Assembly: GCA_015061285.1 (NCBI GenBank)
Contig: SUWW01000006.1
Coordinates: 1-64,000, forward strand
Source: Bacteroidales bacterium
GTDB lineage: Bacteria; Bacteroidota; Bacteroidia; Bacteroidales; Marinilabiliaceae
DNA: 64,000 bases
Direction of reading: 5' to 3'
Position numbers and translations under genes: made by a program. Positions 1 to 64,000 of this stretch are shown one piece after another. Under the pieces are notes generated by a model, which was not told the origin of the DNA, did not search any database, and worked only from the letters and a program-made list of their open reading frames with translations. Numbering within the stretch: position 1 is the first letter of the stretch; the number at the start of each line of letters is the position of its first letter.

Positions 1-98
1 GAAAATTGAAAATTGAAAATTGAAAATTGAAAATTGAAAATTGAAAATTGAAAATTGAAAATTGAAAATTGAAAATTGAAAATTGAAAATTGAAAATT
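1..98. repeat. GAAAATT tandem repeat, 14 copies
   Basis: Fourteen perfect head-to-tail copies of the 7-mer GAAAATT fill the first 98 bases and may continue beyond the window edge. They lie just downstream of the methyltransferase gene that ends at 132. Short runs of the same unit, in the other orientation, occur at 5900-5919, and related AATTGAnAATTG runs follow rnc. This looks like a dispersed intergenic simple-repeat family. No function is evident. Confidence 0.95.
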
Positions 99-131
99 CA
101 GGGTTGTATAAATTCTTCTTAGTTTTTGTCG

Positions 132-950
132 TTAAACTTTTTTCAGCACGTCCACTATATGCGACGACGCTCCAATCATATCCGGACGTTCGGCTCGTTG
201 CATTTGATATTTTACAAACAGTTCAAAAGTCTCGTTGTTCATTGCGTTCAGTTGTGTACGTATGAAGTCGGTAGGTCCGTCTGGCGAGAATATAGTTAGT
301 CGGGTTAGTCCTGTTTGCGTGTTAAGCATATCTATTGTTTCAAAATCGACATAATCGTATAGATCGTTTGGCGCTGGATGAACGCGGAATTTATCATCTA
401 TAGCACCTCGCGCTATGAGTTCTGTTATGCGATTTTCGGCAAAACAGTGCGACACTATGCTGTAGTCGTTCAATAGGTATGCTTGAAAAATTATGCCACC
501 ATCAACAGTTACATTCTTGGTTTCAGCAAAGGCTTGTAGTTTGTCATCGTCGCTGATGAGGTGATACATAGGGCCGAAACTTATTACAGCGTCAAATTTT
601 TGTGGCTCCAAGAATTTGAGATTTAGGGCGTTGCCTAAGTATGATTTGACGTCTGGTATGTTCTTGCGCAGAATCTCCAAATTGTGTCGAACGGGTTCTA
701 CGGCAGTTACGTCATAGCCCATCGAGAGCAATTCTTTAGTATAACGACCAGTGCCAGCTCCAAGGTCAAGAATTTTTATCTCCGACTTGTCTTTGTCTTT
801 GGGTAGGTAGTCGAGGATATATTTCATGGATACGCGAAACTCCACAACGCCGTGTCGACGTTGCAATCGCAAATCTTCTTTATGACTATTATAATGGCGC
901 TCTAACGCTGTTTGATCCTTTGTCGAATGATGTTTGAGTGGGTTTGTCAT
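132..950 (-). CDS. Class I SAM-dependent methyltransferase
   Basis: A 272-residue soluble protein with the Rossmann methyltransferase fold. Motif I is ILDLGAGTGRYTKEL (about residues 59-73), followed by an acidic motif II in YDVTAVEP and a motif IV-like FDAVISFGPMYHL, the last typical of small-molecule methyltransferases of the UbiE/Tehb type. The substrate cannot be read from sequence. Its ATG at 950 overlaps the TAA of the branching-enzyme gene (TAATG), so translation is probably coupled and it is the last gene of the folE-glgB operon. A methyltransferase has no obvious role in glycogen metabolism, so the linkage may be only transcriptional. Confidence 0.85.
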   Translation of the reverse strand: MTNPLKHHSTKDQTALERHYNSHKEDLRLQRRHGVVEFRVSMKYILDYLPKDKDKSEIKILDLGAGTGRYTKELLSMGYDVTAVEPVRHNLEILRKNIPDVKSYLGNALNLKFLEPQKFDAVISFGPMYHLISDDDKLQAFAETKNVTVDGGIIFQAYLLNDYSIVSHCFAENRITELIARGAIDDKFRVHPAPNDLYDYVDFETIDMLNTQTGLTRLTIFSPDGPTDFIRTQLNAMNNETFELFVKYQMQRAERPDMIGASSHIVDVLKKV

Positions 951-2944
951 TAGCGAATTCTAACTATGTCGCGACGGAGAAGTATCATTGCCGAGCGCGA
1001 TGGTAAATAGAGATGAAGGGTATGATGGTCGCCTTCGGGCTGCGTATAGAAGACAAAAAACATGTCGTTGCGGTCAAAGCCATTGAAGCGACCTTCGTCG
1101 GTAGAACAAACTATGCTATAGCGACCTTTGGGTGCTGGAATGCCATAGTCGGTGTATGAATTATTTGGAGAAAAGTTGAACACCAAGAGGTACTCACCGC
1201 GCATAAAAGCTACTACCTGTGTTGGGTCGTAGTCGTAAAGCCTATAAGGCCACGATGGCACTGGCACTTTCTTGAATATTTCAAGCATCTCTTTTTCAAA
1301 ATCGAGCAAGTAGTGGTATCGCAAATAATCTGCTTTTGCTAAACTCCACTGACGTCGAGCATATTTATAGCTCCAACCATTTCCTTCGCGTGGGAAGTCA
1401 ATCCATTCTGGGTGTCCAAATTCATTGCCCATAAATGTGAGGTATCCTCCCGATGAGGTAAATAGTGTTATGAGACGTATCATTTTGTGCAGCGCCATTC
1501 CTCTGTCTATGATTAGATTTTGGCTATCTACATTCATGTCGGTGTACATCTCTTTGTCCATCAGACGGAAGATAATTGTCTTGTCGCCCACGAGTGCCTG
1601 ATCGTGGCTCTCGGCGTAGTTAATTGTAAGCTCTTCTGGCCGATGAGCTTGCAGTTCATAAAACATTTTGCCTACTGGCCATTTTTCATCGGGCACCTCT
1701 TTGATGAGTTTTATCCAATAGTCGGGCACACCCATCGATAGACGATAGTTGAAGCCTACACCACCAGCACCCACTTCGCCTGCTATGCCTGGAAATCCGC
1801 TCATCTCCTCTGCTATAGTTATGGCGTTGGGCTTAAACTCGTGGATTGTAATGTTGGCAAGTGTTAGGTATGTTATGGCGTCATCATCTTCACCTCCGTT
1901 GAAATAGTCATCGTAGCATGTGAAATCTTTACCCAACCCGTGGTCGTAGTAAAGCATCGATGTTACGCCATCGAAACGGTATCCGTCGAAGTGATATTCG
2001 TCGAGCCAGTATCGACAGTTGGAGAGCAAGAAACGAAGAGTCTCGTTTTTGCCATAGTTGAAGCAGCGACTGTCCCATGCTGGGTGGTTGCCTCGGTTGC
2101 CGAAATGAAAGTATAGGTCTGTCGTGCCATCGAGACGCGAAATGCCTTCGTTTTCATTTTTCACGGCGTGCGAGTGCACTATATCCATAATTACAGCAAT
2201 TCCAGCTTGGTGTGCTTCGTCGATGAGCTGCTTCAATTCGTTGGGCGTACCAAAACGACTCGAAACGGCGAAGAAGTTACTTACGTGATAGCCAAAACTA
2301 CCATAATAAGGATGCTCTTGTATGGCCATAAGTTGAAGCACGTTGTAGCCAGTCTCGATGACGTGAGGCAGCACATTCTTGCGAAAATCATCAAAAGACG
2401 CAATTTCTTCTTTTTCACTCGACATGCCTATGTGAGCTTCATAAATAAGTAACGGCCGTTGGCATGGCGTGAAATCTTTGTCGTGCCACTTGTATGGCTT
2501 CTCGTTCCATGCCTGTGCGTCGAAAACGTATGTGTTTGGATCTTGTATTACACGATTCACAAATGATGGTATGCGCTCACCTTGTCCACCGTCCCAATGA
2601 ACCGACATTTTGTATTTGTCGCCGTGCTTCAGCGCTGTGTGGGGTATGTACAATTCCCAACTACCATCTTCGAGACGCGTCATTTTGTATGATGCATTCT
2701 CTTTCCATTGTGAAAATTCACCAATTACATATATATCGGTAGCATGTGGTGCATATTCGCGCAATACCCAAGAATCTTTCTCGTAATGTAGACCATAATA
2801 TTTATATGCCGAGGCAAAGTCTTGCAACGGTCCATACATTTCTTTTATTTCTTCAAGCTTGCCCATTGCTTGAGCGTGGCGTCGATCAATGGTAGGCGCA
2901 TAGGGCTTGAGCCAAGGGTCTGTTACATAGATTGGATCCATCAT
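950..2944 (-). CDS. glgB: 1,4-alpha-glucan branching enzyme (GH13)
   Basis: Transfers alpha-1,4 chains to alpha-1,6 positions during glycogen synthesis. From the start chosen here it has 664 residues. An N-terminal CBM48-like domain (around GEFSQWKENASYKM) precedes the GH13 barrel. Barrel motifs are DIVHSHAVKN (region I), DGYRFDGVTSMLY (region II, nucleophile Asp near residue 325), IAEEM (region III, acid Glu) and ESHDQ (region IV), followed by an all-beta C-terminal domain. A longer reading frame begins at 3010, but the ATG at 2944 overlaps the upstream TAA as TAATG and matches where conserved sequence begins (MMDPIYVTDP). The catalytic set is intact, unlike several partners in the second glycogen cluster. 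Confidence 0.93.
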   Translation of the reverse strand: MMDPIYVTDPWLKPYAPTIDRRHAQAMGKLEEIKEMYGPLQDFASAYKYYGLHYEKDSWVLREYAPHATDIYVIGEFSQWKENASYKMTRLEDGSWELYIPHTALKHGDKYKMSVHWDGGQGERIPSFVNRVIQDPNTYVFDAQAWNEKPYKWHDKDFTPCQRPLLIYEAHIGMSSEKEEIASFDDFRKNVLPHVIETGYNVLQLMAIQEHPYYGSFGYHVSNFFAVSSRFGTPNELKQLIDEAHQAGIAVIMDIVHSHAVKNENEGISRLDGTTDLYFHFGNRGNHPAWDSRCFNYGKNETLRFLLSNCRYWLDEYHFDGYRFDGVTSMLYYDHGLGKDFTCYDDYFNGGEDDDAITYLTLANITIHEFKPNAITIAEEMSGFPGIAGEVGAGGVGFNYRLSMGVPDYWIKLIKEVPDEKWPVGKMFYELQAHRPEELTINYAESHDQALVGDKTIIFRLMDKEMYTDMNVDSQNLIIDRGMALHKMIRLITLFTSSGGYLTFMGNEFGHPEWIDFPREGNGWSYKYARRQWSLAKADYLRYHYLLDFEKEMLEIFKKVPVPSWPYRLYDYDPTQVVAFMRGEYLLVFNFSPNNSYTDYGIPAPKGRYSIVCSTDEGRFNGFDRNDMFFVFYTQPEGDHHTLHLYLPSRSAMILLRRDIVRIR

Positions 2945-4251
2945 TATAGCTTTTGCATAGGTATGGTGAAGTAGATAGCTGTGCCGTTGCGATATTTTGT
3001 GTCGACCCAAATATCACCATCGACGAGCGTGATATACTTCTTAGCAAGAGCAAGGTTGATAGAGTCGTCGTCGTTCGAATTAGTGTCTTGACTAGAGAAT
3101 AGGTCGAATGCTCGCTCAGCGTTGTTAAGGTTCATTCCTTCACCAGTGTCGCGAACGAAGAATGTGATTTGGGTGTTCTCCACTGAGTAGCCCAAACTTA
3201 TCAATCCATACGACGTCTGCTTGCATGCTTTGTCGATAATCAATCCCATCACTTTGAGAATAATCTCTTCGCTGTTCCAAATGGTATCGTTTGGTGTCGA
3301 TAGTGCAAACGAAGTCTCTATTTGTATAGGTTTGTTCTCTTCTTTGAGTTGCTCTTCGTATTTTATTTTTATCGATGTCAGCAATTCGTTCAGTTGGCGT
3401 GGAACTGCAGGCTTGAACATGTAGCTAATCTGCAACTTGGATATTTCTACCATGTTGTCGATAAGCTTAAGCAGTATGTTGCTGTTCTGCTTTATGGCAT
3501 CGATGAATTCGTGGCGTTGTTCGGGCGATTCTGCTGATTCGAGCAGGTCGGAGAAACCTACAATCACGTTCATAGGCGTGCGTACTTCCTGACTTAGATT
3601 AGTAAGGAATATACTCTTAAACTCTCTGTTCTCAGCCGATTTTTCTTTTTCGCGTTTGAGGTCGGTTTGCAGAGCCTCTGCATTTTGGTTAAGTGCTAAA
3701 ATTCTGCTTTCGCACTGTTTCTGCATCTCTTTGTAGTTCTCGAGTGAAATTTCAGCTTCGAAAATAGGAGCAAGCAGGTGCATCAGCTGCGTCACTTCGT
3801 CTACTCGTTCGTATCGAGCCACCGAGAGCGCCATTAACAATCCCGTTACGACGTTGTATTTGTTTTTTATAGGTACTGATATGTATGCCGAGATGCCAAT
3901 TTTAGGAAATGGCATAGCGCTGAATATCTGCATGGCATCGTTGGAAGCCATAGCTTGAGTGTGTTGCCACGTGAATTTTGTGCCTTGCTCGCCATACGAA
4001 GGATCCGACGACTCTACAAGCCAATATTCACCATCTTTTTGTCCTTTAGCACATAATAGCACCACTTGGCTGCGTGTGATGTCTGCCAAATCGATGAGGC
4101 GACGTGCGCGGTTGTTGCTTCCTTGTGCCGACAATAGTTTTTTCAAACATGCTATATTATCGGATACAAAGTCGAGCATTTCAGCTGTGGTGTACGTGTG
4201 TTTTGTTTCTACAGCCTCTTTTTTTCTCTTGAATAACGATCTTAAGCCCAT
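2944..4251 (-). CDS. Histidine-kinase-like protein without phospho-acceptor His
   Basis: A 435-residue soluble protein with no membrane segment. Residues about 20-165 resemble a GAF-type sensor domain, 170-215 a coiled coil, 211-275 a HisKA-like dimerisation helix and 285-433 an HATPase-like domain. The H box reads NLSQEVRTPMN, with Gln221 (codon CAG) where the autophosphorylated His should be. The N box is LIIDKACKQT, lacking its Asn. The G1 box VRDTGEGM is kept, but the GLGL of G2 is SINL. Such a protein should not autophosphorylate in the usual way and may act as a sensor or scaffold. It sits between folE and glgB and shares stop-start overlap with glgB, so a role tied to glycogen control is possible but unproven. 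Confidence 0.8.
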   Translation of the reverse strand: MGLRSLFKRKKEAVETKHTYTTAEMLDFVSDNIACLKKLLSAQGSNNRARRLIDLADITRSQVVLLCAKGQKDGEYWLVESSDPSYGEQGTKFTWQHTQAMASNDAMQIFSAMPFPKIGISAYISVPIKNKYNVVTGLLMALSVARYERVDEVTQLMHLLAPIFEAEISLENYKEMQKQCESRILALNQNAEALQTDLKREKEKSAENREFKSIFLTNLSQEVRTPMNVIVGFSDLLESAESPEQRHEFIDAIKQNSNILLKLIDNMVEISKLQISYMFKPAVPRQLNELLTSIKIKYEEQLKEENKPIQIETSFALSTPNDTIWNSEEIILKVMGLIIDKACKQTSYGLISLGYSVENTQITFFVRDTGEGMNLNNAERAFDLFSSQDTNSNDDDSINLALAKKYITLVDGDIWVDTKYRNGTAIYFTIPMQKL

Positions 4252-4287
4252 AGCGTTAGAGATATGTTTTCACAAATATAAAACAAA

Positions 4288-4908
4288 TCAGTGCATCTTT
4301 GAGCCTATGATGTTGAAGAACTCTTCGCGAGTGGCAATATTATTTGCAAAAGCACCAGTAAAATCGCTGGTTGTGGTGAATGAATTTTGTTTCTGAACAC
4401 CTCGCATCTGCATGCACATGTGTTGTGCTTCAATCACTACTGCCACGCCAAGTGGATTCAGTGTTTTTTGTATGCAATCTTTTATCTGTGTTGTTAAGCG
4501 CTCTTGCACCTGCAGTCGGCGTGCAAAGGCATCAACCACGCGTGGAATTTTGCTAAGTCCGGTTATGTAGTCGCGAGGTATGTAGCCTACATGAGCTTTG
4601 CCGAAGAATGGTAGCATGTGGTGCTCGCACATGGAATAGATCTCAATGTCTTTTACCACAACCATTTGCTGATACTGCTCATGAAATTTCGCTGCAAGCA
4701 ATATTTGCTCTGGATCTTCTTTGTAGCCTTTCAACAAAAATTGCATTGCTTTGGCCATTCGCTCGGGTGTTTTGAGCAGTCCTTCGCGATTCGCATCTTC
4801 GCCAAGCAGGGTTATCACTTGTTTGTAGTGCTTCGATAGTTGCATGGTGAGTTCTGCGTCGTATTCGCATTTGTCTTGCAATTCTGCTGCACTTATTATT
4901 TCTGCCAT
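4288..4908 (-). CDS. folE: GTP cyclohydrolase I
   Basis: Converts GTP to 7,8-dihydroneopterin triphosphate, the first step of tetrahydrofolate (and possibly queuosine precursor) synthesis. The 206-residue length is normal for the family. Zinc ligands are visible as Cys94 and His97 in SMCEHHMLP and Cys165 in [25 protein letters not shown] and [16 protein letters not shown] are signature stretches. It starts 21 bases after the preceding secreted-protein gene and 36 bases before the kinase-like gene, so it probably belongs to the same minus-strand operon. Confidence 0.96.
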
Positions 4909-4929
4909 TTTATGTATATAAAAACGTTT

Positions 4930-5607
4930 CTACTGTTCATATTTATAATTACGCATAAGTATTTGGAACTCACGCGTATCTATCGGGCGTATATGACTTT
5001 GACTATTGCCATCTTCTTTTATTTTGGCTATTAGTCCGCTGATTAATGCTAATGTGGTTGTAAAACTGATACCAACCATCTGGTCGGGCGCTATCATGTG
5101 TCGATAGACCATCTTGTTTGTTTCGCGCGAGATGGCTGCATCCTGATTTTGCTGTGCGTCCCATGCTGAGTTGATGCTCGCTGGCGGATTCTGAGCTAAA
5201 TGCGTCATATACTTGAAGTTTGTCTCTGCCATTACAGTTCGTTGCTCTATTGGCATGTTGGGATTGATGTGAACTTTTGGACGCTGCATAACCATAATTT
5301 CTGAGAGACGAATGGTATCTTCGGACATAACTACGGCAAACATACTTTCGCTGCTTACCGAATCGGCCACTACGAATTGTAGCGGTTGGAAGCCAATGTG
5401 TGTTATGCTTACGGTGTCTCCGCGATTGGCTTCAAACATTGTTCGTCCTGCAGCATCTACCAAATATTTATTTCCATTGACTTTCACGAGAGCGTCGGTC
5501 ATAGGCATCATTGTAGCACTGTTGAGCACAATGCCCGACATCTGCACCTCTTGAGCGTGCATTGATGCGGTAAATAATATTGCTATTATGAAAATTAGCC
5601 CTTTCAT
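4930..5607 (-). CDS. Secreted CarboxypepD_reg-like domain protein
   Basis: A 225-residue exported protein. The signal peptide is MKGLIFIIAILFTASMHA, with cleavage before QEV. Residues about 20-100 form a carboxypeptidase-regulatory-like (CarbopepD_reg_2) beta sandwich: the pattern SGIVLNSATMMPMTDALVKV...RGDTVSITHIGFQP is the one found at the N terminus of SusC/TonB receptors. There is no barrel, so this is a stand-alone domain. The rest (about 110-225) is unrecognised. It is the first gene of the folE-glgB operon. Its function is unknown; periplasmic or outer-membrane-facing location is inferred. Confidence 0.8.
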   Translation of the reverse strand: MKGLIFIIAILFTASMHAQEVQMSGIVLNSATMMPMTDALVKVNGNKYLVDAAGRTMFEANRGDTVSITHIGFQPLQFVVADSVSSESMFAVVMSEDTIRLSEIMVMQRPKVHINPNMPIEQRTVMAETNFKYMTHLAQNPPASINSAWDAQQNQDAAISRETNKMVYRHMIAPDQMVGISFTTTLALISGLIAKIKEDGNSQSHIRPIDTREFQILMRNYKYEQ

Positions 5608-5633
5608 GGTAGAGAGTTTTATTTACGAATATG

Positions 5634-5641
5634 CAAAAATA
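5634..5641 (-). promoter_or_regulatory. Candidate -7 element for the folE-glgB operon
   Basis: Reads TATTTTTG on the minus strand, a full match to the Bacteroidetes TAnnTTTG element, about 27 bases before the ATG at 5607. No good -33 TTTG lies at the usual spacing. The operon could also be read through from the tRNA gene upstream. Confidence 0.45.
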
Positions 5642-5685
5642 GAAAAAGGGCGCACATTGCATATTGCAACTGCTCCCTTTGTCTA

Positions 5686-5762
5686 TGGTGATTCCGGCGG
5701 GGTTCGAACCCACGACCCGCAGATTAGAAATCTGCTGCTCTATCCAGCTGAGCTACGGAACC
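5686..5762 (-). tRNA. tRNA-Arg (anticodon TCT)
   Basis: A 77-base cloverleaf including an encoded CCA. The acceptor stem is GGTTCCG/CGGAATC, with one G-T pair. The anticodon arm GCAGA-TTTCTAA-TCTGC gives anticodon TCT, reading AGA codons. The T arm contains GGTTCGAACCC. It lies between the GntR operon and the folE-glgB operon. Confidence 0.97.
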
Positions 5763-5779
5763 ATCCGCTTTTCGCGCTG

Positions 5780-5787
5780 CAAAGATA
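5780..5787 (-). promoter_or_regulatory. Candidate -7 element for tRNA-Arg
   Basis: Reads TATCTTTG on the minus strand, a perfect TAnnTTTG match 17 bases upstream of the mature tRNA 5' end. No convincing -33 box is seen. Confidence 0.5.
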
Positions 5788-5897
5788 GCAGATTTTATTA
5801 TTAACTATGGAAGGCAAGAAATATTTTTCCGAAATATCATCTCAAAGATGATGAATAAAGATGTCACAGATTGAACAGATTATATAAATCTGTGTTT

Positions 5898-6278
5898 CTA
5901 ATTTTCAATTTTCAATTTTTTTTCCTGTTCATTCCACTTCTTTTCTAAATCGTCTAAGGTTAAGCCAATTAGCTTCATCTGACGAATGACATCGGGAAGA
6001 AACTCGTCCATAAATTTGCGGCGGCGTTCGTTGAGAATCTTCTCTTTGGCGCCTTGACATACAAAATATCCCATACCTCGTTTGTTGTATATAATTCCGT
6101 CGTTCGATAGTGCCTCGTAGGCCTTGAAAGCCGTGTTGGTGTTGACCGAGAGCGTCACGGCATACTCTCGCATACTGGGAATACGCTCTTCTTCTTTGTA
6201 TTTCCCAGCCAATATCTCGTCGCAGATACGATCGCCCATTTGCAGGAATATCGCTCTATCAGGATTGAAAGCTGTCAT
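5898..6278 (-). CDS. GntR-family regulator, YtrA subfamily
   Basis: A 126-residue transcription factor. Residues about 8-75 form the GntR winged helix: IPSMREYAVTLSVNTNTAFKAYEAL, then a wing with NKRGMGYFV. A short C-terminal helical tail without a ligand domain is the mark of the YtrA subgroup, which usually represses linked ABC transporter operons. It is the last gene of the operon, 11 bases after a membrane protein, rather than the first as is usual for ytrA. Its final codons (KLKIEN, then stop) lie inside an AATTTTC repeat run. A candidate operator lies at 9366-9400, ahead of the operon. Confidence 0.88.
   Translation of the reverse strand: MTAFNPDRAIFLQMGDRICDEILAGKYKEEERIPSMREYAVTLSVNTNTAFKAYEALSNDGIIYNKRGMGYFVCQGAKEKILNERRRKFMDEFLPDVIRQMKLIGLTLDDLEKKWNEQEKKLKIEN
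5900..5919. repeat. AATTTTC short tandem repeat overlapping a gene end
   Basis: Just under three copies of AATTTTC, the reverse complement of the GAAAATT unit at 1-98. They overlap the last codons of the GntR-family gene, so the repeat supplies its C-terminal residues and borders its stop codon. Confidence 0.85.
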
Positions 6279-6289
6279 AACTGTCTGAT

Positions 6290-7039
6290 TTAGTGTGTAT
6301 ACTCCATGTTTTTGTATGCCTTATAGATAGCTATATGCATAATTATAATGCCTACAGATAGTGCTATGATAATTGGGAAAGGATTCTCGTAAATAAACTG
6401 TATCGACACAAAATCGCTGAATCCTATTTTTCTCTGTATACATAAGAATATTATCACGCATAGTATGACTCGAAGAATGTTCCGCACTTGCCTTTTGATT
6501 GTGATTATATGCGTCTGCTTTCTTATTATAAGTATGTATGATAATAGAAGAAGAGCGAATGTTGCCGAGAAAATAGTAAGAAATAATTCTTTAGGAGTTA
6601 TTTCAGGAATAATTGTGTTGAGGTAGTCAATAGGTATGTGCGATAAGCTATTGTTGAATGCTCTACCTATCGTTAAACCAAGCGTATATCCAAGTGTTAC
6701 AATTATCATAGGTAGTATGATACGCACAAACCAAGTTGCAATGAATAATTCTTTTCGTTCGATAGGAAGAGTAAATTCTCTGACAACGTGTGGTGTAGAC
6801 CATCTGTTCCCCAATGCTATGCTGAATGCCAATAGCATAAATAGCACCGATTTAGTTATACCTATGTTAGCATACGCGCCGCAGATGTTTACCAAAAAAT
6901 ATTCGTAGCTATTGCTTTTTATTAGCAAAATTTCAGTTCCTAATGAAATCATTAGGCTAATTATTGCAGCAGCCAATATCAATATGCGGTCGGTGTGCAT
7001 AAGGTATTGAATTGTATATATGATTTTTTTTGTGCTCAT
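6290..7039 (-). CDS. ABC-2-type permease-like membrane protein
   Basis: A 249-residue protein with about six hydrophobic segments, starting near residues 18-38, 62-80, 103-125, 150-170, 185-202 and 222-240. No enzyme motif is present. It starts four bases inside the lipoprotein gene (ATGA overlap) and precedes the GntR regulator by 11 bases. Together with the second membrane protein and the ATPase it probably forms an ABC transporter; the membrane-subunit role is inferred from context. Confidence 0.7.
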   Translation of the reverse strand: MSTKKIIYTIQYLMHTDRILILAAAIISLMISLGTEILLIKSNSYEYFLVNICGAYANIGITKSVLFMLLAFSIALGNRWSTPHVVREFTLPIERKELFIATWFVRIILPMIIVTLGYTLGLTIGRAFNNSLSHIPIDYLNTIIPEITPKELFLTIFSATFALLLLSYILIIRKQTHIITIKRQVRNILRVILCVIIFLCIQRKIGFSDFVSIQFIYENPFPIIIALSVGIIIMHIAIYKAYKNMEYTH

Positions 7040-7797
7040 TGTTGTTCAAATATATGTTCTACAAAAAATTGTTTGGTATCAGTTATTAAGCTATCGCTTC
7101 CATCGGGCTTTCTTAAGAGAATGTTTCTGATATTAGTATTCTCGATACTTTCTCTTTTCGCGAAGGTGTAATGAATAAAGTTGGATTTCAGTGTGTTGAT
7201 ATTCAAAGAGCCGTCAATATGCACATAGAAAGTATCGCAAATAAGTGTCTCGAAGTTTACCTGTGAATTTTCGGGAATGTAGAGACTAAAGTGAGTCGTT
7301 TTACTGACATTGACAGTGTCAGTTGCTGTAAATATTTGGTTGTTAGATATTTGTAGATGTTGTAATTCTTTAGATTTCCACTCAATTTCTAAAGGTTCAG
7401 TTGTGTCGTACCACAAATGGCGAAATGTATTTGACTTTCCCCGAATAAAGAGATTGCTCGACCAGCCTCCTCCCATATCATGAGGATTAGTTACGATTAT
7501 GTCGCTAACTGCCAGACTATTGCCTTTTATGCTAATGTATGAAGTGTCGCTGTGCGTATAGTTAATATTTGCGCACAACTTATTGAAGTAGACATTATTA
7601 CACGGAAAAAAGATGTTGAGAGTCTTAGTCTTCTTATCGGCCGAAGTCCAACACTCGGTGAGTTTTGTGTTGGGCCTTCTGCTGTTTACGTAGTTATTTA
7701 CAGATGGCGTTGTTTGCCAATCGGCTCTCTCTTGATATATGCACGATGGAAGTGCTATTGCCACTATTAGTGTGGCTATCAATATATATAGTTTCAT
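7036..7797 (-). CDS. Putative lipoprotein of the ABC operon
   Basis: A 253-residue protein with a lipoprotein signal. The hydrophobic stretch LYILIATLIVAIALPSC ends at a lipobox with Cys19. The mature part is beta-rich and polar, with SLYIPENSQVNFETLICDTFYVHIDGSLNINTLKS resembling right-handed beta-helix or adhesin-like repeats (DUF4097 style), though I cannot name a family. It lies between two membrane-protein genes and overlaps the next by four bases, so it is likely an accessory of this transporter. Its function is unknown. Confidence 0.7.
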   Translation of the reverse strand: MKLYILIATLIVAIALPSCIYQERADWQTTPSVNNYVNSRRPNTKLTECWTSADKKTKTLNIFFPCNNVYFNKLCANINYTHSDTSYISIKGNSLAVSDIIVTNPHDMGGGWSSNLFIRGKSNTFRHLWYDTTEPLEIEWKSKELQHLQISNNQIFTATDTVNVSKTTHFSLYIPENSQVNFETLICDTFYVHIDGSLNINTLKSNFIHYTFAKRESIENTNIRNILLRKPDGSDSLITDTKQFFVEHIFEQQ

Positions 7798-7818
7798 AAT
7801 TATCAGTAGTTTATAAGA

Positions 7819-8532
7819 TTAGACTTCCAATCGTTCGTAGCGTCGCTTTATGGCTATGGCCATACAAATCGCACAAATAGATGCCGATGCAATGAGCCAA
7901 CAGTACAAGTTGTTGTAGTTCAATTGGTAAATATCCTCATCTCCACAATAGCTCCAAATCAGAGTGACAATCAATACTGCCACGATTATAATTACAATGA
8001 GAATCAGCAGTGCTTTGATAAACGACAATGTGCGAAACGATATAGCGCAAAACAGCCAATAAAGTGGAAATGTTATGAATAATAGAATATTGCTGAAGAT
8101 TGTAAATAGCAAATTTGAGTCATTCACGAAGAGTTCGTTATGTACGCTGATAATTAATTGAGGGTCAAACGTGAGAAGTGCCACATATCGCGAAAGAATT
8201 AATGCAAGTGTTGGCAGTATTACTTCGGCAAAGTATATAGCACACAATTTTGACCAACGATTGCATGGAAGCAAAATAATATCTTGTCGTATGCTTGCAA
8301 ATGCATTTTTGTGCATTATTGTAGAATTGAATAACCCAGACAACATAAACATTGCTCCAAACCAAAATATATCGAATTCTTCCCAATATCTATTAGATAG
8401 CACATGGTTGTCGGCTTGTGCATAGTCAGTCCAAAGATTTATCGACAAAATGCATGTCAGTGCAATAGCAATATAGAAACGCCAAGAACTGACAGCCAGT
8501 TCATAACGTATGATATTTAGAAAATTCTTCAT
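7819..8532 (-). CDS. Membrane protein of the ABC operon
   Basis: A 237-residue protein with about six predicted membrane helices, for example YIAIALTCILSINLW near the N terminus, FGAMFMLSGLFNSTIM, and ALLILIVIIIVAVLIVTLIW. It starts 5 bases after the ATPase gene ends. It has no recognisable catalytic residues. The most likely role is an ABC permease subunit paired with the membrane protein at 6290-7039. Confidence 0.7.
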   Translation of the reverse strand: MKNFLNIIRYELAVSSWRFYIAIALTCILSINLWTDYAQADNHVLSNRYWEEFDIFWFGAMFMLSGLFNSTIMHKNAFASIRQDIILLPCNRWSKLCAIYFAEVILPTLALILSRYVALLTFDPQLIISVHNELFVNDSNLLFTIFSNILLFITFPLYWLFCAISFRTLSFIKALLILIVIIIVAVLIVTLIWSYCGDEDIYQLNYNNLYCWLIASASICAICMAIAIKRRYERLEV

Positions 8533-8537
8533 AGTGG

Positions 8538-9353
8538 CTATTTTTTGCTATTAGCGTAATTGAATAAAAGCTCCAAACTTATATTCGTTTCATTTTCTCC
8601 TTCTTTGCGATGTCTAATGATGGCCAACCCGCCTACAGAAGGTTCTTGGTATATGATGTCTTTGGTATCGCTTTCTGCAGGAACGATGTCACATGCGAAT
8701 TCGTTCATCAAATCGTTTGTCGATTTGTCGACTAATAGCCCCGACTTGCCAATAATCACAACGTGATCGAGCATCTGTTCTATGTCGTGGACCAAGTGCG
8801 TAGAAACGAGTATTGTGCGTTTGTCGTTCATTGCTTTTGCCATGATTTTTCGGAATTGAACTTTGCTCGAAATGTCAAGTCCATTTGTTGGCTCGTCAAG
8901 TAGTACGATGTCTGTTCCCATAGCTATTGCTATGCTAAGAGCAACTTTTTTCTTCTCGCCCAGACTAAGTCGCGTGAGTTTTTTGGGTATTTCCATTTCA
9001 AATTCGTCCATGCAATCGCGTAGCACTTCGTTGGAGAAGTTGGGATAGAATGGACGCAATATTTTTACGTAACTATCCATAGATAGATTTGGGAAAACTA
9101 TCTCGTCGGGTACGTAGAATAATTTAGCAAGAGTGTCGCCCCTACGTTCGCCAACTGCGGTGCTGTCGATAGTTACGTTGCCCTTTTTAGGTTGTAGGAG
9201 CCCGCAGATTAGTTTCAGTAATGTGCTCTTGCCTGTCCCGTTTTTACCAAGCAATCCGCAGATTATGCCTTCGCCTATAGTGAGGCTAAAATCGCTAAAC
9301 ACAGCCGTCTTGCTACCGGCATAGGTGTAATTCAAATTATTAATCTCAATCAT
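8538..9353 (-). CDS. ABC transporter ATP-binding protein
   Basis: A 271-residue ABC ATPase and the first gene of its operon. Walker A is GLLGKNGTGKSTLLK, the signature is LSLGEKKKVALS (LSLGE in place of LSGGQ), Walker B is DIVLLDEPTNGLD and the switch region is STHLVHD. The order ATPase, membrane protein, lipoprotein, membrane protein, YtrA regulator resembles YtrA-linked exporters that respond to cell-envelope stress in Firmicutes. The substrate is not known. Confidence 0.92.
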   Translation of the reverse strand: MIEINNLNYTYAGSKTAVFSDFSLTIGEGIICGLLGKNGTGKSTLLKLICGLLQPKKGNVTIDSTAVGERRGDTLAKLFYVPDEIVFPNLSMDSYVKILRPFYPNFSNEVLRDCMDEFEMEIPKKLTRLSLGEKKKVALSIAIAMGTDIVLLDEPTNGLDISSKVQFRKIMAKAMNDKRTILVSTHLVHDIEQMLDHVVIIGKSGLLVDKSTNDLMNEFACDIVPAESDTKDIIYQEPSVGGLAIIRHRKEGENETNISLELLFNYANSKK

Positions 9354-9365
9354 GATGTATATATT

Positions 9366-9400
9366 AGTGTTATATCAGTGTTATACAACAATAGAACACT
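9366..9400. promoter_or_regulatory. Candidate YtrA-type operator
   Basis: Upstream of the ABC operon lie two direct copies of AGTGTT (9366-9371 and 9377-9382) and an inverted AACACT (9395-9400). The second copy and the inverted copy form AGTGTT-N12-AACACT. From memory, Bacillus YtrA binds AGTGTA-N13-TACACT, so this fits a site for the operon's own GntR protein. The half-site spacing is one base shorter. Confidence 0.5.
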
Positions 9401-9451
9401 ATAAATATACAATCGTATGTATTATAAACAAGCGAATAGTATAAAATAAAT

Positions 9452-9491
9452 AAAAAAACGCTGTATCTCATTTGTTTAGAGATACAGCGTT
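9452..9491 (-). terminator. Rho-independent terminator of the glycogen operon
   Basis: A perfect 13-bp inverted repeat (AACGCTGTATCTC at 9457-9469 and its complement at 9479-9491) with a 9-base loop. On the minus strand it is followed by a run of seven T. It lies 21 bases past the stop of the phosphorylase gene. Confidence 0.93.
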
Positions 9492-9512
9492 GAGCCTTGC
9501 TATTCTAAGCAA

Positions 9513-12059
9513 CTAAAGCCACTTGAGCAATGGGAAGTCTTGCTTGTGAGGCAAAAGTGTATTGCTTGGGAATATACGTATGCCGAATTTGAAGAGGCCT
9601 GGATAGGTTAGTGCTAGTGCTACTTTGTAGGTAACAATAGATCCTTCAACCTTTTCAATTTCAAATGGTTCGGTGTGAACAACTTTCAATGTGTTGTCGG
9701 AATTTGATCCTGTAGAGAATACGAGTTCCATGCCGAGGTCTACATCGGTATTCTTTTTGTCGATGGTGATGCGAATTTTGTACAAATCGCCAATGCCGAG
9801 AACTTCTTTAGAGATGTCGGGCATTTCAACGTCGACAACTTCAATGCCGTCCCACATGTCGCGCACATTTTGTTTCCATGCGGCCAAGTCGCAAGCAGCT
9901 TTGAAGTTATTTGCCATAAGTACCGAGCCTCGTTTTTCTTGTGGTATGTAGAATTTGTTGAGGTAGTCGGTAATCATGCGTTTGGTGGTGAAATCGGGCG
10001 CAATTTGTGCCAACGATTTCTTGATGAAGCTAATCCAGCCCTTAGGAACGTCCTTTACTTGGTTGTAGTAGAGTGGAATGATTTCGTTCTCAAGTGTTTG
10101 GTAGATTATTGCAGCATCGAGTTCGTCTTGGTATTTTGTTTCGCGATATGTCTGTTTATCGGTAATAGCCCAACCAGCATCTTCTTTGTAACCTTCGTAC
10201 CACCAGCCATCGAGCACTGAGAAGTTAAGTACACCATTGAGTTCTGCCTTCTGACCACTTGTACCAGATGCTTCGAGAGGACGTGTTGGCGTGTTCAACC
10301 AAACATCGACACCAGAAATCAATCGGCGAGAGAGTTCCATGTCGTAGTTTTCGAGGAAGATAATCTTGCCAAGGAACTCTGGACGATGCGAAATTTCTAC
10401 AATATTCTTTATAAGGTTTTGACCACCACCATCGGCAGGGTGTGCCTTACCAGCAAAGATAAACTGAACAGGGTGCTCTGGGTTGTTGACAATCTTAGAA
10501 AGGCGCTCCAAGTCGGTGAAGAGCAAGTGCGCGCGTTTGTATGTAGCGAAACGACGAGCGAAGCCAATAGTGAGCGCATTAGGGCGAAGACCATCGAGTA
10601 CTTCAATAGCACGCGAAGGATTTACGTTGGCATTCAACGTGCTTACCATTCGATTTTTTACGTAGTCGAATAGTTTCTTTTTCAGTCGCTTGCGCACATC
10701 CCAAATGACAACGTCGTCGACATTGTATATCTTCTCCCAAACAGCTTTGTTGGATACGTCTTTGAGCAAGTTGGAACCGAGGTATTCTTCGTAGAAACGC
10801 TGCATTTCGCTTGCTGTCCAAGTGCCGTAGTGAACACCATTGGTAACATAATTTATATGTAGCTCGTCGGCAGTGAAGCCTGGCCATAGATATTTGAACA
10901 TATCTTTGGTTACTTCGCCGTGTAGCCAGCTAACACCATTCATCTCTTGAGATGTGCGTGCTGCGAGCACCGACATAGAGAACTTGCCGCTACTTTCGCG
11001 ACCAAGGTCCATAAATTCGTTCCATGATATGTTCAATAGTTCTGGTACGTGAGAGAAATAGCGATGCATCAAGCCTTCGTCGAAGCTGTCGTGTCCTGCA
11101 GGCACAGGAGTATGTGTGGTGAACAACGACGAAACTCTTACGACTTCAAGTGCTTCGCTAAATTTCAAATCTTTATCAGATAAGTTCACAAGACGTTGAA
11201 CATTCAAGAGTGCGGCATGACCTTCGTTGCAGTGGTACACATCGCTTTCGATGCCGAGAGTATCAAGGAGACGAACACCACCCATACCAAGTACAATCTC
11301 TTGTTTCAATCGGTTCTCCCAATCGCCACCATAGAGCGTGTGGGTGATTTGTCGATCTTCTTGCGAGTTGAGCACGTGGTCGCTATCAAGAAGGTACAGT
11401 GGAATTCGACCAACTTGAGCCTTCCATACTTTCAACTGAATTTGGCGACCTGGAAAATTTATAGGTATATAAAGGAGTTGACCATCTTTGGTGCGAACTT
11501 CATCGATAGGTAGGTTTTGAAACTCTTGTGCTTCATAGTTAGCTTGTTGCTCGCCATTAATAGAAAGAGTTTGAGAGAAATATCCGTATCTATATAGCAA
11601 ACCTACGCCTACCATATTAACGCAGCTATCAGAAGCCTCTTTCAAGTAGTCGCCAGCAAGAATGCCTAAACCTCCTGAGTATATCTTCAAAATGTTGGTT
11701 AGACCATATTCCATACTGAAATAGGCAATTCGCGGCTTGTATTCGAATGGACGTTCAAGATATGCACGGAATTTACCATATACAGCATTCAAGTTTTCTA
11801 CGAAATTGGCGTCTTCGGCCAATACTTTCAAACGCGAGAGAGAAACCTTTTCGAGAAGCAAAATAGGGTTCTTGCCCACCTGCTCCCATAAATCTTGATC
11901 GATGCTTTCAAATATATCCAATGCATCATAATTCCAACACCACCATAGGTTGCGAGACATTTCGTGAAGACACGCAAGCTCTTTAGGTAATTTCGATTTT
12001 ACAATAATCGATTTCCAAAGCGGCTCTGTGGACGGTTGAAAAATCCTCTTGTTTTCCAT
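9513..12059 (-). CDS. glgP: Alpha-glucan phosphorylase (GT35)
   Basis: Releases glucose-1-phosphate from glycogen or maltodextrin ends. The 848 residues and the N-terminal helical part (MSRNLWWCWNYDALDIF) mark the short TIGR02094-type phosphorylase, not the animal-type enzyme. Recognisable stretches are YFSMEYGL, YSGGLGILAGDYLKEASD, HCNEGHAALL, FTTHTPVPAGHD, GFARRFATYKRA and the PLP-lysine region EASGTSGQKAELNG. It starts 32 bases after the GH57 gene and is the last gene before the terminator, so it is probably co-transcribed with the other glycogen genes. Confidence 0.94.
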   Translation of the reverse strand: MENKRIFQPSTEPLWKSIIVKSKLPKELACLHEMSRNLWWCWNYDALDIFESIDQDLWEQVGKNPILLLEKVSLSRLKVLAEDANFVENLNAVYGKFRAYLERPFEYKPRIAYFSMEYGLTNILKIYSGGLGILAGDYLKEASDSCVNMVGVGLLYRYGYFSQTLSINGEQQANYEAQEFQNLPIDEVRTKDGQLLYIPINFPGRQIQLKVWKAQVGRIPLYLLDSDHVLNSQEDRQITHTLYGGDWENRLKQEIVLGMGGVRLLDTLGIESDVYHCNEGHAALLNVQRLVNLSDKDLKFSEALEVVRVSSLFTTHTPVPAGHDSFDEGLMHRYFSHVPELLNISWNEFMDLGRESSGKFSMSVLAARTSQEMNGVSWLHGEVTKDMFKYLWPGFTADELHINYVTNGVHYGTWTASEMQRFYEEYLGSNLLKDVSNKAVWEKIYNVDDVVIWDVRKRLKKKLFDYVKNRMVSTLNANVNPSRAIEVLDGLRPNALTIGFARRFATYKRAHLLFTDLERLSKIVNNPEHPVQFIFAGKAHPADGGGQNLIKNIVEISHRPEFLGKIIFLENYDMELSRRLISGVDVWLNTPTRPLEASGTSGQKAELNGVLNFSVLDGWWYEGYKEDAGWAITDKQTYRETKYQDELDAAIIYQTLENEIIPLYYNQVKDVPKGWISFIKKSLAQIAPDFTTKRMITDYLNKFYIPQEKRGSVLMANNFKAACDLAAWKQNVRDMWDGIEVVDVEMPDISKEVLGIGDLYKIRITIDKKNTDVDLGMELVFSTGSNSDNTLKVVHTEPFEIEKVEGSIVTYKVALALTYPGLFKFGIRIFPSNTLLPHKQDFPLLKWL

Positions 12060-12091
12060 AAATATCGTTTATAGTTGTTATCTAATACAAT

Positions 12092-13540
12092 TTACTTTTT
12101 CTCTGCTTTAGCTTTTGTGGCTTTCTTGGCAGGGGCTTTAGCTTTCTTTTCTTCAGTTTTCGACTCCTTTGAGGCTGTTTTCTTTGTAGCTGCTTTTGTG
12201 GTAGTGGCTTTTGTTGTTGATTTTTTTGCTTTTGATGTTTTCTCAACAATTGGGGTCACACCAGCTTTTACCAATTGCTTCTCGAGAGCGCTGATGGTCT
12301 CGTTTTGCTTTTTGATAGTAGCTTTGAGCTGTGCTGTTTCGTTTGAGTCGGTAGGAACAGCCTTGTGTAGGCGTTCGGTGAAGTCGGTGAGTACGTTCAT
12401 GTAGTTCATGAACGCATCGTATGGAGTTTGATACGGACTCTGGTATGCTCTGTTTACACCATTCGAGAAGAATTTGGTGGACATATAGTAGAAATGGTCG
12501 CTCGATTGCAAATATTGCCAATCTTTTAGAAGCGAAGGATCGTCGCATTTTGCAGCCAAATCCGAAAGTGCGTATAGTTTATCTACTGCTTCGTTTTGCA
12601 ACTCATTGCCGAGCCAAGCTGCTACGTCACGTTCTTCGTCGACCCAACTTGTAGGTGTAGGTACGTGGATAGCAGAAACTGGTTGTAAATCGTTGGCTGC
12701 CTTGCTTGGAGTGGTGAATACGTAGTTTTTGTCGTTGAGAAATACTGATGGAAATGCCTTTAGGAATTCAAAGATGCCTGTCTCTGCACTTTGATTTGAG
12801 CCGAAGGTCTCGTAGTTCATAAAGAGATTTACTATCTCGTCTTGCTCTGCTAAACCATCAATCCACGATTTGTATTTATCCACTGTTAATGGCCATTCGG
12901 GCCACGATTGATTGCCAAAACGAAGAGCTATGTCGTCTGAAAGACGATAGTTTTTCATAAGTACTTTCAGTCGAGGCTCTATAGCATTGCAATACATATA
13001 GTTAGGGCTCTTCCAACCTAATACTTGTTTTGCACCTTCAGCTAAGATTGCTTTGAATCCCATCTGCGATACTATTTCGCCGATGCTGTCGGAGTAGATA
13101 AGCTCAGTGTTGCGATATACGGTAGGCACTACACCAAATGTATCTTCGATGTTTTTCACTTGTTCGGCAACTTGGCGTTTGAACTCGTCAACGTTGCGGA
13201 GCGAGGCAAGAGAGTGAGCCGATGTTTCGGCGAGGAACTCTACGTGTTTTGTCTTTGCCAACTCCTTGAAGCTATCGATAACTTCTGGTGCGTAAATTTT
13301 GAGTTGGTCAAGCAAAGTACCCGATATAGAGAATGTTACCGAAAATTTGCCACGGTATTTCTTTATGAGGTCAAGTAAAATTCTGTTTGTCGGTAAATAA
13401 CATAGGTGCGAAAGACGATTGATGTTGCTCTCGTTAGCATAATCATCGTAGTAATAATGATCGTTACCTATATCGAAGAACCTGTATCTACGCAATTTTA
13501 CAGGTTGATGTAATTGGAAGTATAAGCAAATATTTTTCAT
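12092..13540 (-). CDS. GH57 alpha-amylase-like protein with Lys/Ala-rich tail
   Basis: A 482-residue cytoplasmic protein. Residues 1-390 form the GH57 beta/alpha barrel: the HQP motif is at 11-13 and the nucleophile Glu146 is in RNTELIYSD. The fourth conserved region reads NLFMNYETFGSNQ, with Asn242 (codon AAC) where amylases of this group have Asp as acid/base, so activity may be lost or changed. After a short coiled coil (about 395-425), residues 432-482 are a histone-H1-like tail rich in Lys, Ala and Thr. The gene is 11 bases after the GT4 gene. The trio debranching enzyme-GT4-GH57 is conserved in Bacteroidales (established knowledge). The family assignment is firm; activity is not. Confidence 0.88.
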   Translation of the reverse strand: MKNICLYFQLHQPVKLRRYRFFDIGNDHYYYDDYANESNINRLSHLCYLPTNRILLDLIKKYRGKFSVTFSISGTLLDQLKIYAPEVIDSFKELAKTKHVEFLAETSAHSLASLRNVDEFKRQVAEQVKNIEDTFGVVPTVYRNTELIYSDSIGEIVSQMGFKAILAEGAKQVLGWKSPNYMYCNAIEPRLKVLMKNYRLSDDIALRFGNQSWPEWPLTVDKYKSWIDGLAEQDEIVNLFMNYETFGSNQSAETGIFEFLKAFPSVFLNDKNYVFTTPSKAANDLQPVSAIHVPTPTSWVDEERDVAAWLGNELQNEAVDKLYALSDLAAKCDDPSLLKDWQYLQSSDHFYYMSTKFFSNGVNRAYQSPYQTPYDAFMNYMNVLTDFTERLHKAVPTDSNETAQLKATIKKQNETISALEKQLVKAGVTPIVEKTSKAKKSTTKATTTKAATKKTASKESKTEEKKAKAPAKKATKAKAEKK

Positions 13541-13551
13541 GTGTAGAAATT

Positions 13552-14844
13552 TTACTTGGACACTAATTCGTCGTAAATCTTTTTAATCTTATGAGCTGAG
13601 TTTTCCCATTTAAGAGAATCAACCTCTTCTTTGCCGTGTTTAGCAAAGAATGTAGAGAGAGATGGGTATGATAGAACACCATACATAGCATCGGCCATGG
13701 CATCAATATCCCAGAAATCAGTTTTTATAGCGTACGTCAGAATTTCCGATACGCCCGACTGACGCGATATTAGCACTGGCACGTTGCTTTGCATTGCTTC
13801 AAGAGGCGATATGCCAAATGGTTCCGATACAGAAGGCATAACATACAAATCGGACATGTGGAGCATAGAATATACATCTTGTCCGCGTAGGAAGCCTGTG
13901 AAATGGAAACGGTCCGTTATCTTAAGACTTGCTGCTCGACGAATCATCTTTTCCATCATATCGCCCGAGCCAGCCATCACAAATCGCACATTGTCCATTC
14001 GCTGAAGCACTTTGTTGGCAGCTTCAATGAAGTATTCTGGTCCCTTCTGCATTGTTATACGACCAAGGAAAGTGATGATTTTTTCATCTATACCTTTAGG
14101 ACTATATGTAATGTTTTGAGTTTTCAGTGGGTCTACAGCGTTGTATACAGTGACAACTTTTTCGGCTGGTATGCCATATTTTTCTATTACAATGTTGCGG
14201 GTCAAGTTGCTCACGGTGATGACTTTGTCGGCAGCTTGCATTCCTCGTCGTTCGATGTCGTAAACAATAGGGTTTACCGAGCCACCCGAGCGGTCGAAGT
14301 CGGTTGCATGTACGTGTACTACCAAAGGCTTGCCCGAAGCTTCCTTGGCTGCTATGCCTGCTGGATAGCATAGCCAATCGTGAGCATGGATAATGTCAAA
14401 ATCGTTGTCTTGGGCTATCATGTTGGCGATGATTGCATAGTTGCGAATCTCTTCCAACAATGTCGTTCCATATTTGCCAGTGAAGTGGAATTTACCTTCT
14501 GCGTCGGTTTGAAAGAAACGAAATGTTTCGCCAACGTTAAGCGAACGTAATCTGTAATAATCTTCGGGGTCTACATACGGCACAAGCTTTGAGTCGACTT
14601 CGATGTAGTCGAGTAATTGACTGTAGTGAGTAGTCCTTAATTTTCTATTCAAAACGGATATGTCGTTAGCTCCTATGATTCTCTCTACCTTGCTTTTGTC
14701 TTCATCGCCAAAAGCTTTGGGAACTACAAATTTGACCTTTAGGTCAGGGATTGAAGCCATTCCCCTTGTTAGTCCGTAACACGCAGTGCCAAGACCTCCT
14801 GAGATGTGCGGTGGAAATTCCCATCCGAACATTAATACTCTCAT
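13552..14844 (-). CDS. GT4 glycosyltransferase, probable glycogen synthase
   Basis: From the start chosen here it has 430 residues. The N-terminal GT-B domain begins MRVLMFGWEFPPHISGGLG, the glycine loop of glycogen and starch synthases. The C-terminal domain has GRITMQKGPEYFIEA and the EX7E motif SEPFGISPLEAM that binds the nucleotide sugar. A longer frame reaches 14910 but would overlap the preceding gene by 52 bases; the ATG at 14844 has AAAAAGG upstream and begins at conserved sequence. It probably extends glycogen with a nucleotide glucose. No glgC is in the window, so UDP-glucose use is possible but not shown. Confidence 0.88.
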   Translation of the reverse strand: MRVLMFGWEFPPHISGGLGTACYGLTRGMASIPDLKVKFVVPKAFGDEDKSKVERIIGANDISVLNRKLRTTHYSQLLDYIEVDSKLVPYVDPEDYYRLRSLNVGETFRFFQTDAEGKFHFTGKYGTTLLEEIRNYAIIANMIAQDNDFDIIHAHDWLCYPAGIAAKEASGKPLVVHVHATDFDRSGGSVNPIVYDIERRGMQAADKVITVSNLTRNIVIEKYGIPAEKVVTVYNAVDPLKTQNITYSPKGIDEKIITFLGRITMQKGPEYFIEAANKVLQRMDNVRFVMAGSGDMMEKMIRRAASLKITDRFHFTGFLRGQDVYSMLHMSDLYVMPSVSEPFGISPLEAMQSNVPVLISRQSGVSEILTYAIKTDFWDIDAMADAMYGVLSYPSLSTFFAKHGKEEVDSLKWENSAHKIKKIYDELVSK

Positions 14845-14858
14845 AGTTTGTACCTTTT

Positions 14859-16781
14859 TTATTTGGATTCTACATAATTCATAAGTTTTAGCACGGCAGC
14901 TACATTCCACGCCATCGAAATGGCTCCTTTAGCCTGATGTGGTGGATTGCCATTGTAGCTTTCTGATATTGTACCTATGCAATGTTGTGGTATCTCACTT
15001 TCGAAATCATCAACAATGCGGCGAAGCTGAGCAATGCCGCTATTCTTGTGTACGTCAACCATAACATCGGCGTAGAAACTGAGTAGCCATGGATATGCTG
15101 TGCCTTGGTGGATGGCAAGTGCTCGTTGGTCGGGGTCGCCCTCTATTGCTCCTACATATTTTTCGTCTTTAGGTGTAAGACTGCGTATGCCTCGAGGTGT
15201 GAGAAGCTCTTTGGTACATAGTTCCAAAATTTGCTTTTTCTGTTCTCTGCTAAGTGGTGTGTATTTCAATCCTGCAGCAATAAGTTGATTGGGCCTTACC
15301 GACGGCGATTTGTAGTCGCCATCTACATAGTCATATAGTGTGCCTTGTGGGGTGCAGAATGTGTTGAGAAATGATCTGCCTATCATTTCCAATCGAGGTT
15401 CCCATTCTGCCACGAAGGCTTTTTTCTTCAAATTGCGAGCAACTTCTATTGATGTTGCTATGGCGTTGTACCATAGTGCGTTGACTTCTACTGCGCATCC
15501 GTAACGTGGGGTGACTAATAAACCGTAAGAGGTCTTTGAGTTCATCCATGTCTGAGGCTGTCCTTCGTTTCGCGCATATATAAGGCCATTGTCCTGACGG
15601 TGCATCTTGCCTGGAACGCCATTCCAATAGTGGTTTAGCAAATCGCTCATCAAATCGAAGTAGTCGTTCACTCGTATTGTCTTTGGGCAAAATCGCTCCA
15701 TCTCGTTGATGCAGTAGAAAAACCAAAGAGGAACGTCGATTGATGTCGAGTTGAGCGCTGCTTGGTCGATATATAGTCGGCGCAGATTGGGTAGTGCCGA
15801 TTCGAATATTTCGCCATATACTTTTTTGTCGTCCTGATACATAGCAAGCCCCGCAAGAGCAACAAACATATCGCGCATTTGAGGTCCTTTCCAGTGGTAA
15901 CCTGCTTTGAGCATTACCGAACCGTCTTGGCGCTGCACAAACTGCTGTGCTGCGTTTATGAGTAGGTTTTTCATGCTGTCTTTGGGCGTGCGTTTCGATA
16001 CTTCACGACTGAATTTTGTCTTCAGTGTGCTTGTTGGCTGCTCATTGAGCGATGCCGACACCACTACTGATTCTCCTTTTTTTATTGGAAATTCAAAATA
16101 TCCAGGTACGTATAAATCTTCTCTATATCCATAGCCACGATAGCGCTCTTTGATATACTCTACATCGCGATACCAATCGGGCATAGATATAAACTCGGCC
16201 TTTTTCGAGGTCTGCATAAATAGAGTAGGAAATCCTTCGTAAAGACAGAATGATACGCCTCCGTTGCAAATGCCATAATGTGTATTGGCTTGGAAGTTCT
16301 CGTGGGTTAATTCATGAATGTTTCTGAATGCTAAAAATGGCTTCAGTCGCAATATGGTGTCTGAGTGAGCATCTTCGAGTGTGTATTTTATGAGTACTTG
16401 ATTCTCGTTTTGCGACAAAATAAATTCTTGCGATAAAACCACACCACCCACGCGATGCGTCATCTTGGTAGTAGGGTCGGCAGAGTAGTCGCACATATAT
16501 TTATGGCCTTTGGGCTCGAAATATTCACCTTTGTATTGTTGTATACCCAAGTTGAATGATCTTTCGTGTTGAATTACAGAGCATTGTAGTGATGATAACA
16601 TTACGTAATGGCCTCCGAATTTTTCTATTGGGCACACGAGTAGTCCGTGGTATTTACGCGTGTTGCAACCTACAATCGATGTGCTCATATATGCACCTGC
16701 TCGATTAGTTCTCAGTATCTCTTTGAACAAAGAGTACTCGAGATTGGGGAGTTTGGAATTGTCGAACTGGATATATTTCAT
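14859..16781 (-). CDS. Amylo-alpha-1,6-glucosidase-like glycogen debranching protein
   Basis: A 640-residue protein, first in its operon. Residues about 15-255 form a GDE_N_bis domain (NRAGAYMSTSIVGCNTRKYHGLLV). Residues about 270-637 form the (alpha/alpha)6 debranching domain, with YHWKGPQMRDMFVALAGL, TPRYGCAVEVNALWYNA and the C-terminal GTISESYNGNPPHQAKG. It should remove alpha-1,6 glucose from glycogen. The expected TWMD motif reads TWMNSKTSYG, with Asn414 (codon AAC) in place of an Asp which, from memory, corresponds to a catalytic Asp of eukaryotic debranching enzyme. The Glu of ISES is kept. Family firm, activity uncertain. Confidence 0.9.
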   Translation of the reverse strand: MKYIQFDNSKLPNLEYSLFKEILRTNRAGAYMSTSIVGCNTRKYHGLLVCPIEKFGGHYVMLSSLQCSVIQHERSFNLGIQQYKGEYFEPKGHKYMCDYSADPTTKMTHRVGGVVLSQEFILSQNENQVLIKYTLEDAHSDTILRLKPFLAFRNIHELTHENFQANTHYGICNGGVSFCLYEGFPTLFMQTSKKAEFISMPDWYRDVEYIKERYRGYGYREDLYVPGYFEFPIKKGESVVVSASLNEQPTSTLKTKFSREVSKRTPKDSMKNLLINAAQQFVQRQDGSVMLKAGYHWKGPQMRDMFVALAGLAMYQDDKKVYGEIFESALPNLRRLYIDQAALNSTSIDVPLWFFYCINEMERFCPKTIRVNDYFDLMSDLLNHYWNGVPGKMHRQDNGLIYARNEGQPQTWMNSKTSYGLLVTPRYGCAVEVNALWYNAIATSIEVARNLKKKAFVAEWEPRLEMIGRSFLNTFCTPQGTLYDYVDGDYKSPSVRPNQLIAAGLKYTPLSREQKKQILELCTKELLTPRGIRSLTPKDEKYVGAIEGDPDQRALAIHQGTAYPWLLSFYADVMVDVHKNSGIAQLRRIVDDFESEIPQHCIGTISESYNGNPPHQAKGAISMAWNVAAVLKLMNYVESK

Positions 16782-16849
16782 AATTATAAAGCTTTACTTT
16801 ATTGTATGTTTCTGAAATGTTGAAGTGTAGTTTTGCTGCATTCAATGTG

Positions 16850-16857
16850 CAAAAGTA
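16850..16857 (-). promoter_or_regulatory. Candidate -7 element for the glycogen operon
   Basis: Reads TACTTTTG on the minus strand, a perfect TAnnTTTG match about 68 bases before the debranching-enzyme ATG. No clear TTTG is seen at -33. Confidence 0.5.
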
Positions 16858-16926
16858 ATATTTGTTTTAGTTTTTATTCACATTTATTTCAAATCGTCAC
16901 GCTTGCCTCTCTGTATGTTAATGTTT

Positions 16927-17943
16927 TTATTCTGCTAAAGCATCTGATTTTAGATTGTTCAACTGCAATACAACCTCCTCTATCGGAGAATAACCTTTAG
17001 AAATAGAGTATTGTTTGGCGAAATTCGTAACTCGTTGCACTGTTTTATCTAAATATTCTGCATACATACGTTTGTCTTGCGACATAGGGCGATGTCGAAG
17101 CGAAGCAGATATTTTTTCGGCTTCGCGAGCAAAGTTGCGCACCTGCTCCGAAAAGTAGGTCTCGGCAAAGTGGTTGTAGACGTATCTCACGGCTTCTGCT
17201 GATGGATGTGCCATATCGGAAGCGTAGAATCGATAGTCGCGAAGGTCGTCCAGAACTATTTCGTAGGAAGGAAAATATTGCACGTCGTTGCCGTTTGTCA
17301 CGTTAGCTGTAGCGAGCAGTAGGGTTGCCTTGCTTAGCGTGTTTTCTGTCATTCCGTCAGATAGATGACGTATCGGACTAACTGTAAGTATTATTTGAGC
17401 CTTCTGATTTATAGCTTTTATGTCGCTAATGATTTTTTGCAGTGATGCCGTAGCCTCATCTACTGAGATTCTGTATCGTTTGAATAGTTTGGCATTCTGC
17501 TTTTGACAGTTAGCTACAACAGTTTCTAATGGTTCATAATAATATACGTATGAAGTGCCGAGTGTTATGATTACAAATCGAGCTTCGCGTAGGCGTCTGT
17601 TGGCTTCATGGGTGTGGTGGTCGATTGTCTCAAGCAACTCTTCGGGTGAGGTGGATATTACGCTGCCGTGAGCCATCATACTTACGTATGCACCATCGCG
17701 AGATACTATTTCTGACTTGCAAGCCTTTTCGCAGTGCGTTATTCTATGTATTTGCATCTCAATAGATTGCGGATTGTATACTGTGCCATAAGGCGATGAG
17801 TATGCCTGCAAAAGTCCACTACGCATAAGGGAGTTGAGTTCCTCCGCAAAACAAGAGCCTATGGAAAATAGCGAATCGGCTATCTCGAATTTTTCCTTCG
17901 AAGGCTTTATAGTTATGGTTGTTCTAAAAGTTTGAGGTTCCAT
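16927..17943 (-). CDS. GSCFA-domain protein
   Basis: A 338-residue protein with no signal peptide. The family's namesake motif is present as FSIGSCFAEELN (residues about 26-37). Later conserved parts are SPYGTVYNP, VIITLGTSYVYYYE and ILTVSPIRHLSDG, then DMAHPSAEAVRYVY, an SGNH-hydrolase-like arrangement with a terminal Asp/His pair. The biochemical role of GSCFA proteins is not established; an esterase-type fold is inferred. It is a single gene between the glycogen operon and the terminator of the purN-MFS pair. Confidence 0.88.
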   Translation of the reverse strand: MEPQTFRTTITIKPSKEKFEIADSLFSIGSCFAEELNSLMRSGLLQAYSSPYGTVYNPQSIEMQIHRITHCEKACKSEIVSRDGAYVSMMAHGSVISTSPEELLETIDHHTHEANRRLREARFVIITLGTSYVYYYEPLETVVANCQKQNAKLFKRYRISVDEATASLQKIISDIKAINQKAQIILTVSPIRHLSDGMTENTLSKATLLLATANVTNGNDVQYFPSYEIVLDDLRDYRFYASDMAHPSAEAVRYVYNHFAETYFSEQVRNFAREAEKISASLRHRPMSQDKRMYAEYLDKTVQRVTNFAKQYSISKGYSPIEEVVLQLNNLKSDALAE

Positions 17944-18044
17944 AGTATGGTATGGCTAATTGTGCGAAGTTACATCAATAGATTGTTATAAACAGAGATG
18001 TCGGCCTTTTGATGACGTATTATATATGTATGTATATGTTGTAA

Positions 18045-18092
18045 AAAGAGAGGCAGGTTTCAAATCCCACATAAGCGATTTTGAAACCTGCC
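18045..18092 (-). terminator. Rho-independent terminator after the MFS gene
   Basis: A perfect 13-bp inverted repeat, GGCAGGTTTCAAA (18052-18064) with its complement (18080-18092) and a 15-base loop. On the minus strand it is followed by TCTCTTTTTAC. It ends the purN-MFS transcript. Confidence 0.9.
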
Positions 18093-18117
18093 AATTTTGT
18101 AGCTTATTATGGATAGG

Positions 18118-19383
18118 TCAATTCTGTTTTGCGTTGTCGAATTTGAAAAGGAAAGCGAATAGAATGCCGACAATTAGCGCGAAAGCCGCAAACACATACC
18201 AAGCTGAAGCCCAACCAGCAATTATCTCTGCAAATTCAGTGCGTCCGAGCGTGTAGTAGTTTACTACTTCTTGCGCGCAGAAAGAGCCGACCGTTGCGCC
18301 GAGGCCGTTTGTCATCATCATAAACACTCCTTGTGCGCTACTTCTGATATTTTCGTTGGTGTTTTGGTCGACAAAGAGTGAGCCACTGATATTGAAGAAG
18401 TCGAAAGCAACGCCATACACAATCATCGAGAGTATGAAAAGTAATAGTCCGAAGCCCGTTGGGTTGCCAGCGCCGAGGAAGAAAAATCGCAACGCCCATG
18501 CTGCAAAGGCTATGAGCATTACTTTCTTGATGCCAAATTTCCTTAGGAAGAATGGGATGAGCAGTATGCACAATGTCTCAGAAACTTGTGATATTGACGA
18601 TAGAAAAACGTTGTTCTTCACGGCAAATGCTTCGGCATATTCAGGCGATTGTCCAAAAGCATCTAAGAATGGAGTTGCGAAGCCATTGGTCACTTGCAGA
18701 CACATACCTAAAAGGAATGAGAAGATGAAGAATATGCACATTCTTGAATCTTTGAATAGTGAAAATGCCCTTAGACCTAATGTGTCGATAAACGATTTGC
18801 TTTCAACATTTTTGCATACAGGACAGTTAGGTAAGGTGAATGAATATAGCGCTAATACAATGCCCCATGCTGCGGAAACGAACAGTTGTTCGAACCCATT
18901 TTTATATCCAGTGAAATTGACAATCCACATTGACACTATAAAGCCTACAGTGCCAAACACGCGAATAGGAGGAAAGTTCTTAACGGTGTCGAGTCCAGCA
19001 CGTGTCAGTGCGTTGTACGATACCGAGTTGCCGAGTGCTATTGTAGGCATAAAAAAAGCCACGCTTAGAGTGTAGAAAGGGAAAAGTTGTTCGAAACTCA
19101 CCGCACTTCCGTATTTGTATCCCATATAACCAGCCAACGACATAAAAACGGCAGCTAAGAAGTGACAAATGCCTAAAAGCTTTTGAGCAGGAATCCAACG
19201 GTCGGCAACAATGCCCATCAATGCTGGCATGAAAAGCGACACAATGCCTTGTATGGCAAAGAATTTTCCTATGTAGTCGCCCATGCCAATGCGGCCAAGA
19301 TATATACCTAAAGAACATAGATAAGCTCCCCATACTGCGAAGATGAGGAAGTTCATCACAATAAGACGCAATTTTATATTCAT
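18118..19383 (-). CDS. MFS transporter, nucleoside:H+ symporter family
   Basis: A 421-residue inner-membrane protein with about 12 hydrophobic helices. It begins MNIKLRLIVMNFLIFAVWGAYL, a start typical of NupG/XapB-like nucleoside permeases. MGIVADRWIPAQKLLGICHF and ISGSLFVDQNTNENIRSSAQG fit the same family. It starts one base after the purN stop, so it is co-expressed with a purine-biosynthesis enzyme. Nucleoside uptake is the likely role; the substrate is unproven. Confidence 0.87.
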   Translation of the reverse strand: MNIKLRLIVMNFLIFAVWGAYLCSLGIYLGRIGMGDYIGKFFAIQGIVSLFMPALMGIVADRWIPAQKLLGICHFLAAVFMSLAGYMGYKYGSAVSFEQLFPFYTLSVAFFMPTIALGNSVSYNALTRAGLDTVKNFPPIRVFGTVGFIVSMWIVNFTGYKNGFEQLFVSAAWGIVLALYSFTLPNCPVCKNVESKSFIDTLGLRAFSLFKDSRMCIFFIFSFLLGMCLQVTNGFATPFLDAFGQSPEYAEAFAVKNNVFLSSISQVSETLCILLIPFFLRKFGIKKVMLIAFAAWALRFFFLGAGNPTGFGLLLFILSMIVYGVAFDFFNISGSLFVDQNTNENIRSSAQGVFMMMTNGLGATVGSFCAQEVVNYYTLGRTEFAEIIAGWASAWYVFAAFALIVGILFAFLFKFDNAKQN

Positions 19384-19384
19384 A

Positions 19385-19960
19385 TTATATAGTGTAATTA
19401 GTTACTTCGTTTTCAATCACTTTGGGATACCATTCGTATTCGAGTGCATGAACTTTCGATGCCAAAGACTCTGCGGTGTCTGTTGGCTCTACGGTGCACA
19501 TCTTTTGACAAACAATGTCGCCATCGTCATAATATTCGTTAACTCTATGTATAGTTATGCCGCTCACCACATCGCCAGCGTCAATCACAGCTTGATGAAC
19601 CTTGTTGCCGTACATACCCTTGCCGCCATACTTAGGTAGAAGTGACGGATGAATATTTAGAATGCGATGATCGTATTTGGCTGTGATGTCTTGCGGAAGT
19701 AGCCAAAGAAATCCGGCCAAAACTATAAAAGAAATATTATTGCGGTGCAGATATGCCGACACTTCGCCAGTTTCGTTGAGCTGCTCTTTGCTAAACACAA
19801 AATACGGAATGCCCATATTTTTGGCGCGTTCTACAACATAAGCATTGCTATTATTACATAGGATTGCTCCCACTCGAATGCTGTTTGAAGAGCCAAAATA
19901 GTTAGCAATGTTCTCGGCATTAGAACCATTGCCAGAGGCGAAAATAGCTATGTATTTCAA
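19385..19960 (-). CDS. purN: Phosphoribosylglycinamide formyltransferase
   Basis: Transfers formyl from 10-formyl-tetrahydrofolate to GAR in purine synthesis. The 191-residue length is normal. The ribonucleotide-binding start IFASGNGSNAENI, the catalytic Asn and His in NIHPSLLPKYGGKGMYG, and the Asp in YYDDGDIV are all present. It is transcribed divergently from acpP. The nucleoside permease follows after one base. Confidence 0.95.
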   Translation of the reverse strand: MKYIAIFASGNGSNAENIANYFGSSNSIRVGAILCNNSNAYVVERAKNMGIPYFVFSKEQLNETGEVSAYLHRNNISFIVLAGFLWLLPQDITAKYDHRILNIHPSLLPKYGGKGMYGNKVHQAVIDAGDVVSGITIHRVNEYYDDGDIVCQKMCTVEPTDTAESLASKVHALEYEWYPKVIENEVTNYTI

Positions 19961-19994
19961 TTTCAGACGGTTTTATAACAGTTTGATACATAAG

Positions 19995-20002
19995 CAAAAT
20001 TA
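19995..20002 (-). promoter_or_regulatory. Candidate -7 element for purN
   Basis: Reads TAATTTTG on the minus strand, a full TAnnTTTG match, 35 bases before the purN ATG in the 183-base divergent region. The -33 element is weak. Confidence 0.5.
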
Positions 20003-20043
20003 TACTAAAGCAAGTCAAAAGTCTGCAAAAAAGAGCATCAATA

Positions 20044-20075
20044 TTTGAAAAACAATTTTCAATTGATTTACTTTG
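20044..20075 (+). promoter_or_regulatory. Candidate promoter of acpP-fabF-rnc
   Basis: TTTG (20044-20047), 20 bases, then TTACTTTG (20068-20075). This matches the Bacteroidetes -33/-7 pattern with one mismatch and correct spacing. It predicts a leader of roughly 60 bases before acpP. Confidence 0.65.
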
Positions 20076-20143
20076 CGCTGTTTTTAGAAAACTAATTTCT
20101 AAGCAGAAAATAAAAGTATTAATAACCTTAAACGCAAAAAACC

Positions 20144-20380
20144 ATGTCAGAAATTGCAGAAAAAGTAACAGCAATTATAGTAGACAAATTAGGTATCTCA
20201 GCAGACCAAGTAACACCTGAAGCAAGCTTCACAAACGATCTTGGCGCAGATTCTCTCGACACTGTTGAGTTAATCATGGAATTCGAAAAACAATTCAATA
20301 TTACCATTCCTGACGAAGAGTCTGGAAAGATCAACACTGTTGGCGACGCTATCTCATATATTGAGAATAACGCAAAATAA
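20144..20380 (+). CDS. acpP: Acyl carrier protein
   Basis: A 78-residue acidic protein that carries acyl chains in fatty-acid synthesis. The phosphopantetheine site DSL is in [17 protein letters not shown]. It is followed after 26 bases by fabF, the usual Bacteroidales order acpP-fabF-rnc. Confidence 0.98.
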
Positions 20381-20406
20381 TTAATATACAGACGAATCCG
20401 TAAAAC

Positions 20407-21654
20407 ATGGAGTTAAGAAGAGTAGTAGTTACCGGTATAGGTGCAATTACCCCTTTGGGAAACGATGTTCCCACAACATGGGAAAACCTTGTAAAAGGAG
20501 TTAGTGGCGCAGGGCCAATTACGCGCTTTGATGCCTCCAAATTCAAAACGTCTTTCGCTTGTGAGGTAAAAGGCTACGATCCTTCGAAGTACTTCGATGT
20601 AAAAGAGGCTCGCAAGATTGACCTCTTCACTCAGTATGCTGTTGTTGCAGCAGATGAGGCTGTGAAAGATTCGAAGCTTGATTTAGAGGTAGAAGACAAG
20701 AACCAAATTGGTGTTATTTGGGGCGCTGGTATAGGTGGTATCAAGACTATATACGATGGTGTTCGTGAATTCTGTGAAGGTGATGGAACTCCTCGTTTCA
20801 ATCCTTTCTTCATTCCGAAGATGATTGCTGATATAGCTCCTGGCTATATCTCAATACGTTATGGTTTTGGTGGTCCTAACTTCGGCACAATAGCAGCATG
20901 TGCTTCGTCGACGAATGCTATTGCAACGGCACTCGATCAAATACGTCTCGGTCGTGCTGACATTATTGTTAGTGGTGGTTCTGAGGCTGCTTTGGCTGAG
21001 CCGGGTGTTGGTGGCTTTACTTCGATGAAAGCTCTTTCAACCCGAAACGATGATCCTAAAACGGCTTCTCGTCCTTTTGACAAGGGTCGTGATGGCTTCG
21101 TGATGGGCGAGGGTGGTGCTTGCTTGATTCTCGAAGAGTATGAACACGCTAAAAAACGTGGTGCTCATATCTATTGCGAGATGGTTGGCGGTGCATTCTC
21201 TGGTGATGCATATCACTTGACAGCTCCACACCCAGAAGGTGATGGTGCAGCTCGTGTGATGGCAGCAGCTTTGAAAGATGCTCACTTGAAACCAGAAGAT
21301 GTTGATTATATCAACGTTCATGGTACTTCTACTCCTATGGGTGATAAAGGTGAGGTAAAGGCTATTTTGAAAGTCTTTGGCGAGAGTGCTTATAAACTTA
21401 ATATTAGCTCTACTAAGTCGATGACTGGTCACTTGCTTGGCGCAACTGGTGCTCTTGAGGCTATCGTTTGTGTTAAGGCAATTGAAAATGGCATCGTACC
21501 TCCTACTATCAATCATTTCGAAGATGATCCAGAAATAGATAATAAGTTGAACTTCACGTTCAACAAGATGCAAAAGAGAGATGTAAAGGTTGCGCTTTCG
21601 AATACCTTTGGTTTCGGTGGTCACAACTCAACTGTAATCTTCAAGGCACTATAA
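20407..21654 (+). CDS. fabF: 3-oxoacyl-ACP synthase II
   Basis: Elongates acyl-ACP with malonyl-ACP. The 415-residue length is standard. The Cys-His-His triad is present: Cys in TIAACASSTNAIA, His in INVHGTSTPMGD and His in STKSMTGHLLGATGA. It ends one base before the rnc start. Confidence 0.98.
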   Translation: MELRRVVVTGIGAITPLGNDVPTTWENLVKGVSGAGPITRFDASKFKTSFACEVKGYDPSKYFDVKEARKIDLFTQYAVVAADEAVKDSKLDLEVEDKNQIGVIWGAGIGGIKTIYDGVREFCEGDGTPRFNPFFIPKMIADIAPGYISIRYGFGGPNFGTIAACASSTNAIATALDQIRLGRADIIVSGGSEAALAEPGVGGFTSMKALSTRNDDPKTASRPFDKGRDGFVMGEGGACLILEEYEHAKKRGAHIYCEMVGGAFSGDAYHLTAPHPEGDGAARVMAAALKDAHLKPEDVDYINVHGTSTPMGDKGEVKAILKVFGESAYKLNISSTKSMTGHLLGATGALEAIVCVKAIENGIVPPTINHFEDDPEIDNKLNFTFNKMQKRDVKVALSNTFGFGGHNSTVIFKAL

Positions 21655-21655
21655 T

Positions 21656-22396
21656 TTGAAATTCTGTTTCTCAGACATTACAAGACTTCTTTCCCCAGAG
21701 GGAAGGAAGTTTTTTCTTTTTATTTGTCGTACAGCAGGCTATTGGCCGCGTAATATTTCGCTGTACGAAACCGCTTTTACGCACCGTTCTGCGGCAAATT
21801 TCAAACATACCAATAACAATGAGCGTTTAGAGTATCTTGGTGATGCTATTCTCGATATGCTTGTGGCTGAAATTCTTTTTCGCAAAATGCCAAAAGCTAA
21901 TGAGGGGCGTCTGACAAGTCTCAGGGCGATGATTGTTAGCCGTAAGCATTTGAATGGTGTGGCTAAGAAGCTGGAGTTTTGTAAGAAGATAAATTATAAG
22001 GCATCGCATAATATTTCTAATACACACCTTCCGGGAGATGCCTTGGAGGCTTTTGTTGCTGCTATGTATCTCGATGGTGGTTTGCGTGTAGTGCGCCGTT
22101 TCGTGCGTAAGCATATAGCCAACGACGAAAGCATAAACACATTCATGAATACAGGTAGCGAGGATAATTATAAGTCTCGACTATTGGAGTGGGGACAACA
22201 TCGACGTCTGCAAGTTGTGTTCGATACTCGTGTGGTTGATGTCGATGGTAGTAAAGTTCCTGCTTTTTGTTCCGATGTTGTCGTAGATGGCCATTGGGTT
22301 GCTTCGGGCGAGGGTAGAGCTAAAAAACAAGCAGAACAGAATGCTGCATACTCGGCGTTGCTCGAGGTTGACAAGATTTTTCCAATTGACAATTGA
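21656..22396 (+). CDS. rnc: Ribonuclease III
   Basis: Cuts double-stranded RNA in rRNA and mRNA processing. It has 246 residues: an RNase III domain with signature NNERLEYLGDAILDMLVAE (about 57-75) and a C-terminal dsRNA-binding domain (about 165-240, DNYKSRLLEWGQ to GRAKKQAEQNAAYSALL). The start is TTG at 21656, one base after the fabF stop; no ATG precedes the conserved region, so TTG is preferred. The last codons and the TGA stop run into an AATTGA-type repeat. Confidence 0.94.
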   Translation: MKFCFSDITRLLSPEGRKFFLFICRTAGYWPRNISLYETAFTHRSAANFKHTNNNERLEYLGDAILDMLVAEILFRKMPKANEGRLTSLRAMIVSRKHLNGVAKKLEFCKKINYKASHNISNTHLPGDALEAFVAAMYLDGGLRVVRRFVRKHIANDESINTFMNTGSEDNYKSRLLEWGQHRRLQVVFDTRVVDVDGSKVPAFCSDVVVDGHWVASGEGRAKKQAEQNAAYSALLEVDKIFPIDN

Positions 22397-22450
22397 TAAT
22401 GGATAATTGACAATTGGTGGTTGATGATTGACGAGAGATAATTGGTGATT
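22382..22450. repeat. AATTGA-type degenerate repeat run
   Basis: A cluster of variants of AATTGACAATTG, GATAATGGATAATTGAC and similar, starting inside the last codons of rnc. It belongs with the GAAAATT-type runs seen elsewhere in the window (1-98, 5900-5919) and short AATTGA runs near 23600. Confidence 0.6.
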
Positions 22451-22475
22451 CTGATTTGTGTTGTGCAAAAGAAAC

Positions 22476-22515
22476 AAGCAAGGTAAATATCTCTATTTGA
22501 CCTTGCTTCTATTTA
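22476..22515 (+). terminator. Terminator between rnc and tRNA-Met
   Basis: Inverted repeat AAGCAAGGT (22476-22484) and ACCTTGCTT (22500-22508), 15-base loop, followed by CTATTTACTT. It lies between converging transcription units. The T-run is weak, so strength is uncertain. Confidence 0.6.
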
Positions 22516-22520
22516 CTTAG

Positions 22521-22592
<72 letters not shown>

Positions 22593-22640
22593 ATGTATTG
22601 TTGATTACTCTTATGAGTATTATCGTCTCAATTGCGTTTG

Positions 22641-22671
22641 CAAAATTATACGTTTTGCTTTGTGTAACCAA
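22641..22671 (-). promoter_or_regulatory. Candidate promoter of tRNA-fMet
   Basis: On the minus strand TTG (22671-22669), 20 bases, then TAATTTTG (22648-22641), about 48 bases before the tRNA 5' end. Good match to the Bacteroidetes pattern. Confidence 0.55.
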
Positions 22672-22708
22672 GATGTGTTGTGTTATAAAAAGTTAAATTA
22701 TTTTATGC

Positions 22709-23584
22709 TTATAATGTAGAGAAGCGAGCATAGACGCTTAGTGGTAATGTGCGTCCTGCTTTGTCTCGAAAACTTAGGTCCCCGCTTTCGATGTTTTTAG
22801 CTTGAGGGAAGTAGCAATGTAGTAGGTTGTTTGCCACGAGGTGCGAAAAGCCCATCGAGTAGAGGTTTAGGATGACCATTCCACCTTTGGGGTCGAGTAT
22901 TTTGCTGCACGCTTGCATGAGAGGAGCAATGCTCTCTTCGAGAATCCATTTTTCGCCTTTCGGGCCGCGTCCGTATGCGGGAGGATCTAATATGAGAGCT
23001 TGGTAGTGCTTTCCACGGCGCACTGCACGTTCGATATAAGTCATAGCATCTTCTACCATCCAACGAATGTTGTCGAGGTGAGATGCGTCCATATTGTCGT
23101 GGGCCCAATTGACAACCTGCTTTACGGCATCCAAGTGGGTGATGTCGGCGCCAGCAGATTTGGCTGCTAATGATGCTCCGCCAGTGTATGCAAACATGTT
23201 CAAAACTTCTGCTGTTCCATTGACGTGTGATAGATTGTCGTAGATATAATCCCAATTGTTGGCTTGTTCGGGAAAGAGCCCGACGTGTTTGAAAGAGGTC
23301 ATACCTAAGCGAAACGTTAGGTTCATTTCGCCGTGAGCATACGACATAAACCATTTTTCGGGCATGCCCTTGCGTAGATGCCACGTACCGCGATCGGTCT
23401 TGTCGGCCGCTTCGGCGTTGAGTTCGAACCATGCATCAGCTTTTTGCCACTCGCTGTTGGGTAGAGCTTTGGGCCAAATGGCTTGTGGCTCTGGGCGACG
23501 TAATATGTACTGACCGAAGCGCTCGAGTTTCTCGTAATCGCCTGTGTCAATTAACTCGTAATCTTTTCCAAATTCTACTATCAT
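22709..23584 (-). CDS. RlmI-like class I rRNA methyltransferase
   Basis: A 291-residue SAM-dependent methyltransferase of the RlmI/RlmK group that usually modifies 23S rRNA. Conserved parts are VLNMFAYTGGASLAAKSAGADITHLD (motif I and the acidic residue after it), a DAMTYIERAVRR stretch, and LILDPPAYGRGPKGEKW (motif IV, DPPAYG). There is no N-terminal PUA domain. A -7 element sits six bases before the ATG, so the mRNA may be nearly leaderless. Substrate base not predictable. Confidence 0.88.
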   Translation of the reverse strand: MIVEFGKDYELIDTGDYEKLERFGQYILRRPEPQAIWPKALPNSEWQKADAWFELNAEAADKTDRGTWHLRKGMPEKWFMSYAHGEMNLTFRLGMTSFKHVGLFPEQANNWDYIYDNLSHVNGTAEVLNMFAYTGGASLAAKSAGADITHLDAVKQVVNWAHDNMDASHLDNIRWMVEDAMTYIERAVRRGKHYQALILDPPAYGRGPKGEKWILEESIAPLMQACSKILDPKGGMVILNLYSMGFSHLVANNLLHCYFPQAKNIESGDLSFRDKAGRTLPLSVYARFSTL

Positions 23585-23589
23585 GACGG

Positions 23590-23597
23590 CAAAAGTA
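23590..23597 (-). promoter_or_regulatory. Candidate -7 element very close to the methyltransferase ATG
   Basis: Reads TACTTTTG on the minus strand with its last base six positions from the ATG at 23584. If used, the transcript would have a leader of only a few bases. No clear -33 TTTG is seen. Confidence 0.4.
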
Positions 23598-23599
23598 CA

Positions 23600-24048
23600 A
23601 TTGACAATTGAGAGTTGTAGATTGAATGTTGAGAAATTGTAGTGAATATTTCATACGTGAATAAACTATGAAAAGCTCGAAAAACGCCATGATACCCGTG
23701 TTTGCAATAAAATGCGTTCACGTGCGATAAAATGCTATAAGACGTCAAAAGTTGTCAAAAGAGGTGCTTGTGTGCGCTTGGTTGCGACAAAACGCGATGA
23801 GGTGCGCTATATGGCATTTATGCGGCAATATGCTTGCGAGGGGCTTACGCGAGGCTTAGGATGTGCTTATGAGGTGATTGATGTCTTGCACTGGGAGCAG
23901 AATGGTGTGTTTTTCGCAAGCGGGGACGCTTGCGTACCTACATAAGGATTAGCTTATCGCCAAGATTGGCGATTTTGATATGTTGAGAGAAATGTGATTG
24001 CGAAGGTTATGACTCCATAAAAACATATCTAAATGTTTTGGTACATTT
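23600..24048. other. Long intergenic region, no convincing gene
   Basis: About 450 bases between the methyltransferase gene and the promoter of the giant gene. The first part has AATTGA-type repeats. The middle (about 23700-23940) is visibly richer in G and C and repeats GCGATAAAATGC/GATAAAATGC-like words, but its 77-codon frame is unlike any family I know. Two hairpins lie at its right end (23915-23934 and 23956-23973). It could be a decayed gene, a small RNA, or regulatory DNA for the giant gene. Confidence 0.5.
23915..23934. other. Perfect 8-bp hairpin with GGGA loop
   Basis: CGCAAGCG, loop GGGA, CGCTTGCG. A second compact inverted repeat follows at 23956-23973 (ATCGCCAA, 2 bases, TTGGCGAT) with a TTTT after it on the plus strand. 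The pair could be the 3' end of a small plus-strand RNA or part of a leader; neither is proven. Confidence 0.55.
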
Positions 24049-24081
24049 TTTGTTGATTTTTCGCTGTTTTCAATAAATTTG
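24049..24081 (+). promoter_or_regulatory. Candidate promoter of the giant gene
   Basis: TTTG (24049-24052), 21 bases, then TAAATTTG (24074-24081): a perfect Bacteroidetes -33/-7 pair. The predicted start of transcription is near 24086, giving a leader of about 125 bases before the ATG at 24211. Confidence 0.75.
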
Positions 24082-24210
24082 TAGTCTATTTACAAAGCAG
24101 ACACTATGAGGTTTTGTAATTGGCTAAGAAAAACTGACGTGTTGTGACCTTTGCTTAGGTGAGGGATTGCAATGTCGGTCTATTTTATAGAACATATTTA
24201 TATATAATAT

Positions 24211-27200
24211 ATGAGAAACGTGTACCGAATTAGTGCAGAGCCATTGGCTCTCGCGAATGTTTCGCTGTTATCATTACGCAGATTATCAAAATTGCACACA
24301 AGGCTGTATAGACTATGTGCTGTTGCAATGTGTTTCCTTTTGACTTTAGGGTTTAGTGCTGAGACATGGGCGCAAACGCGAACCTATGGTGGCATTACAT
24401 TCAATGAGTCGACGGATGCGCCTCTTAAGAATGCCGCGGGCTATTATCAGATTACTAATATCAGGCAGTTGGCGTTTGTTGCTTATCGTGTAAACAACAA
24501 CGCTACGTGGGCAGGAAATGATTACATTTTGACTGCCGACCTTGATATTACGGGCTATGAGTGGGTGCCTATTGGTAATAAATACTACACAGCAGGCAAT
24601 GCCAATACAAAGCACGGTTCATTTGGAACAGCAATAAACTTAGGTGCTGGCGTGTTCTCTGGTACCTTCGATGGCAATGGGCATACCATTACAGGTTTGA
24701 CTCAAACTATGGGTTATACTACTTCGGGCCTTTTCGGTACGGCTCGTGGTACAATCAAAGATTTGACATTAGCTAATGTAAACGTGACTGGCGGTAATAT
24801 GTCGGGCGCGTTGCTTGGCTATTCTGCATATTCGGCAAGTTGGACGGGAGGTACAACCGTTACAAATTGTCATGTGCTGAGTGGTACGGTAAGTGGTAAG
24901 AATGAAGTTGGTGGTTTGATTGGTTGGAGCCATGGTGCAGTGGACGAATGTTCCAATGCAGCCTCGGTTACAGCTTCTGCAGAGAGCGTAGGTGGTGTTG
25001 TAGGTGGTCAGGATAGCAACAACATGACATATTGTACAAACTATGGTTCTGTGGTTAGTACCAATACAGGATATTCGTTGGCTGGTGGTATTGCGGGTAA
25101 CTTGCTTGGCTATAATACACCAGAGCTATTAGCTTGTGTCAACTATGGTTCGGTGACTGCTGCAGGTATGAACACTGGTGGTATAGTAGGTGAGCCTAAC
25201 GGACAAGTGCTCATAAATAGCTGTATGAACTATGGCGATGTCAGTGGTGCTACATACGTAGGTGGTATTGCTGGTACGGCGCGTAACTCGCGTGCTGCTG
25301 CTGGCTCGAACTCTACCGTTTCTGTATGTATAAACTATGGTAACGTTTCGGGTACAAACTACGTGAGCGGTATAGCCAACTCTAAAGGCGATGGTGGTGG
25401 ATACGAGGGTATTGTTACTATGAATATCAACGTAGGTAAGGTTACAGGTACGAGCAATGTAGGACAAATATCAAGCACGGGACTTTCGTTGGCAGGCAGT
25501 GTAGATAACTTCTACGACTACCAGAAGACCTACGATTGCAAAGGTATTAGCCTTACTGCCGACCTTACGGGTAAAGCTGAGGCTAAGAGCACGGCAGATA
25601 CATATAAATGTCAGAATACTCATGCCAATTCAGATGCATCGAAGAGGCTATGGCGCACGCTCAATGGCGTAGCATATCCAATACCTGCAATGCTCTACGA
25701 TGGAGGCGATGCATGTGCGATGTTGCAGATGGTGGCTGGCGTGTGTCTATATACAGGAAGCAACTACAGCACAGAAGGTGACTATGATCTTCAAATAGAT
25801 AGCGAATTCCGCTTGCCTAAAAAACTTTCCAACGACATAGCAAATATCACATGGGAGGCATCGCCTGCAGGAATAGTAACAGCTACCGAAGGCACAAACG
25901 ATTGGGTATTTACGCCTTCTGGTACTTTGGGTGGCGAGGTTACACTCACTCCATCTATAAATGGTACGCCTTGTACTGATGCGGCTGTTACGCTTACCAT
26001 TGGTGATATAACAAATAGTAGATTGGTCTACAGTCCTACGCCAGTGCCCGACTATGTGTGGACTGGCAATGCAATAGAACCTTCGGTAGTGGCACAAATC
26101 TACTTTGGCTATTTGTCAAGTAAAGCTTCAAACAAGGCTGGTTCGTTGCTCGATGCAAGCCAATATTTGGAGATAACCTACGAAGACAATGTTGATCCTG
26201 GAGTTGGTACTATAATAATAAAAGGTGTAAATGGCTATTGTGGCGAGCAGAAGCTCAATTTCAACATTGTGCCAATACATCAAATAACAGCAGTAAGCTA
26301 TGCTAATGCGCAAGAGTCTTGGACAGGTTCGGCTATCGAAGCTGACTACGATGCTCTTACGGTTACTTATGACGAATGCGTCACGAATGACGATGGCTCG
26401 TATAAGACAACGAACACCGGAAAAACAGTAACAGGTGATGCCTTGCGTGCTCTTGTGGAGTCGGGGCAGATAATACTTACGTATGAGAATAATGTAGACA
26501 GAGGAACGGCTACCGTTACCGTTTCGGGCGATGGTACGAACTTCGCTTGCAAGAACGATGCTTGCAAGAACTTCACCTTCAAGATTAGAATGCCACTCCG
26601 CGAGATGGTGCTTTCGGAGGGCTATTCGGCAGGCAATTCCGTTACGCGTGACCATTTGGCAGAAATAGTGAGCGTATACGATTTTGCTGGCTATGGCGTT
26701 AATTCTACATACTATGATCTTACTTATTACGATAAAAATGGGGCTCTAATACCTACAGGTTCTGGCTCTATAAACCAAACATATAGCCCAATAACGATAC
26801 GCGCTACGGTGAATACGCGAGGCGTTAATAATCAGTATGTAGAGGGCTCGTACGTAGAGGCTAAATATCTTATAGGTGTGCAGCCATATTTGTTTATTAC
26901 TCAGGGTAGTACGCATGCGCGTTTTGTTGCTATGTCACCTGCAGAGAGAAATAATTATGTAGCTGGTACTGTATATCAAGGCGAGACTGTTAATGCTACA
27001 TATTCACTTACTGATATATTCTCAAATACAGGGACTCACACATACCAAAGCAAATTGTGGGAAGATTGGTATGGCGCAGCTAATCCAATGCCAGCGACCA
27101 TAACCGACGTATATTTCGAAGAGAGTTTCAAAGATTTGGCTTGGCCTTCGGGTGCATATATGTTCCAAGGAATGACAGCACTCAAACATTTGCACGGAGT

Positions 27201-30200
27201 GGCGAACTTCAATACTTCGGCAATGATCTCTATGCGATATATGTTCGATGGCTGTACGGCACTCGAAGATGCCGACAACGACTTTGCTTCGTTTACAGCT
27301 CCCGAAGTGGAGGATATGGAGGCAATGTTCAAGAATTGTGAGAAGTTGACTAAGGTCGACTTTAGCAAGATGGGTGGTACGCCAAATTTGACATATTGGT
27401 TGAACGACATGTTCTATCAATGTTTTGCTCTTGAAGAGGTTGACTTGAGTGGTATGACCACTAATAAGGTTCTGGAAATGAAGTCTGTGTTCCAATGCCC
27501 TGATCCTACAAAATCGGGTGATACCTATAGTGGCAAGAGTAATTTGAAAAAAGCCAATTTGAGCAGTTGGACATTCAATGCATGTACCTCAATGCAAGAT
27601 ATGTTCCGTGGCTGTTGGCAGATGGAAGAGGTAGATTTGAGTAGTGCAGCGGCAGCTCCTAATCTTACATCTTTGTTGCGTATATTCTACTATTGTACGA
27701 AACTCAAGAGTGTAGATTTGAACAATTTCGAAACCAGCAATAAATTGAACAACGTAGCTCGTATGTTCAGTAATTGTGAAGCCATTACGTCAATCAAGAT
27801 GGATAAACTGAATACCGAAGGCGTAACTGGCACTGGCGGATTTAACACATACGATGATGGTATGGCAGAAATGTTCAATAACTGTCGTTCGTTGACGTCG
27901 TTGGATTTCTTGCAGCATATATCTACAAAGAATTGTACGAAGTTCAATCGTATGTTCCGTAGCTGTATGTCGTTGGAAGAGGCCGACCTACATAAGTTTG
28001 AAACAAGTAAGGTTAAGTATATTAACGCTATGTTCGAAAGTTGCCGTTCGTTGAAGAAGGTTTCGTTCCTACAATGCGATTTGAGTAAAGTCGAGATTGC
28101 GCAATATATGTTCAACGACTGTAGCCAATTGGAAGTAGTAGACTTCTCGGGTGTTCGCAGGATGCCGAATTTGAGCAATGTAAAAGTTATGTTCAATGGT
28201 TGTACATCGTTGAAGACAATCTATTGCCGCGACTACGATACCGATTGGACAACAGGCGGTAAGATTACCACCGGAAATGGTGATGGCTCTACAAACGATG
28301 CTAATAATTCGTCGGATGAAACTGCTGTATTTGGCAAAGGTTGGTACGACTATAGTGTTGATGGTGGTTCTGGTGGTACATGGAGACCAAGCACTGCACC
28401 TTCGGGACTTGTTGGTACTCCTACTCCAAAACTCTCTATCCCTAAGTTGGATGGCGAGAGTACTTCTGACTATGAGGCACGAGTAAATTTATTGTGGTTC
28501 AACGATGTTACTTGGGCAAAGGCAAAGGCTGGCGACTACGATGGACAACTTGGCGTTGGCGACGGACACTACAAGAGCTATCGCGGTTTGAAGAGTGCCA
28601 ACTTAGGTGGTTACTTCACTGCAGCTACGCTCGATGCCGAGATAAAATATGATCGTTGCGTGGCTAACGATACCATTGATGCTATATATGCGGGTCCTGA
28701 TGGTTACGGTCTTAAGATAGTTAAGGTGATATTCGACGGTCAGGATGTAACCACAATGACCGACTACGATGGCGAACTCTACTACGAGGTTATAGTTACG
28801 CGAGGCGGCAAGACCACAAAGCGTGACGTTCATGGCGTATGGAGTGCAGTTACTTCAGAGCCAGCCGATACCATCAATGCAGGTTGCGACGATATAACCG
28901 TAACCATATCTACAGCCGAGACTGGTATTGTGCGTAGCCAGACATTCTACATTCGCCCTGTTTCGTTGCAATACGACGAGGCAATTGATTGGAATGGCGT
29001 TGTAGATGGTCAAGTATGGACGGGTGAGCAACTCAAGCCCGATCTTACTGGCAAAATACATTATAAATATACACGCCGCAATGGCGAAGAGGTAGACTAT
29101 GTTCTTACTGTAGCCGAGAAGGGTAGTGCAGAAGCAGCTACTGCCGATGTGGTGTGTGAATATGGCGAGAACATAGAGGGTGAGGGAACTATAACCCTTA
29201 CTGGTAGTGCTACGTCAGATTGCGCTGATGGCTACAAGACTGGCGGTAACTTCTATGGCACTAAGGTGTTGCGATTCCCAATAGTGAAAGTAACGCTCGA
29301 CTATCCAGAGCCTACTTACATAGGCAAAGAGATAACTAAAGATGTGCTTGGCGTGAAGATTAACAATAGCGCTGCACGCAACACGATGTCGATGCTTGTG
29401 AATGGTAGCTATGAAGATGTGAGTGTGGACTATAGCTACGACAACAACATTTGTGTAAGCCGCGATGCCAATGGCGAAGTGATAGAGAATGCTGCGATAG
29501 TGATGACATTCAGCAGTTCGGCAGCATCGCTCAACTTCACCGTAACGAAGTTCTTCAAGATTATGCCAGCACCACTCACTGTGCGCCCGAAGGCTGCTAC
29601 GGTGGTATATGGTAGTAACTTGACCGACTTGGACTACGACCAGTTTGAGTTTGAGTGCGAAGGCCTTGTGAATGGCGAGACTATAGATGGCACCGACGGT
29701 TGTGGCAACCCAGTATTCAAGACTATGCCTAAGCCTAATTCCGATTATTCGGTATCCGAAGGCAATCCATCGACATATAAAGCTGCAGGAACTTTACATA
29801 ATATAAACTTCTACGGCGGCTCAGCGCCTAACTATGAAATCACATACGAGACGGAGCAACTTCTCGAAGTGGTTAAGCGCCGACTCTTTGTAGAGGCCGA
29901 CACCAAAGAGGTTTCCTTTGGCGATGCTGCGCCTACCTATACATATAGTTATAGAGGTTTTGCGAGTGGCGAGACTGCGAGCGTACTTACTGGCACGCCA
30001 ACATTGTCGTGCGACTATGTGCCGTACGCACGCGACATGAAGTTCGATATAAAGGTAGACGTGGAAGGTATGTCTGCCGCCAACTATACAATTGAGGGTG
30101 TAGATGCTGTTTTGACGGTTAATCCTGTGGAATTGAGTAAGATAACCAACTTGCAATACACTACCACAGAATTCGATAACTCTATTAAGCGCCCGACATT

Positions 30201-33200
30201 CAATATTACTACCAAACCATCGGATGCAGTATTGTCGGATGCAGTGGTGAAGATAGCCAACGACTCAAGCTATATATATACTGTATATGAGAATAACTAC
30301 TATGTAGGTACTGCTACAGTGTCTGTCGATGGTGATGGTACGCACTATATTGGCTCACTATCTAAGACATTTGAAATTACAGGAGAATGCGGTCTTGTGG
30401 TATCTAAGATTACTGAAGATGACCCTGTATACACAGGTGAAGAGATTAAGTTTGGCGTAGATGTGCTTAGTGCTAAGTATCTTAAGGTTACTAAAAAGTA
30501 TTGGCTTAACAATAATCAATCTGTGCAAGTTACCGTTACCAGCCCAACTACATTAGATGATGGCGTTGATGTACCTCAAGGTAAGATATTAACTATAGTT
30601 GACTTGAGTGGATATTCAAATGCTGATTTGGAATATGCAGAAGAGGATTATATTAATGCTGGTTCTAAGAACTTGTCTTTCAATGAAGATGTAGCACCAT
30701 TTGAAGAAAATGTCTCTTATACTAATTATGTAAAGGCGTATAAAGGTGAGAGATCGTGGTGGTTTGGCTGGAATTATGGTGAAGGTGAGCCTTATGGTGT
30801 AAATGAGCAAATTAGTAATTATGGACAAGTTGATCGTATCTATTATGAATATGATGGTAATACTGGCTCTGGTATATTTAGCCCAACATATCGTTGGCGT
30901 TATGGTAATGGTAATGGTCAATATGAATCAATATTCTCAACTGGTGGCACTGAAATACAGACCGCCGTTCTCCATGGTTGTGGCTTTACATATACCATAC
31001 TACCAAAAGACATCGACACCACTAACGTAGAGGGTGCTGGGGCTGTTTCTATTGATATGCCGTACGAGCACACGGCTTACACTGGCAGCGCATTAGAACC
31101 TGAGCCTATCGTAAAATATAATGGAATGACCCTTGTGAAGGGTACAGACTATACACTTGAATATGAAAACAATACGGCAGTAGGTACGGCAACCGTAACT
31201 ATAAAAGGTATACGCGAGACAACGCCTAACTATGGTAACTATAAAGGTGAGGTTACGCGCACATTCGAGATTACTAAAGCTCCGCTCACCGTACGTGCTA
31301 CTGTGGATAAGAGTTCGATAACCTATGGTGATGCTTGCCCAACAATTGGTTACGAAATAGATGCAAGTCAACTTGTGGGTGATGTTGCACTGCACTATGC
31401 CGATCCAGACCGCTACAACATGACTGAGGCTGAGGTGCTTGCGGAGATATTCACCACTGTGCCCGACCCTGCGGTATCGACAAACTACAATGTAGAAAAT
31501 GCATTGAGACGCGGCGTTGGCACATATAACGTTACACTTGGTGCTTTCGCATCGAACAACTATGAGCTAACGCTCGAGAATACCACCTTCGACGTAACTA
31601 AAAAGGAACTCACAGTAAAGGCTAACCACGATGATATTCAGGTAAGTTTTGGACAGTCGACGAAAGTGGAAGGTGGCGTAGAGTATAATCTTAAGAATCA
31701 ATACTATGCTGCTGTAATTACAGGATTTGTATACGGCGAAACCATTGCCGACCTCGATTGCAGAAGCAACTTGCGCTTGCTCACCGAATATATACCATAT
31801 CCAGAAACTGGTCACCAGCAAGCTGGAGAGACCGCACGTGTATATATAACAGGCGCTACGGGTGGTACTTGCCCCGATGACGAGGACACCAACTATACAT
31901 TCAAATACTACAAAGCAGATGGCACTGAAGTTACCAATGCCGACGACTTTGCTACTATATATATAAAAGGTAGTTTGTTGACCATAACACCTACCACAGG
32001 CTACAACCAGATATACTATGCTGGTTCACTTGATGAGATAAATGCATCGTGGACAGCAAAAGACGAATGGAACAACACGTTAGTAGCTTCCGATTTCGAC
32101 CTTGAGCCAGTAGAGTTGACCTCTACGTATGGCACAAACGGACATAAATATGTAGGGGAGACATTCCGCATAACTGTAGCCAAAGGACATAAGACCAACT
32201 ACACCACGCGCAACTTCTTGCCCGATGTGGATATTTATAAAGAAGTAGAGATTATCTGCCGTGACCTTACGCCGCTCGATCCTGCAACGTCGGCAAATGA
32301 CGATCGATTGAAGATTGAAGGTCTTAATGCCGACAATCGTATTGAGGTTGCCTATAAGAATGGAGCTGCAGTAACAAAGGCTGAAGTGTTGAATGCATTT
32401 ACCATTCAGCTTAAGAATGGTATGAACAACGACGAATGGGAGAACCTTGTTGAAGGCACAGACTACACCTTGGAGTTGATGACTACGAGCGGTATCGGCT
32501 TCTCTGGCGACTGGACCAAAGCAGGTTTGCACCGTGTGAAGATTTCAGCTCTCGCCGACAATAAGTATTGTGGCAACTTCACTGTTGATGTTGATATTCT
32601 TATTGTACCTGCAGTTGTTTTGACGGCAGATGGCAAAGCAACGTTCGGATGCTTTACACCTTCGCAAATAACTGTTGGCGGCACGTTCAACGGAAGCGAA
32701 ATCGAGAAAATTGCCAAGTTGCCAACAGGTGTTTTGCAAGATGAGTCAGGTAATCTTCTCAGCTCTTCGTGGGTTGGTTATAGTGATGTCTATTCTACAG
32801 ATCTCTTCAATACTTATACTGAAGTGGTATTCGATGAGAGCTTCAAGAAGGTATATCCGACTAGTACGAGCGGTTGGTTCAGTGGGGCTACTGGACTTAC
32901 TACTATAACTGGTATAAACGAGAATTTGAACACCGAGCGCGTGACGAACATGTCAGATATGTTCTATCAATGTAACGCTCTAACATCGCTTGATATTAGT
33001 GATTGGAATGTAAGCGCTGTTACTACATTCTATAGAATGTTTGAGCAATGTCAATCATTGAAATCATTGGATTTGAGTTCTTGGAACACTGCCAATGTGA
33101 CGGATATGCGCGGCACGTTCTCTCACTGCGATGCACTTGAAAAATTGAATATAGTAGGTTGGAACACTGCAAACGTTACGACTGCGAATTGGATGTTCGC

Positions 33201-36200
33201 TAATTGTAAAAAGCTTGCGTCTATTGACTTGTCAACGTTCGATTTGGGTAAATGTACTGATGTGGCTAATATGTTCAATGGCTGTACATCATTGGCACGC
33301 ATATATTGTGCAAGTTCATCGACCAATTTCTCAGGTATAAAGACGAGAGGTGATGTGTTCAAGAATTGTAATAAGTGCTTGCTGAAAGGTGTTGATGGTA
33401 CAACAGTAGTAATATATGACGGTTCTGCATCGGGAGATTACTTCAAATCGGCTTCGTTAGGTGGTTACTTGTCACCAAAAGTTGGCACATTGACGCCTCG
33501 TGTTGGTGAATTGACTGCTACTCTTGACAACGACACCACAATATTTGGCTCTGCGGTGTCACTTGTACCAGATTTGAATGTTTACTTCGATGGTGAAAGT
33601 GATGCCTTGACACCTGACGTAGATTACATTGTTACCTATTATAACGAGACAACTAAGGAGACTCTCTGTGAAGTAACCAAACCTGGTAGATATACTATTA
33701 CCATTGCTGGTATTGGCGCATATGCAGGTAATGTAGCAGAGACGGTGGATTACTACGTAGTTCAGCCAAGCGTAATAGTATACAACAGCAGCAAGAATGC
33801 CGACTTTGTACTTACTACTGAAGCATATACGGGTAAGAGCCTTACTTACAAAGACAAGAGTATTGAGCGTGTTTATGCTATCAGTGGATTGAAACTTGCT
33901 GAGAAACCAACAGTAACTATAGGTGATTTCAATACCAGTACATATAAATCGGGAACGAATAATAATGGCTATTGGAAGAGTTCCTCACCAGACGCTACCA
34001 TATTGGGAATTGAAACAATAACCTTTGACGAATCTTTTGAAAAGGTTCGCCCAACAACTATGCAGTCATGGTTCGGTAGAACAGGACGCGACAAGAAGAG
34101 TGATATGGCGTTGAAAACGCTTGTTAATCCAGAATACATACATACAGAATTGGTGACAAATATGAAGTATGTGTTCAATGCTTGTGGCGCTTTGAAAACA
34201 GTAGATGTGTCTTCTTGGGTTACCGACAAAGTAACTACACTCGAAGGTATGTTCACATGCTGCGCCGAGTTGACGAGTGTTGATGTGTCTAACTGGAATA
34301 CCGAGAATGTAACGACATTCAAAGATTTGTTCATGTGGTGCTACAAGTTACAAGCGCCTGATTTAAGCGGATGGAAGACGAGCAAAGTAACTGATATGTC
34401 AGCAATGTTTGGTAAAACGTATGCTATGACACATATTGATGTGTCGACGTTTGATGTATCTAAGGTTACGAACTTCAACTACATGTTTGAGGCATGTTCT
34501 ACATTGGAGAGAATATATTGTGAAAGTACAACAACAAACTGGGCTTCTGGAGCAGGTCAGAGCTCTTCTAACAGTAATAGTAGTAATACATTTGATGTCA
34601 ATTTGCCATTGTTGATTGGTGTCGCAAGCAATGGTAATCAAGTACTATATTCTACAGTAAAGAGTAAGAGCCAAGCCTATGCAAAAGCTGCAGATTTGGG
34701 TGGTTACTTTACTCCTGTCGTAGTGACATTTGATGTTGCTGATGTAGTGTATACTGGCAATAAAGTAGAGCCTATAGTTAGCAATGTTTGGTATACATAC
34801 ACAGAATTAGAGCCTTATCAAGAAGGCACAGAAGATACTCATTTGAAATATGTAGTAGAGGTAATAGATCCAGCTATTGATGTAACAGATGATGCAGAAG
34901 TGAAGGTTTCTCGTGCAGACTTCTCAGAGAAGAATACGACTAAGACATTCAAGATTATGCCTAAGAGCATTGCTGAAGACGATGAAGAACTTGGCACTTC
35001 ACCTGTACTCGCAGGAACTATTGCAGATAAACTATACACTGGTTCGGCAATAGAGCTTACTTCTGAAGAACTTGCTTCTCTGCTTACCTACAATGGTGTA
35101 GCGTTGGTAGAGGGAACAGACTTCGAAGTGATGAGCTACGAGGATAATATAAATATCTCTACCTCAACAACTAAGGCTAAAGTTACACTCACAGGTAAGG
35201 GTAACTACAAAGGCACACGCGTGGTTGAGTTCAACATCACCAAGGCATGCTTGAAGACACTCGAGACTGCAGGTAAAGTGACAGTAGACGATATTGCAGC
35301 ACAGATATTTACTCATGCGGCTATCACACCAAGTGTAGTGGTTAAGCGCGAAGGCACAGCACTCGCAGCTACTACCGACTATACTGTAACATATACAAAC
35401 AACACATGCGTAGGTAGCAGCACCGTAACTATAAAAGGTGCAAACAACTACGACGACTCTGACGAGTGCGCACTCACAACGACATTCGCTATAGAGCCTG
35501 CAGCTCTCACGCTCAAGGCTAACAATGTGGCTGTAACATACGGTCACGACTTTAGCGAGGCTGCTACTCAGGGTTATACCTCTACGGGTTTCATTGCGCC
35601 CGACGATGCAGCAACGCTGATAGAAGATGTGACATACGCATCGGAGGATTACACCAATACTAAGAGTGTTGGCGAGTATAAGAATCAAATAGATGTGGTT
35701 ACTCCGAAAGACAACGCCGACTGCGCGTTGAGCCTCGATAACTACACCGTAACTAAGGCTGATGGCAAACTCACCGTAAATAAGGCAAACCTCGCAACTG
35801 AGGATGCTGCGGGACAGATTGCTATTCCAGAAATAGACGATCAGACCTACACGGGCAGCGCGATAGAGCCAGAAATTACTGTTACCTACAGCAGAAATGG
35901 CGTGGCTCTCGTGAAGGGTACAGATTATAAGGTTACCTACACCGACAATGTTAATGTTGGTACTGCAACCATAACAATAGAGGGACTTGCAAGTAGCACC
36001 AACTGGTGGAACGGCAACGCCATCACACGCACCTTCAATATTGTGCAAGCTGAACTTTCGGCAGATATTGATGAAAGTTCATTCGTATACAATGGCGAAG
36101 CTCAGAAACCTACTGTAACTGTTACGTTTGGCACTACTGAACTTGCGCAGAGTGCAGCTAACTATAGCCTAACATGGAGCAATGCAAGCAGTACCGATGT

Positions 36201-39200
36201 AGATAGCTACACCGTAACGGTAACACCTGGCACAAACTTCTCGAAGGTGAACGGAGAGACTACCGTGACATTTACTTATACCATTACCAAGGCAGAACGC
36301 CCAGCTCCTACGGTAACTGCTGTGGATGAGACCGTTTGCAACAAGAACGATGGTAAGATTACTGGCGTTACCAATGAGATGGAGTGGAGTAGTGACAATA
36401 TTACATACACTGCTGCCACAGGAAATCTTGAAAACTTGTCCGATGGTACATATTACGTACGCTATAAAGAGAGCGCTAACTATAAGCAATCTGCTGAGAC
36501 TACCGTTACAATAGACGAAGGCGGCAAGTTGACAGTGACATTCGACGTAGATGGAGGTTCTACTGTAGAAGCTAAAGAAGTTTGCTACGGTGAAACCATT
36601 ACTGCTCCAAGCACTACGAAAGATTGCTACACGTTTGGTGGTTGGTATGCTGATGCAACATTCAGCACGTCATTCGACTTCACGGCTGGCATAACCGACA
36701 ATACCACTATTTACGCTAAGTTCACACAAGACAGGTTTACCATCACGTGGAAAAACGACAATGGTGCAGTGCTCGAAACAGATGAGAATGTGGCTTGTGG
36801 TAGCACGCCAAACTACGATAGTGCAACGCCTACCAAGACTGCCAATGCTCAGTATACATATACATTCGATAAGTGGTCGCCTGCTGTAGCTACAGTAAGT
36901 GGCGATGCAACATACACAGCTACATATAAGAGTGATGTTAATGAGTATTCCATCACTTGGGTTGATGGTGATGATATAATCTTGCTGGAAGAAGTATTAG
37001 CATACGGTGAAACGCCTGTATATGATGGTGCTATCACGCCAACCAAGACCGCAACTGCACAATATACCTATACATTCAATGGCGGTTGGAAACCGAATGT
37101 GGTTAGTGTTGTTAGTCCAGCTACCTACGAGGCTCAGTTCGACTCAACCGTAAATAAGTACACAGTAACATTCGTCGACTACGATGATAGCGCGATAAGC
37201 AGTAAGGATTACGATTATGGTACGGCCGCTGCTGATATTGCTAAGCCTACCGATCCTACTCGCACTGGCTACACCTTCACAGGTTGGACACCTACAGTGG
37301 CAGAGGTAACAGCTAATGCTACATATAAAGCTACCTATAGTTTGGATAGTTACACTATCACTTATAACCTCGATGGTGGTACGGTGGCAAATGCTAACCC
37401 AACTACCTACACAGTGAATAGTGCGGACATCACGCTTAATAATCCTACGCGCGATGGCTACACATTCAAGGGCTGGAGCGGTACAGATTTGACTGGCGAT
37501 GAGAATCAAACTGTAACAATAGCAAGCGGATCTACTGGAAATCGAACATACACAGCTAATTGGTTGCGTGATGTTACTGTAACCTTCACCGCTCAGACCG
37601 TAAATAGAACATACAAAGGCACTGCATGGGCCGATGAGACTGTTTATACATACGCAAGCAATGTGGATGCATACACAGTTTCGGCAGCCAACATTACATA
37701 CAACGGTGCAGATTGGGACGACTCTTATATCAAGACGAGCCGCACCGACGTGGGTACGTCAACTGTAAGCCTCGACCAGAGCAAGTTTGAGAATAAGAAC
37801 GCTGCTTACAACGTAACGTTTGTAGTGAATGGCGAAGGTGAGTTGACTATAGAACCGAAGGCTGTAACCGTAACAGTGAAAGGTAATAATGATACCAAGA
37901 CTTACACTGGTTCAGAGCAGAGCGTAAGCGGCTATACGTTTGAAGACGAGTTCGATGGCTTTGTAGCAAGCAAGGTTAACTACACAGGTGATGAGCATAG
38001 TACAGCTAAAGGTACTGATGTAGGTACATACAATATGACCATGACATCTGCAGACTTTAGCTACAATGATGCTAACTACGATGTAACCTTCACCGTGGAG
38101 AATGGCGCGTTGACTATTACTAAGCAGGCTGTAACTATTACAGTAACAGGTAATAACGCTACAGAGACGTTCGATGGCACAGCGAAGAGCGTAATCGGCT
38201 ATACCGCAACAGCTGATTTTGCTGAGTTCGATGCAGCTAAGGTTGTCTACAATGGCGGAACGCACAACACAGCAACTGGTACTAACGTCGGTTACTACGA
38301 GATGGCAATGGTAGCTGGAGACTTTAGCTATGATGACGCCAACTTTACAGTAACCTTCTCAATCGCGCAAGGTAAGTTGACCATTGAGAAGAAGGCTGTA
38401 GAGATACTCGTAGCAGGTGAAACCGCAACCAAGACATATAACCGTGAAGAGCAATCTGTAGTAGACTATGCATTGACAGGCTTCGGCACAGGCTACGATG
38501 CAAGCAAAGTGACATATAGTGGCACGGATGACCAGAAGACTGCTAAGGGCACGAATGTCGGTGAGTACAACATGGATTTGAAAGTATCCGACTTTGCTTA
38601 TTCAGATAATAACTATGACGTAACCTTCACAGTTACGAATGGTAAGTTGACCATCACGCAGAAGGAAGTAACGATAACAGTAGCAGGTAAGAAAGAGACC
38701 AAGACCTACAACGGCGCAGAACAGAGCGTAGTAGGTTACGATTTGACAGGCTTCGGCACTGGCTACGATGCGACGAAAGTTTCATACTCAGGCGGCGATG
38801 TTAAGCAGACAGCCAAAGGCATGAATGTAGGCAGCTACGACATGACTATGGCAGCTACAGACTTTAGCTATAGCGATGCTAACTACAAAGTAACCTTCGC
38901 AGTTACGAACGGTAAGTTGACCATTGAGTCTAAAGCAGTAACAGTGACAGCTCAGTCATTCTCAATAAATTATGGTGAGACTCCAGACTATGCAGCGCAT
39001 ATCGATTACGCTACTCTCGCGGATGGCCAGACTTCTGCTGATCTTGCAACGGCTGCCGCAGCAACGAGCGATTATGGTACTGCAGGAAATCTCTGCGCAG
39101 GCTCGTATCCAATTACATTCACCACAGAGGCTGCAGATGGAAACTACACCTTTACACATACGACTGGTACATTGACCGTAAATGCGATTGCAATCTCAGC

Positions 39201-42200
39201 TGCTAACGTAGCGCTTGAGTACGCTTCGCATGCATATACAGGCTCTGCACTTGAGCCAAGTGTAACGGTAACTGTTGATGGCAAGACCTTGACTGAAGGT
39301 ACAGACTACACAGTAGCATACGCCAACAATACCGAACCTGGCGAAGCTAAGGTGACTGTCACTGGTAAGTGCGGCTACACAGGTTCTCCAATGGTTAACT
39401 TCACAATTGGTAAGGGCTGTATAGTAGCAAGCGAGGTGACGAAACTCGAGGATACATATACATATACTGGCTCACCTGTAGTTGCCCTCTCTGACATTGA
39501 GGTTAAGTACAACGGCGAGACCTTGACCGAAGGCCCGAACGGCTACAGCATCAGCTTCAACAGCGGTGCAGATGTAACCAACGTAACTGGAAATCCTGTG
39601 ACTGTAACGGTTAAGGGTACTGGTAACTATGGCTGTGAAGTGGCACAAACCTTCACCATTGCTCCTGCTACGCTGACCGCAACAGCAACGCCACTAAGTT
39701 TCGATTACACTGGTGATATACAGAAACCTACTGTAATTGTTAAGTTTGGCGATACAGAACTTGCAGTGAGTGCAGAAAACTACACACTCTCTTGGAACGA
39801 TGAATCGAGCACGAATGCTGGCGACTACACCGTAACTGTAATGCCTGGCACGAACTTCTCGAAGGTTAATGGAGATGATGCTTATACGTTCGACTATACT
39901 ATAAACAAGGTTGCATATCCAGCTCCTACAGGCTTAGTAGCAGAGGCTGAGACCGTCTGCGACAAGAACGATGGTAAGATTACGGGCGTAACCTCGGCAA
40001 TGGAGTATAGCACTGATGGTGCAACTTATACTGCAGCAGTAGGAGATCTTACAGGCTTGTCGGATGGTACATACTACGTACGCGCGGCAGCCGATGCTAA
40101 TCATCTTGCATCAGAGCGAGTAGAACTCGTAGTAGCAGCAGGTGGTAAACTTACCGTAACCTTCGAGACAAATGGCGGTTCGGCTGTAGAAGCTAAAGAA
40201 GTTTGCTATGGTGCGACGATTGCAGAACCAACAACATCTAAGGGTGATTGCTACACCTTCGAAGGTTGGTATAAAGAAGCCTCATTTGATAATGAATTTG
40301 ACTTCAGTTCGCCAATAACCGAGACAACTATTATTTATGCTAAGTTCACCATAAAGACCTACACTATAACGTGGAAGAACGAAGATGGAACAGTGCTCGA
40401 AACAGATGAAAATGTGGCTTGTGGTAGCACGCCAAACTACGATAGTACAACGCCAACAAAAGCTGCTACAGCACAGTATACATATACATTCGATAAGTGG
40501 TCGCCTGCGGTAGAAACTGTAAGCCAAAATGCAACTTACACAGCTACCTATACTAGCACGGTGAACAAGTACACTGCGTTAGCAATAAGTAATGAGGTAA
40601 ATGGCATTTCTGTAGCAACTGTAACGCCTACTGGAGTTAAGTATGATTATGGCACTGAGGTGACGTTCTCTACAACCATAACTGACAACTGTTACGAGTT
40701 TGTTGCTTGGACAAGAGACGCGGCTGGTACTGATGTAGCTAGCAAGAATGCTGAATTTACAACTACTATAAAAGGCGACTCGACATTCTACGCAAACTTC
40801 AGAATTAAGACCTACAAGTTGAACTTGACGTCTGGTGCAAATGGTAAAATAACCAATCAGAATGCAAGTGAGGATGTAGTTACGGGCACACCGAAAGAGT
40901 ATACATACGACTGTGGTACTACGGTAACTATAGAAGCCGTTCCTACTTCAGGATATAAATTTGTGAAATGGAGCGACGATGTTACCGATGCAGTACGTAC
41001 GATAACTATGGATGCAGCAAAAGAACTTTCTGCAACGTTCAGTGCTGAAACATATATCGTAACTCTTGATGGTGATGGCGCTACTACGGCAGGCACGGCT
41101 TTGGTTGAAGCTACTTATGCAACAGCGTTGCCTGCTATCGAGACGTTGCCAATAAGGACTGGCTACACCTTCGCGGGCTTCTATACCGGTCAAGATGGTG
41201 CTGGCATCCAGTATTACGATAATACTGGCGCAGGTCTTAAGAATTGGGATATTGCGTCGAATACAACTTTGTATGCTAAGTGGAACATCAACCAATACAC
41301 CATCACGTTCAATACAGATGGCGGCACAACGATTGCTCCAATTACGCAAGATTATGGCACTGCAGTAACAGCTCCGGCAAATCCGACGAAGACAGGTTAT
41401 ACGTTCGCTGGATGGGATAAGACAATCCCAGGCACAATGCCAGCTGAGAACGTAACTATAACTGCTCAGTGGCAAATCAACCAATACACCATCACGTTCA
41501 ATACCGATGGCGGAACGACGATTAATCCTATAACAGCTGATTATGGTGCAGCAGTAACAGCGCCTGCCGATCCGACAAAGACTGGATACACGTTCAATGG
41601 ATGGGATAAGACTATACCTACGACGATGCCAGCGGAGAATCAGACGATTACTGCTAAGTGGAGTATCAATGAGTACACCATCACGTTCAATACAGATGGC
41701 GGTACAGCGATTGCTCCTATTACGCAGGATTATGGAACTGCAGTAACTGCTCCGGCAAATCCGACGAAGACAGGTTATACGTTCGCTGGATGGGATAAGA
41801 CAATCCCAGGCACAATGCCAGCTGAGAACGTAACTATAACTGCTCAGTGGCAAATCAACCAATACACCATCACGTTCAATACCGATGGCGGAACGACGAT
41901 TAATCCTATAACAGCTGATTATGGTGCAGCAGTAACAGCGCCTGCCGATCCGACAAAGACTGGATACACGTTCAATGGATGGGATAAGACTATACCTACG
42001 ACGATGCCAGCGGAGAATCAGACGATTACTGCTAAGTGGAGTATCAATGAGTACACCATCACGTTCAATACAGATGGCGGTACAGCGATTGCTCCTATTA
42101 CGCAAGATTATGGCACTGCAGTAACGGCTCCGGCAAATCCGACGAAGACAGGTTATACGTTCGCTGGATGGGATAAGACAATTCCAGGCACAATGCCCGC

Positions 42201-45200
42201 AGAGAACATAACTATAACAGCACAATGGACAATCAACCAATACACCATCACGTTCGATACCGATGGCGGAAATACGATTGAGCCAATTACGCAGGATTAT
42301 GGCACAGATGTAGCTGCACCTGAAAATCCGACTAAGACTGGCTACCGCTTTGTTGGTTGGGATAAGGATATTCCTGCTACAATGCCAGCTGCCGATATGA
42401 CTATCAAGGCTAAGTGGAGCATCAACCAGTACATACTTACGATTAATCGCAACGATAATACGTATGGTACTGTATCCGGTGCTGGTGGCTACGACTACAA
42501 TACTGCAGCCGCTATCAATGCTACTGCTAATTACGGCTACAAGTTCGTAGAATGGCGAAACGCTAATGGTCAGATTTCAACAACTGCATCGACGACAGTA
42601 ACCGTTAAGAGCGATACTACCATAACAGCAATCTTTGAGCCTGTAAACTTCCTTGTGACGGCTAATTCAGATGCTCAAGGTACGGCTGCTGGTTCGGGTA
42701 ACTATACTTACAAGACCAGTGCTACTGTTGTGGCAACTCCAAGCTATGGCTACAAGTTCAAGAACTGGACGAACGAAGCTGATGAAGTAGTATCGTCGGA
42801 AGCAGAATTTGAATTCACCGTAGTTGGCGACACAACACTCACCGCTCACTACGATCCTATTACATACACCGTAACAGTAAATAATACTACTGGCGGTTCG
42901 GCTACTGGTGCTGGCGATTACGACTACAATGAGCCGGCAATACTTGTAGCTACTCCTGCAACAGGTTACCACTTCATGAAGTGGACGAGCCTCGATAAGG
43001 ATAACAATGCCGTACAACTTGGCACGAATGCTACGTTGAACTTCACCGTAACGCGCGATACTACCATTACGGCTAATTATGAGATAAATAGCTATACTGT
43101 AACCGCTACAAGCAATGGCAACGGTACGACGAGCGGCTCTGCTACTTATACATACGGTCAAACCGCAACTCTTACTGCTACGCCAAATGCTTGCTACAGA
43201 TTCGTAAACTGGACCACTGGCGCAGGCGATGTTTATAGCAATGCTGCTTCTATAGATATTAACGTAACAGATAATGTTACGCTCTATGCGAACTTCGAGA
43301 AGATTGCCTATGAACTGATCTTGGCTGCCGGTGCAAATGGTAAGGTTACCAACATAACCGCAGCTAACGAAGAGTTGACGGCAAGCACCTCGAAGACATA
43401 CGACTACGAATGTGGTGATGAGATTCAAATCAAGGCTGAGCCAAACTACGGATACAAGTTCGTAGAATGGCAGAATGCTGATGGTTCTCGTTACTCAACC
43501 GATGCAACTACCACAGTGACAATGTCGGCTAATACGAAACTCACCGCAACCTTCACCGAACTCGATTACACCGTCACGGCTAACTCCGATGCACAAGGTT
43601 CGGCAACAGGTTCGGGTAGCTATAAGTACTTGAGCAATGCTACCGTTGTGGCAGCTCCTATTTATGGCTATCAGTTCAAGAACTGGACTAATGATAATGG
43701 CGATGAAGTTTCTACGAGCGCATCGTACACATTCACAGTAACAAGCGACATAACGCTCACAGCTCACTACGATGCTAAGACCTACACCGTAACTACCAAT
43801 AAGACTACTGGTGGTGAAACGGTTACTGGTGGCGGTAGCTATGTATATAACACCGAAGCTGATTTGGCTGCTACGGCAATGACAGGTTACCACTTCGTGA
43901 ACTGGACAAGTCTCGATAAGGACAACAACGCTGTACAACTTGGTACGGAAACATCGTTGAACTTCACCGTAACGCGTGATACTACCATTACGGCTAACTT
44001 CGAGCCTAACACATACACAGTAACATTCAATGTTAATGGTGGTGCGGGCGAGACGATGGCGGCTCAGGCCTTTACGTACAATGTTGCTCAGAATCTCTCT
44101 GCTAATACTTACACTCGTGAAGGTTACACATTCGATGGTTGGGCATTGGCAGCCGATGATGCTGTGGCTCATACAGACCAGAAGTCGGTTATTAACCTTA
44201 CTGCTGAAAATAATGGTACGGTTGAACTCTTCGCACATTGGAAGCCAATCAACTACACCGTTACTGTAAATGGCGGTACGGCAGATAAGACTACGGCTAA
44301 TATTGGTGATGAGATAACCCTTACGTTTGCTGGTAAGACCGGTTATAATCCTAAGGATTGGACTACCACGCCTGCATTGTCGGTTGAGAACAATAAGTTC
44401 ACTATGCCTGCTGCTAACGTAGTGGTTACAGCTAACTATACACCTAAGACCTATACCGTAACGCTTAATAACCAAGGTGCAACAACTTCAGGTTCAACCA
44501 CGATAGAGGCTACTTACGATGCAGCATTGCAAGACATCTCAGTTCCTACTAAGGCTGGATACACCTTCGAAGGTTACTATTCAGCAGAAAATGGTGCTGG
44601 AAATAAATATTATAATGGTACTGGTAACGGCGTTAGAACTTGGGATATAGACGATGCTTCGGCAACGCTCTATGCTAATTGGAATATAAATAAGTATACC
44701 ATCACTTATATGGTCGATGGCGTGCAGGACGGCGATGTTGAAGAGTACGACTTCAATGCGCTTGTAACTATGCGTACTGAGCCTACAAAAGTTGGCTACA
44801 CGTTCAGCCACTGGAGCGAGACAATAACCAACATGCCAGCTGAGAACAAGGTTATTACTGGTACGTTCTCGGTTAATCAGTATAACGCTACGTGGATGAT
44901 GAACGATGGTACAACCAATACGTACACTGCTCAGCCTACTAAGTTCGACTATGGCACGGCAATCACTGCGCCTGAAGGAAAACCAACCCGCACAGGTTAC
45001 GAATTCAAGGGTTGGAGCAGGACATCAAATGCAAGTGCGCCTGACGAGTCTCTTGGTACGATGAGCGAGAATGGCGAGACGTTCTATGCTGTTTGGGCTA
45101 TCAATACATATCTGTTGACTTGGAATATAAATACTACTGATGCAACAGCTACGTTTGGTACAACCTCATATACAGTAGGAAACGTTACGTTCAACGATCC

Positions 45201-48200
45201 TATTGTTAAGCCTGCGCCTACTCGCACAGGTTGGTCATTCAAGTATTGGATGGAGACCGAGGCTGGTAGTGAAGCTAACGTTCCTGCAACTATGCCAGCT
45301 AAGCCACTTACTTACTATGCATATTGGGAAATCAATAAGCACAATTTGACGTGGCACGAGAATTCGCCTGCTGGCTCTACTGCAATATTCAGCGGTGACT
45401 ATACGCAAGGTAACGAAGTTGCATACGGCACAGAGATAGTTGTTCCTACTGCAAACTGCACTGGTTACACATTGGTAGGCTGGGCAACATCGGCAAATGG
45501 CGAAGTTGTAGATATAGATACGCGAATGCCTGATGCTGATGTGACCTACTATGCAATATGGGCAGAGGCAAGCGGCATCCCATATACCGTTCGCCACATG
45601 CAGCAGAACGTAGATAAGACTGCGTACGTAGAGGAGTCTACCGAAACTAAGTATGGTACTACAAATGGTGTTACTGAAGCAATTGCTAAGACGTTCGACG
45701 GCTTTACAGCTTTGGCTATCACGCAAGGCACTATAGCTGCTGATGGCTCGACGGTAGTAGAGGTTAAGTACGATCGTAAGGACTTCAAACTCACTTGGGA
45801 CTTTGGCAATGGTACAACAACACAAACGGCTGGTACGGACTATACCGATGCTGGTTCTGTAACATTTGGTGCTGCGCTCACTGCTCCTACGTTGACACGC
45901 ACAGGATACAAGAACCCAACTTGGTCTCCTGAAGTTCCTGCTACAATGCCAGCAGCAGATGCTACGTACACCACTGTTTGGACACCTAATAAGTACCATG
46001 TTGCATTCGATAATAATGGTGGTGTTGGTGAAATGGGCAACCAAGAGTTTACGTTCGATGTAGCGCAAAATCTCACAGCAAATGCCTTTACTAAGACGGG
46101 ATACCACTTCACCGAATGGAAAGATGCGGATGATGCAAGCAAGACGTATACAGATAATCAAGAGGTTAAGAATCTCACTACAGTCGATGGCGCAACAATA
46201 ACGCTCAAGGCTCAGTGGAAAGCTAATAACTATACCATAGTTTACAACGGCAATGGCGCAACCTCTGGTTCTATTGTAAATCAGTTGGCTACATACGATC
46301 AAGATGTAGATATTGCTGATAATGCAAATGCAACGGATTACAAGCGTACAGGCTACACATTCAACAATTGGAATACCAAGGCTAATGGCACTGGTACTAC
46401 CTACTCAGCTACGCAGTCGCCTAAGCCACAAAACTTGACCTCTCAAAATGATGGTGAAGTTACCTTGTATGCTCAGTGGACCGTCAATACTTACACTGCA
46501 ACGTGGATGATGAACGATGGCTCGGGCGAAACCTTCACTACGAGCACCTTCGAGTATGGCGCACCAATCACCGCTCCTACGACGAATCCGTCTCGCACTG
46601 GTTACACCTTCTTGGGTTGGCATACAGAGTATGACGCAACTGCTAAACTCGACGACCTCGGAACAATGCCAGTTGATGGCATAACATTCTATGCTGTATG
46701 GACTGAGGCCGACGGCATCCAATACATCGTACGTCACATGTGGCAGAATGTAGATGATGATGACTACGCTGTACATGAGACCGAAACGAAGTCCGGTACG
46801 ACTAATGCTCAGACTGTAGCTGCGGCTAAAGAGTACGATGGCTTCACAGTTCAGACATTCGCTCAGAAGCAGATAGCTGCCGATGGTAGCACAGTTGTAG
46901 ATATTTACTACAACCGCAATAACTACAATCTCGCTTGGACGCTCAATGGTGGTACGGCTACAAATACTTACACCGCTGCTGGTAGTGTTCGCTTCGGCAA
47001 AGCACTCACCAAGCCAGAACTTGAACGCGAAGGCTACGATGTATATGTATGGCAGCCTGAAGTTCCTGCTACAATGCCAGCCGGAGATGCTACATACGAA
47101 GCTGTTTGGACGCCAAATACTTACTACGTAGTATTCAACTCAAATAGTGGTACGGGCGCTATTGAAAGACAAACCTTCACCTTCGACGTGTCTCAGAAAC
47201 TCGCGAAGAACGATAACTTAATCACTAAAGAAGGTTATACGTTCACTGGCTGGAATACAGCAGCAGATGGAAATGGTAATCCTTATGCTGATGAGCAAGA
47301 GGTAGAAAACCTCACTTCGGTCAAAGGTGCGACAATCACGTTGTACGCTCAATGGAAGGCTAATAAATATACTATAGTATACAACGGCAACCATACTGGC
47401 GTAACTGGAAATACTCAGTCGACGGATGCTGAATACGACCAAACTGTGACGATTGCAGCTAATGGCTTCAATGTTGTTGGCTACACGTTCAATAATTGGA
47501 ATACTAAAGCCGAAGGTGACGGTACGAGCTACGCAGCTGGTGCTACTCCGAAGAACCTCACGAACGAACCTAACGGTATCTTCAATCTCTATGCACAGTG
47601 GACTGTCAACCAATACACAGTGACTTGGATGATGAACGATGGCACAGACGATGTGTACACCACAGAACCTACCACGTTCAACTATGGAGCAACAATCACT
47701 GCTCCAGATGGTAAGCCAAGCCGCACAGGCTACGACTTCGTAGGTTGGAGTAAGAATCGTCTTGCAACTGCAAAAGATGAGTCACTTGGAGTAATGAGTG
47801 AAAATGGCGAGACATTCTACGCTGTATGGACTGAGGCTGATGGTGTTAAGTACATAGTACGCCACATGCAGCAGAATGTAGATGATGATAACTACACCGA
47901 GTTCGAGACAGATGAGAAGCACGGCAAGACGAATGCGCAAACGGCAGCATCTGCTAATACTTATGTTGGCTTCACTGCTCAACCATTCAATCAAACATCT
48001 ATAGCAGCTGATGGGTCGACGGTAGTAGAAATCAACTACAACCGCAACAACTATACTCTCGCATGGACGCTCAATGGTGGCACGGCTACAAATACTTATA
48101 CTGCCGCTGGTAGTGTCCGCTACGGCAAAGCACTCACCAAGCCAGAACTTGAACGCGAAGGCTACGATGTATACAGTTGGCAGCCAGATGTTCCTGCTAC

Positions 48201-51200
48201 AATGCCTGCCGGAGATGCTACATACGAAGCTGTTTGGACGCCAAATACATATAAGGTTGCGTTCCATAACAACACTGGTAGTGGCAGTATGACTCCTCAA
48301 GAGTTTAACTACGATGAGGAGAAAGCACTCACAGCAAACACCTTTACCAAGACGGGTTACACCTTCGCTGGCTGGGTAGATGCAAATGATGCAACTAAGA
48401 CCTATACCGATGGCCAGAAAGTGAAGAACCTCACATCTGCTTTGGGAGCAACGATAGACCTCAATGCTCAGTGGGATGCTAATAAGTACACTGTAGTATA
48501 CTATGGCAACCATGCGAACGTGACTGGTTCTATGACTTCTACAGCTGCTGAATACGATGTAGATGTAACCATCGCTAACAACGGATTCAACTTGAAGGGA
48601 CACAGTTTCCTCAACTGGAATACTAATGCTGATGGTACGGGCAAGACCTTCGAGGCTGGTGATGTAGATAAGAACCTTACGGCAGAGCCTAATGGCAAGT
48701 TCAACCTCTACGCTCAGTGGAAGGCTAATAAGTACAAAGCAACGTGGATGATGAACAATGGAACTGCCGACAAGTTCACCGAAACGGAAGTTGAGTACGA
48801 TACCAATATTACCGCACCTATACCAGAACCTTCGCGTGAGGGCTACACCTTCGCAGGTTGGAGCACGTCAGCGTCGGCTTTGACTCCTGATAGCGACCTT
48901 GGTACTATGGACGACGATGGCGAAACGTTCTACGCCGTTTGGACTACGAACAAATATCTGTTGGCTTGGAATGTTAATGCTGGCGACGATGCTACGGCTA
49001 AGCTTGAAGGTACATATACACCTAATGGCATGACCGTCTTCGGTACCAACTTGGTTGCACCTTCGGCAACACGCCACGGATACACCTTCAAGGGCTGGTC
49101 TGAGACGCAGAATGGTAGCACCATCGAGCCAATCTTAGACAAGATGCCTGCTCGCGCTCTCAGCTACTACGCTAAATGGGATGTTAATAAGCATACTTTG
49201 ACTTGGAATATTAACTCTCCATCTAACTCGGCTGCAGCATTCGAGAGCGACGACTATACGAAGGGTTCTACGGACTTTGACACTACTATAAATGCACCTT
49301 CTGTAAGTTGTGTAGGCTACGTATTCAAAGGTTGGACGACATCACTTGATGGCGATGTTGTAGAACCTCAGACTACAATGCCAGACGAAGATTTGACCTA
49401 CTATGCTAAGTGGGAAGAGGCAGAAGGTATCAAGTATATCGTACGTCACTATATGCAGAACGTCGATGACGATAACTATACATATACTGACGAAGAGAAG
49501 ACCGGTACCACCAATGCTACGACAGCCGCTGTGGCTAAGACCGTTGCAGGCTTCGCTTCTCAAAACTTTACACAAGGTACAATTGCTCCTAACGGCAGCA
49601 CGATTGTAGAGATTTACTACAACCGCAACAACTACACATTGACATGGGAAGTTGCTGGTGGTACTATTGGCAGCGCTCCATACACCGCAGCTGGTTCTGT
49701 ACGCTACGGTAAGGCGCTTACCGCTCCTTCGCTCACGCGCACTGGCTACGATGTATATGTATGGTCGCCTGAAGTTCCAGCTACTATGCCTGCTGGCGAT
49801 AAGACCTATACCGCTGTTTGGACTGCTAATACGTACGAGGTAGTATTCAATGCAAACACAGGTAAGAACACCATGCCTAATCAGACATTCACTGTTGATG
49901 TGCCTCAAGATCTCAACGAGAATACCTTCGAGAAAGAGGGTTACACATTCACCAAGTGGAATACTCAGGCCGATGGCAATGGTACTTCATACAACGATAA
50001 GCAGCGTATTGATGTGAACCTCACTACTACGAATAATGCTGCAATCAACTTGTATGCTCAGTGGGCGCCTAATACGTATACTATCAAGTATATAGGTAAT
50101 AAGGTGAACGTCACAGGTGCTACGGAGCCGCAGGTTGTAACCTACGACCAAAATGTAACCATAGCTACAAATGGCTTCAATTTGGTTGGCTACACCTTCC
50201 GCAACTGGAATACACAACCTGACGGTGGCGGTGTTACCTACAACGAAGGTGACGAGAAGAAGAATCTCAACGCTGAGCCGAACGGAGAGTTCAAACTCTA
50301 TGCTCAGTGGCGTATCAATAAATACGACGCTGTTTGGATGATGAACGATGGTACCAATGATACCTACGCTACGACACGCTTCGATTTCGATGCTCAGATT
50401 ACTGCGCCTGACGGCGAGCCAACACGCGAAGGTCACACCTTCCAGGGCTGGAGCAAGAACCAAACCGCAACGGCTGCTGATAGCGAACTCGGTACGATGG
50501 ACGATGGCGGCGAGACGTTCTACGCCGTTTGGACAACGAACCAATACGAAATTGTTTGGGATAAGAATGCTACAGATGCTGTGTTGAGTGGCGACTACTC
50601 AAGTGGTTCTATCTACTTCGGTACTAATATCCGAGCTCCTAAGGCAGAACGCACGGGCTACACGCTCCGCGGTTGGTCTGAGACACAAGCTGGTGGTACT
50701 ATAGAACCTATAGAAACCACTATGCCAGCGCGCAATTTGCACTACTACGCTCAGTGGAATGTTAATACGCATGTTCTTACATGGGATCCTAACTCACCTG
50801 CTAACTCTACAGCTACGCTCAGTGGCGACTACACCAAGGGTAACGTGGCATTTGGAACGCCGATAGATGCTCCTACGGCTGAGTGCGTTGGCTACAAATT
50901 CATGGGCTGGGCTACTTCTAAGGATAGCGAGGTTGCTCCTATCGCGGAAATGATGCCTGATAAGGATGTTACCTACTACGCTATCTGGGAAGCTCGCGAC
51001 GACATACAATATATTGTACGTCACTATAAACAGAATGTCGATGACGATTTGTATACCGAGGTTGAGGCAGATCGCGAAACCAAGACTGGAACTACAAACG
51101 GTTTAACCTCGGCTGCGGCTAAGTCATACAGCGGCTTCACAGCGCAAGACTTTGCACAAGCAGAAATCGCTCCTAACGGTAGCACCGTTGTAGATATTTA

Positions 51201-54200
51201 CTACGATAGAAATAGCTACACGTTGACTTGGAACTATGCAGGTGGTGAAGAGGGTAGTGCAACGTTCACTCCAGCTGGTGAAACACGCTTCGGTAAGACT
51301 CTTACAGCTCCGAAACTCACTCGTGAAGGATACGATAAGTATGTATGGAATCCTTCAGTTCCTGCTACTATGCCTGCTGCTCATTCTACCTACACTGCCG
51401 TTTGGACGCCAAATACCTACAAAGTGGCATTCAACAACAATGGCGGTAGTGGCACTATGACGTCGCAAGCCTTTACATACGATGAAGCTCAAGATCTCAA
51501 GGTTAACACCTTCACTCGTGAAGGTTACACCTTCGCTGGTTGGGCTGAAACAAACAACGATGTAGTTAAGTATGCTGATGCTCAGAATGTGAAGAATCTC
51601 ACGAGCATCAACGATGCTACAGTAACACTCTACGCCGTTTGGTCTGCTATCGACTACACTGTAACCGTGAACTATGGTACGTCTAATAAGACTACAGCAA
51701 ACATTGGCGAGACGATTAGCTTGACTCCTAATACTGTGACAGGTTGCACGTTCAACAGTTGGAATGTTGTTACCGAGGCTGGTAATGCTGTAACTATGAG
51801 TGGTAACAGTTTCGTGATGCCTGCTGCCAATGTAATAGCAACAGCTTCTTACGATACCATATACTACAAAGTGACAGTGAGCGATGGAGCTAAGACCGAT
51901 GTCGCTACTGCTAAGTATCAACAAGTAGTAACTCTCGACCACGATGCTAAGCCTGGCTTCAACTTCACAGGTTGGACAGTTACCGATGCAAATAGCAACG
52001 AGATTATTGTTAATGGCGGTAAGTTCACTATGCCAGCTTCCGATGTTACCGTGAAAGCTAACTACGTAGCTATACAATACATAATTACCGTTGACAATGG
52101 TACGGCAGATAAGAATGAAGCTCCAATGGGCGAGGCGGTAACAATCACCGCTAATGCTCCTGCCGATGGCTACGAGTTCGACTATTGGGAAATTACCAAC
52201 GGTGAAGGTGCCTCTATGAACAATGCAAATGCAAGTAGCACTATTCTCCGTGTAGGTACAAGCAATGTGAACGTCCGTGCTAACTATCGACTTGTCGACT
52301 ATACGATTACCGTAAATAATGGTACAGCCAACAAGACTACGGCTAACATGAACGAGCTTGTAACTATTACAGCAAACAATCCTGCTATTGGCTACGAGTT
52401 CACGGGTTGGACGCTCGTAAGTGGCACTGGCGCACAAATAACCAGTGTGACAAGCAACGAGACAACCATAACTGTAGGTACGGGTAATGTTGAAGTGACG
52501 GCCAACTATCAACTTGTTGAGTATACCATCACTGTTCACGGCGGTACTGCTAATTATACCACGGCAACATACGAAACCACCGTTTCTCTTACTGCCGACG
52601 ATAAACTTGGTTATACGTTCGACGATTGGGTTACCGAGCCTAATGTTAACGTAACGTTTACTAACACATTCGTGATGCCAGCAAGTGACATTGACGTTAC
52701 AGCTAAGTTCATACCTAATGAATACACTATTGAGTATGTTAACAATGGCGGTGTAGGTACAACAGTAGATCAAGATGCTACCTACGATCAAGATGTGACT
52801 ATCCTCAGCAACACTGGCTTCACTAAGGCTGGTTATGAGTTCATTAGTTGGAATACCCAACCTGATGGTTCTGGCGCTACTTACTATCCTGGCTCAACGC
52901 AGAAGAACCTTGCTACCGAAGGCACTATTACTCTCTATGCACAATGGGAGATAGCAGGCTTCATAATAACCTTCAACAATAATGGAGGCAAAGGCTCAAT
53001 GGCAACTCAGCAGATTAACTACGATGTGTGGGATTATCTGTCGAAGTGCACATTCACCAAGACAGGTTACAAGTTCGCTGGTTGGAACCTCAAGGCCGAT
53101 GGTACTGCATACCGTCACGATGGTAAGGGTATCAACTATGAAGATGAAGAGTATGTGTCGAACATCACTGCTGGCGAGGCTGTAACGCTCTACGCTCAGT
53201 GGAAACCTGTTGACTACTATGTGGCATTTGATGGCAATGCTGACGATGTTACAGGATCAATGGATAATCAGCTCTTCCGTTTCGACGATGCTGAGCCTCT
53301 CAACACTAACAACTACACGCGTACAGGCTACACCTTCACAGGTTGGAATCGCAATTCGGAAGGCACGTCAGTTGCTATGGCCGATGGCGAAAAAGTTGTA
53401 AATCTCTCTTCTACCGAAAATGATGTGGTTCGCCTCTACGCTCAGTGGACTGCTAATACATATACCATCACATTCAAGAAAAACGATGGTACCGGTCAGA
53501 TGGACGATATGACTATGACCTATGGTGTTGAGGCTTCGTTGACACCTAACGCATTCACTCGTGAAGGTTATGTATTCTCTGGTTGGGCTACTTCGGCAGA
53601 TGGTAAGGGTACTCGCTTCGAGAATAAGCAAACCGTCAAGAACCTTGTCGGTGACAAGGGTGGTGTAATTAATCTCTACGCTCAGTGGTCTCCAATTACA
53701 TACACCATTGTATATAACGCTAATAATTCTCAAGCTGTTGGTTCTACTGAAACTCAAACGTTTACCTATGATGTAGCTCAGACGCTTAATGCTAATGGCT
53801 ATACTGTTGATGGCTACTCATTCAAAGGTTGGGCTACAACGATAAACGGCGAAGTGGTATACCTTGATAAACAAAATGTTTACAATATCACCACTACACC
53901 TGACGCTATCATCAACCTTTACGCTGTATGGACGGCTAATATGTATTACGTCGTATTCGATGGTAATGGTAGCACAAGCGGCTCAATGTCTAAGCAAACA
54001 CTCGTATTCGACGAAGCTAAGATTCTTAATGCTAATGCTTACGTACGTAGTGGATACAACTTCAATGGTTGGAATACAGCTGCCGATGGTAGTGGTACTG
54101 CATACATAGACAAAGCTGTGGTATACAATCTTACTAACGAGGCTAATGTCGATGTAACATTGTATGCTCAATGGAAGCCAGGTGTATACACTATCACCAC

Positions 54201-55428
54201 CGACGACTACTCTACTTCTGATGTTGCTTCGGCTACGATGGGTACGAAAGTTACTGTTACACCGCTCTATCGCGAAGGCTACAATTTCGTTGGTTGGTCT
54301 ACTAAACCTACTAACTTAGTTATCAACGATGATAATACGTTCGAAATGCCAGCGAGTGATGTAGTGATAAATACAATCTTCAATACGATTACCTACACCA
54401 TTACCTATAACATACCTGATGGCGTAGAGAATAGCAACCGTACGCTCTACACGATTGTAGATGATGATATAAAGCTTGAAGATGTTTATCGCTCTGGATA
54501 CATATTCCAAGGCTGGTTCAACGAAATTGGCGATCAGGTAACTGTTATACCTTCTGGTTCTACAGGCAACATCACCTTGACTGCTAAGTGGAAAGCCGAC
54601 ATCGAAATTGAATGTATTGATTCTAAACCATTCATTACATGGAACAGTAGCGACTATACACAATTCGTAACTTGTGAAAACGAGGAGTCGATTGTGGTAG
54701 ATATTCCTACACCGCAAGGAACGTTCATCAATTGCAATGGTAAAGTCTTTACTGGCGAGCAGATTATGCGATATGTCAACTACACATTCTTCGTGAACGG
54801 CGTGAAGATGCAGTCTGATACTATCAACACCTTCACTCTGCCTGACGAAGGCATACCAAGCAAGGGTATTGTTGATGTTGCAGTATCGTTGCTCGAGGAT
54901 ACGGCTACGTGTCATATCAGCTACGAGATTCGCCGTCGCTTCATCACCATCATGTGGAACGATGTAATATCAGTAATTAATACTGGTGAATACACCGAAG
55001 ATGGTAAGTTGTTCGCTGCTGGTAAATATGAATGGTATCATCAGAAACTTGGAGAAACAGAGTTCAAGCAAATCGACGGTGTAATAGCTCCATACTATTG
55101 TGAAGATGGTGGCTTGACAGGTACTTACTACTTGATTGCTTATACTGAAGATGGCACCAAGTACAGATCGTGCGACAAGGTAATAGGTAATCAGTTGGTG
55201 GCTCAGTCGCTCGTGGCATATCCTAATCCATCGGCAGGCATAGTCAATGTCAAAGGTGGAACATGGGATGTCGGTGATGCGATAACCGTCGTCAACGAAA
55301 GTGGTCAGACAGTGATAACACGAACTGCCGAAAGCGCAACAAAAGACAAAGTCGATTTGTCGGGATTGCCGCAAGGAACCTACGTAATCAGAATTGGAAA
55401 CGATGTGGTTAGCGTAATAAAACGATAA
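24211..55428 (+). CDS. Giant 10,405-residue T9SS-type repeat surface protein
   Basis: One open frame of 31,218 bases, roughly 1.1 MDa. A long basic n-region leads to a signal peptide ending TWA|Q (residue 54). Then come a GLUG-type beta-helix (about 60-430), Ig-like YTG modules, BspA-type leucine-rich blocks at about 964-1347, 2869-3037 and 3266-3440, MBG-like tandem repeats (4455-4909), and two InlB-repeat arrays (about 4107-4454 and 5314-10130), totalling some 65 units by my count of GYxFxGW-like cores. Residues 10330-10405 are a type IX secretion sorting tail: AYPNPSAG at the front and VDLSGLPQGTYVIRIG near the end. The likely fate is export across the outer membrane and attachment as a long surface fibre. 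Adhesion is inferred from the repeat families; no enzyme domain was recognised. No stop or frameshift is seen. Confidence 0.93.
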   Translation: MRNVYRISAEPLALANVSLLSLRRLSKLHTRLYRLCAVAMCFLLTLGFSAETWAQTRTYGGITFNESTDAPLKNAAGYYQITNIRQLAFVAYRVNNNATWAGNDYILTADLDITGYEWVPIGNKYYTAGNANTKHGSFGTAINLGAGVFSGTFDGNGHTITGLTQTMGYTTSGLFGTARGTIKDLTLANVNVTGGNMSGALLGYSAYSASWTGGTTVTNCHVLSGTVSGKNEVGGLIGWSHGAVDECSNAASVTASAESVGGVVGGQDSNNMTYCTNYGSVVSTNTGYSLAGGIAGNLLGYNTPELLACVNYGSVTAAGMNTGGIVGEPNGQVLINSCMNYGDVSGATYVGGIAGTARNSRAAAGSNSTVSVCINYGNVSGTNYVSGIANSKGDGGGYEGIVTMNINVGKVTGTSNVGQISSTGLSLAGSVDNFYDYQKTYDCKGISLTADLTGKAEAKSTADTYKCQNTHANSDASKRLWRTLNGVAYPIPAMLYDGGDACAMLQMVAGVCLYTGSNYSTEGDYDLQIDSEFRLPKKLSNDIANITWEASPAGIVTATEGTNDWVFTPSGTLGGEVTLTPSINGTPCTDAAVTLTIGDITNSRLVYSPTPVPDYVWTGNAIEPSVVAQIYFGYLSSKASNKAGSLLDASQYLEITYEDNVDPGVGTIIIKGVNGYCGEQKLNFNIVPIHQITAVSYANAQESWTGSAIEADYDALTVTYDECVTNDDGSYKTTNTGKTVTGDALRALVESGQIILTYENNVDRGTATVTVSGDGTNFACKNDACKNFTFKIRMPLREMVLSEGYSAGNSVTRDHLAEIVSVYDFAGYGVNSTYYDLTYYDKNGALIPTGSGSINQTYSPITIRATVNTRGVNNQYVEGSYVEAKYLIGVQPYLFITQGSTHARFVAMSPAERNNYVAGTVYQGETVNATYSLTDIFSNTGTHTYQSKLWEDWYGAANPMPATITDVYFEESFKDLAWPSGAYMFQGMTALKHLHGVANFNTSAMISMRYMFDGCTALEDADNDFASFTAPEVEDMEAMFKNCEKLTKVDFSKMGGTPNLTYWLNDMFYQCFALEEVDLSGMTTNKVLEMKSVFQCPDPTKSGDTYSGKSNLKKANLSSWTFNACTSMQDMFRGCWQMEEVDLSSAAAAPNLTSLLRIFYYCTKLKSVDLNNFETSNKLNNVARMFSNCEAITSIKMDKLNTEGVTGTGGFNTYDDGMAEMFNNCRSLTSLDFLQHISTKNCTKFNRMFRSCMSLEEADLHKFETSKVKYINAMFESCRSLKKVSFLQCDLSKVEIAQYMFNDCSQLEVVDFSGVRRMPNLSNVKVMFNGCTSLKTIYCRDYDTDWTTGGKITTGNGDGSTNDANNSSDETAVFGKGWYDYSVDGGSGGTWRPSTAPSGLVGTPTPKLSIPKLDGESTSDYEARVNLLWFNDVTWAKAKAGDYDGQLGVGDGHYKSYRGLKSANLGGYFTAATLDAEIKYDRCVANDTIDAIYAGPDGYGLKIVKVIFDGQDVTTMTDYDGELYYEVIVTRGGKTTKRDVHGVWSAVTSEPADTINAGCDDITVTISTAETGIVRSQTFYIRPVSLQYDEAIDWNGVVDGQVWTGEQLKPDLTGKIHYKYTRRNGEEVDYVLTVAEKGSAEAATADVVCEYGENIEGEGTITLTGSATSDCADGYKTGGNFYGTKVLRFPIVKVTLDYPEPTYIGKEITKDVLGVKINNSAARNTMSMLVNGSYEDVSVDYSYDNNICVSRDANGEVIENAAIVMTFSSSAASLNFTVTKFFKIMPAPLTVRPKAATVVYGSNLTDLDYDQFEFECEGLVNGETIDGTDGCGNPVFKTMPKPNSDYSVSEGNPSTYKAAGTLHNINFYGGSAPNYEITYETEQLLEVVKRRLFVEADTKEVSFGDAAPTYTYSYRGFASGETASVLTGTPTLSCDYVPYARDMKFDIKVDVEGMSAANYTIEGVDAVLTVNPVELSKITNLQYTTTEFDNSIKRPTFNITTKPSDAVLSDAVVKIANDSSYIYTVYENNYYVGTATVSVDGDGTHYIGSLSKTFEITGECGLVVSKITEDDPVYTGEEIKFGVDVLSAKYLKVTKKYWLNNNQSVQVTVTSPTTLDDGVDVPQGKILTIVDLSGYSNADLEYAEEDYINAGSKNLSFNEDVAPFEENVSYTNYVKAYKGERSWWFGWNYGEGEPYGVNEQISNYGQVDRIYYEYDGNTGSGIFSPTYRWRYGNGNGQYESIFSTGGTEIQTAVLHGCGFTYTILPKDIDTTNVEGAGAVSIDMPYEHTAYTGSALEPEPIVKYNGMTLVKGTDYTLEYENNTAVGTATVTIKGIRETTPNYGNYKGEVTRTFEITKAPLTVRATVDKSSITYGDACPTIGYEIDASQLVGDVALHYADPDRYNMTEAEVLAEIFTTVPDPAVSTNYNVENALRRGVGTYNVTLGAFASNNYELTLENTTFDVTKKELTVKANHDDIQVSFGQSTKVEGGVEYNLKNQYYAAVITGFVYGETIADLDCRSNLRLLTEYIPYPETGHQQAGETARVYITGATGGTCPDDEDTNYTFKYYKADGTEVTNADDFATIYIKGSLLTITPTTGYNQIYYAGSLDEINASWTAKDEWNNTLVASDFDLEPVELTSTYGTNGHKYVGETFRITVAKGHKTNYTTRNFLPDVDIYKEVEIICRDLTPLDPATSANDDRLKIEGLNADNRIEVAYKNGAAVTKAEVLNAFTIQLKNGMNNDEWENLVEGTDYTLELMTTSGIGFSGDWTKAGLHRVKISALADNKYCGNFTVDVDILIVPAVVLTADGKATFGCFTPSQITVGGTFNGSEIEKIAKLPTGVLQDESGNLLSSSWVGYSDVYSTDLFNTYTEVVFDESFKKVYPTSTSGWFSGATGLTTITGINENLNTERVTNMSDMFYQCNALTSLDISDWNVSAVTTFYRMFEQCQSLKSLDLSSWNTANVTDMRGTFSHCDALEKLNIVGWNTANVTTANWMFANCKKLASIDLSTFDLGKCTDVANMFNGCTSLARIYCASSSTNFSGIKTRGDVFKNCNKCLLKGVDGTTVVIYDGSASGDYFKSASLGGYLSPKVGTLTPRVGELTATLDNDTTIFGSAVSLVPDLNVYFDGESDALTPDVDYIVTYYNETTKETLCEVTKPGRYTITIAGIGAYAGNVAETVDYYVVQPSVIVYNSSKNADFVLTTEAYTGKSLTYKDKSIERVYAISGLKLAEKPTVTIGDFNTSTYKSGTNNNGYWKSSSPDATILGIETITFDESFEKVRPTTMQSWFGRTGRDKKSDMALKTLVNPEYIHTELVTNMKYVFNACGALKTVDVSSWVTDKVTTLEGMFTCCAELTSVDVSNWNTENVTTFKDLFMWCYKLQAPDLSGWKTSKVTDMSAMFGKTYAMTHIDVSTFDVSKVTNFNYMFEACSTLERIYCESTTTNWASGAGQSSSNSNSSNTFDVNLPLLIGVASNGNQVLYSTVKSKSQAYAKAADLGGYFTPVVVTFDVADVVYTGNKVEPIVSNVWYTYTELEPYQEGTEDTHLKYVVEVIDPAIDVTDDAEVKVSRADFSEKNTTKTFKIMPKSIAEDDEELGTSPVLAGTIADKLYTGSAIELTSEELASLLTYNGVALVEGTDFEVMSYEDNINISTSTTKAKVTLTGKGNYKGTRVVEFNITKACLKTLETAGKVTVDDIAAQIFTHAAITPSVVVKREGTALAATTDYTVTYTNNTCVGSSTVTIKGANNYDDSDECALTTTFAIEPAALTLKANNVAVTYGHDFSEAATQGYTSTGFIAPDDAATLIEDVTYASEDYTNTKSVGEYKNQIDVVTPKDNADCALSLDNYTVTKADGKLTVNKANLATEDAAGQIAIPEIDDQTYTGSAIEPEITVTYSRNGVALVKGTDYKVTYTDNVNVGTATITIEGLASSTNWWNGNAITRTFNIVQAELSADIDESSFVYNGEAQKPTVTVTFGTTELAQSAANYSLTWSNASSTDVDSYTVTVTPGTNFSKVNGETTVTFTYTITKAERPAPTVTAVDETVCNKNDGKITGVTNEMEWSSDNITYTAATGNLENLSDGTYYVRYKESANYKQSAETTVTIDEGGKLTVTFDVDGGSTVEAKEVCYGETITAPSTTKDCYTFGGWYADATFSTSFDFTAGITDNTTIYAKFTQDRFTITWKNDNGAVLETDENVACGSTPNYDSATPTKTANAQYTYTFDKWSPAVATVSGDATYTATYKSDVNEYSITWVDGDDIILLEEVLAYGETPVYDGAITPTKTATAQYTYTFNGGWKPNVVSVVSPATYEAQFDSTVNKYTVTFVDYDDSAISSKDYDYGTAAADIAKPTDPTRTGYTFTGWTPTVAEVTANATYKATYSLDSYTITYNLDGGTVANANPTTYTVNSADITLNNPTRDGYTFKGWSGTDLTGDENQTVTIASGSTGNRTYTANWLRDVTVTFTAQTVNRTYKGTAWADETVYTYASNVDAYTVSAANITYNGADWDDSYIKTSRTDVGTSTVSLDQSKFENKNAAYNVTFVVNGEGELTIEPKAVTVTVKGNNDTKTYTGSEQSVSGYTFEDEFDGFVASKVNYTGDEHSTAKGTDVGTYNMTMTSADFSYNDANYDVTFTVENGALTITKQAVTITVTGNNATETFDGTAKSVIGYTATADFAEFDAAKVVYNGGTHNTATGTNVGYYEMAMVAGDFSYDDANFTVTFSIAQGKLTIEKKAVEILVAGETATKTYNREEQSVVDYALTGFGTGYDASKVTYSGTDDQKTAKGTNVGEYNMDLKVSDFAYSDNNYDVTFTVTNGKLTITQKEVTITVAGKKETKTYNGAEQSVVGYDLTGFGTGYDATKVSYSGGDVKQTAKGMNVGSYDMTMAATDFSYSDANYKVTFAVTNGKLTIESKAVTVTAQSFSINYGETPDYAAHIDYATLADGQTSADLATAAAATSDYGTAGNLCAGSYPITFTTEAADGNYTFTHTTGTLTVNAIAISAANVALEYASHAYTGSALEPSVTVTVDGKTLTEGTDYTVAYANNTEPGEAKVTVTGKCGYTGSPMVNFTIGKGCIVASEVTKLEDTYTYTGSPVVALSDIEVKYNGETLTEGPNGYSISFNSGADVTNVTGNPVTVTVKGTGNYGCEVAQTFTIAPATLTATATPLSFDYTGDIQKPTVIVKFGDTELAVSAENYTLSWNDESSTNAGDYTVTVMPGTNFSKVNGDDAYTFDYTINKVAYPAPTGLVAEAETVCDKNDGKITGVTSAMEYSTDGATYTAAVGDLTGLSDGTYYVRAAADANHLASERVELVVAAGGKLTVTFETNGGSAVEAKEVCYGATIAEPTTSKGDCYTFEGWYKEASFDNEFDFSSPITETTIIYAKFTIKTYTITWKNEDGTVLETDENVACGSTPNYDSTTPTKAATAQYTYTFDKWSPAVETVSQNATYTATYTSTVNKYTALAISNEVNGISVATVTPTGVKYDYGTEVTFSTTITDNCYEFVAWTRDAAGTDVASKNAEFTTTIKGDSTFYANFRIKTYKLNLTSGANGKITNQNASEDVVTGTPKEYTYDCGTTVTIEAVPTSGYKFVKWSDDVTDAVRTITMDAAKELSATFSAETYIVTLDGDGATTAGTALVEATYATALPAIETLPIRTGYTFAGFYTGQDGAGIQYYDNTGAGLKNWDIASNTTLYAKWNINQYTITFNTDGGTTIAPITQDYGTAVTAPANPTKTGYTFAGWDKTIPGTMPAENVTITAQWQINQYTITFNTDGGTTINPITADYGAAVTAPADPTKTGYTFNGWDKTIPTTMPAENQTITAKWSINEYTITFNTDGGTAIAPITQDYGTAVTAPANPTKTGYTFAGWDKTIPGTMPAENVTITAQWQINQYTITFNTDGGTTINPITADYGAAVTAPADPTKTGYTFNGWDKTIPTTMPAENQTITAKWSINEYTITFNTDGGTAIAPITQDYGTAVTAPANPTKTGYTFAGWDKTIPGTMPAENITITAQWTINQYTITFDTDGGNTIEPITQDYGTDVAAPENPTKTGYRFVGWDKDIPATMPAADMTIKAKWSINQYILTINRNDNTYGTVSGAGGYDYNTAAAINATANYGYKFVEWRNANGQISTTASTTVTVKSDTTITAIFEPVNFLVTANSDAQGTAAGSGNYTYKTSATVVATPSYGYKFKNWTNEADEVVSSEAEFEFTVVGDTTLTAHYDPITYTVTVNNTTGGSATGAGDYDYNEPAILVATPATGYHFMKWTSLDKDNNAVQLGTNATLNFTVTRDTTITANYEINSYTVTATSNGNGTTSGSATYTYGQTATLTATPNACYRFVNWTTGAGDVYSNAASIDINVTDNVTLYANFEKIAYELILAAGANGKVTNITAANEELTASTSKTYDYECGDEIQIKAEPNYGYKFVEWQNADGSRYSTDATTTVTMSANTKLTATFTELDYTVTANSDAQGSATGSGSYKYLSNATVVAAPIYGYQFKNWTNDNGDEVSTSASYTFTVTSDITLTAHYDAKTYTVTTNKTTGGETVTGGGSYVYNTEADLAATAMTGYHFVNWTSLDKDNNAVQLGTETSLNFTVTRDTTITANFEPNTYTVTFNVNGGAGETMAAQAFTYNVAQNLSANTYTREGYTFDGWALAADDAVAHTDQKSVINLTAENNGTVELFAHWKPINYTVTVNGGTADKTTANIGDEITLTFAGKTGYNPKDWTTTPALSVENNKFTMPAANVVVTANYTPKTYTVTLNNQGATTSGSTTIEATYDAALQDISVPTKAGYTFEGYYSAENGAGNKYYNGTGNGVRTWDIDDASATLYANWNINKYTITYMVDGVQDGDVEEYDFNALVTMRTEPTKVGYTFSHWSETITNMPAENKVITGTFSVNQYNATWMMNDGTTNTYTAQPTKFDYGTAITAPEGKPTRTGYEFKGWSRTSNASAPDESLGTMSENGETFYAVWAINTYLLTWNINTTDATATFGTTSYTVGNVTFNDPIVKPAPTRTGWSFKYWMETEAGSEANVPATMPAKPLTYYAYWEINKHNLTWHENSPAGSTAIFSGDYTQGNEVAYGTEIVVPTANCTGYTLVGWATSANGEVVDIDTRMPDADVTYYAIWAEASGIPYTVRHMQQNVDKTAYVEESTETKYGTTNGVTEAIAKTFDGFTALAITQGTIAADGSTVVEVKYDRKDFKLTWDFGNGTTTQTAGTDYTDAGSVTFGAALTAPTLTRTGYKNPTWSPEVPATMPAADATYTTVWTPNKYHVAFDNNGGVGEMGNQEFTFDVAQNLTANAFTKTGYHFTEWKDADDASKTYTDNQEVKNLTTVDGATITLKAQWKANNYTIVYNGNGATSGSIVNQLATYDQDVDIADNANATDYKRTGYTFNNWNTKANGTGTTYSATQSPKPQNLTSQNDGEVTLYAQWTVNTYTATWMMNDGSGETFTTSTFEYGAPITAPTTNPSRTGYTFLGWHTEYDATAKLDDLGTMPVDGITFYAVWTEADGIQYIVRHMWQNVDDDDYAVHETETKSGTTNAQTVAAAKEYDGFTVQTFAQKQIAADGSTVVDIYYNRNNYNLAWTLNGGTATNTYTAAGSVRFGKALTKPELEREGYDVYVWQPEVPATMPAGDATYEAVWTPNTYYVVFNSNSGTGAIERQTFTFDVSQKLAKNDNLITKEGYTFTGWNTAADGNGNPYADEQEVENLTSVKGATITLYAQWKANKYTIVYNGNHTGVTGNTQSTDAEYDQTVTIAANGFNVVGYTFNNWNTKAEGDGTSYAAGATPKNLTNEPNGIFNLYAQWTVNQYTVTWMMNDGTDDVYTTEPTTFNYGATITAPDGKPSRTGYDFVGWSKNRLATAKDESLGVMSENGETFYAVWTEADGVKYIVRHMQQNVDDDNYTEFETDEKHGKTNAQTAASANTYVGFTAQPFNQTSIAADGSTVVEINYNRNNYTLAWTLNGGTATNTYTAAGSVRYGKALTKPELEREGYDVYSWQPDVPATMPAGDATYEAVWTPNTYKVAFHNNTGSGSMTPQEFNYDEEKALTANTFTKTGYTFAGWVDANDATKTYTDGQKVKNLTSALGATIDLNAQWDANKYTVVYYGNHANVTGSMTSTAAEYDVDVTIANNGFNLKGHSFLNWNTNADGTGKTFEAGDVDKNLTAEPNGKFNLYAQWKANKYKATWMMNNGTADKFTETEVEYDTNITAPIPEPSREGYTFAGWSTSASALTPDSDLGTMDDDGETFYAVWTTNKYLLAWNVNAGDDATAKLEGTYTPNGMTVFGTNLVAPSATRHGYTFKGWSETQNGSTIEPILDKMPARALSYYAKWDVNKHTLTWNINSPSNSAAAFESDDYTKGSTDFDTTINAPSVSCVGYVFKGWTTSLDGDVVEPQTTMPDEDLTYYAKWEEAEGIKYIVRHYMQNVDDDNYTYTDEEKTGTTNATTAAVAKTVAGFASQNFTQGTIAPNGSTIVEIYYNRNNYTLTWEVAGGTIGSAPYTAAGSVRYGKALTAPSLTRTGYDVYVWSPEVPATMPAGDKTYTAVWTANTYEVVFNANTGKNTMPNQTFTVDVPQDLNENTFEKEGYTFTKWNTQADGNGTSYNDKQRIDVNLTTTNNAAINLYAQWAPNTYTIKYIGNKVNVTGATEPQVVTYDQNVTIATNGFNLVGYTFRNWNTQPDGGGVTYNEGDEKKNLNAEPNGEFKLYAQWRINKYDAVWMMNDGTNDTYATTRFDFDAQITAPDGEPTREGHTFQGWSKNQTATAADSELGTMDDGGETFYAVWTTNQYEIVWDKNATDAVLSGDYSSGSIYFGTNIRAPKAERTGYTLRGWSETQAGGTIEPIETTMPARNLHYYAQWNVNTHVLTWDPNSPANSTATLSGDYTKGNVAFGTPIDAPTAECVGYKFMGWATSKDSEVAPIAEMMPDKDVTYYAIWEARDDIQYIVRHYKQNVDDDLYTEVEADRETKTGTTNGLTSAAAKSYSGFTAQDFAQAEIAPNGSTVVDIYYDRNSYTLTWNYAGGEEGSATFTPAGETRFGKTLTAPKLTREGYDKYVWNPSVPATMPAAHSTYTAVWTPNTYKVAFNNNGGSGTMTSQAFTYDEAQDLKVNTFTREGYTFAGWAETNNDVVKYADAQNVKNLTSINDATVTLYAVWSAIDYTVTVNYGTSNKTTANIGETISLTPNTVTGCTFNSWNVVTEAGNAVTMSGNSFVMPAANVIATASYDTIYYKVTVSDGAKTDVATAKYQQVVTLDHDAKPGFNFTGWTVTDANSNEIIVNGGKFTMPASDVTVKANYVAIQYIITVDNGTADKNEAPMGEAVTITANAPADGYEFDYWEITNGEGASMNNANASSTILRVGTSNVNVRANYRLVDYTITVNNGTANKTTANMNELVTITANNPAIGYEFTGWTLVSGTGAQITSVTSNETTITVGTGNVEVTANYQLVEYTITVHGGTANYTTATYETTVSLTADDKLGYTFDDWVTEPNVNVTFTNTFVMPASDIDVTAKFIPNEYTIEYVNNGGVGTTVDQDATYDQDVTILSNTGFTKAGYEFISWNTQPDGSGATYYPGSTQKNLATEGTITLYAQWEIAGFIITFNNNGGKGSMATQQINYDVWDYLSKCTFTKTGYKFAGWNLKADGTAYRHDGKGINYEDEEYVSNITAGEAVTLYAQWKPVDYYVAFDGNADDVTGSMDNQLFRFDDAEPLNTNNYTRTGYTFTGWNRNSEGTSVAMADGEKVVNLSSTENDVVRLYAQWTANTYTITFKKNDGTGQMDDMTMTYGVEASLTPNAFTREGYVFSGWATSADGKGTRFENKQTVKNLVGDKGGVINLYAQWSPITYTIVYNANNSQAVGSTETQTFTYDVAQTLNANGYTVDGYSFKGWATTINGEVVYLDKQNVYNITTTPDAIINLYAVWTANMYYVVFDGNGSTSGSMSKQTLVFDEAKILNANAYVRSGYNFNGWNTAADGSGTAYIDKAVVYNLTNEANVDVTLYAQWKPGVYTITTDDYSTSDVASATMGTKVTVTPLYREGYNFVGWSTKPTNLVINDDNTFEMPASDVVINTIFNTITYTITYNIPDGVENSNRTLYTIVDDDIKLEDVYRSGYIFQGWFNEIGDQVTVIPSGSTGNITLTAKWKADIEIECIDSKPFITWNSSDYTQFVTCENEESIVVDIPTPQGTFINCNGKVFTGEQIMRYVNYTFFVNGVKMQSDTINTFTLPDEGIPSKGIVDVAVSLLEDTATCHISYEIRRRFITIMWNDVISVINTGEYTEDGKLFAAGKYEWYHQKLGETEFKQIDGVIAPYYCEDGGLTGTYYLIAYTEDGTKYRSCDKVIGNQLVAQSLVAYPNPSAGIVNVKGGTWDVGDAITVVNESGQTVITRTAESATKDKVDLSGLPQGTYVIRIGNDVVSVIKR
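24385..25500 (+). repeat. GLUG-type beta-helix region of the giant protein
   Basis: Repeated units such as VGGLIGWSHGAVDECSNAA, VGGVVGGQ, AGGIAGNLLG and TGGIVGEPNGQ, each about 20-30 residues and followed by NYGxV. This is the pattern of GLUG motifs found in secreted adhesins and IgA-peptidase-like proteins. It forms the mature N terminus. Confidence 0.8.
27100..28250 (+). repeat. BspA-type leucine-rich block 1 (13 units)
   Basis: About 13 units with the core MFxxCxxLxxxD, for example MFDGCTALEDAD, MFKNCEKLTKVD, MFRSCMSLEEAD and MFNGCTSLKTIY. This is the DUF285/BspA leucine-rich repeat associated with binding to fibronectin or to other bacteria in oral Bacteroidales. Each unit carries one Cys at the same place, forming a ladder. 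Confidence 0.85.
32815..33320 (+). repeat. BspA-type leucine-rich block 2 (6 units)
   Basis: Six units including MFYQCNALTSLD, MFEQCQSLKSLD and MFANCKKLASID, closing with MFNGCTSLARIYC. Preceded by EVVFDESFKKV, the same entry sequence used by blocks 1 and 3. Confidence 0.85.
34005..34530 (+). repeat. BspA-type leucine-rich block 3 (6 units)
   Basis: Six units including VFNACGALKTVD, MFTCCAELTSVD and LFMWCYKLQAPD, closing with MFEACSTLERIYC. Entry sequence ETITFDESFEKVRPT. The three blocks share start and end caps, so they probably arose by duplication inside the gene. Confidence 0.85.
36529..37572 (+). repeat. InlB-type repeat array 1
   Basis: Five Listeria-Bacteroides (Flg_new/InlB B) repeats, with cores CYTFGGW, YTYTFDKW, YTYTFNGGW, GYTFTGW and GYTFKGW. 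Each unit is about 65-75 residues. Confidence 0.85.
37573..38937 (+). repeat. Five tandem 89-97-residue MBG-like repeats
   Basis: Units start at 37573, 37864, 38131, 38398 and 38668. The core is VTVTVKG, then TKTYxGxEQSVxGY, a KGTxVGxYxM stretch and YDVTFTVxNGKLTI. The last two units are the most alike. The family resembles MBG domains; no function is assigned. Confidence 0.8.
41290..42423 (+). repeat. Six 189-bp tandem repeats, partly exact
   Basis: Copies start at 41290, 41479, 41668, 41857, 42046 and 42235, each 63 codons. The first five alternate between two types. Bases 41371-41726 are identical to 41749-42104, an exact 356-bp direct repeat with a 378-bp period. Any gain or loss of a copy keeps the frame. 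Confidence 0.95.
45577..52730 (+). repeat. Higher-order super-repeats with VRHMQQNVDDD modules
   Basis: MucBP-like modules begin at 45577, 46717, 47845, 49429 and 51004 (VRHMQQNVD, VRHMWQNVD, VRHMQQNVD, VRHYMQNVD, VRHYKQNVD). Each is followed by InlB-type units in the same order of subtypes. Spacings are 1140, 1128, 1584 and 1575 bases. The longer periods contain two additional InlB units of about 75 residues. Confidence 0.85.
55198..55425 (+). other. T9SS type A sorting domain of the giant protein
   Basis: The last 76 residues (10330-10405) match the Por secretion-system C-terminal tail. AYPNPSAGIVNV holds the PNP box, ITVVNESGQTV is the middle strand and VDLSGLPQGTYVIRIG is the closing box, ending in basic VIKR. 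In Porphyromonas and Flavobacterium such tails route proteins through T9SS and are then removed. Confidence 0.88.
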
Positions 55429-55439
55429 AAACAAATAGA

Positions 55440-55469
55440 TCTGCCGCTGGCAGCAAAACCAGCGGCAGA
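55440..55469. other. Strong hairpin between giant gene and barrel gene
   Basis: A perfect 11-bp stem, TCTGCCGCTGG and its complement, with an 8-base loop. On the plus strand it is followed by A-rich, not T-rich, sequence, so it is a poor rho-independent terminator for the giant gene. It may protect the mRNA 3' end or separate processing of the two messages. Confidence 0.8.
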
Positions 55470-55515
55470 CATAAAAAAAGAAATCGACTAATTACACAAC
55501 TAAACACTCGAAACC

Positions 55516-56547
55516 ATGAATACTACATATATAAAATATAACGCTATGAGCTGGTTGAAATGCATCGCATTACTATTGATATTGGCTATCGTTGCTCCGA
55601 TTGACCTTGATGCTGCGCCCAAACGTAAAACGAAGAAAAAGAAGTTTACTACTCAAGAGCTTGAGAATATGTTCCTCACGTTCGATTGGGGTGGTGGTTT
55701 GTATACTTATACCTACGACGTCAAGGGTGATGGGGCTAAGAGTATGAAGCCTGGTGGTACCTTCAATGTTTGCTTTCAGCAGTTCTTCTATAGTGGTATG
55801 GGTTATGGCCTTGGTTTAGGTGCTTCGTATTATGGCGCTGCTACAACTTTTTCTGCTCTTGAAGAGGTGACCGTCACCGATGAATGGGCCCACAGCTACG
55901 ATCCTGAGTTTACTGAATATTATGGCAAACCAGAGAGTTATACCTATCGTACATATTTCAATTCTGTAGCCGAACGTCAGCACCTTGTTCAACTTGAAGT
56001 TCCTATTATGGCTATGTATAAATTGAAGAACATGACCGAAATGTGGGACTTGACTGTAGGTCTGGGTGTGCGAATTGGTGTGCCATTGATGAAGAAGTAT
56101 AAACTCACCGATGGATTATACGAAACTCGTGGCTACTATGAATCAACAGGAGTCGAGTATTCCGGGCTCTCGCAGCATGGCTTCAGAGCCGTATCCGATG
56201 CAAAAACAGGCAAGAGTAATTTGAATCCTGTTACTGCAAGTCTTTGCCTCGATGCTGGTTGTAACTACCATTGGACGCGTAACAAGACGATATATTTCGG
56301 CCTCTACTTTAGCTATTGTGTGACGAATGTTGCTAAATCTACTAGCTCAGGTATTGTTAGCGTTGATGACCAGAGTTACAATGGTGTGCTTGGTTCGCAA
56401 CTTGTAGACAAAGCTCACTTGATGGGTGCTGGTGCCAAGGTTCAGCTCTGTCTCGATTTTGTGCGCGTGCAGTCGCTCTTCAAGGGTCGTGGAAGCTCTC
56501 GTAAGATTAATGCACGTAGTAAACGAAGCGTTCGTTCAATGTTCTAA
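55516..56547 (+). CDS. Outer-membrane beta-barrel protein
   Basis: A 343-residue protein with an N-terminal signal (hydrophobic core LKCIALLLILAIVAPIDL, cleavage after LDAA) followed by a Lys-rich segment (PKRKTKKKKF). The rest alternates hydrophobic and polar residues with aromatic girdles, for example FFYSGMGYGLGLGASYYG and TIYFGLYFSYCVTNVA, as in outer-membrane beta barrels. It starts 87 bases after the giant gene. In Flavobacterium the giant adhesin SprB needs the neighbouring barrel SprF for export, so a partner role is plausible by analogy; sequence similarity to SprF/PorP was not established. The next in-frame ATG at 55546 is an alternative start. Confidence 0.75.
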   Translation: MNTTYIKYNAMSWLKCIALLLILAIVAPIDLDAAPKRKTKKKKFTTQELENMFLTFDWGGGLYTYTYDVKGDGAKSMKPGGTFNVCFQQFFYSGMGYGLGLGASYYGAATTFSALEEVTVTDEWAHSYDPEFTEYYGKPESYTYRTYFNSVAERQHLVQLEVPIMAMYKLKNMTEMWDLTVGLGVRIGVPLMKKYKLTDGLYETRGYYESTGVEYSGLSQHGFRAVSDAKTGKSNLNPVTASLCLDAGCNYHWTRNKTIYFGLYFSYCVTNVAKSTSSGIVSVDDQSYNGVLGSQLVDKAHLMGAGAKVQLCLDFVRVQSLFKGRGSSRKINARSKRSVRSMF

Positions 56548-56569
56548 TCGAAATAAAGATTTTTGTTTG

Positions 56570-56600
56570 AGGGCTGTTGCGTTGAGCGACAGCCCTTTCG
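56570..56600 (+). terminator. Terminator after the barrel gene
   Basis: Inverted repeat AGGGCTGT (56570-56577) and ACAGCCCT (56589-56596), followed by TTTCGC. Located 22 bases past the stop. The T-run is short. Confidence 0.7.
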
Positions 56601-56668
56601 CTATTTATATTCTCGCTATGTAGCTTTTCTACACTTGAATTGGTGTTATTTATAATCATTCAATTTAG

Positions 56669-56676
56669 TATGTTTG
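56669..56676 (+). promoter_or_regulatory. Candidate -7 element for the Rid-family gene
   Basis: TATGTTTG, a perfect TAnnTTTG match, 28 bases before the GTG start at 56705. No well-placed -33 box. Confidence 0.5.
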
Positions 56677-56704
56677 CAACCGCAAATCCCTAAATAAGGC
56701 TAAT

Positions 56705-57820
56705 GTGAAAAGATTATATAAATACCAAAGTACAAATTCGGAGGCCAACGAGGCTCATGTTATTATATATCCCGATGAACATGCTCCATTGTTTGCACAA
56801 CAACTTGCTGATGTTCAAAATCAATTAGAGGAACTATTGAAAACGCCTGAAATGCAAGGCTATCAACCAGTTTTTGCTCGCTATTTTATCTCCGATGCAG
56901 CTAACCAAATTGCAACTCTCGAGCCCTCTGTGTCGCGAGAGGCCTATGCCGTCAGTGTGGTTCAACAGCCGCCTCTTTGTGGTGTTAAGGTGGCGCTTTG
57001 GGTATATATGATCGCTGATGTTGAGGTCTGTCGCATTGCTGAAGGATTCTATGCTGTGAAGCATGGCGTATATAATCACTATTGGAAATCGTCGGACATA
57101 ATGCTCGACGGCGATTCCGAAAAACAGACCATTAAACATTTGCTCGATTACAGTGAAAAATTGTCGAGTGTTGGTCTTTCGCTTGCCGACAATTGTGTGC
57201 GAACTTGGTTTTTCGTTCAGGATATTGATAATAATTATTCCGGAGTAGTGAAGGGGCGCAACGAAGTGTTTGCCACTCATGGATTGACTACCGATACTCA
57301 TTATATAGCCTCTACAGGTATAGGCGGACGTTCTGCCAATGCAGCTACTAAAGTGCTAATGGATGCGTATGCTGTGGGTGGTTTGCAACCTCAACAAATG
57401 AACTATTTGTATGCAAAATCGCACCTTAATCGTACAAGTGAATATGGAGTTGCCTTCGAGCGTGGCACATACCTCGATTATGGTGATCGACGCCACGTAT
57501 ATATATCAGGTACGGCAAGTATAGATAATAAGGGTAACGTGTTGTATGTTAATGATATATGCAAACAGACACATCGCATGTGGGATAATGTGGCAGCTTT
57601 GCTTGCCGAAGCAAATGCCAGCTGGGATGATGTCGGTGTTATGATTGTTTATTTGCGCGATATGGCCGATTATGATGTTGTTAAGAGTATGTATGAGGAA
57701 CGCTTTAGTGGTAAGCCATATATAATAGTACAAGCCCCAGTATGTCGTGCAGCATGGTTGATTGAGATGGAATGTATGGCTGTTGTAGCGCGAAAGATGT
57801 CGGATGTGGCTGATTTCTAA
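56705..57820 (+). CDS. Rid (YjgF)-family protein with two Rid-like halves
   Basis: A 371-residue cytoplasmic protein starting with GTG; the overlapping ATG is followed at once by a stop. The C-terminal half is a clear Rid domain: HVYISGTASIDNKGNV, WDDVGVMIVYLRDMADYDVV, and PVCRAAWLIEMECMAV, where the Arg of the CR pair corresponds to the catalytic Arg of RidA. The N-terminal half has a weaker Rid-like arrangement, so the protein resembles tandem Rid or chorismatase-type (FkbO-like) proteins. The function could be imine hydrolysis or an aromatic-pathway reaction; sequence does not decide. Confidence 0.75.
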   Translation: MKRLYKYQSTNSEANEAHVIIYPDEHAPLFAQQLADVQNQLEELLKTPEMQGYQPVFARYFISDAANQIATLEPSVSREAYAVSVVQQPPLCGVKVALWVYMIADVEVCRIAEGFYAVKHGVYNHYWKSSDIMLDGDSEKQTIKHLLDYSEKLSSVGLSLADNCVRTWFFVQDIDNNYSGVVKGRNEVFATHGLTTDTHYIASTGIGGRSANAATKVLMDAYAVGGLQPQQMNYLYAKSHLNRTSEYGVAFERGTYLDYGDRRHVYISGTASIDNKGNVLYVNDICKQTHRMWDNVAALLAEANASWDDVGVMIVYLRDMADYDVVKSMYEERFSGKPYIIVQAPVCRAAWLIEMECMAVVARKMSDVADF

Positions 57821-58138
57821 ATCAATGCACGCAGATTACGCATGTTGAACTGATTTTCGCACTGTGATAATCGATATAAATCATTCAGTGCATTAACCGC
57901 AAGAAGCACAAAAAATGCTGAAACATAAGTTGTTGTTCAGATTTTATAAACCATAAAAACCGTTGTATCTGCGTGCTCAGTGTTCTCTGTGCGAAATGAA
58001 TTATAACGCCCAAACTTCCCGACATAATTATTAACTTCGCGCGCTAATTGACGAAATATTAGTATTAATGTATTGCTTTGTCGTGCTTATAGTTACGAAC
58101 TGGAGCGTACCATAATTATAAAGAACAATAACCTAACG
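57821..58138. other. Intergenic region without a gene
   Basis: About 318 bases. It holds words such as ATCTGCGTGCTCAGTG and TTCTCTGTGCGAAA, which resemble decayed intergenic repeats, and the CAGATT/AATCTG-type words seen again near 5860-5895. No coding potential recognised. The promoter of the next cluster lies at its right end. Confidence 0.6.
58048..58080 (+). promoter_or_regulatory. Candidate promoter of the site-2 protease cluster
   Basis: TTG (58048-58050), 22 bases, then TTGCTTTG (58073-58080), a one-mismatch -7 element. It predicts transcription from near 58085, which favours the ATG at 58139 over an in-frame TTG at 58073. Confidence 0.5.
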
Positions 58139-59665
58139 ATGGAAGATATACTTATTCGTGTCCTGCAAGTTGTAGCCAGTCTTTCGCTACTTATAGTTAC
58201 GCATGAGATGGGACACATGTTTTTCGCAAAACTCTTTGGAACACGCGTCGAGCGTTTTTATATGTTTTTCGACCCTTGGTTCTCACTCTTCAAGTATTAT
58301 CCTAACGGTCCAGCCGATGGCTCGAAGTGCAAAGAGGGCGGATGGTCGTTTTTCAAGCATACCGAAGTCTCTACCGAAGAGGTAGAAGATGGCGAAAATG
58401 CAAATGGTGAAAAAATCACTCATAAAGAGACTAAGCCGAGCGGATTGACGCTCTTTACATATTGCGCTAAAAAGTCCGACACTCCCAAGCGAGGCTTCAT
58501 AGGCGACACGATATTAGGTATTGGCTGGCTGCCGCTTGGTGGCTATGTGTCTATTTCGGGTATGATAGACGAATCGATGAACACCGAGCAGATGAAAGAA
58601 CCAGTGAAAGATTGGGAATTTCGCGCTAAACCAGCTTGGCAACGTTTGCTTATCATGCTTGGTGGTGTGTTGGTAAACTTTTTGTCGGCACTCCTTATCT
58701 TCTGGATGATTGTATGGACTTGGGGCGAGTCTTATTTGCCACTCAGCGAAGCAAAATTTGGCTTGGAGTTCCATCCAGCACTTCAAGAGGTTGGTTTTCA
58801 AGATGGCGATATAATTAAGAGTATTGATGGCAAGGCAGTCAATTCGTATGGTGACCTTGCTGAAGCAGTACTCTATTCCGACTCCACTCGTTTCGACATC
58901 ATTCGCAACGAACGAGATACATTCGTAATCATTCCATCTGAGTTCTATAGGACAATTCTCGAAAAAGAAGTTACTCAGATGTTTTCAGTTCGCATTCCAG
59001 CTCGTGTCGATTCAGTTCTCGATGCTTATGGTATGGGTGCTAAGGCGGGCGGAATGCTTGCGGGCGATAGTATCATATCTGTTGCAGGTGAACCTACACC
59101 TTCTATAACAGTATTCTTGTCGCAACTTGCTGAACATAAGGATTCTACTGTGCAATTCGTAGTTGGACGAGGTAGCGAGATAGATACGTTGCAAGTACAT
59201 ATCGATGGACTAGGCAAAATAGGTATCTACTTCACGCAAGCGAGTCGTTGGATGACTCTCAGCACGCGCGATTATTCGTTCTTCGAGGCTTGCCCCGCAG
59301 GCATAAGCAAAGGTGTAGATTTGCTTGTGTCGTACGTAAAACAGATGAAACTCATCTTTACCAAAGAGGGCGCTAAGAAACTTGGTGGATTTGGCACCAT
59401 CGGTCAGATGTTCCCCACTTCGTGGAATTGGCAGACGTTCTGGTTCAATACCGCTTTCTTGGCCATCATTTTGGCTGTTATGAACGTGCTACCTATACCA
59501 GCACTCGATGGCGGACATGTGCTATTCCTTTTGTTCGAAATAATTACGCGCCGTAAGCCAAGTGACAAATTCCTTACTTACGCGCAAATGACAGGTATGA
59601 TATTGCTCTTGGCGCTTCTTGTCTATGCCAATGCTAACGATATAATACGAGCATTTTTGAACTAA
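58139..59665 (+). CDS. Site-2 protease (RseP-like)
   Basis: A 508-residue membrane metalloprotease of the M50 family that cleaves transmembrane anti-sigma factors or signal peptides. The zinc motif HEMGH is at residues 22-26 in the first membrane helix. LGGVLVNFLSALLIFWMIV is the second helix, two PDZ domains follow (about 195-360), and NVLPIPALDGGHVLF near the C terminus carries the third zinc ligand region. It is somewhat longer than the common 450-residue form because of a charged insertion (about 75-105, EEVEDGENANGEK) after the first helix. The ATG at 58139 is chosen because it places HEMGH at the normal distance from the N terminus. Confidence 0.93.
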   Translation: MEDILIRVLQVVASLSLLIVTHEMGHMFFAKLFGTRVERFYMFFDPWFSLFKYYPNGPADGSKCKEGGWSFFKHTEVSTEEVEDGENANGEKITHKETKPSGLTLFTYCAKKSDTPKRGFIGDTILGIGWLPLGGYVSISGMIDESMNTEQMKEPVKDWEFRAKPAWQRLLIMLGGVLVNFLSALLIFWMIVWTWGESYLPLSEAKFGLEFHPALQEVGFQDGDIIKSIDGKAVNSYGDLAEAVLYSDSTRFDIIRNERDTFVIIPSEFYRTILEKEVTQMFSVRIPARVDSVLDAYGMGAKAGGMLAGDSIISVAGEPTPSITVFLSQLAEHKDSTVQFVVGRGSEIDTLQVHIDGLGKIGIYFTQASRWMTLSTRDYSFFEACPAGISKGVDLLVSYVKQMKLIFTKEGAKKLGGFGTIGQMFPTSWNWQTFWFNTAFLAIILAVMNVLPIPALDGGHVLFLLFEIITRRKPSDKFLTYAQMTGMILLLALLVYANANDIIRAFLN

Positions 59666-59688
59666 TACGTACGTATTGTAATACTAAG

Positions 59689-60849
59689 ATGCAACTTGTT
59701 AAGTCGTTATTTGCGATGCTCGTTTTGATTGCGTTGAATGCCATAATGGCGAATGCGCAAACGGGAAGTAAAAACCCTCAGATTCCTGAGTATATATACG
59801 TATCGCGTATGGAAAGACTCGACAAGCAATCGCCCATTAAGCTTGAGTATAATCCTCAGGTTAGAGCTTATATCGATGTCTATCTTGAACGTCGTCGCGA
59901 TCATCTTGCCAACATCATCGGACGTTCTCAGTTATACTTCCCAATTTTTGAGGAGTATTTGAGTAAGTATAATCTGCCGCACGAACTTAAATATTTAGCT
60001 ATAATAGAGAGTGCTCTCGACCCCAAGGCTCAATCGAAATCGGGGGCCATGGGATTGTGGCAGTTCCTTTATCATGCTGGCGTAATGCTCGATTTGCAAG
60101 TGACGAGCTACGAAGATCAACGTTGCGACCCAATAAAAAGCACCGATGCTGCTTGTCGCTATTTATCATATCTATTCCAAACATTAGGCGATTGGCAATT
60201 GGCTTTGGCTGCTTATAATGGCGGTGTAGGTACAGTGCAAAAAGCCATTGAGCGCTCGGGCGGAAAAAAGAATTTCTGGGAACTTGCTCCTTATCTAACG
60301 GCAGAAATGCGCGCTTATGTACCTGCTTTCATAGCTGTTAATTATGTGATGAATTACTACGATTTGCATAATGTCGTTCCAGTGAAACAACAGTGGACTT
60401 TCAACGATCTCGACACCGTGTATGTAAATATGAGCCTCTCGTTTGATCAGATTTCGCGTGCTTCGGGCGTGTCGCGTGAGAGTTTGCAACAACTTAATCC
60501 TCAGTATATAAAAGACTTTATCCCATACGTAGACGAGCCAAAAATACTCGTGTTGCCTAAGGTCAATGTCTCTCGATATATAAAAAACGAACACCACCTT
60601 AAGCCAGATGCTATGCCTGATATGGCTGGCTATTTCGGCTCTCGTCCTACACGCATAGTGGAGACTACGCATCTCGTTCAAAAGGGTGAGTATCTGCACA
60701 AAATAGCTATGCATTATCACACTACTGCTGAACAAATAATGCAGTGGAATAGTTTGGAAACTAAAGACATAAAGATTGGTCAAAGCCTCGTCATAAAGAG
60801 TGTTGAAGAGGTTTCGCCATTCTTCTTCATTGCCCAAGAAAAATTATGA
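59689..60849 (+). CDS. Lytic transglycosylase with LysM domain (MltD-like)
   Basis: A 386-residue exported murein hydrolase. The signal peptide ends ANA|Q. Residues about 85-215 form the SLT domain with catalytic Glu in [25 protein letters not shown] and AAYNGGVG downstream. The C-terminal LysM is at about 330-373 ([28 protein letters not shown]). It cleaves peptidoglycan glycan strands in the periplasm. It begins 23 bases after the site-2 protease gene and overlaps pepT by four bases (ATGA). Confidence 0.92.
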
Positions 60850-62081
60850 AAGACATAGTAAATAGATTTTTCTCATACGTGTCGTTTGATACGCAGAGCA
60901 GCGAAACAACGCATTGCACGCCTTCGACCGACGGTCAGATGACTTTTGCAAAACATTTGGCTGAAGAACTTAGTATTGTTGGTCTTGAAGATGTTAAGGT
61001 TAGCGAATTTGGCTACGTAACTGCCACAATTCCAGCTACAACCAACAAACCAGTACCTACCATAGGTTTCATCGCTCACATGGATACAAGTCCCGACTAT
61101 TCAGGGCGTAATGTCCGTCCGCGCATCGTGCGCAATTATAAAGGTGGCGACATTGAACTTTCTGTTGCCCCCCAAGTTGTTATGAAGGTGGCCGATTTTC
61201 CTGAGCTACTTCATTACAAAGGTCAAGACATCATAGTGGCCGATAGCGACACGCTTCTTGGTGCCGACGACAAAGCTGGCATAGCGGCTATCGTAAGTGC
61301 AGCTTCGTATCTTATTAATAATAAGAATCTTGAACATGGCAAAATTCGCATCTGCTTCACTCCCGACGAGGAGATTGGCGAAGGTGCCGACCATTTCGAT
61401 GTGAATGATTTTGGCGCCGAGTGGGCCTATACCGTTGATGGTGGAGAGATTGGCGAATTGGAATACGAAACGTTCAATGCCGCAGCTGCTGTCGTGACTT
61501 TCTATGGCCGCAATGTTCATCCGGGTTCTGCTTACCACAAAATGCGCAACTCGATGCGCTTAGCTTCGACATTCATTGGCCTTTTGCCACGTCACGAAAC
61601 ACCAGAGCATACACAGGATTACGAAGGCTTCTATCATCTCATTCAGATGAATGGCACAGTAGAGACCACCGTACTTAAGTATATTATTCGTGATTTCCGC
61701 ACCGACCGCTTCAACGATCGTAAGCGCGAGATGGAGCATCTTGTAAATAAACTTAATGCCGAATATGGCGAAGGCACGGTAAAACTCGAGATGCGCGATC
61801 AATACTATAACATGCGCGAAAAGATTGAGCCCGTTATGCATATCGTAGAATTGGCAAAGCAGGCAATGCGCGAGTGCGGTGTTGAGCCTAAGACCGTTCC
61901 TGTGCGTGGTGGCACCGATGGCGCGCGTCTGTCGTTTATGGGTTTGCCAACGCCTAACCTTTTCGCAGGTGGCGTGAATTTCCACGGCCGTTATGAATTT
62001 TTGCCTGTAAATAGTTTGCAAAAAGCCGCCGAGGTGGTGGCTAAGATTGCTTTGCTTGTACCTAACATGAAACAACAATAA
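60846..62081 (+). CDS. pepT: Peptidase T
   Basis: A 411-residue cytoplasmic M20 aminotripeptidase. Metal ligands appear in [15 protein letters not shown] (His, Asp), the [12 protein letters not shown] stretch, [15 protein letters not shown] (Glu-Glu pair), [14 protein letters not shown] and [13 protein letters not shown]. It releases N-terminal residues from tripeptides. Its ATG lies inside the lytic transglycosylase stop and the next gene begins two bases after its stop, so it is embedded in a cell-wall operon and may recycle murein or other peptides. Confidence 0.96.
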
Positions 62082-62083
62082 AT

Positions 62084-62995
62084 ATGTATATAAATAAACA
62101 CCTGCAAATTTTCATTTTGCTGATATTCAGCGTAGTTGCTACAGCACAAGAGACTAAAAAATGTCCAGTTGACACGCTTATTACTAAGGATGATAAATAT
62201 ACAGGAGTGGTGCTTTTCTCCGACTCCACTTGGACGCTCGTTGATCTTGGTCGCCCACAATTCGACGATGATGATATTAGTGAAGATTGGGAAACCGAGA
62301 AAATTCACGCATTCAGAGAATTAACTATAGCCGACCTTCCCGAAGTGGATACGCTCCACCTCCTGAATAAATGCGCTTATGCTGCGCCTATCAAAGGTCA
62401 TGTGCGCTCGGGATTCATGTTTCGCCGACGTCGTCCACACTACGGAACGGATATTCCGCTTATCGTTGGTACGCCAATCTATTCGGCATTCGATGGTAAA
62501 GTACGCGTGGTTCGCAAAACGCGTAATGCTGGTGGCTACGGAAATCTTGTCGTCGTACGCCACCCGAATGGGTTGGAGACATACTACGGACACCTCTCGA
62601 GCCATGCAGTGAAAGAGGGCGATATAGTGAAGGCAGGCGAAGTAATTGGATACGGTGGCAACACAGGTCGAAGCACTGGTCCTCATCTGCATTTTGAAGC
62701 TCGCTATAAAGGCAAACCATTTGACCCTCAGCGTATAATAGATTTCGAAGCTGGTCAGTTACGCGATAGCGTTTTCGTGCTCAAACGTCACTATTTCAAT
62801 ATTTATTCTCACTACGGACAGACCGATGAAGAATCGCTAAAAGCATCTGAACGTCAGATACATACCGTTCGTTCGGGTGATACTCTTGGTGGCCTTGCTC
62901 GTAAATATCACACAACAGTAAGCAATATTTGCAAGCTTAATAAGATGTCGTCGAAAAAGACTTTGCGTATTGGCCAACGCCTGATAGTTAGATAG
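62084..62995 (+). CDS. M23 metalloendopeptidase with LysM
   Basis: A 303-residue exported peptidoglycan endopeptidase. The signal peptide ends VVATAQ. The M23 domain (about 105-215) has HYGTD (HxxxD), GLETYYGHLSSH and GPHLHFEAR (HxH), the full zinc set. A C-terminal LysM (about 262-303) reads HTVRSGDTLGGLARKYHTT. It should cut peptide cross-links. It sits two bases after pepT; with the lytic transglycosylase it forms a wall-remodelling pair under one promoter. Confidence 0.93.
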   Translation: MYINKHLQIFILLIFSVVATAQETKKCPVDTLITKDDKYTGVVLFSDSTWTLVDLGRPQFDDDDISEDWETEKIHAFRELTIADLPEVDTLHLLNKCAYAAPIKGHVRSGFMFRRRRPHYGTDIPLIVGTPIYSAFDGKVRVVRKTRNAGGYGNLVVVRHPNGLETYYGHLSSHAVKEGDIVKAGEVIGYGGNTGRSTGPHLHFEARYKGKPFDPQRIIDFEAGQLRDSVFVLKRHYFNIYSHYGQTDEESLKASERQIHTVRSGDTLGGLARKYHTTVSNICKLNKMSSKKTLRIGQRLIVR

Positions 62996-63016
62996 TTATA
63001 TCATACATATATATAG

Positions 63017-64000
63017 TTGATACGCGATTTCGATGAGATATTGGCGGTGCTAATTGTAGAGCATCAGCCGTTCGGCTATGTGCCTATGCCTTATATCATT
63101 AGACGTAATAATGATGCCGCAAAAACATATGCACTGGTTGAATTAGTTACGCCCACAATGATAAATGGTGGCCGTGCTGCCTTTACCGACGACGAGTTGT
63201 TGGCGTTGCGAAATATCAATGCCGTTTCCGACCAGAGTTTGCACAAACTCTTTGGCGGAAAACTCTCTTTGCGCGCGTTTCAACAAAATTTGGGTGGCTT
63301 GCCAATCGAAAAAACTGTGCGCCCATATATGGAAGAGCGCATTGCGGCTGCGTTGCCACTGTTGCAGAAGGCAGGCGTCCCTTTCTTCTTACGCGACAAG
63401 AAAATCAACATCGTCTACGAAAGCGATCGACTCAATGTCAGCCTCGATGGCAACAACATAAAGATGTTCTTCTCGCTCGACGAACGCGGTCTCAGCTACA
63501 AACTCAAACTCAGCGATGGAACTTCCGACATCGATATTTACGAATGTAAGAAGATGGTCGAGCTCTGCACCGAGCCTGCTGTAGTAGCCGTTGCTGGCAA
63601 GTTGATGAAGTTCGAGCGCACTAATGTGGCGCGCTTGCGTCCGTTTGTGAAAAACAAGCGTGTGATTGTGCCTCCTGACTTGGTAGATAAGTATATGAAT
63701 ACTTACGTACGCAACAGCATTGAGGCCTACGGTGGTGTTCGCGCTTACGGATTCGATATAGTTAACGATAAGGTAGCTTGCAAACCTATCATTCGCGTAG
63801 GTCGTGTAGATATGCTGTGGAGTATGCTCTTGCAGTTCGACTACGCTGGCGAGTTTTTCAGTTATGGCGATGGGCGACGCAAGACCAATCTTAGCCGAAC
63901 AGACAATGGCGGATACGTATTTACAACGCTTCGTCGCCAGTTCGACGAAGAAAAGCGCATAGTAAATCTGCTGTCGGAAATAGATTTCGATGTTGATACG
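63017..64000 (+). CDS. N-terminal part of a probable Snf2-family helicase (cut by window end)
   Basis: An open frame of 328 codons runs to the last base without a stop. The start is probably TTG at 63017, directly after an in-frame stop and 21 bases past the M23 gene; an ATG at 63086 is a later alternative. The product begins IRDFDEILAVLIVEHQPFGY, as I recall for Bacteroidales SNF2/DEAD-like helicases, and includes PFFLRDKKINIVYE. No helicase motifs are reached before the window ends, so the assignment rests on the N-terminal region only. Confidence 0.7.
   Translation, partial: MIRDFDEILAVLIVEHQPFGYVPMPYIIRRNNDAAKTYALVELVTPTMINGGRAAFTDDELLALRNINAVSDQSLHKLFGGKLSLRAFQQNLGGLPIEKTVRPYMEERIAAALPLLQKAGVPFFLRDKKINIVYESDRLNVSLDGNNIKMFFSLDERGLSYKLKLSDGTSDIDIYECKKMVELCTEPAVVAVAGKLMKFERTNVARLRPFVKNKRVIVPPDLVDKYMNTYVRNSIEAYGGVRAYGFDIVNDKVACKPIIRVGRVDMLWSMLLQFDYAGEFFSYGDGRRKTNLSRTDNGGYVFTTLRRQFDEEKRIVNLLSEIDFDVDT

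Follow-up and report, generated by a model that had tools for sequence, protein, structure and literature searches.

Four genes lie close together on the minus strand of the window, by which we mean the whole stretch of 64,000 nucleotides that was analysed. They are, in order, a GDE gene, a GT4 glycosyltransferase gene, a GH57 gene and an alpha-glucan phosphorylase gene (Table 1). The GDE reading frame starts with ATG, encodes 640 amino acids and stops 14 nt from the likely ATG of the GT4 gene (14844). The element TACTTTTG ahead of it resembles the -7 box of Bacteroidales. Pfam places GDE_N at residues 20-239 (3.3e-75) and GDE_C at residues 277-631 (1.6e-63; 215.3 bits against a cut-off of 21), and this is the two-domain build known from bacterial proteins of the GH133 type. 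The order GDE-GT-GH57 is also annotated in the records of Parabacteroides distasonis and Bacteroides finegoldii, the latter labelling its GH57 protein as alpha-amylase. The sequence-only reading had counted an active synthase among the neighbours. A synthase role is uncertain, since none of the glycogen-synthase models listed scores the GT4 protein above its cut-off. A 2024 review, in the part available, states that the function of GT4 in glycogen metabolism needs clarification (PMC11046441). Elsewhere in the window a single open frame on the plus strand (24211-55428) encodes 10,405 amino acids with many visible repeat segments.

Table 1. Positions in the window of the glycan genes and of the GDE codons discussed in the text.
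Feature	Position	Strand	Basis or remark
GH133-type GDE_N/GDE_C gene, N414 replacing catalytic Asp	14859..16781	-	ORF, Pfam, alignment to 5d06/8zeq
Codon of Asn414 (TWMN; general-acid position, CgGDE D1241)	15540..15542	-	computed from ATG at 16781
Codon of Glu607 (GTISE; general-base position), kept	14961..14963	-	computed from ATG at 16781
Codon of Asp304 (CgGDE D1078, -1 subsite), kept	15870..15872	-	computed from ATG at 16781
Codon of Gln301, Trp in canonical relatives	15879..15881	-	computed from ATG at 16781
Codon of Asp339, candidate substitute acid, rebuilt loop	15765..15767	-	computed from ATG at 16781
GT4 glycosyltransferase, likely start ATG 14844	13552..14844	-	ORF, Pfam, model scores
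GH57 protein, N242 replacing acid/base Asp, nucleophile E146 kept	12092..13540	-	ORF, Pfam, alignment
Alpha-glucan phosphorylase	9513..12059	-	TIGR02094 over cut-off
GH13 branching-enzyme-like gene, apart from operon	950..3010	-	best match GlgB models, under their cut-offs
TACTTTTG, -7-box-like	16850..16857	-	68 nt before GDE start

The motif PQTWMNSKT places an Asn at residue 414 of the GDE protein. We built a profile from 32 relatives (alignment A2) and searched it against the PDB sequences, where it matches eukaryotic debranching enzymes with E-values of 7e-28 to 5e-26. The residue assignments were decided by this profile alignment, a single-sequence phmmer search against the PDB being too weak as residue evidence. 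TWMN aligns with T1238-W1239-M1240-D1241 of the Candida glabrata enzyme (CgGDE, 5d06; numbers counted along the alignment), Asp304 with D1078 of its -1 subsite, and Glu607 with the Glu of the LPE motif in 8zeq. The 5d06 alignment ends at 1442, and we infer that Glu607 corresponds to E1492 of CgGDE. According to the accessible text of the structural paper, Asp1241 and Glu1492 occupy the positions of the glucoamylase acid and base, and D1241A, E1492A and D1078N each abolish the glucosidase activity of the C. glabrata enzyme (PMC4837477). The window GDE lacks one of these three tested carboxylates, the general acid, and has the other two, the base Glu607 and Asp304. The proposal of the sequence-only reading that Asn414 replaces a catalytic Asp of the eukaryotic debranching enzyme is borne out by the alignment and the published mutagenesis together.

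The profile alignment was used in place of a structural superposition because the active-site loops are poorly modelled. The predicted structure of the window GDE has a mean pLDDT of 65 and falls below 50 at residues 405-415 and 596-621, and the best Foldseek matches of this low-pLDDT model are GH63 and GH94 proteins with TM scores of about 0.4-0.5. A second GDE_C match in the genome (L002) is alpha-rhamnosidase-like and was dropped.

Asn414 is not the sole active-site change. Our own criterion for canonical relatives is a Trp before G-R-D together with a Pro-Asn loop, and both are missing here. The window GDE has GDE_C, the general-base Glu, the -1 subsite Asp and TWM in common with the eukaryotic GH133 glucosidase domain (5d06, 8zeq). 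It differs from that domain by the Asn in place of the acid, by Gln301 in place of the Trp of WGRD and by a loop with an acidic residue in place of the Pro-Asn loop, and unlike the eukaryotic debranching enzyme it has no glucanotransferase domain. Its pocket keeps Asp304, Trp412, Met413 and Glu607. The two-domain architecture is common to the prokaryotic GDE_N/GDE_C proteins described by the archaeal-type GDE model TIGR01561, but with 270.8 the window GDE remains under the cut-off of this model (364.15). W-G-R-D and TWMD are both present in each of five distant homologues (from Azospirillum, Caballeronia, Photobacterium and two Persicobacter); these were taken from nine plasmid records, among which a Nostoc record spans the protein end only and was not counted.

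Asn414 is the state of a lineage and not a peculiarity of the window genome. Among the 15 genomes of the genus that were searched, all 13 with the gene carry Asn at this position, which rules out a sequencing error or a private mutation. Across 149 relatives residue 414 is D in 82, N in 45, K in 12, E in 7, S in 2 and T in 1. These sequences comprise 65 unbroken members of the window's family (all family matches except G036, whose gene is in three pieces), 75 other sequences of the order and 9 from outside it. In the order, 225 genomes outside the family have a match; 75 of them were sampled, roughly one for each family-level group among the matches listed, and because that list was ranked by similarity to the window the sample leans to closer relatives. 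TWMN is also found in B. finegoldii, P. distasonis and Prevotella sp. oral taxon 299, and hence the Asn state occurs in named human-associated Bacteroidales. Frequent Asn at this position in active enzymes would have spoken against the sequence-only reading. Asn is indeed common (45/149), but no Asn member with measured activity was found in the open-access literature searched.

On a tree of the 133 loci that have both neighbours (FastTree, midpoint-rooted, with several weak nodes; 16 of the 149 loci left out as their GT or GH57 is too short or missing), residue 414 must have switched between Asp and non-Asp at least 14 times. The distant bacterial homologues keep Trp and Asp, as do four distant Bacteroidota sequences (L180-L183), which makes Asp414 with Trp301 the likely ancestral state. 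The Asn class keeps the rest of the protein: of the 70 columns conserved at 97% or more in the Asp class, only column 414 is below 70% in it, and the general base is present in all 45 Asn sequences.

The acid tends to be missing where Trp301 is missing. Outside the window's family Trp301 is absent from 18/19 non-Asp sequences against 6/65 Asp sequences, and the numbers are unchanged in three other alignment modes; within the family it is found in 0/65 members. The Pro-Asn loop (about residues 338-346) is scored as kept outside the family in 57/65 Asp against 0/19 non-Asp sequences by a test on two columns, which asks for Asn at 340 and for G, D or N at 342; two family members pass it by chance, and L176 fails it despite keeping Pro-Asn. 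A plain Pro-Asn test gives 52/65 against 1/19 outside the family. A Pagel-type test, run with our own code and without simulation controls as in all tests of this type here, connects the loss of the acid with that of Trp301 (likelihood ratio 30, p 4e-6). In the fitted model Trp301 is lost first: the acid disappears about 40 times faster from proteins without Trp301, and the rate for losing Trp after the acid is zero. Parsimony gives six acid losses and eight regains of Asp. Of the six losses, three fall on branches that had lost Trp before, two share their branch with the Trp loss and one (L176) occurs with Trp present. Since likelihood and parsimony differ, neither the order of the losses nor how many of them were independent is certain. 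Asp414 persists in 17/65 family members, all of them without Trp301, so the loss of Trp301 alone does not equal inactivity.

Nine relatives, L054-L062 (genomes G024-G032, part of one genus), carry W301S, W297F, D304N, D414K and E607Q and have lost all three known catalytic carboxylates. They keep the operon, and each genome has one GDE match. The concatenated tree places them beside L107, which has Trp301 and Asp414, and away from their own family (support 0.999). By this grouping they are an independent case, in which the operon was perhaps transferred and horizontally replaced in part of the genus. A second K/S lineage, L068-L071, has D304 changed to G or N in three of its four members. Two further sequences keep Asp414 with other changes: L160 has Trp301 but Gln at the general base Glu607, and L112 has Gly at 304.

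The GH57 neighbour matches PF03065 with 219.6 bits and has the motif LFMNYETFG with N242. This residue aligns with D349 of Thermotoga maritima AmyC, given in print as the acid/base of that enzyme; the E-value of 3e-4 is for the whole sequence, and the stretch itself is not significant. By alignment, then, both the GDE and the nearby GH57 protein lack a catalytic carboxylate, as had been suggested from the letters of the window. Exactly one catalytic carboxylate is missing from GH57 in 12/12 genus members seen, of which ten have N242 and the other two D242 but Gln at the nucleophile. The loci L044 and L045, with the acid Asp and a Gln nucleophile, are nested in the Asn-type clade of the genus, a swap of the missing carboxylate.

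Over the 133 loci the GH57 acid is D in 101, N in 26, S in 2, E in 2, A in 1 and T in 1, and the nucleophile is E in 126, Q in 2, G in 2, S in 2 and N in 1. In the alignment, B. finegoldii and the Prevotella have Ser in the nucleophile position and Glu in the acid position, and P. distasonis has Asn in the acid position. GDE and GH57 losses occur together in 29 loci, a GDE loss only in 33, a GH57 loss only in 7 and neither in 64. After correction for the tree the co-loss gives p 0.011, or p 0.18 if Glu is counted as acid, and the link between the two losses would seem weak. The phylogenetic test of Trp301 loss against GH57 loss is not significant (p 0.3). GH57 proteins that miss catalytic residues have already been described by the group of Janecek (PMC6037648), and the neighbour GH57, without one catalytic residue, is like their alpha-amylase-like group. 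These proteins are a precedent for catalytically incomplete glycan enzymes that are kept in genomes. The work covers GH57 only, and its available part mentions no GH133 neighbour (PMC6037648).

The GDE gene is under purifying selection in Asp and non-Asp relatives alike. In 12/16 tested pairs, those with computable dS, its dN/dS is 0.01-0.10, several of them having saturated dS. The two Asn pairs with usable dS give 0.049 and 0.055, three K/Q pairs give 0.04-0.07 (0.069 in the least saturated) and two Asp pairs give 0.070 and 0.069; in the remaining pairs, the window against L033 among them, dS is saturated or incomputable. The non-Asp proteins are about as constrained as the Asp ones. Full-length open frames are found in 65/66 family genomes with a match. 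In the exception (G036:C211:74641-76567) the gene lies in three pieces, possibly as a pseudogene or through an assembly fault.

We also compared the terminal branches of the catalytic and the N-terminal domain. The ratio of the two is 1.30 where Trp and Asp are kept, 1.71 where Trp is lost and Asp kept, 1.96 where Trp is lost and Asn present, 2.04 for Glu and 2.08 for K/S/T. Measured against the N-terminal domain, the catalytic domain thus evolves faster in all the other groups than in the one with both Trp and Asp. The window genus together with L042 has a ratio of 1.39 (interval 1.18-1.81), i.e. no clear relaxation of the catalytic domain.

Taken together, the window GDE probably no longer cuts the bond, or else does its chemistry with a different residue. 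The best reading, to which we give slightly less than even confidence, is that it may be retained as a non-hydrolytic, glycogen-binding partner. The protein would be a vertically inherited homologue of the GH133 amylo-alpha-1,6-glucosidase and would have ceased to work efficiently as a glucosidase. With the known general acid gone, its pocket still looks fit to bind a terminal glucosyl unit, and it could be kept to bind glycogen together with the GT4, GH57 and phosphorylase proteins of the same run, without hydrolysis. Such a role is slightly favoured because Asn keeps the shape of Asp and cannot serve as a general acid, and because carboxylate-free homologues are retained. A purely structural role would not require a pocket as well preserved as that of the Asn class, and the lack of clear catalytic-domain relaxation in the window genus counts against a dead enzyme.

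An alternative hypothesis, possible and not much behind in our judgement, could be that the GDE is still the debrancher of the cell, either with a proton from another residue, the likeliest being Asp/Glu 339, or as a slow Asn enzyme that suffices. Column 339 is acidic in 28/45 Asn sequences, 1/82 Asp sequences and 3/22 others, and in 13/13 members of the window genus (E in 8, D in 5). Three other alignment modes give 27-28/45 Asn against 1-4/82 Asp. The association of the 339 acid with Asn414 gives a likelihood ratio of 22 and p 2e-4 in the phylogenetic test, a value that is not significant if corrected for the about 640 columns that were scanned before 339 was chosen. A new acid at 339 together with Asn414 is more easily explained by a relocated acid than by a dead enzyme, and the otherwise intact pocket and the strong selection on the GDE agree with it. 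However, D1241A kills the C. glabrata enzyme, and 17/45 Asn sequences have no acid at 339. Columns 86 and 161 likewise turn acidic in the genus, both in the N-terminal domain. We regard Asp/Glu at 339 as a lead for a relocated acid, not as proof.

The other glycogen genes bear on the same hypothesis. The window genome encodes a GH77 match, a GlgB-like gene and SusG-like, cyclomaltodextrinase-like and amylase genes. Neither GlgX nor type I pullulanase was found in it (a draft, from which genes may be missing), and hence the GDE is its only obvious debrancher. Of the 67 non-Asp genomes, 63 were searched, and both GlgX and pullulanase are absent over cut-off in 49 of these; pullulanase is over cut-off in 7 and GlgX in 8, one genome having both. 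This survey dealt with GlgX and pullulanase in draft genomes, and GlgX was searched in the 63 non-Asp genomes only. The 49/63 genomes argue that the Asn protein still debranches. This is not decisive, because the nine K/Q genomes have no GlgX or pullulanase match either, so the absence of a known debrancher is tolerated. GlgX is present in all six TWME genomes searched (G016, G017, G050-G053; L081/G054 was outside the search), unlike in most other non-Asp genomes. Replacement by pullulanase as a compensation has no clear support, with pullulanase over cut-off in 7/63 non-Asp against 4/73 Asp genomes (tallied by hand). An odd pairing is seen in a frame of 1035 amino acids (L099:37-3141; G000:C24 near 159613), where an alpha-amylase domain comes after a Peptidase_S13 domain of the PBP4 type.

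We speculate that the two fates could be parts of one history, unlikely as the whole of it may be: on more than one occasion in Bacteroidales, a new Asp or Glu at 339 would have taken over as proton donor when Trp301 and the Pro-Asn loop were lost, leaving Asp414 free to become Asn, and elsewhere the same loosened site would have led to the carboxylate-free K/Q proteins with a non-catalytic job beside an equally altered GH57.

We consider it improbable that the pocket has changed its ligand and handles a phosphorylated or otherwise activated glucose such as glucose 1-phosphate, either hydrolysing it or serving as an allosteric sensor for it. The leaving group of glucose 1-phosphate needs no protonation, and the negative charge at the acid site is gone. 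Charges are neutralised with the shape kept, by N414 in the 45 Asn sequences, all with the general base, and by D304N and E607Q in the nine K/Q sequences, there with Lys414. The pocket changes of the K/S lineage L068-L071, with its G or N at 304, do not have such a pattern.

Deamidation of Asn414 to Asp after synthesis, which would make the GDE a slowly self-activating enzyme, is more doubtful again. Asn-Gly and Asn-Ser are fast-deamidating pairs. Ser or Gly follows residue 414 in 24/45 Asn against 3/82 Asp sequences, an association that survives the phylogenetic test (likelihood ratio 20, p 5e-4). But Ala follows the Asn in 20/45, several genus members included, deamidation cannot rescue the K, S and T versions, and in the window GH57 the Asn is followed by Tyr. 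Simple decay, with the GDE gene on its way out, would agree with the repeated loss of the acid and the broken gene of G036, but it is largely refuted by the selection signal and is the least probable of all; the full-length frames in the family and the presence of the gene in 229/247 genomes sampled from the order also speak against it.

From the locus order we take BT_4303 and BT_4305 of Bacteroides thetaiotaomicron to be the likely orthologues of the window GDE and GH57 proteins. They are given as GH133 and GH57 in a table published in 2026, which in the part available assigns Glc-alpha-1-6 to BT_4303 and Glc-alpha-1-4 to BT_4305 (PMC12834350), and BT_4303 is present in the accessible part of a proteome table (PMC8931616). 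A 2014 phylogenomic study, as far as its text is available, reports no direct experimental evidence for the function of bacterial GDE proteins (PMC4236520). The accessible part of the 2024 review mentions a Sulfolobus GH133 null mutant with excess glycogen (PMC11046441), and B. fragilis degrades intracellular polysaccharide when glucose is short, according to the available part of another review (PMC10395257). In the titles and partial abstracts of the open-access literature, we found no description of GH133 acid loss in Bacteroidales.

Should the altered members be inactive, reconstructions of the pathway in which they stand for the debranching step would be off, and how many Bacteroidales debranch their stored glycogen would become an open question; B. 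thetaiotaomicron also has GH13 alpha-1,6 enzymes in the available part of its table (PMC12834350). If they are active, GH133 would have a second catalytic arrangement. The family offers a natural series for comparison, from intact proteins through those with Trp lost and those with Asn, with or without the 339 acid, to those with all carboxylates lost.

Follow-up and report, generated by a model that had tools for sequence, protein, structure and literature searches.

A giant type-A T9SS adhesin gene and the barrel gene behind it: a proposed two-gene surface module in a Bacteroidales bacterium

In published models, type-A cargo of the type IX secretion system (T9SS) is taken from the translocon by PorV and ends up either free or attached to LPS, whereas every type-B cargo stays with a carrier of its own, which anchors it (PMC12635249, PMC12618676, PMC9143113). 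PorV and the PorP-like proteins are 14-stranded barrels of the FadL family (PMC9143113). In Flavobacterium johnsoniae the very large, repetitive T9SS adhesin SprB has the gene for its own outer-membrane barrel, SprF, next to it, and it is this arrangement that the locus described here resembles.

The window, i.e. the whole stretch of 64,000 nucleotides analysed (C24:1-64000), comes from the genome of a gut/rumen Bacteroidales bacterium (3.55 Mb, 25 contigs, 99% complete). It contains a giant adhesin gene and, starting 87 bp 3' of it, a gene for an outer-membrane beta-barrel (Table 1). The paired barrel lies just outside the coordinates treated in an earlier, sequence-only reading of the adhesin, which missed it, and is the most informative feature of the locus. 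We favour, with a probability of about 0.6, the interpretation that the two genes form a surface module in which a type-A T9SS adhesin is held by its own cognate barrel.

Table 1. Features of the adhesin-barrel locus, in window coordinates.
Feature	Position	Strand	Evidence
Promoter-like -7 box TAAATTTG = TAnnTTTG	24074..24081	+	pattern match only
Giant adhesin gene	24211..55428	+	ORF; ortholog fragments under purifying selection
Leader / probable signal peptide, unusually long n-region (aa 1-55)	24211..24375	+	hydrophobic core aa 35-48
Glycine-rich repeats, GLUG-like by eye only (aa ~150-430)	24658..25500	+	no Pfam match at E<0.01
DUF285/PARCEL + LRR_5 leucine-rich block 1 (aa ~950-1345)	27058..28245	+	HMM
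MBG/Ig-like modules (aa ~1590-2465)	28978..31605	+	HMM; MBG_2 above cut-off in gene
DUF285/PARCEL block 2 (aa ~2850-3035), largely missing from G002 ortholog	32758..33315	+	HMM, ortholog alignment
DUF285/PARCEL block 3 (aa ~3250-3440)	33958..34530	+	HMM
MBG/Ig-like modules (aa 3596-4027)	34996..36291	+	HMM including local HMMs
InlB-type repeats, first cluster (aa 4107-4451)	36529..37563	+	Pfam + iterated local HMM
Five ~92-aa MBG-like repeats in array (aa 4456-4913)	37576..38949	+	local HMM
InlB-type repeats, main stalk (aa 5314-10127)	40150..54591	+	Pfam + iterated local HMM
378-bp near-identical tandem units, copy number uncertain	41274..42433	+	exact 356-bp repeat
Span with five 'YIVRH..QN' modules (aa 7121-7188, 7501-7568, 7877-7944, 8405-8471, 8930-8999)	45571..51207	+	local HMM
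Pre-tail Ig-like domain, co-occurring with barrel	54934..55212	+	A1 profile; Ig-type PDB matches
T9SS type-A sorting domain	55216..55404	+	TIGR04183 match; PDB chain 8glk_D
Intergenic hairpin between adhesin and barrel	55439-55470		sequence; kept in G002 C33
Outer-membrane beta-barrel, 343 aa (OMP_b-brl_2), proposed dedicated partner	55516..56547	+	HMM, pairing, structure model

The giant frame and its domains

The adhesin gene, its domains and tail, and the T9SS genes of the source genome can all be read from the sequence itself. The gene is a single open reading frame with an ATG start, zero internal stops and zero N, its predicted product having a mass of 1,128.7 kDa and a pI of 4.4. A stop-free run of 10,405 codons is far above chance expectation, and the sequence-only reading, which had described one uninterrupted frame of 10,405 residues, was exact in its coordinates. 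Since an in-frame stop lies two codons 5' of the ATG and the next methionine is M40, within the hydrophobic core of the leader, translation probably begins at the first ATG. The promoter-like box upstream conforms to TAnnTTTG, which we take to be a Bacteroidota-type -7 consensus.

Elsewhere in the window, the contig starts with 14 exact copies of GAAAATT (1-98), and a glycogen/alpha-glucan cluster (DUF3417 phosphorylase, GH57 and GDE_N/GDE_C debranching enzyme) occupies 9513-16781 on the minus strand. After the barrel gene comes a Rid-family protein (56705-57820), for which the FkbO/Hyg5 chorismatase-type match is weak (49 bits, cut-off 325), and then RseP.

The sequence-only reading had proposed an HMM search of the translation, which was here scanned in 1000-aa pieces against Pfam and NCBIfam HMMs: DUF285, MBG_2, Flg_new/Flg_new_2 and TIGR04183 matched, and PF07581 did not. 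Three BspA leucine-rich blocks had been claimed; DUF285/PARCEL indeed lies far above cut-off in all three, but the BspA-type LRR_5 model exceeds its cut-off in the first only. The Ig/MBG-like modules stand, MBG_2 being above cut-off. The label of GLUG beta-helix finds no HMM support, PF07581 (Glug) having no match in the giant even at E<10 and Peptidase_M26_N reaching just E 0.14. Assignment to the InlB B-repeat family follows from PF09479 / TIGR02543 above cut-off (e.g. 4.5e-87 and 2.3e-51 per 1000 aa), and an HMM iterated on the giant protein itself counted 64 such repeats, 62 of them full-length, very close to the 'about 65' reported before. The protein is not itself an internalin: its scores fall far under the internalin whole-protein cut-offs, and only the repeats are shared.

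Direct block alignment resolves five super-repeats (aa 6891-9148) within the main stalk, mutually 52-67% identical and each marked by a 'YIVRH..QN' module, the one such module tested giving no Pfam match. It is reasonable to regard the repeat region as a long stalk; general knowledge of domain sizes suggests that some hundred domains would perhaps make an extended fibre of several hundred nanometres.

The earlier claim that the protein is exceptional is not supported. The same genome encodes a longer adhesin of 12,543 aa in frame (C4:106427-144055), relatives have frames of the same build of 3,600-5,800 aa, and in Omnitrophota a published bacterial frame reaches 39,678 aa (PMC10066038). Giant adhesins of such domain content are an already known kind.

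Comparison with relatives, likewise proposed earlier, bears on whether the frame is real. Bacteroidales bacterium RGIG6965 (G002), a sheep-rumen MAG of the same genus as the source genome, has on contig C92 a 4,552-aa open frame corresponding to the first 4,700 aa of the giant. Over 4,378 aligned residues the two are 87% identical, all indels being of whole codons (dN 0.087, dS 0.385, dN/dS ~0.23), and the C92 frame reaches the contig end inside the repeats. This ortholog lacks some 300 aa in the region of the second DUF285 block, indicating that modules come and go. Two further contigs, C33 and C36, bear C-termini 74% and 59% identical, respectively, to the last 278 aa of the giant; the C-terminal 1,159 aa on C33 show 79% identity (dN 0.146, dS 0.904 over 1,148 codons, dN/dS ~0.16). 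The two ratios indicate purifying selection at both ends of the giant frame. This independent assembly support covers those two ends, the middle (aa ~4,700-9,250) lying outside it. The longest exact repeat in the gene is of 356 bp, at 41371 and 41749 with a period of 378 bp, and the count of 126-aa units may therefore be wrong if the assembly was made from short reads.

That exact repeat, together with the break of the G002 assembly inside the repeats and its two C-terminal copies, is what might be expected were the 31-kb frame an assembly artefact or a chimera of several genes or paralogs. Against this stand the absence of stops, the unbroken G002 frame of 4,552 aa from the N-terminal part, which is under selection and whose indels keep the frame, and the similar constraint on the C-terminal repeats and tail, so that we consider an artefact very improbable, even though the number of repeat units may yet prove wrong.

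The G002 genome has at least two giant-adhesin C-termini (C33 and C36), one adjoining a DUF4290-like gene and a homolog of the 2,001-aa adhesin described below, and its giant N-terminus on C92 adjoins a phosphoglycerate-mutase-like gene. These copies lie outside the fabF-rnc context of the window, which points to giant-adhesin genes having been moved or duplicated.

Sorting tail, pre-tail domain and barrel

The type IX sorting tail noted in the sequence-only reading is confirmed by scores of 41.7 bits against TIGR04183 (cut-off 23) and 42.6 against PF18962, Por_Secre_tail (cut-off 27), and it matches PDB chain 8glk_D (E 8e-5). A type-B tail was rejected, there being no TIGR04131 match in the translation. 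The source genome contains the translocon SprA (2541 bits) and the carrier PorV (408 bits), which, with the tail above cut-off, supports the earlier description of a megadalton, T9SS-routed, multi-domain surface protein. Beside PorV lies a PorU-like type-A protein of 1,129 aa, which leaves room for LPS attachment of the giant.

A positive control for the typing of tails and barrels is available in the same genome. The 12,543-aa giant has SprB repeats, PKD domains and a CHU_C tail which, at 35.7 bits for TIGR04131 (cut-off 35), is of type B, and 9 bp after it lies a PorP/SprF gene (C4:144068-145153; TIGR03519 195.8 bits, cut-off 90.55): the two make a textbook SprB/SprF pair. TIGR03519, which detects this control, is silent on the window barrel and on those of its siblings tested, so that PorP/SprF identity was rejected; PorV identity was rejected too, the window barrel being absent from the NF033709 matches in the source genome. 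PDB sequences searched with the barrel profile yielded no match. The structure model of the barrel is of modest quality (mean pLDDT 64, from 5 sequences); its best structural matches include 8-stranded barrels of the OmpA/Ail/NspA type, those of the FadL type being weak. The window barrel is thus probably OmpA-like and 8-stranded, the model being too weak to settle strand number. Fusion of such a barrel to an OmpA-type peptidoglycan-binding domain is seen in a sibling from the same genome (C20, by HMM) and, by reading, in G011, G030 and G085.

The pre-tail domain comprises ~80 aa directly before the sorting tail, with the pattern W..V..N...YQWY..G..I.GA...Y...GG..G.Y (alignment A1). Its matches in the PDB are Ig-like domains, and the model of the giant's C-terminus (pLDDT 82) has structural matches of Ig type, although such matches could reflect a widespread Ig module and not a dedicated docking domain. 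The hairpin between the two genes has a perfect, G+C-rich stem of 11 pairs, without a T-run on the plus strand, and is absent from G002 C36; as a speculation, it might set how much adhesin is made relative to barrel.

Pairing across genomes

Separate searches of 61 genomes with the last 278 aa of the giant and with the barrel gave matches lying side by side. At the loci read, T9SS-type frames as long as 5,800 aa, some of them truncated where the contig stops, each had such a barrel behind them. Profiles for the pre-tail (A1) and the barrel (A2) were then used in independent searches of the same 61 genomes. At E<1e-9, A2 recovered 54 barrels; 31 are on the same strand as an A1 match and within 2 kb 3' of it (11 of these 31 come from outside the training loci), and a further 10, most of them belonging to a second subfamily, were found by reading to come immediately after T9SS-type tails. 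Pairing thus holds at 41 of 43 resolved loci, the window locus included, the other 11 of the 54 barrels having been left out as being at contig ends or not inspected. The two barrels without a preceding substrate are G032 C109 and G012 C84. The window pair itself matches the profiles at 54934-55212 (A1) and 55561-56469 (A2). Across 198 genomes sampled phylum-wide, the barrels outside the source genome number three, each lying directly behind a pre-tail match, and SprA is present in each of the 10 paired genomes tested. The conserved pairing and the OmpA fusions are, like the gene itself, sequence-level observations.

Within the source genome, all three barrels follow type-A substrates, namely the giant and proteins of 2,001 and 1,898 aa. 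The second pair (C24:75609-82589) consists of an InlB-type T9SS adhesin (C24:75609-81611) and its own diverged barrel; the pre-tail of this 2,001-aa protein, 'WYKVV.E.D', is not recognised by the A1 profile and defines the second subfamily, found in G001, G002, G004, G005 and G009. The third (C20:220288-227639) is the 1,898-aa adhesin with a barrel that bears an alanine/lysine-rich linker and the OmpA peptidoglycan-binding domain. For a dozen other T9SS-tail proteins in the genome, the pre-tail score was no better than E 0.08 and no A2 barrel lies behind. Four of the five pair tails tested pass TIGR04183 (the giant, the 2,001-aa protein, C20 and G013); the fifth, from G008, scores 17.6 bits, under the cut-off, and has as its best match the type-C model, likewise under cut-off.

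Pre-tail domains without a barrel occur at G012:C22:11425-12999 and G006:C79:11502-12728; these orphans could share the barrel of another pair. Both genes have type-A-like tails and adjoin thiamine-type genes. Distances among substrate C-termini and among barrels are correlated (Mantel r 0.97, 0/5000 permutations), a value that shared descent alone would raise.

These figures weigh against the textbook route (PMC9143113), by which the giant would be an ordinary type-A substrate, shuttled by PorV, cleaved by PorU and linked to LPS, with the barrel unrelated and co-transcribed by chance. The TIGR04183 score and the presence of PorV with an adjacent PorU-like type-A protein are as this would have it. 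However, chance accords poorly with a barrel family found behind T9SS substrates at 41 of 43 resolved loci and at three of three further ones, and the unpaired T9SS proteins of the source genome lack the pre-tail domain. We regard this explanation as improbable, and as the less likely of the two rivals that accept the frame.

The other, and our main rival, is improbable too, if slightly less so. It takes the barrel as a dedicated shuttle, like SprF for SprB, that removes the adhesin from SprA in place of PorV, anchoring being secondary or absent. One barrel directly 3' of each substrate is the SprB/SprF layout, shared by the type-B giant of this very genome, and the secretion of type-B cargo needs SprF-like proteins (PMC12618676). 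The tail, however, is of type A, which published work assigns to PorV (PMC12635249, PMC12618676); the barrel matches neither TIGR03519 nor PorV, and its model appears nearer to small OmpA-like barrels than to FadL-type 14-stranded ones. The OmpA fusions, moreover, suggest anchoring.

According to the two-gene module that we favour, the adhesin would be exported by Sec and then, via its type-A tail, by the T9SS. Its N-terminal DUF285-type (and GLUG-like) domains would serve as the outer binding part, with the MBG and InlB-type repeats as the long stalk. After export, the Ig-like pre-tail would dock on the barrel and the barrel would retain the fibre at the outer membrane, where, in the sibling pairs, the fused OmpA domain would fix it to peptidoglycan. 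If PorU cuts off the tail, the pre-tail would stay on the mature chain. Because the substrate segment that accompanies the barrel is the pre-tail, which would survive PorU cleavage, general type-A export followed by pre-tail docking is proposed. Docking and anchoring, like export, adhesion and fibre length, are here inferred, and gene neighbours need not bind one another.

Relation to known systems

With Listeria internalins and BspA/PARCEL proteins the giant shares InlB B-repeats and DUF285/BspA-type leucine-rich repeats, but envelope, export and anchoring differ. It resembles the GhpA 'grappling hook' of Aureispira, also of the Bacteroidota, in being a very long surface chain, and solved GhpA fragments are among the structural matches of its C-terminus; the resemblance, however, is of the general Ig fold only, with low TM-scores.

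Compared with SprB/SprF, the tail differs in being of type A (TIGR04183) rather than type B, and the domains are InlB, MBG and DUF285 instead of SprB repeats. The barrel, unlike SprF, has no TIGR03519 match and is modelled as a small OmpA-like barrel. The PorE-PorP-PG1035 system of Porphyromonas gingivalis provides a precedent for a surface protein held by a barrel with a peptidoglycan tie through an OmpA-type domain (PMC9143113), an arrangement proposed here. There, PorP and PorE are separate and the cargo is of type B, whereas here the OmpA domain lies within the sibling barrels and the cargo tested is mostly of type A. A cognate non-PorP barrel for a type-A substrate was not found in the open-access literature searched.

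We suggest, tentatively and at somewhat less than even odds, that these pairs represent a third branch of T9SS attachment across the class Bacteroidia, comprising type-A adhesins that are exported by the general tail and whose Ig-like pre-tail docks on an OmpA-type barrel of its own, which may or may not bear a peptidoglycan-binding domain. Were this so, the branch would be an added attachment route, explaining how megadalton fibres bear load, and could be tested in culturable relatives. The combination of pre-tail and barrel offers, in addition, a sequence signature by which such adhesins may be found in uncultured gut and rumen Bacteroidales.

The giant agrees with type-A substrates such as gingipains and RemA in its tail and in having PorV along with a PorU-like protein encoded in its genome, but those substrates use PorV only (PMC12635249). 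If the module proposed here is correct, type A would not always mean linked to LPS or released. Relative to published models, in which dedicated barrels serve type-B cargo only, what is new here is that a type-A tail is combined with a barrel that is dedicated to its substrate and comes from a different family.
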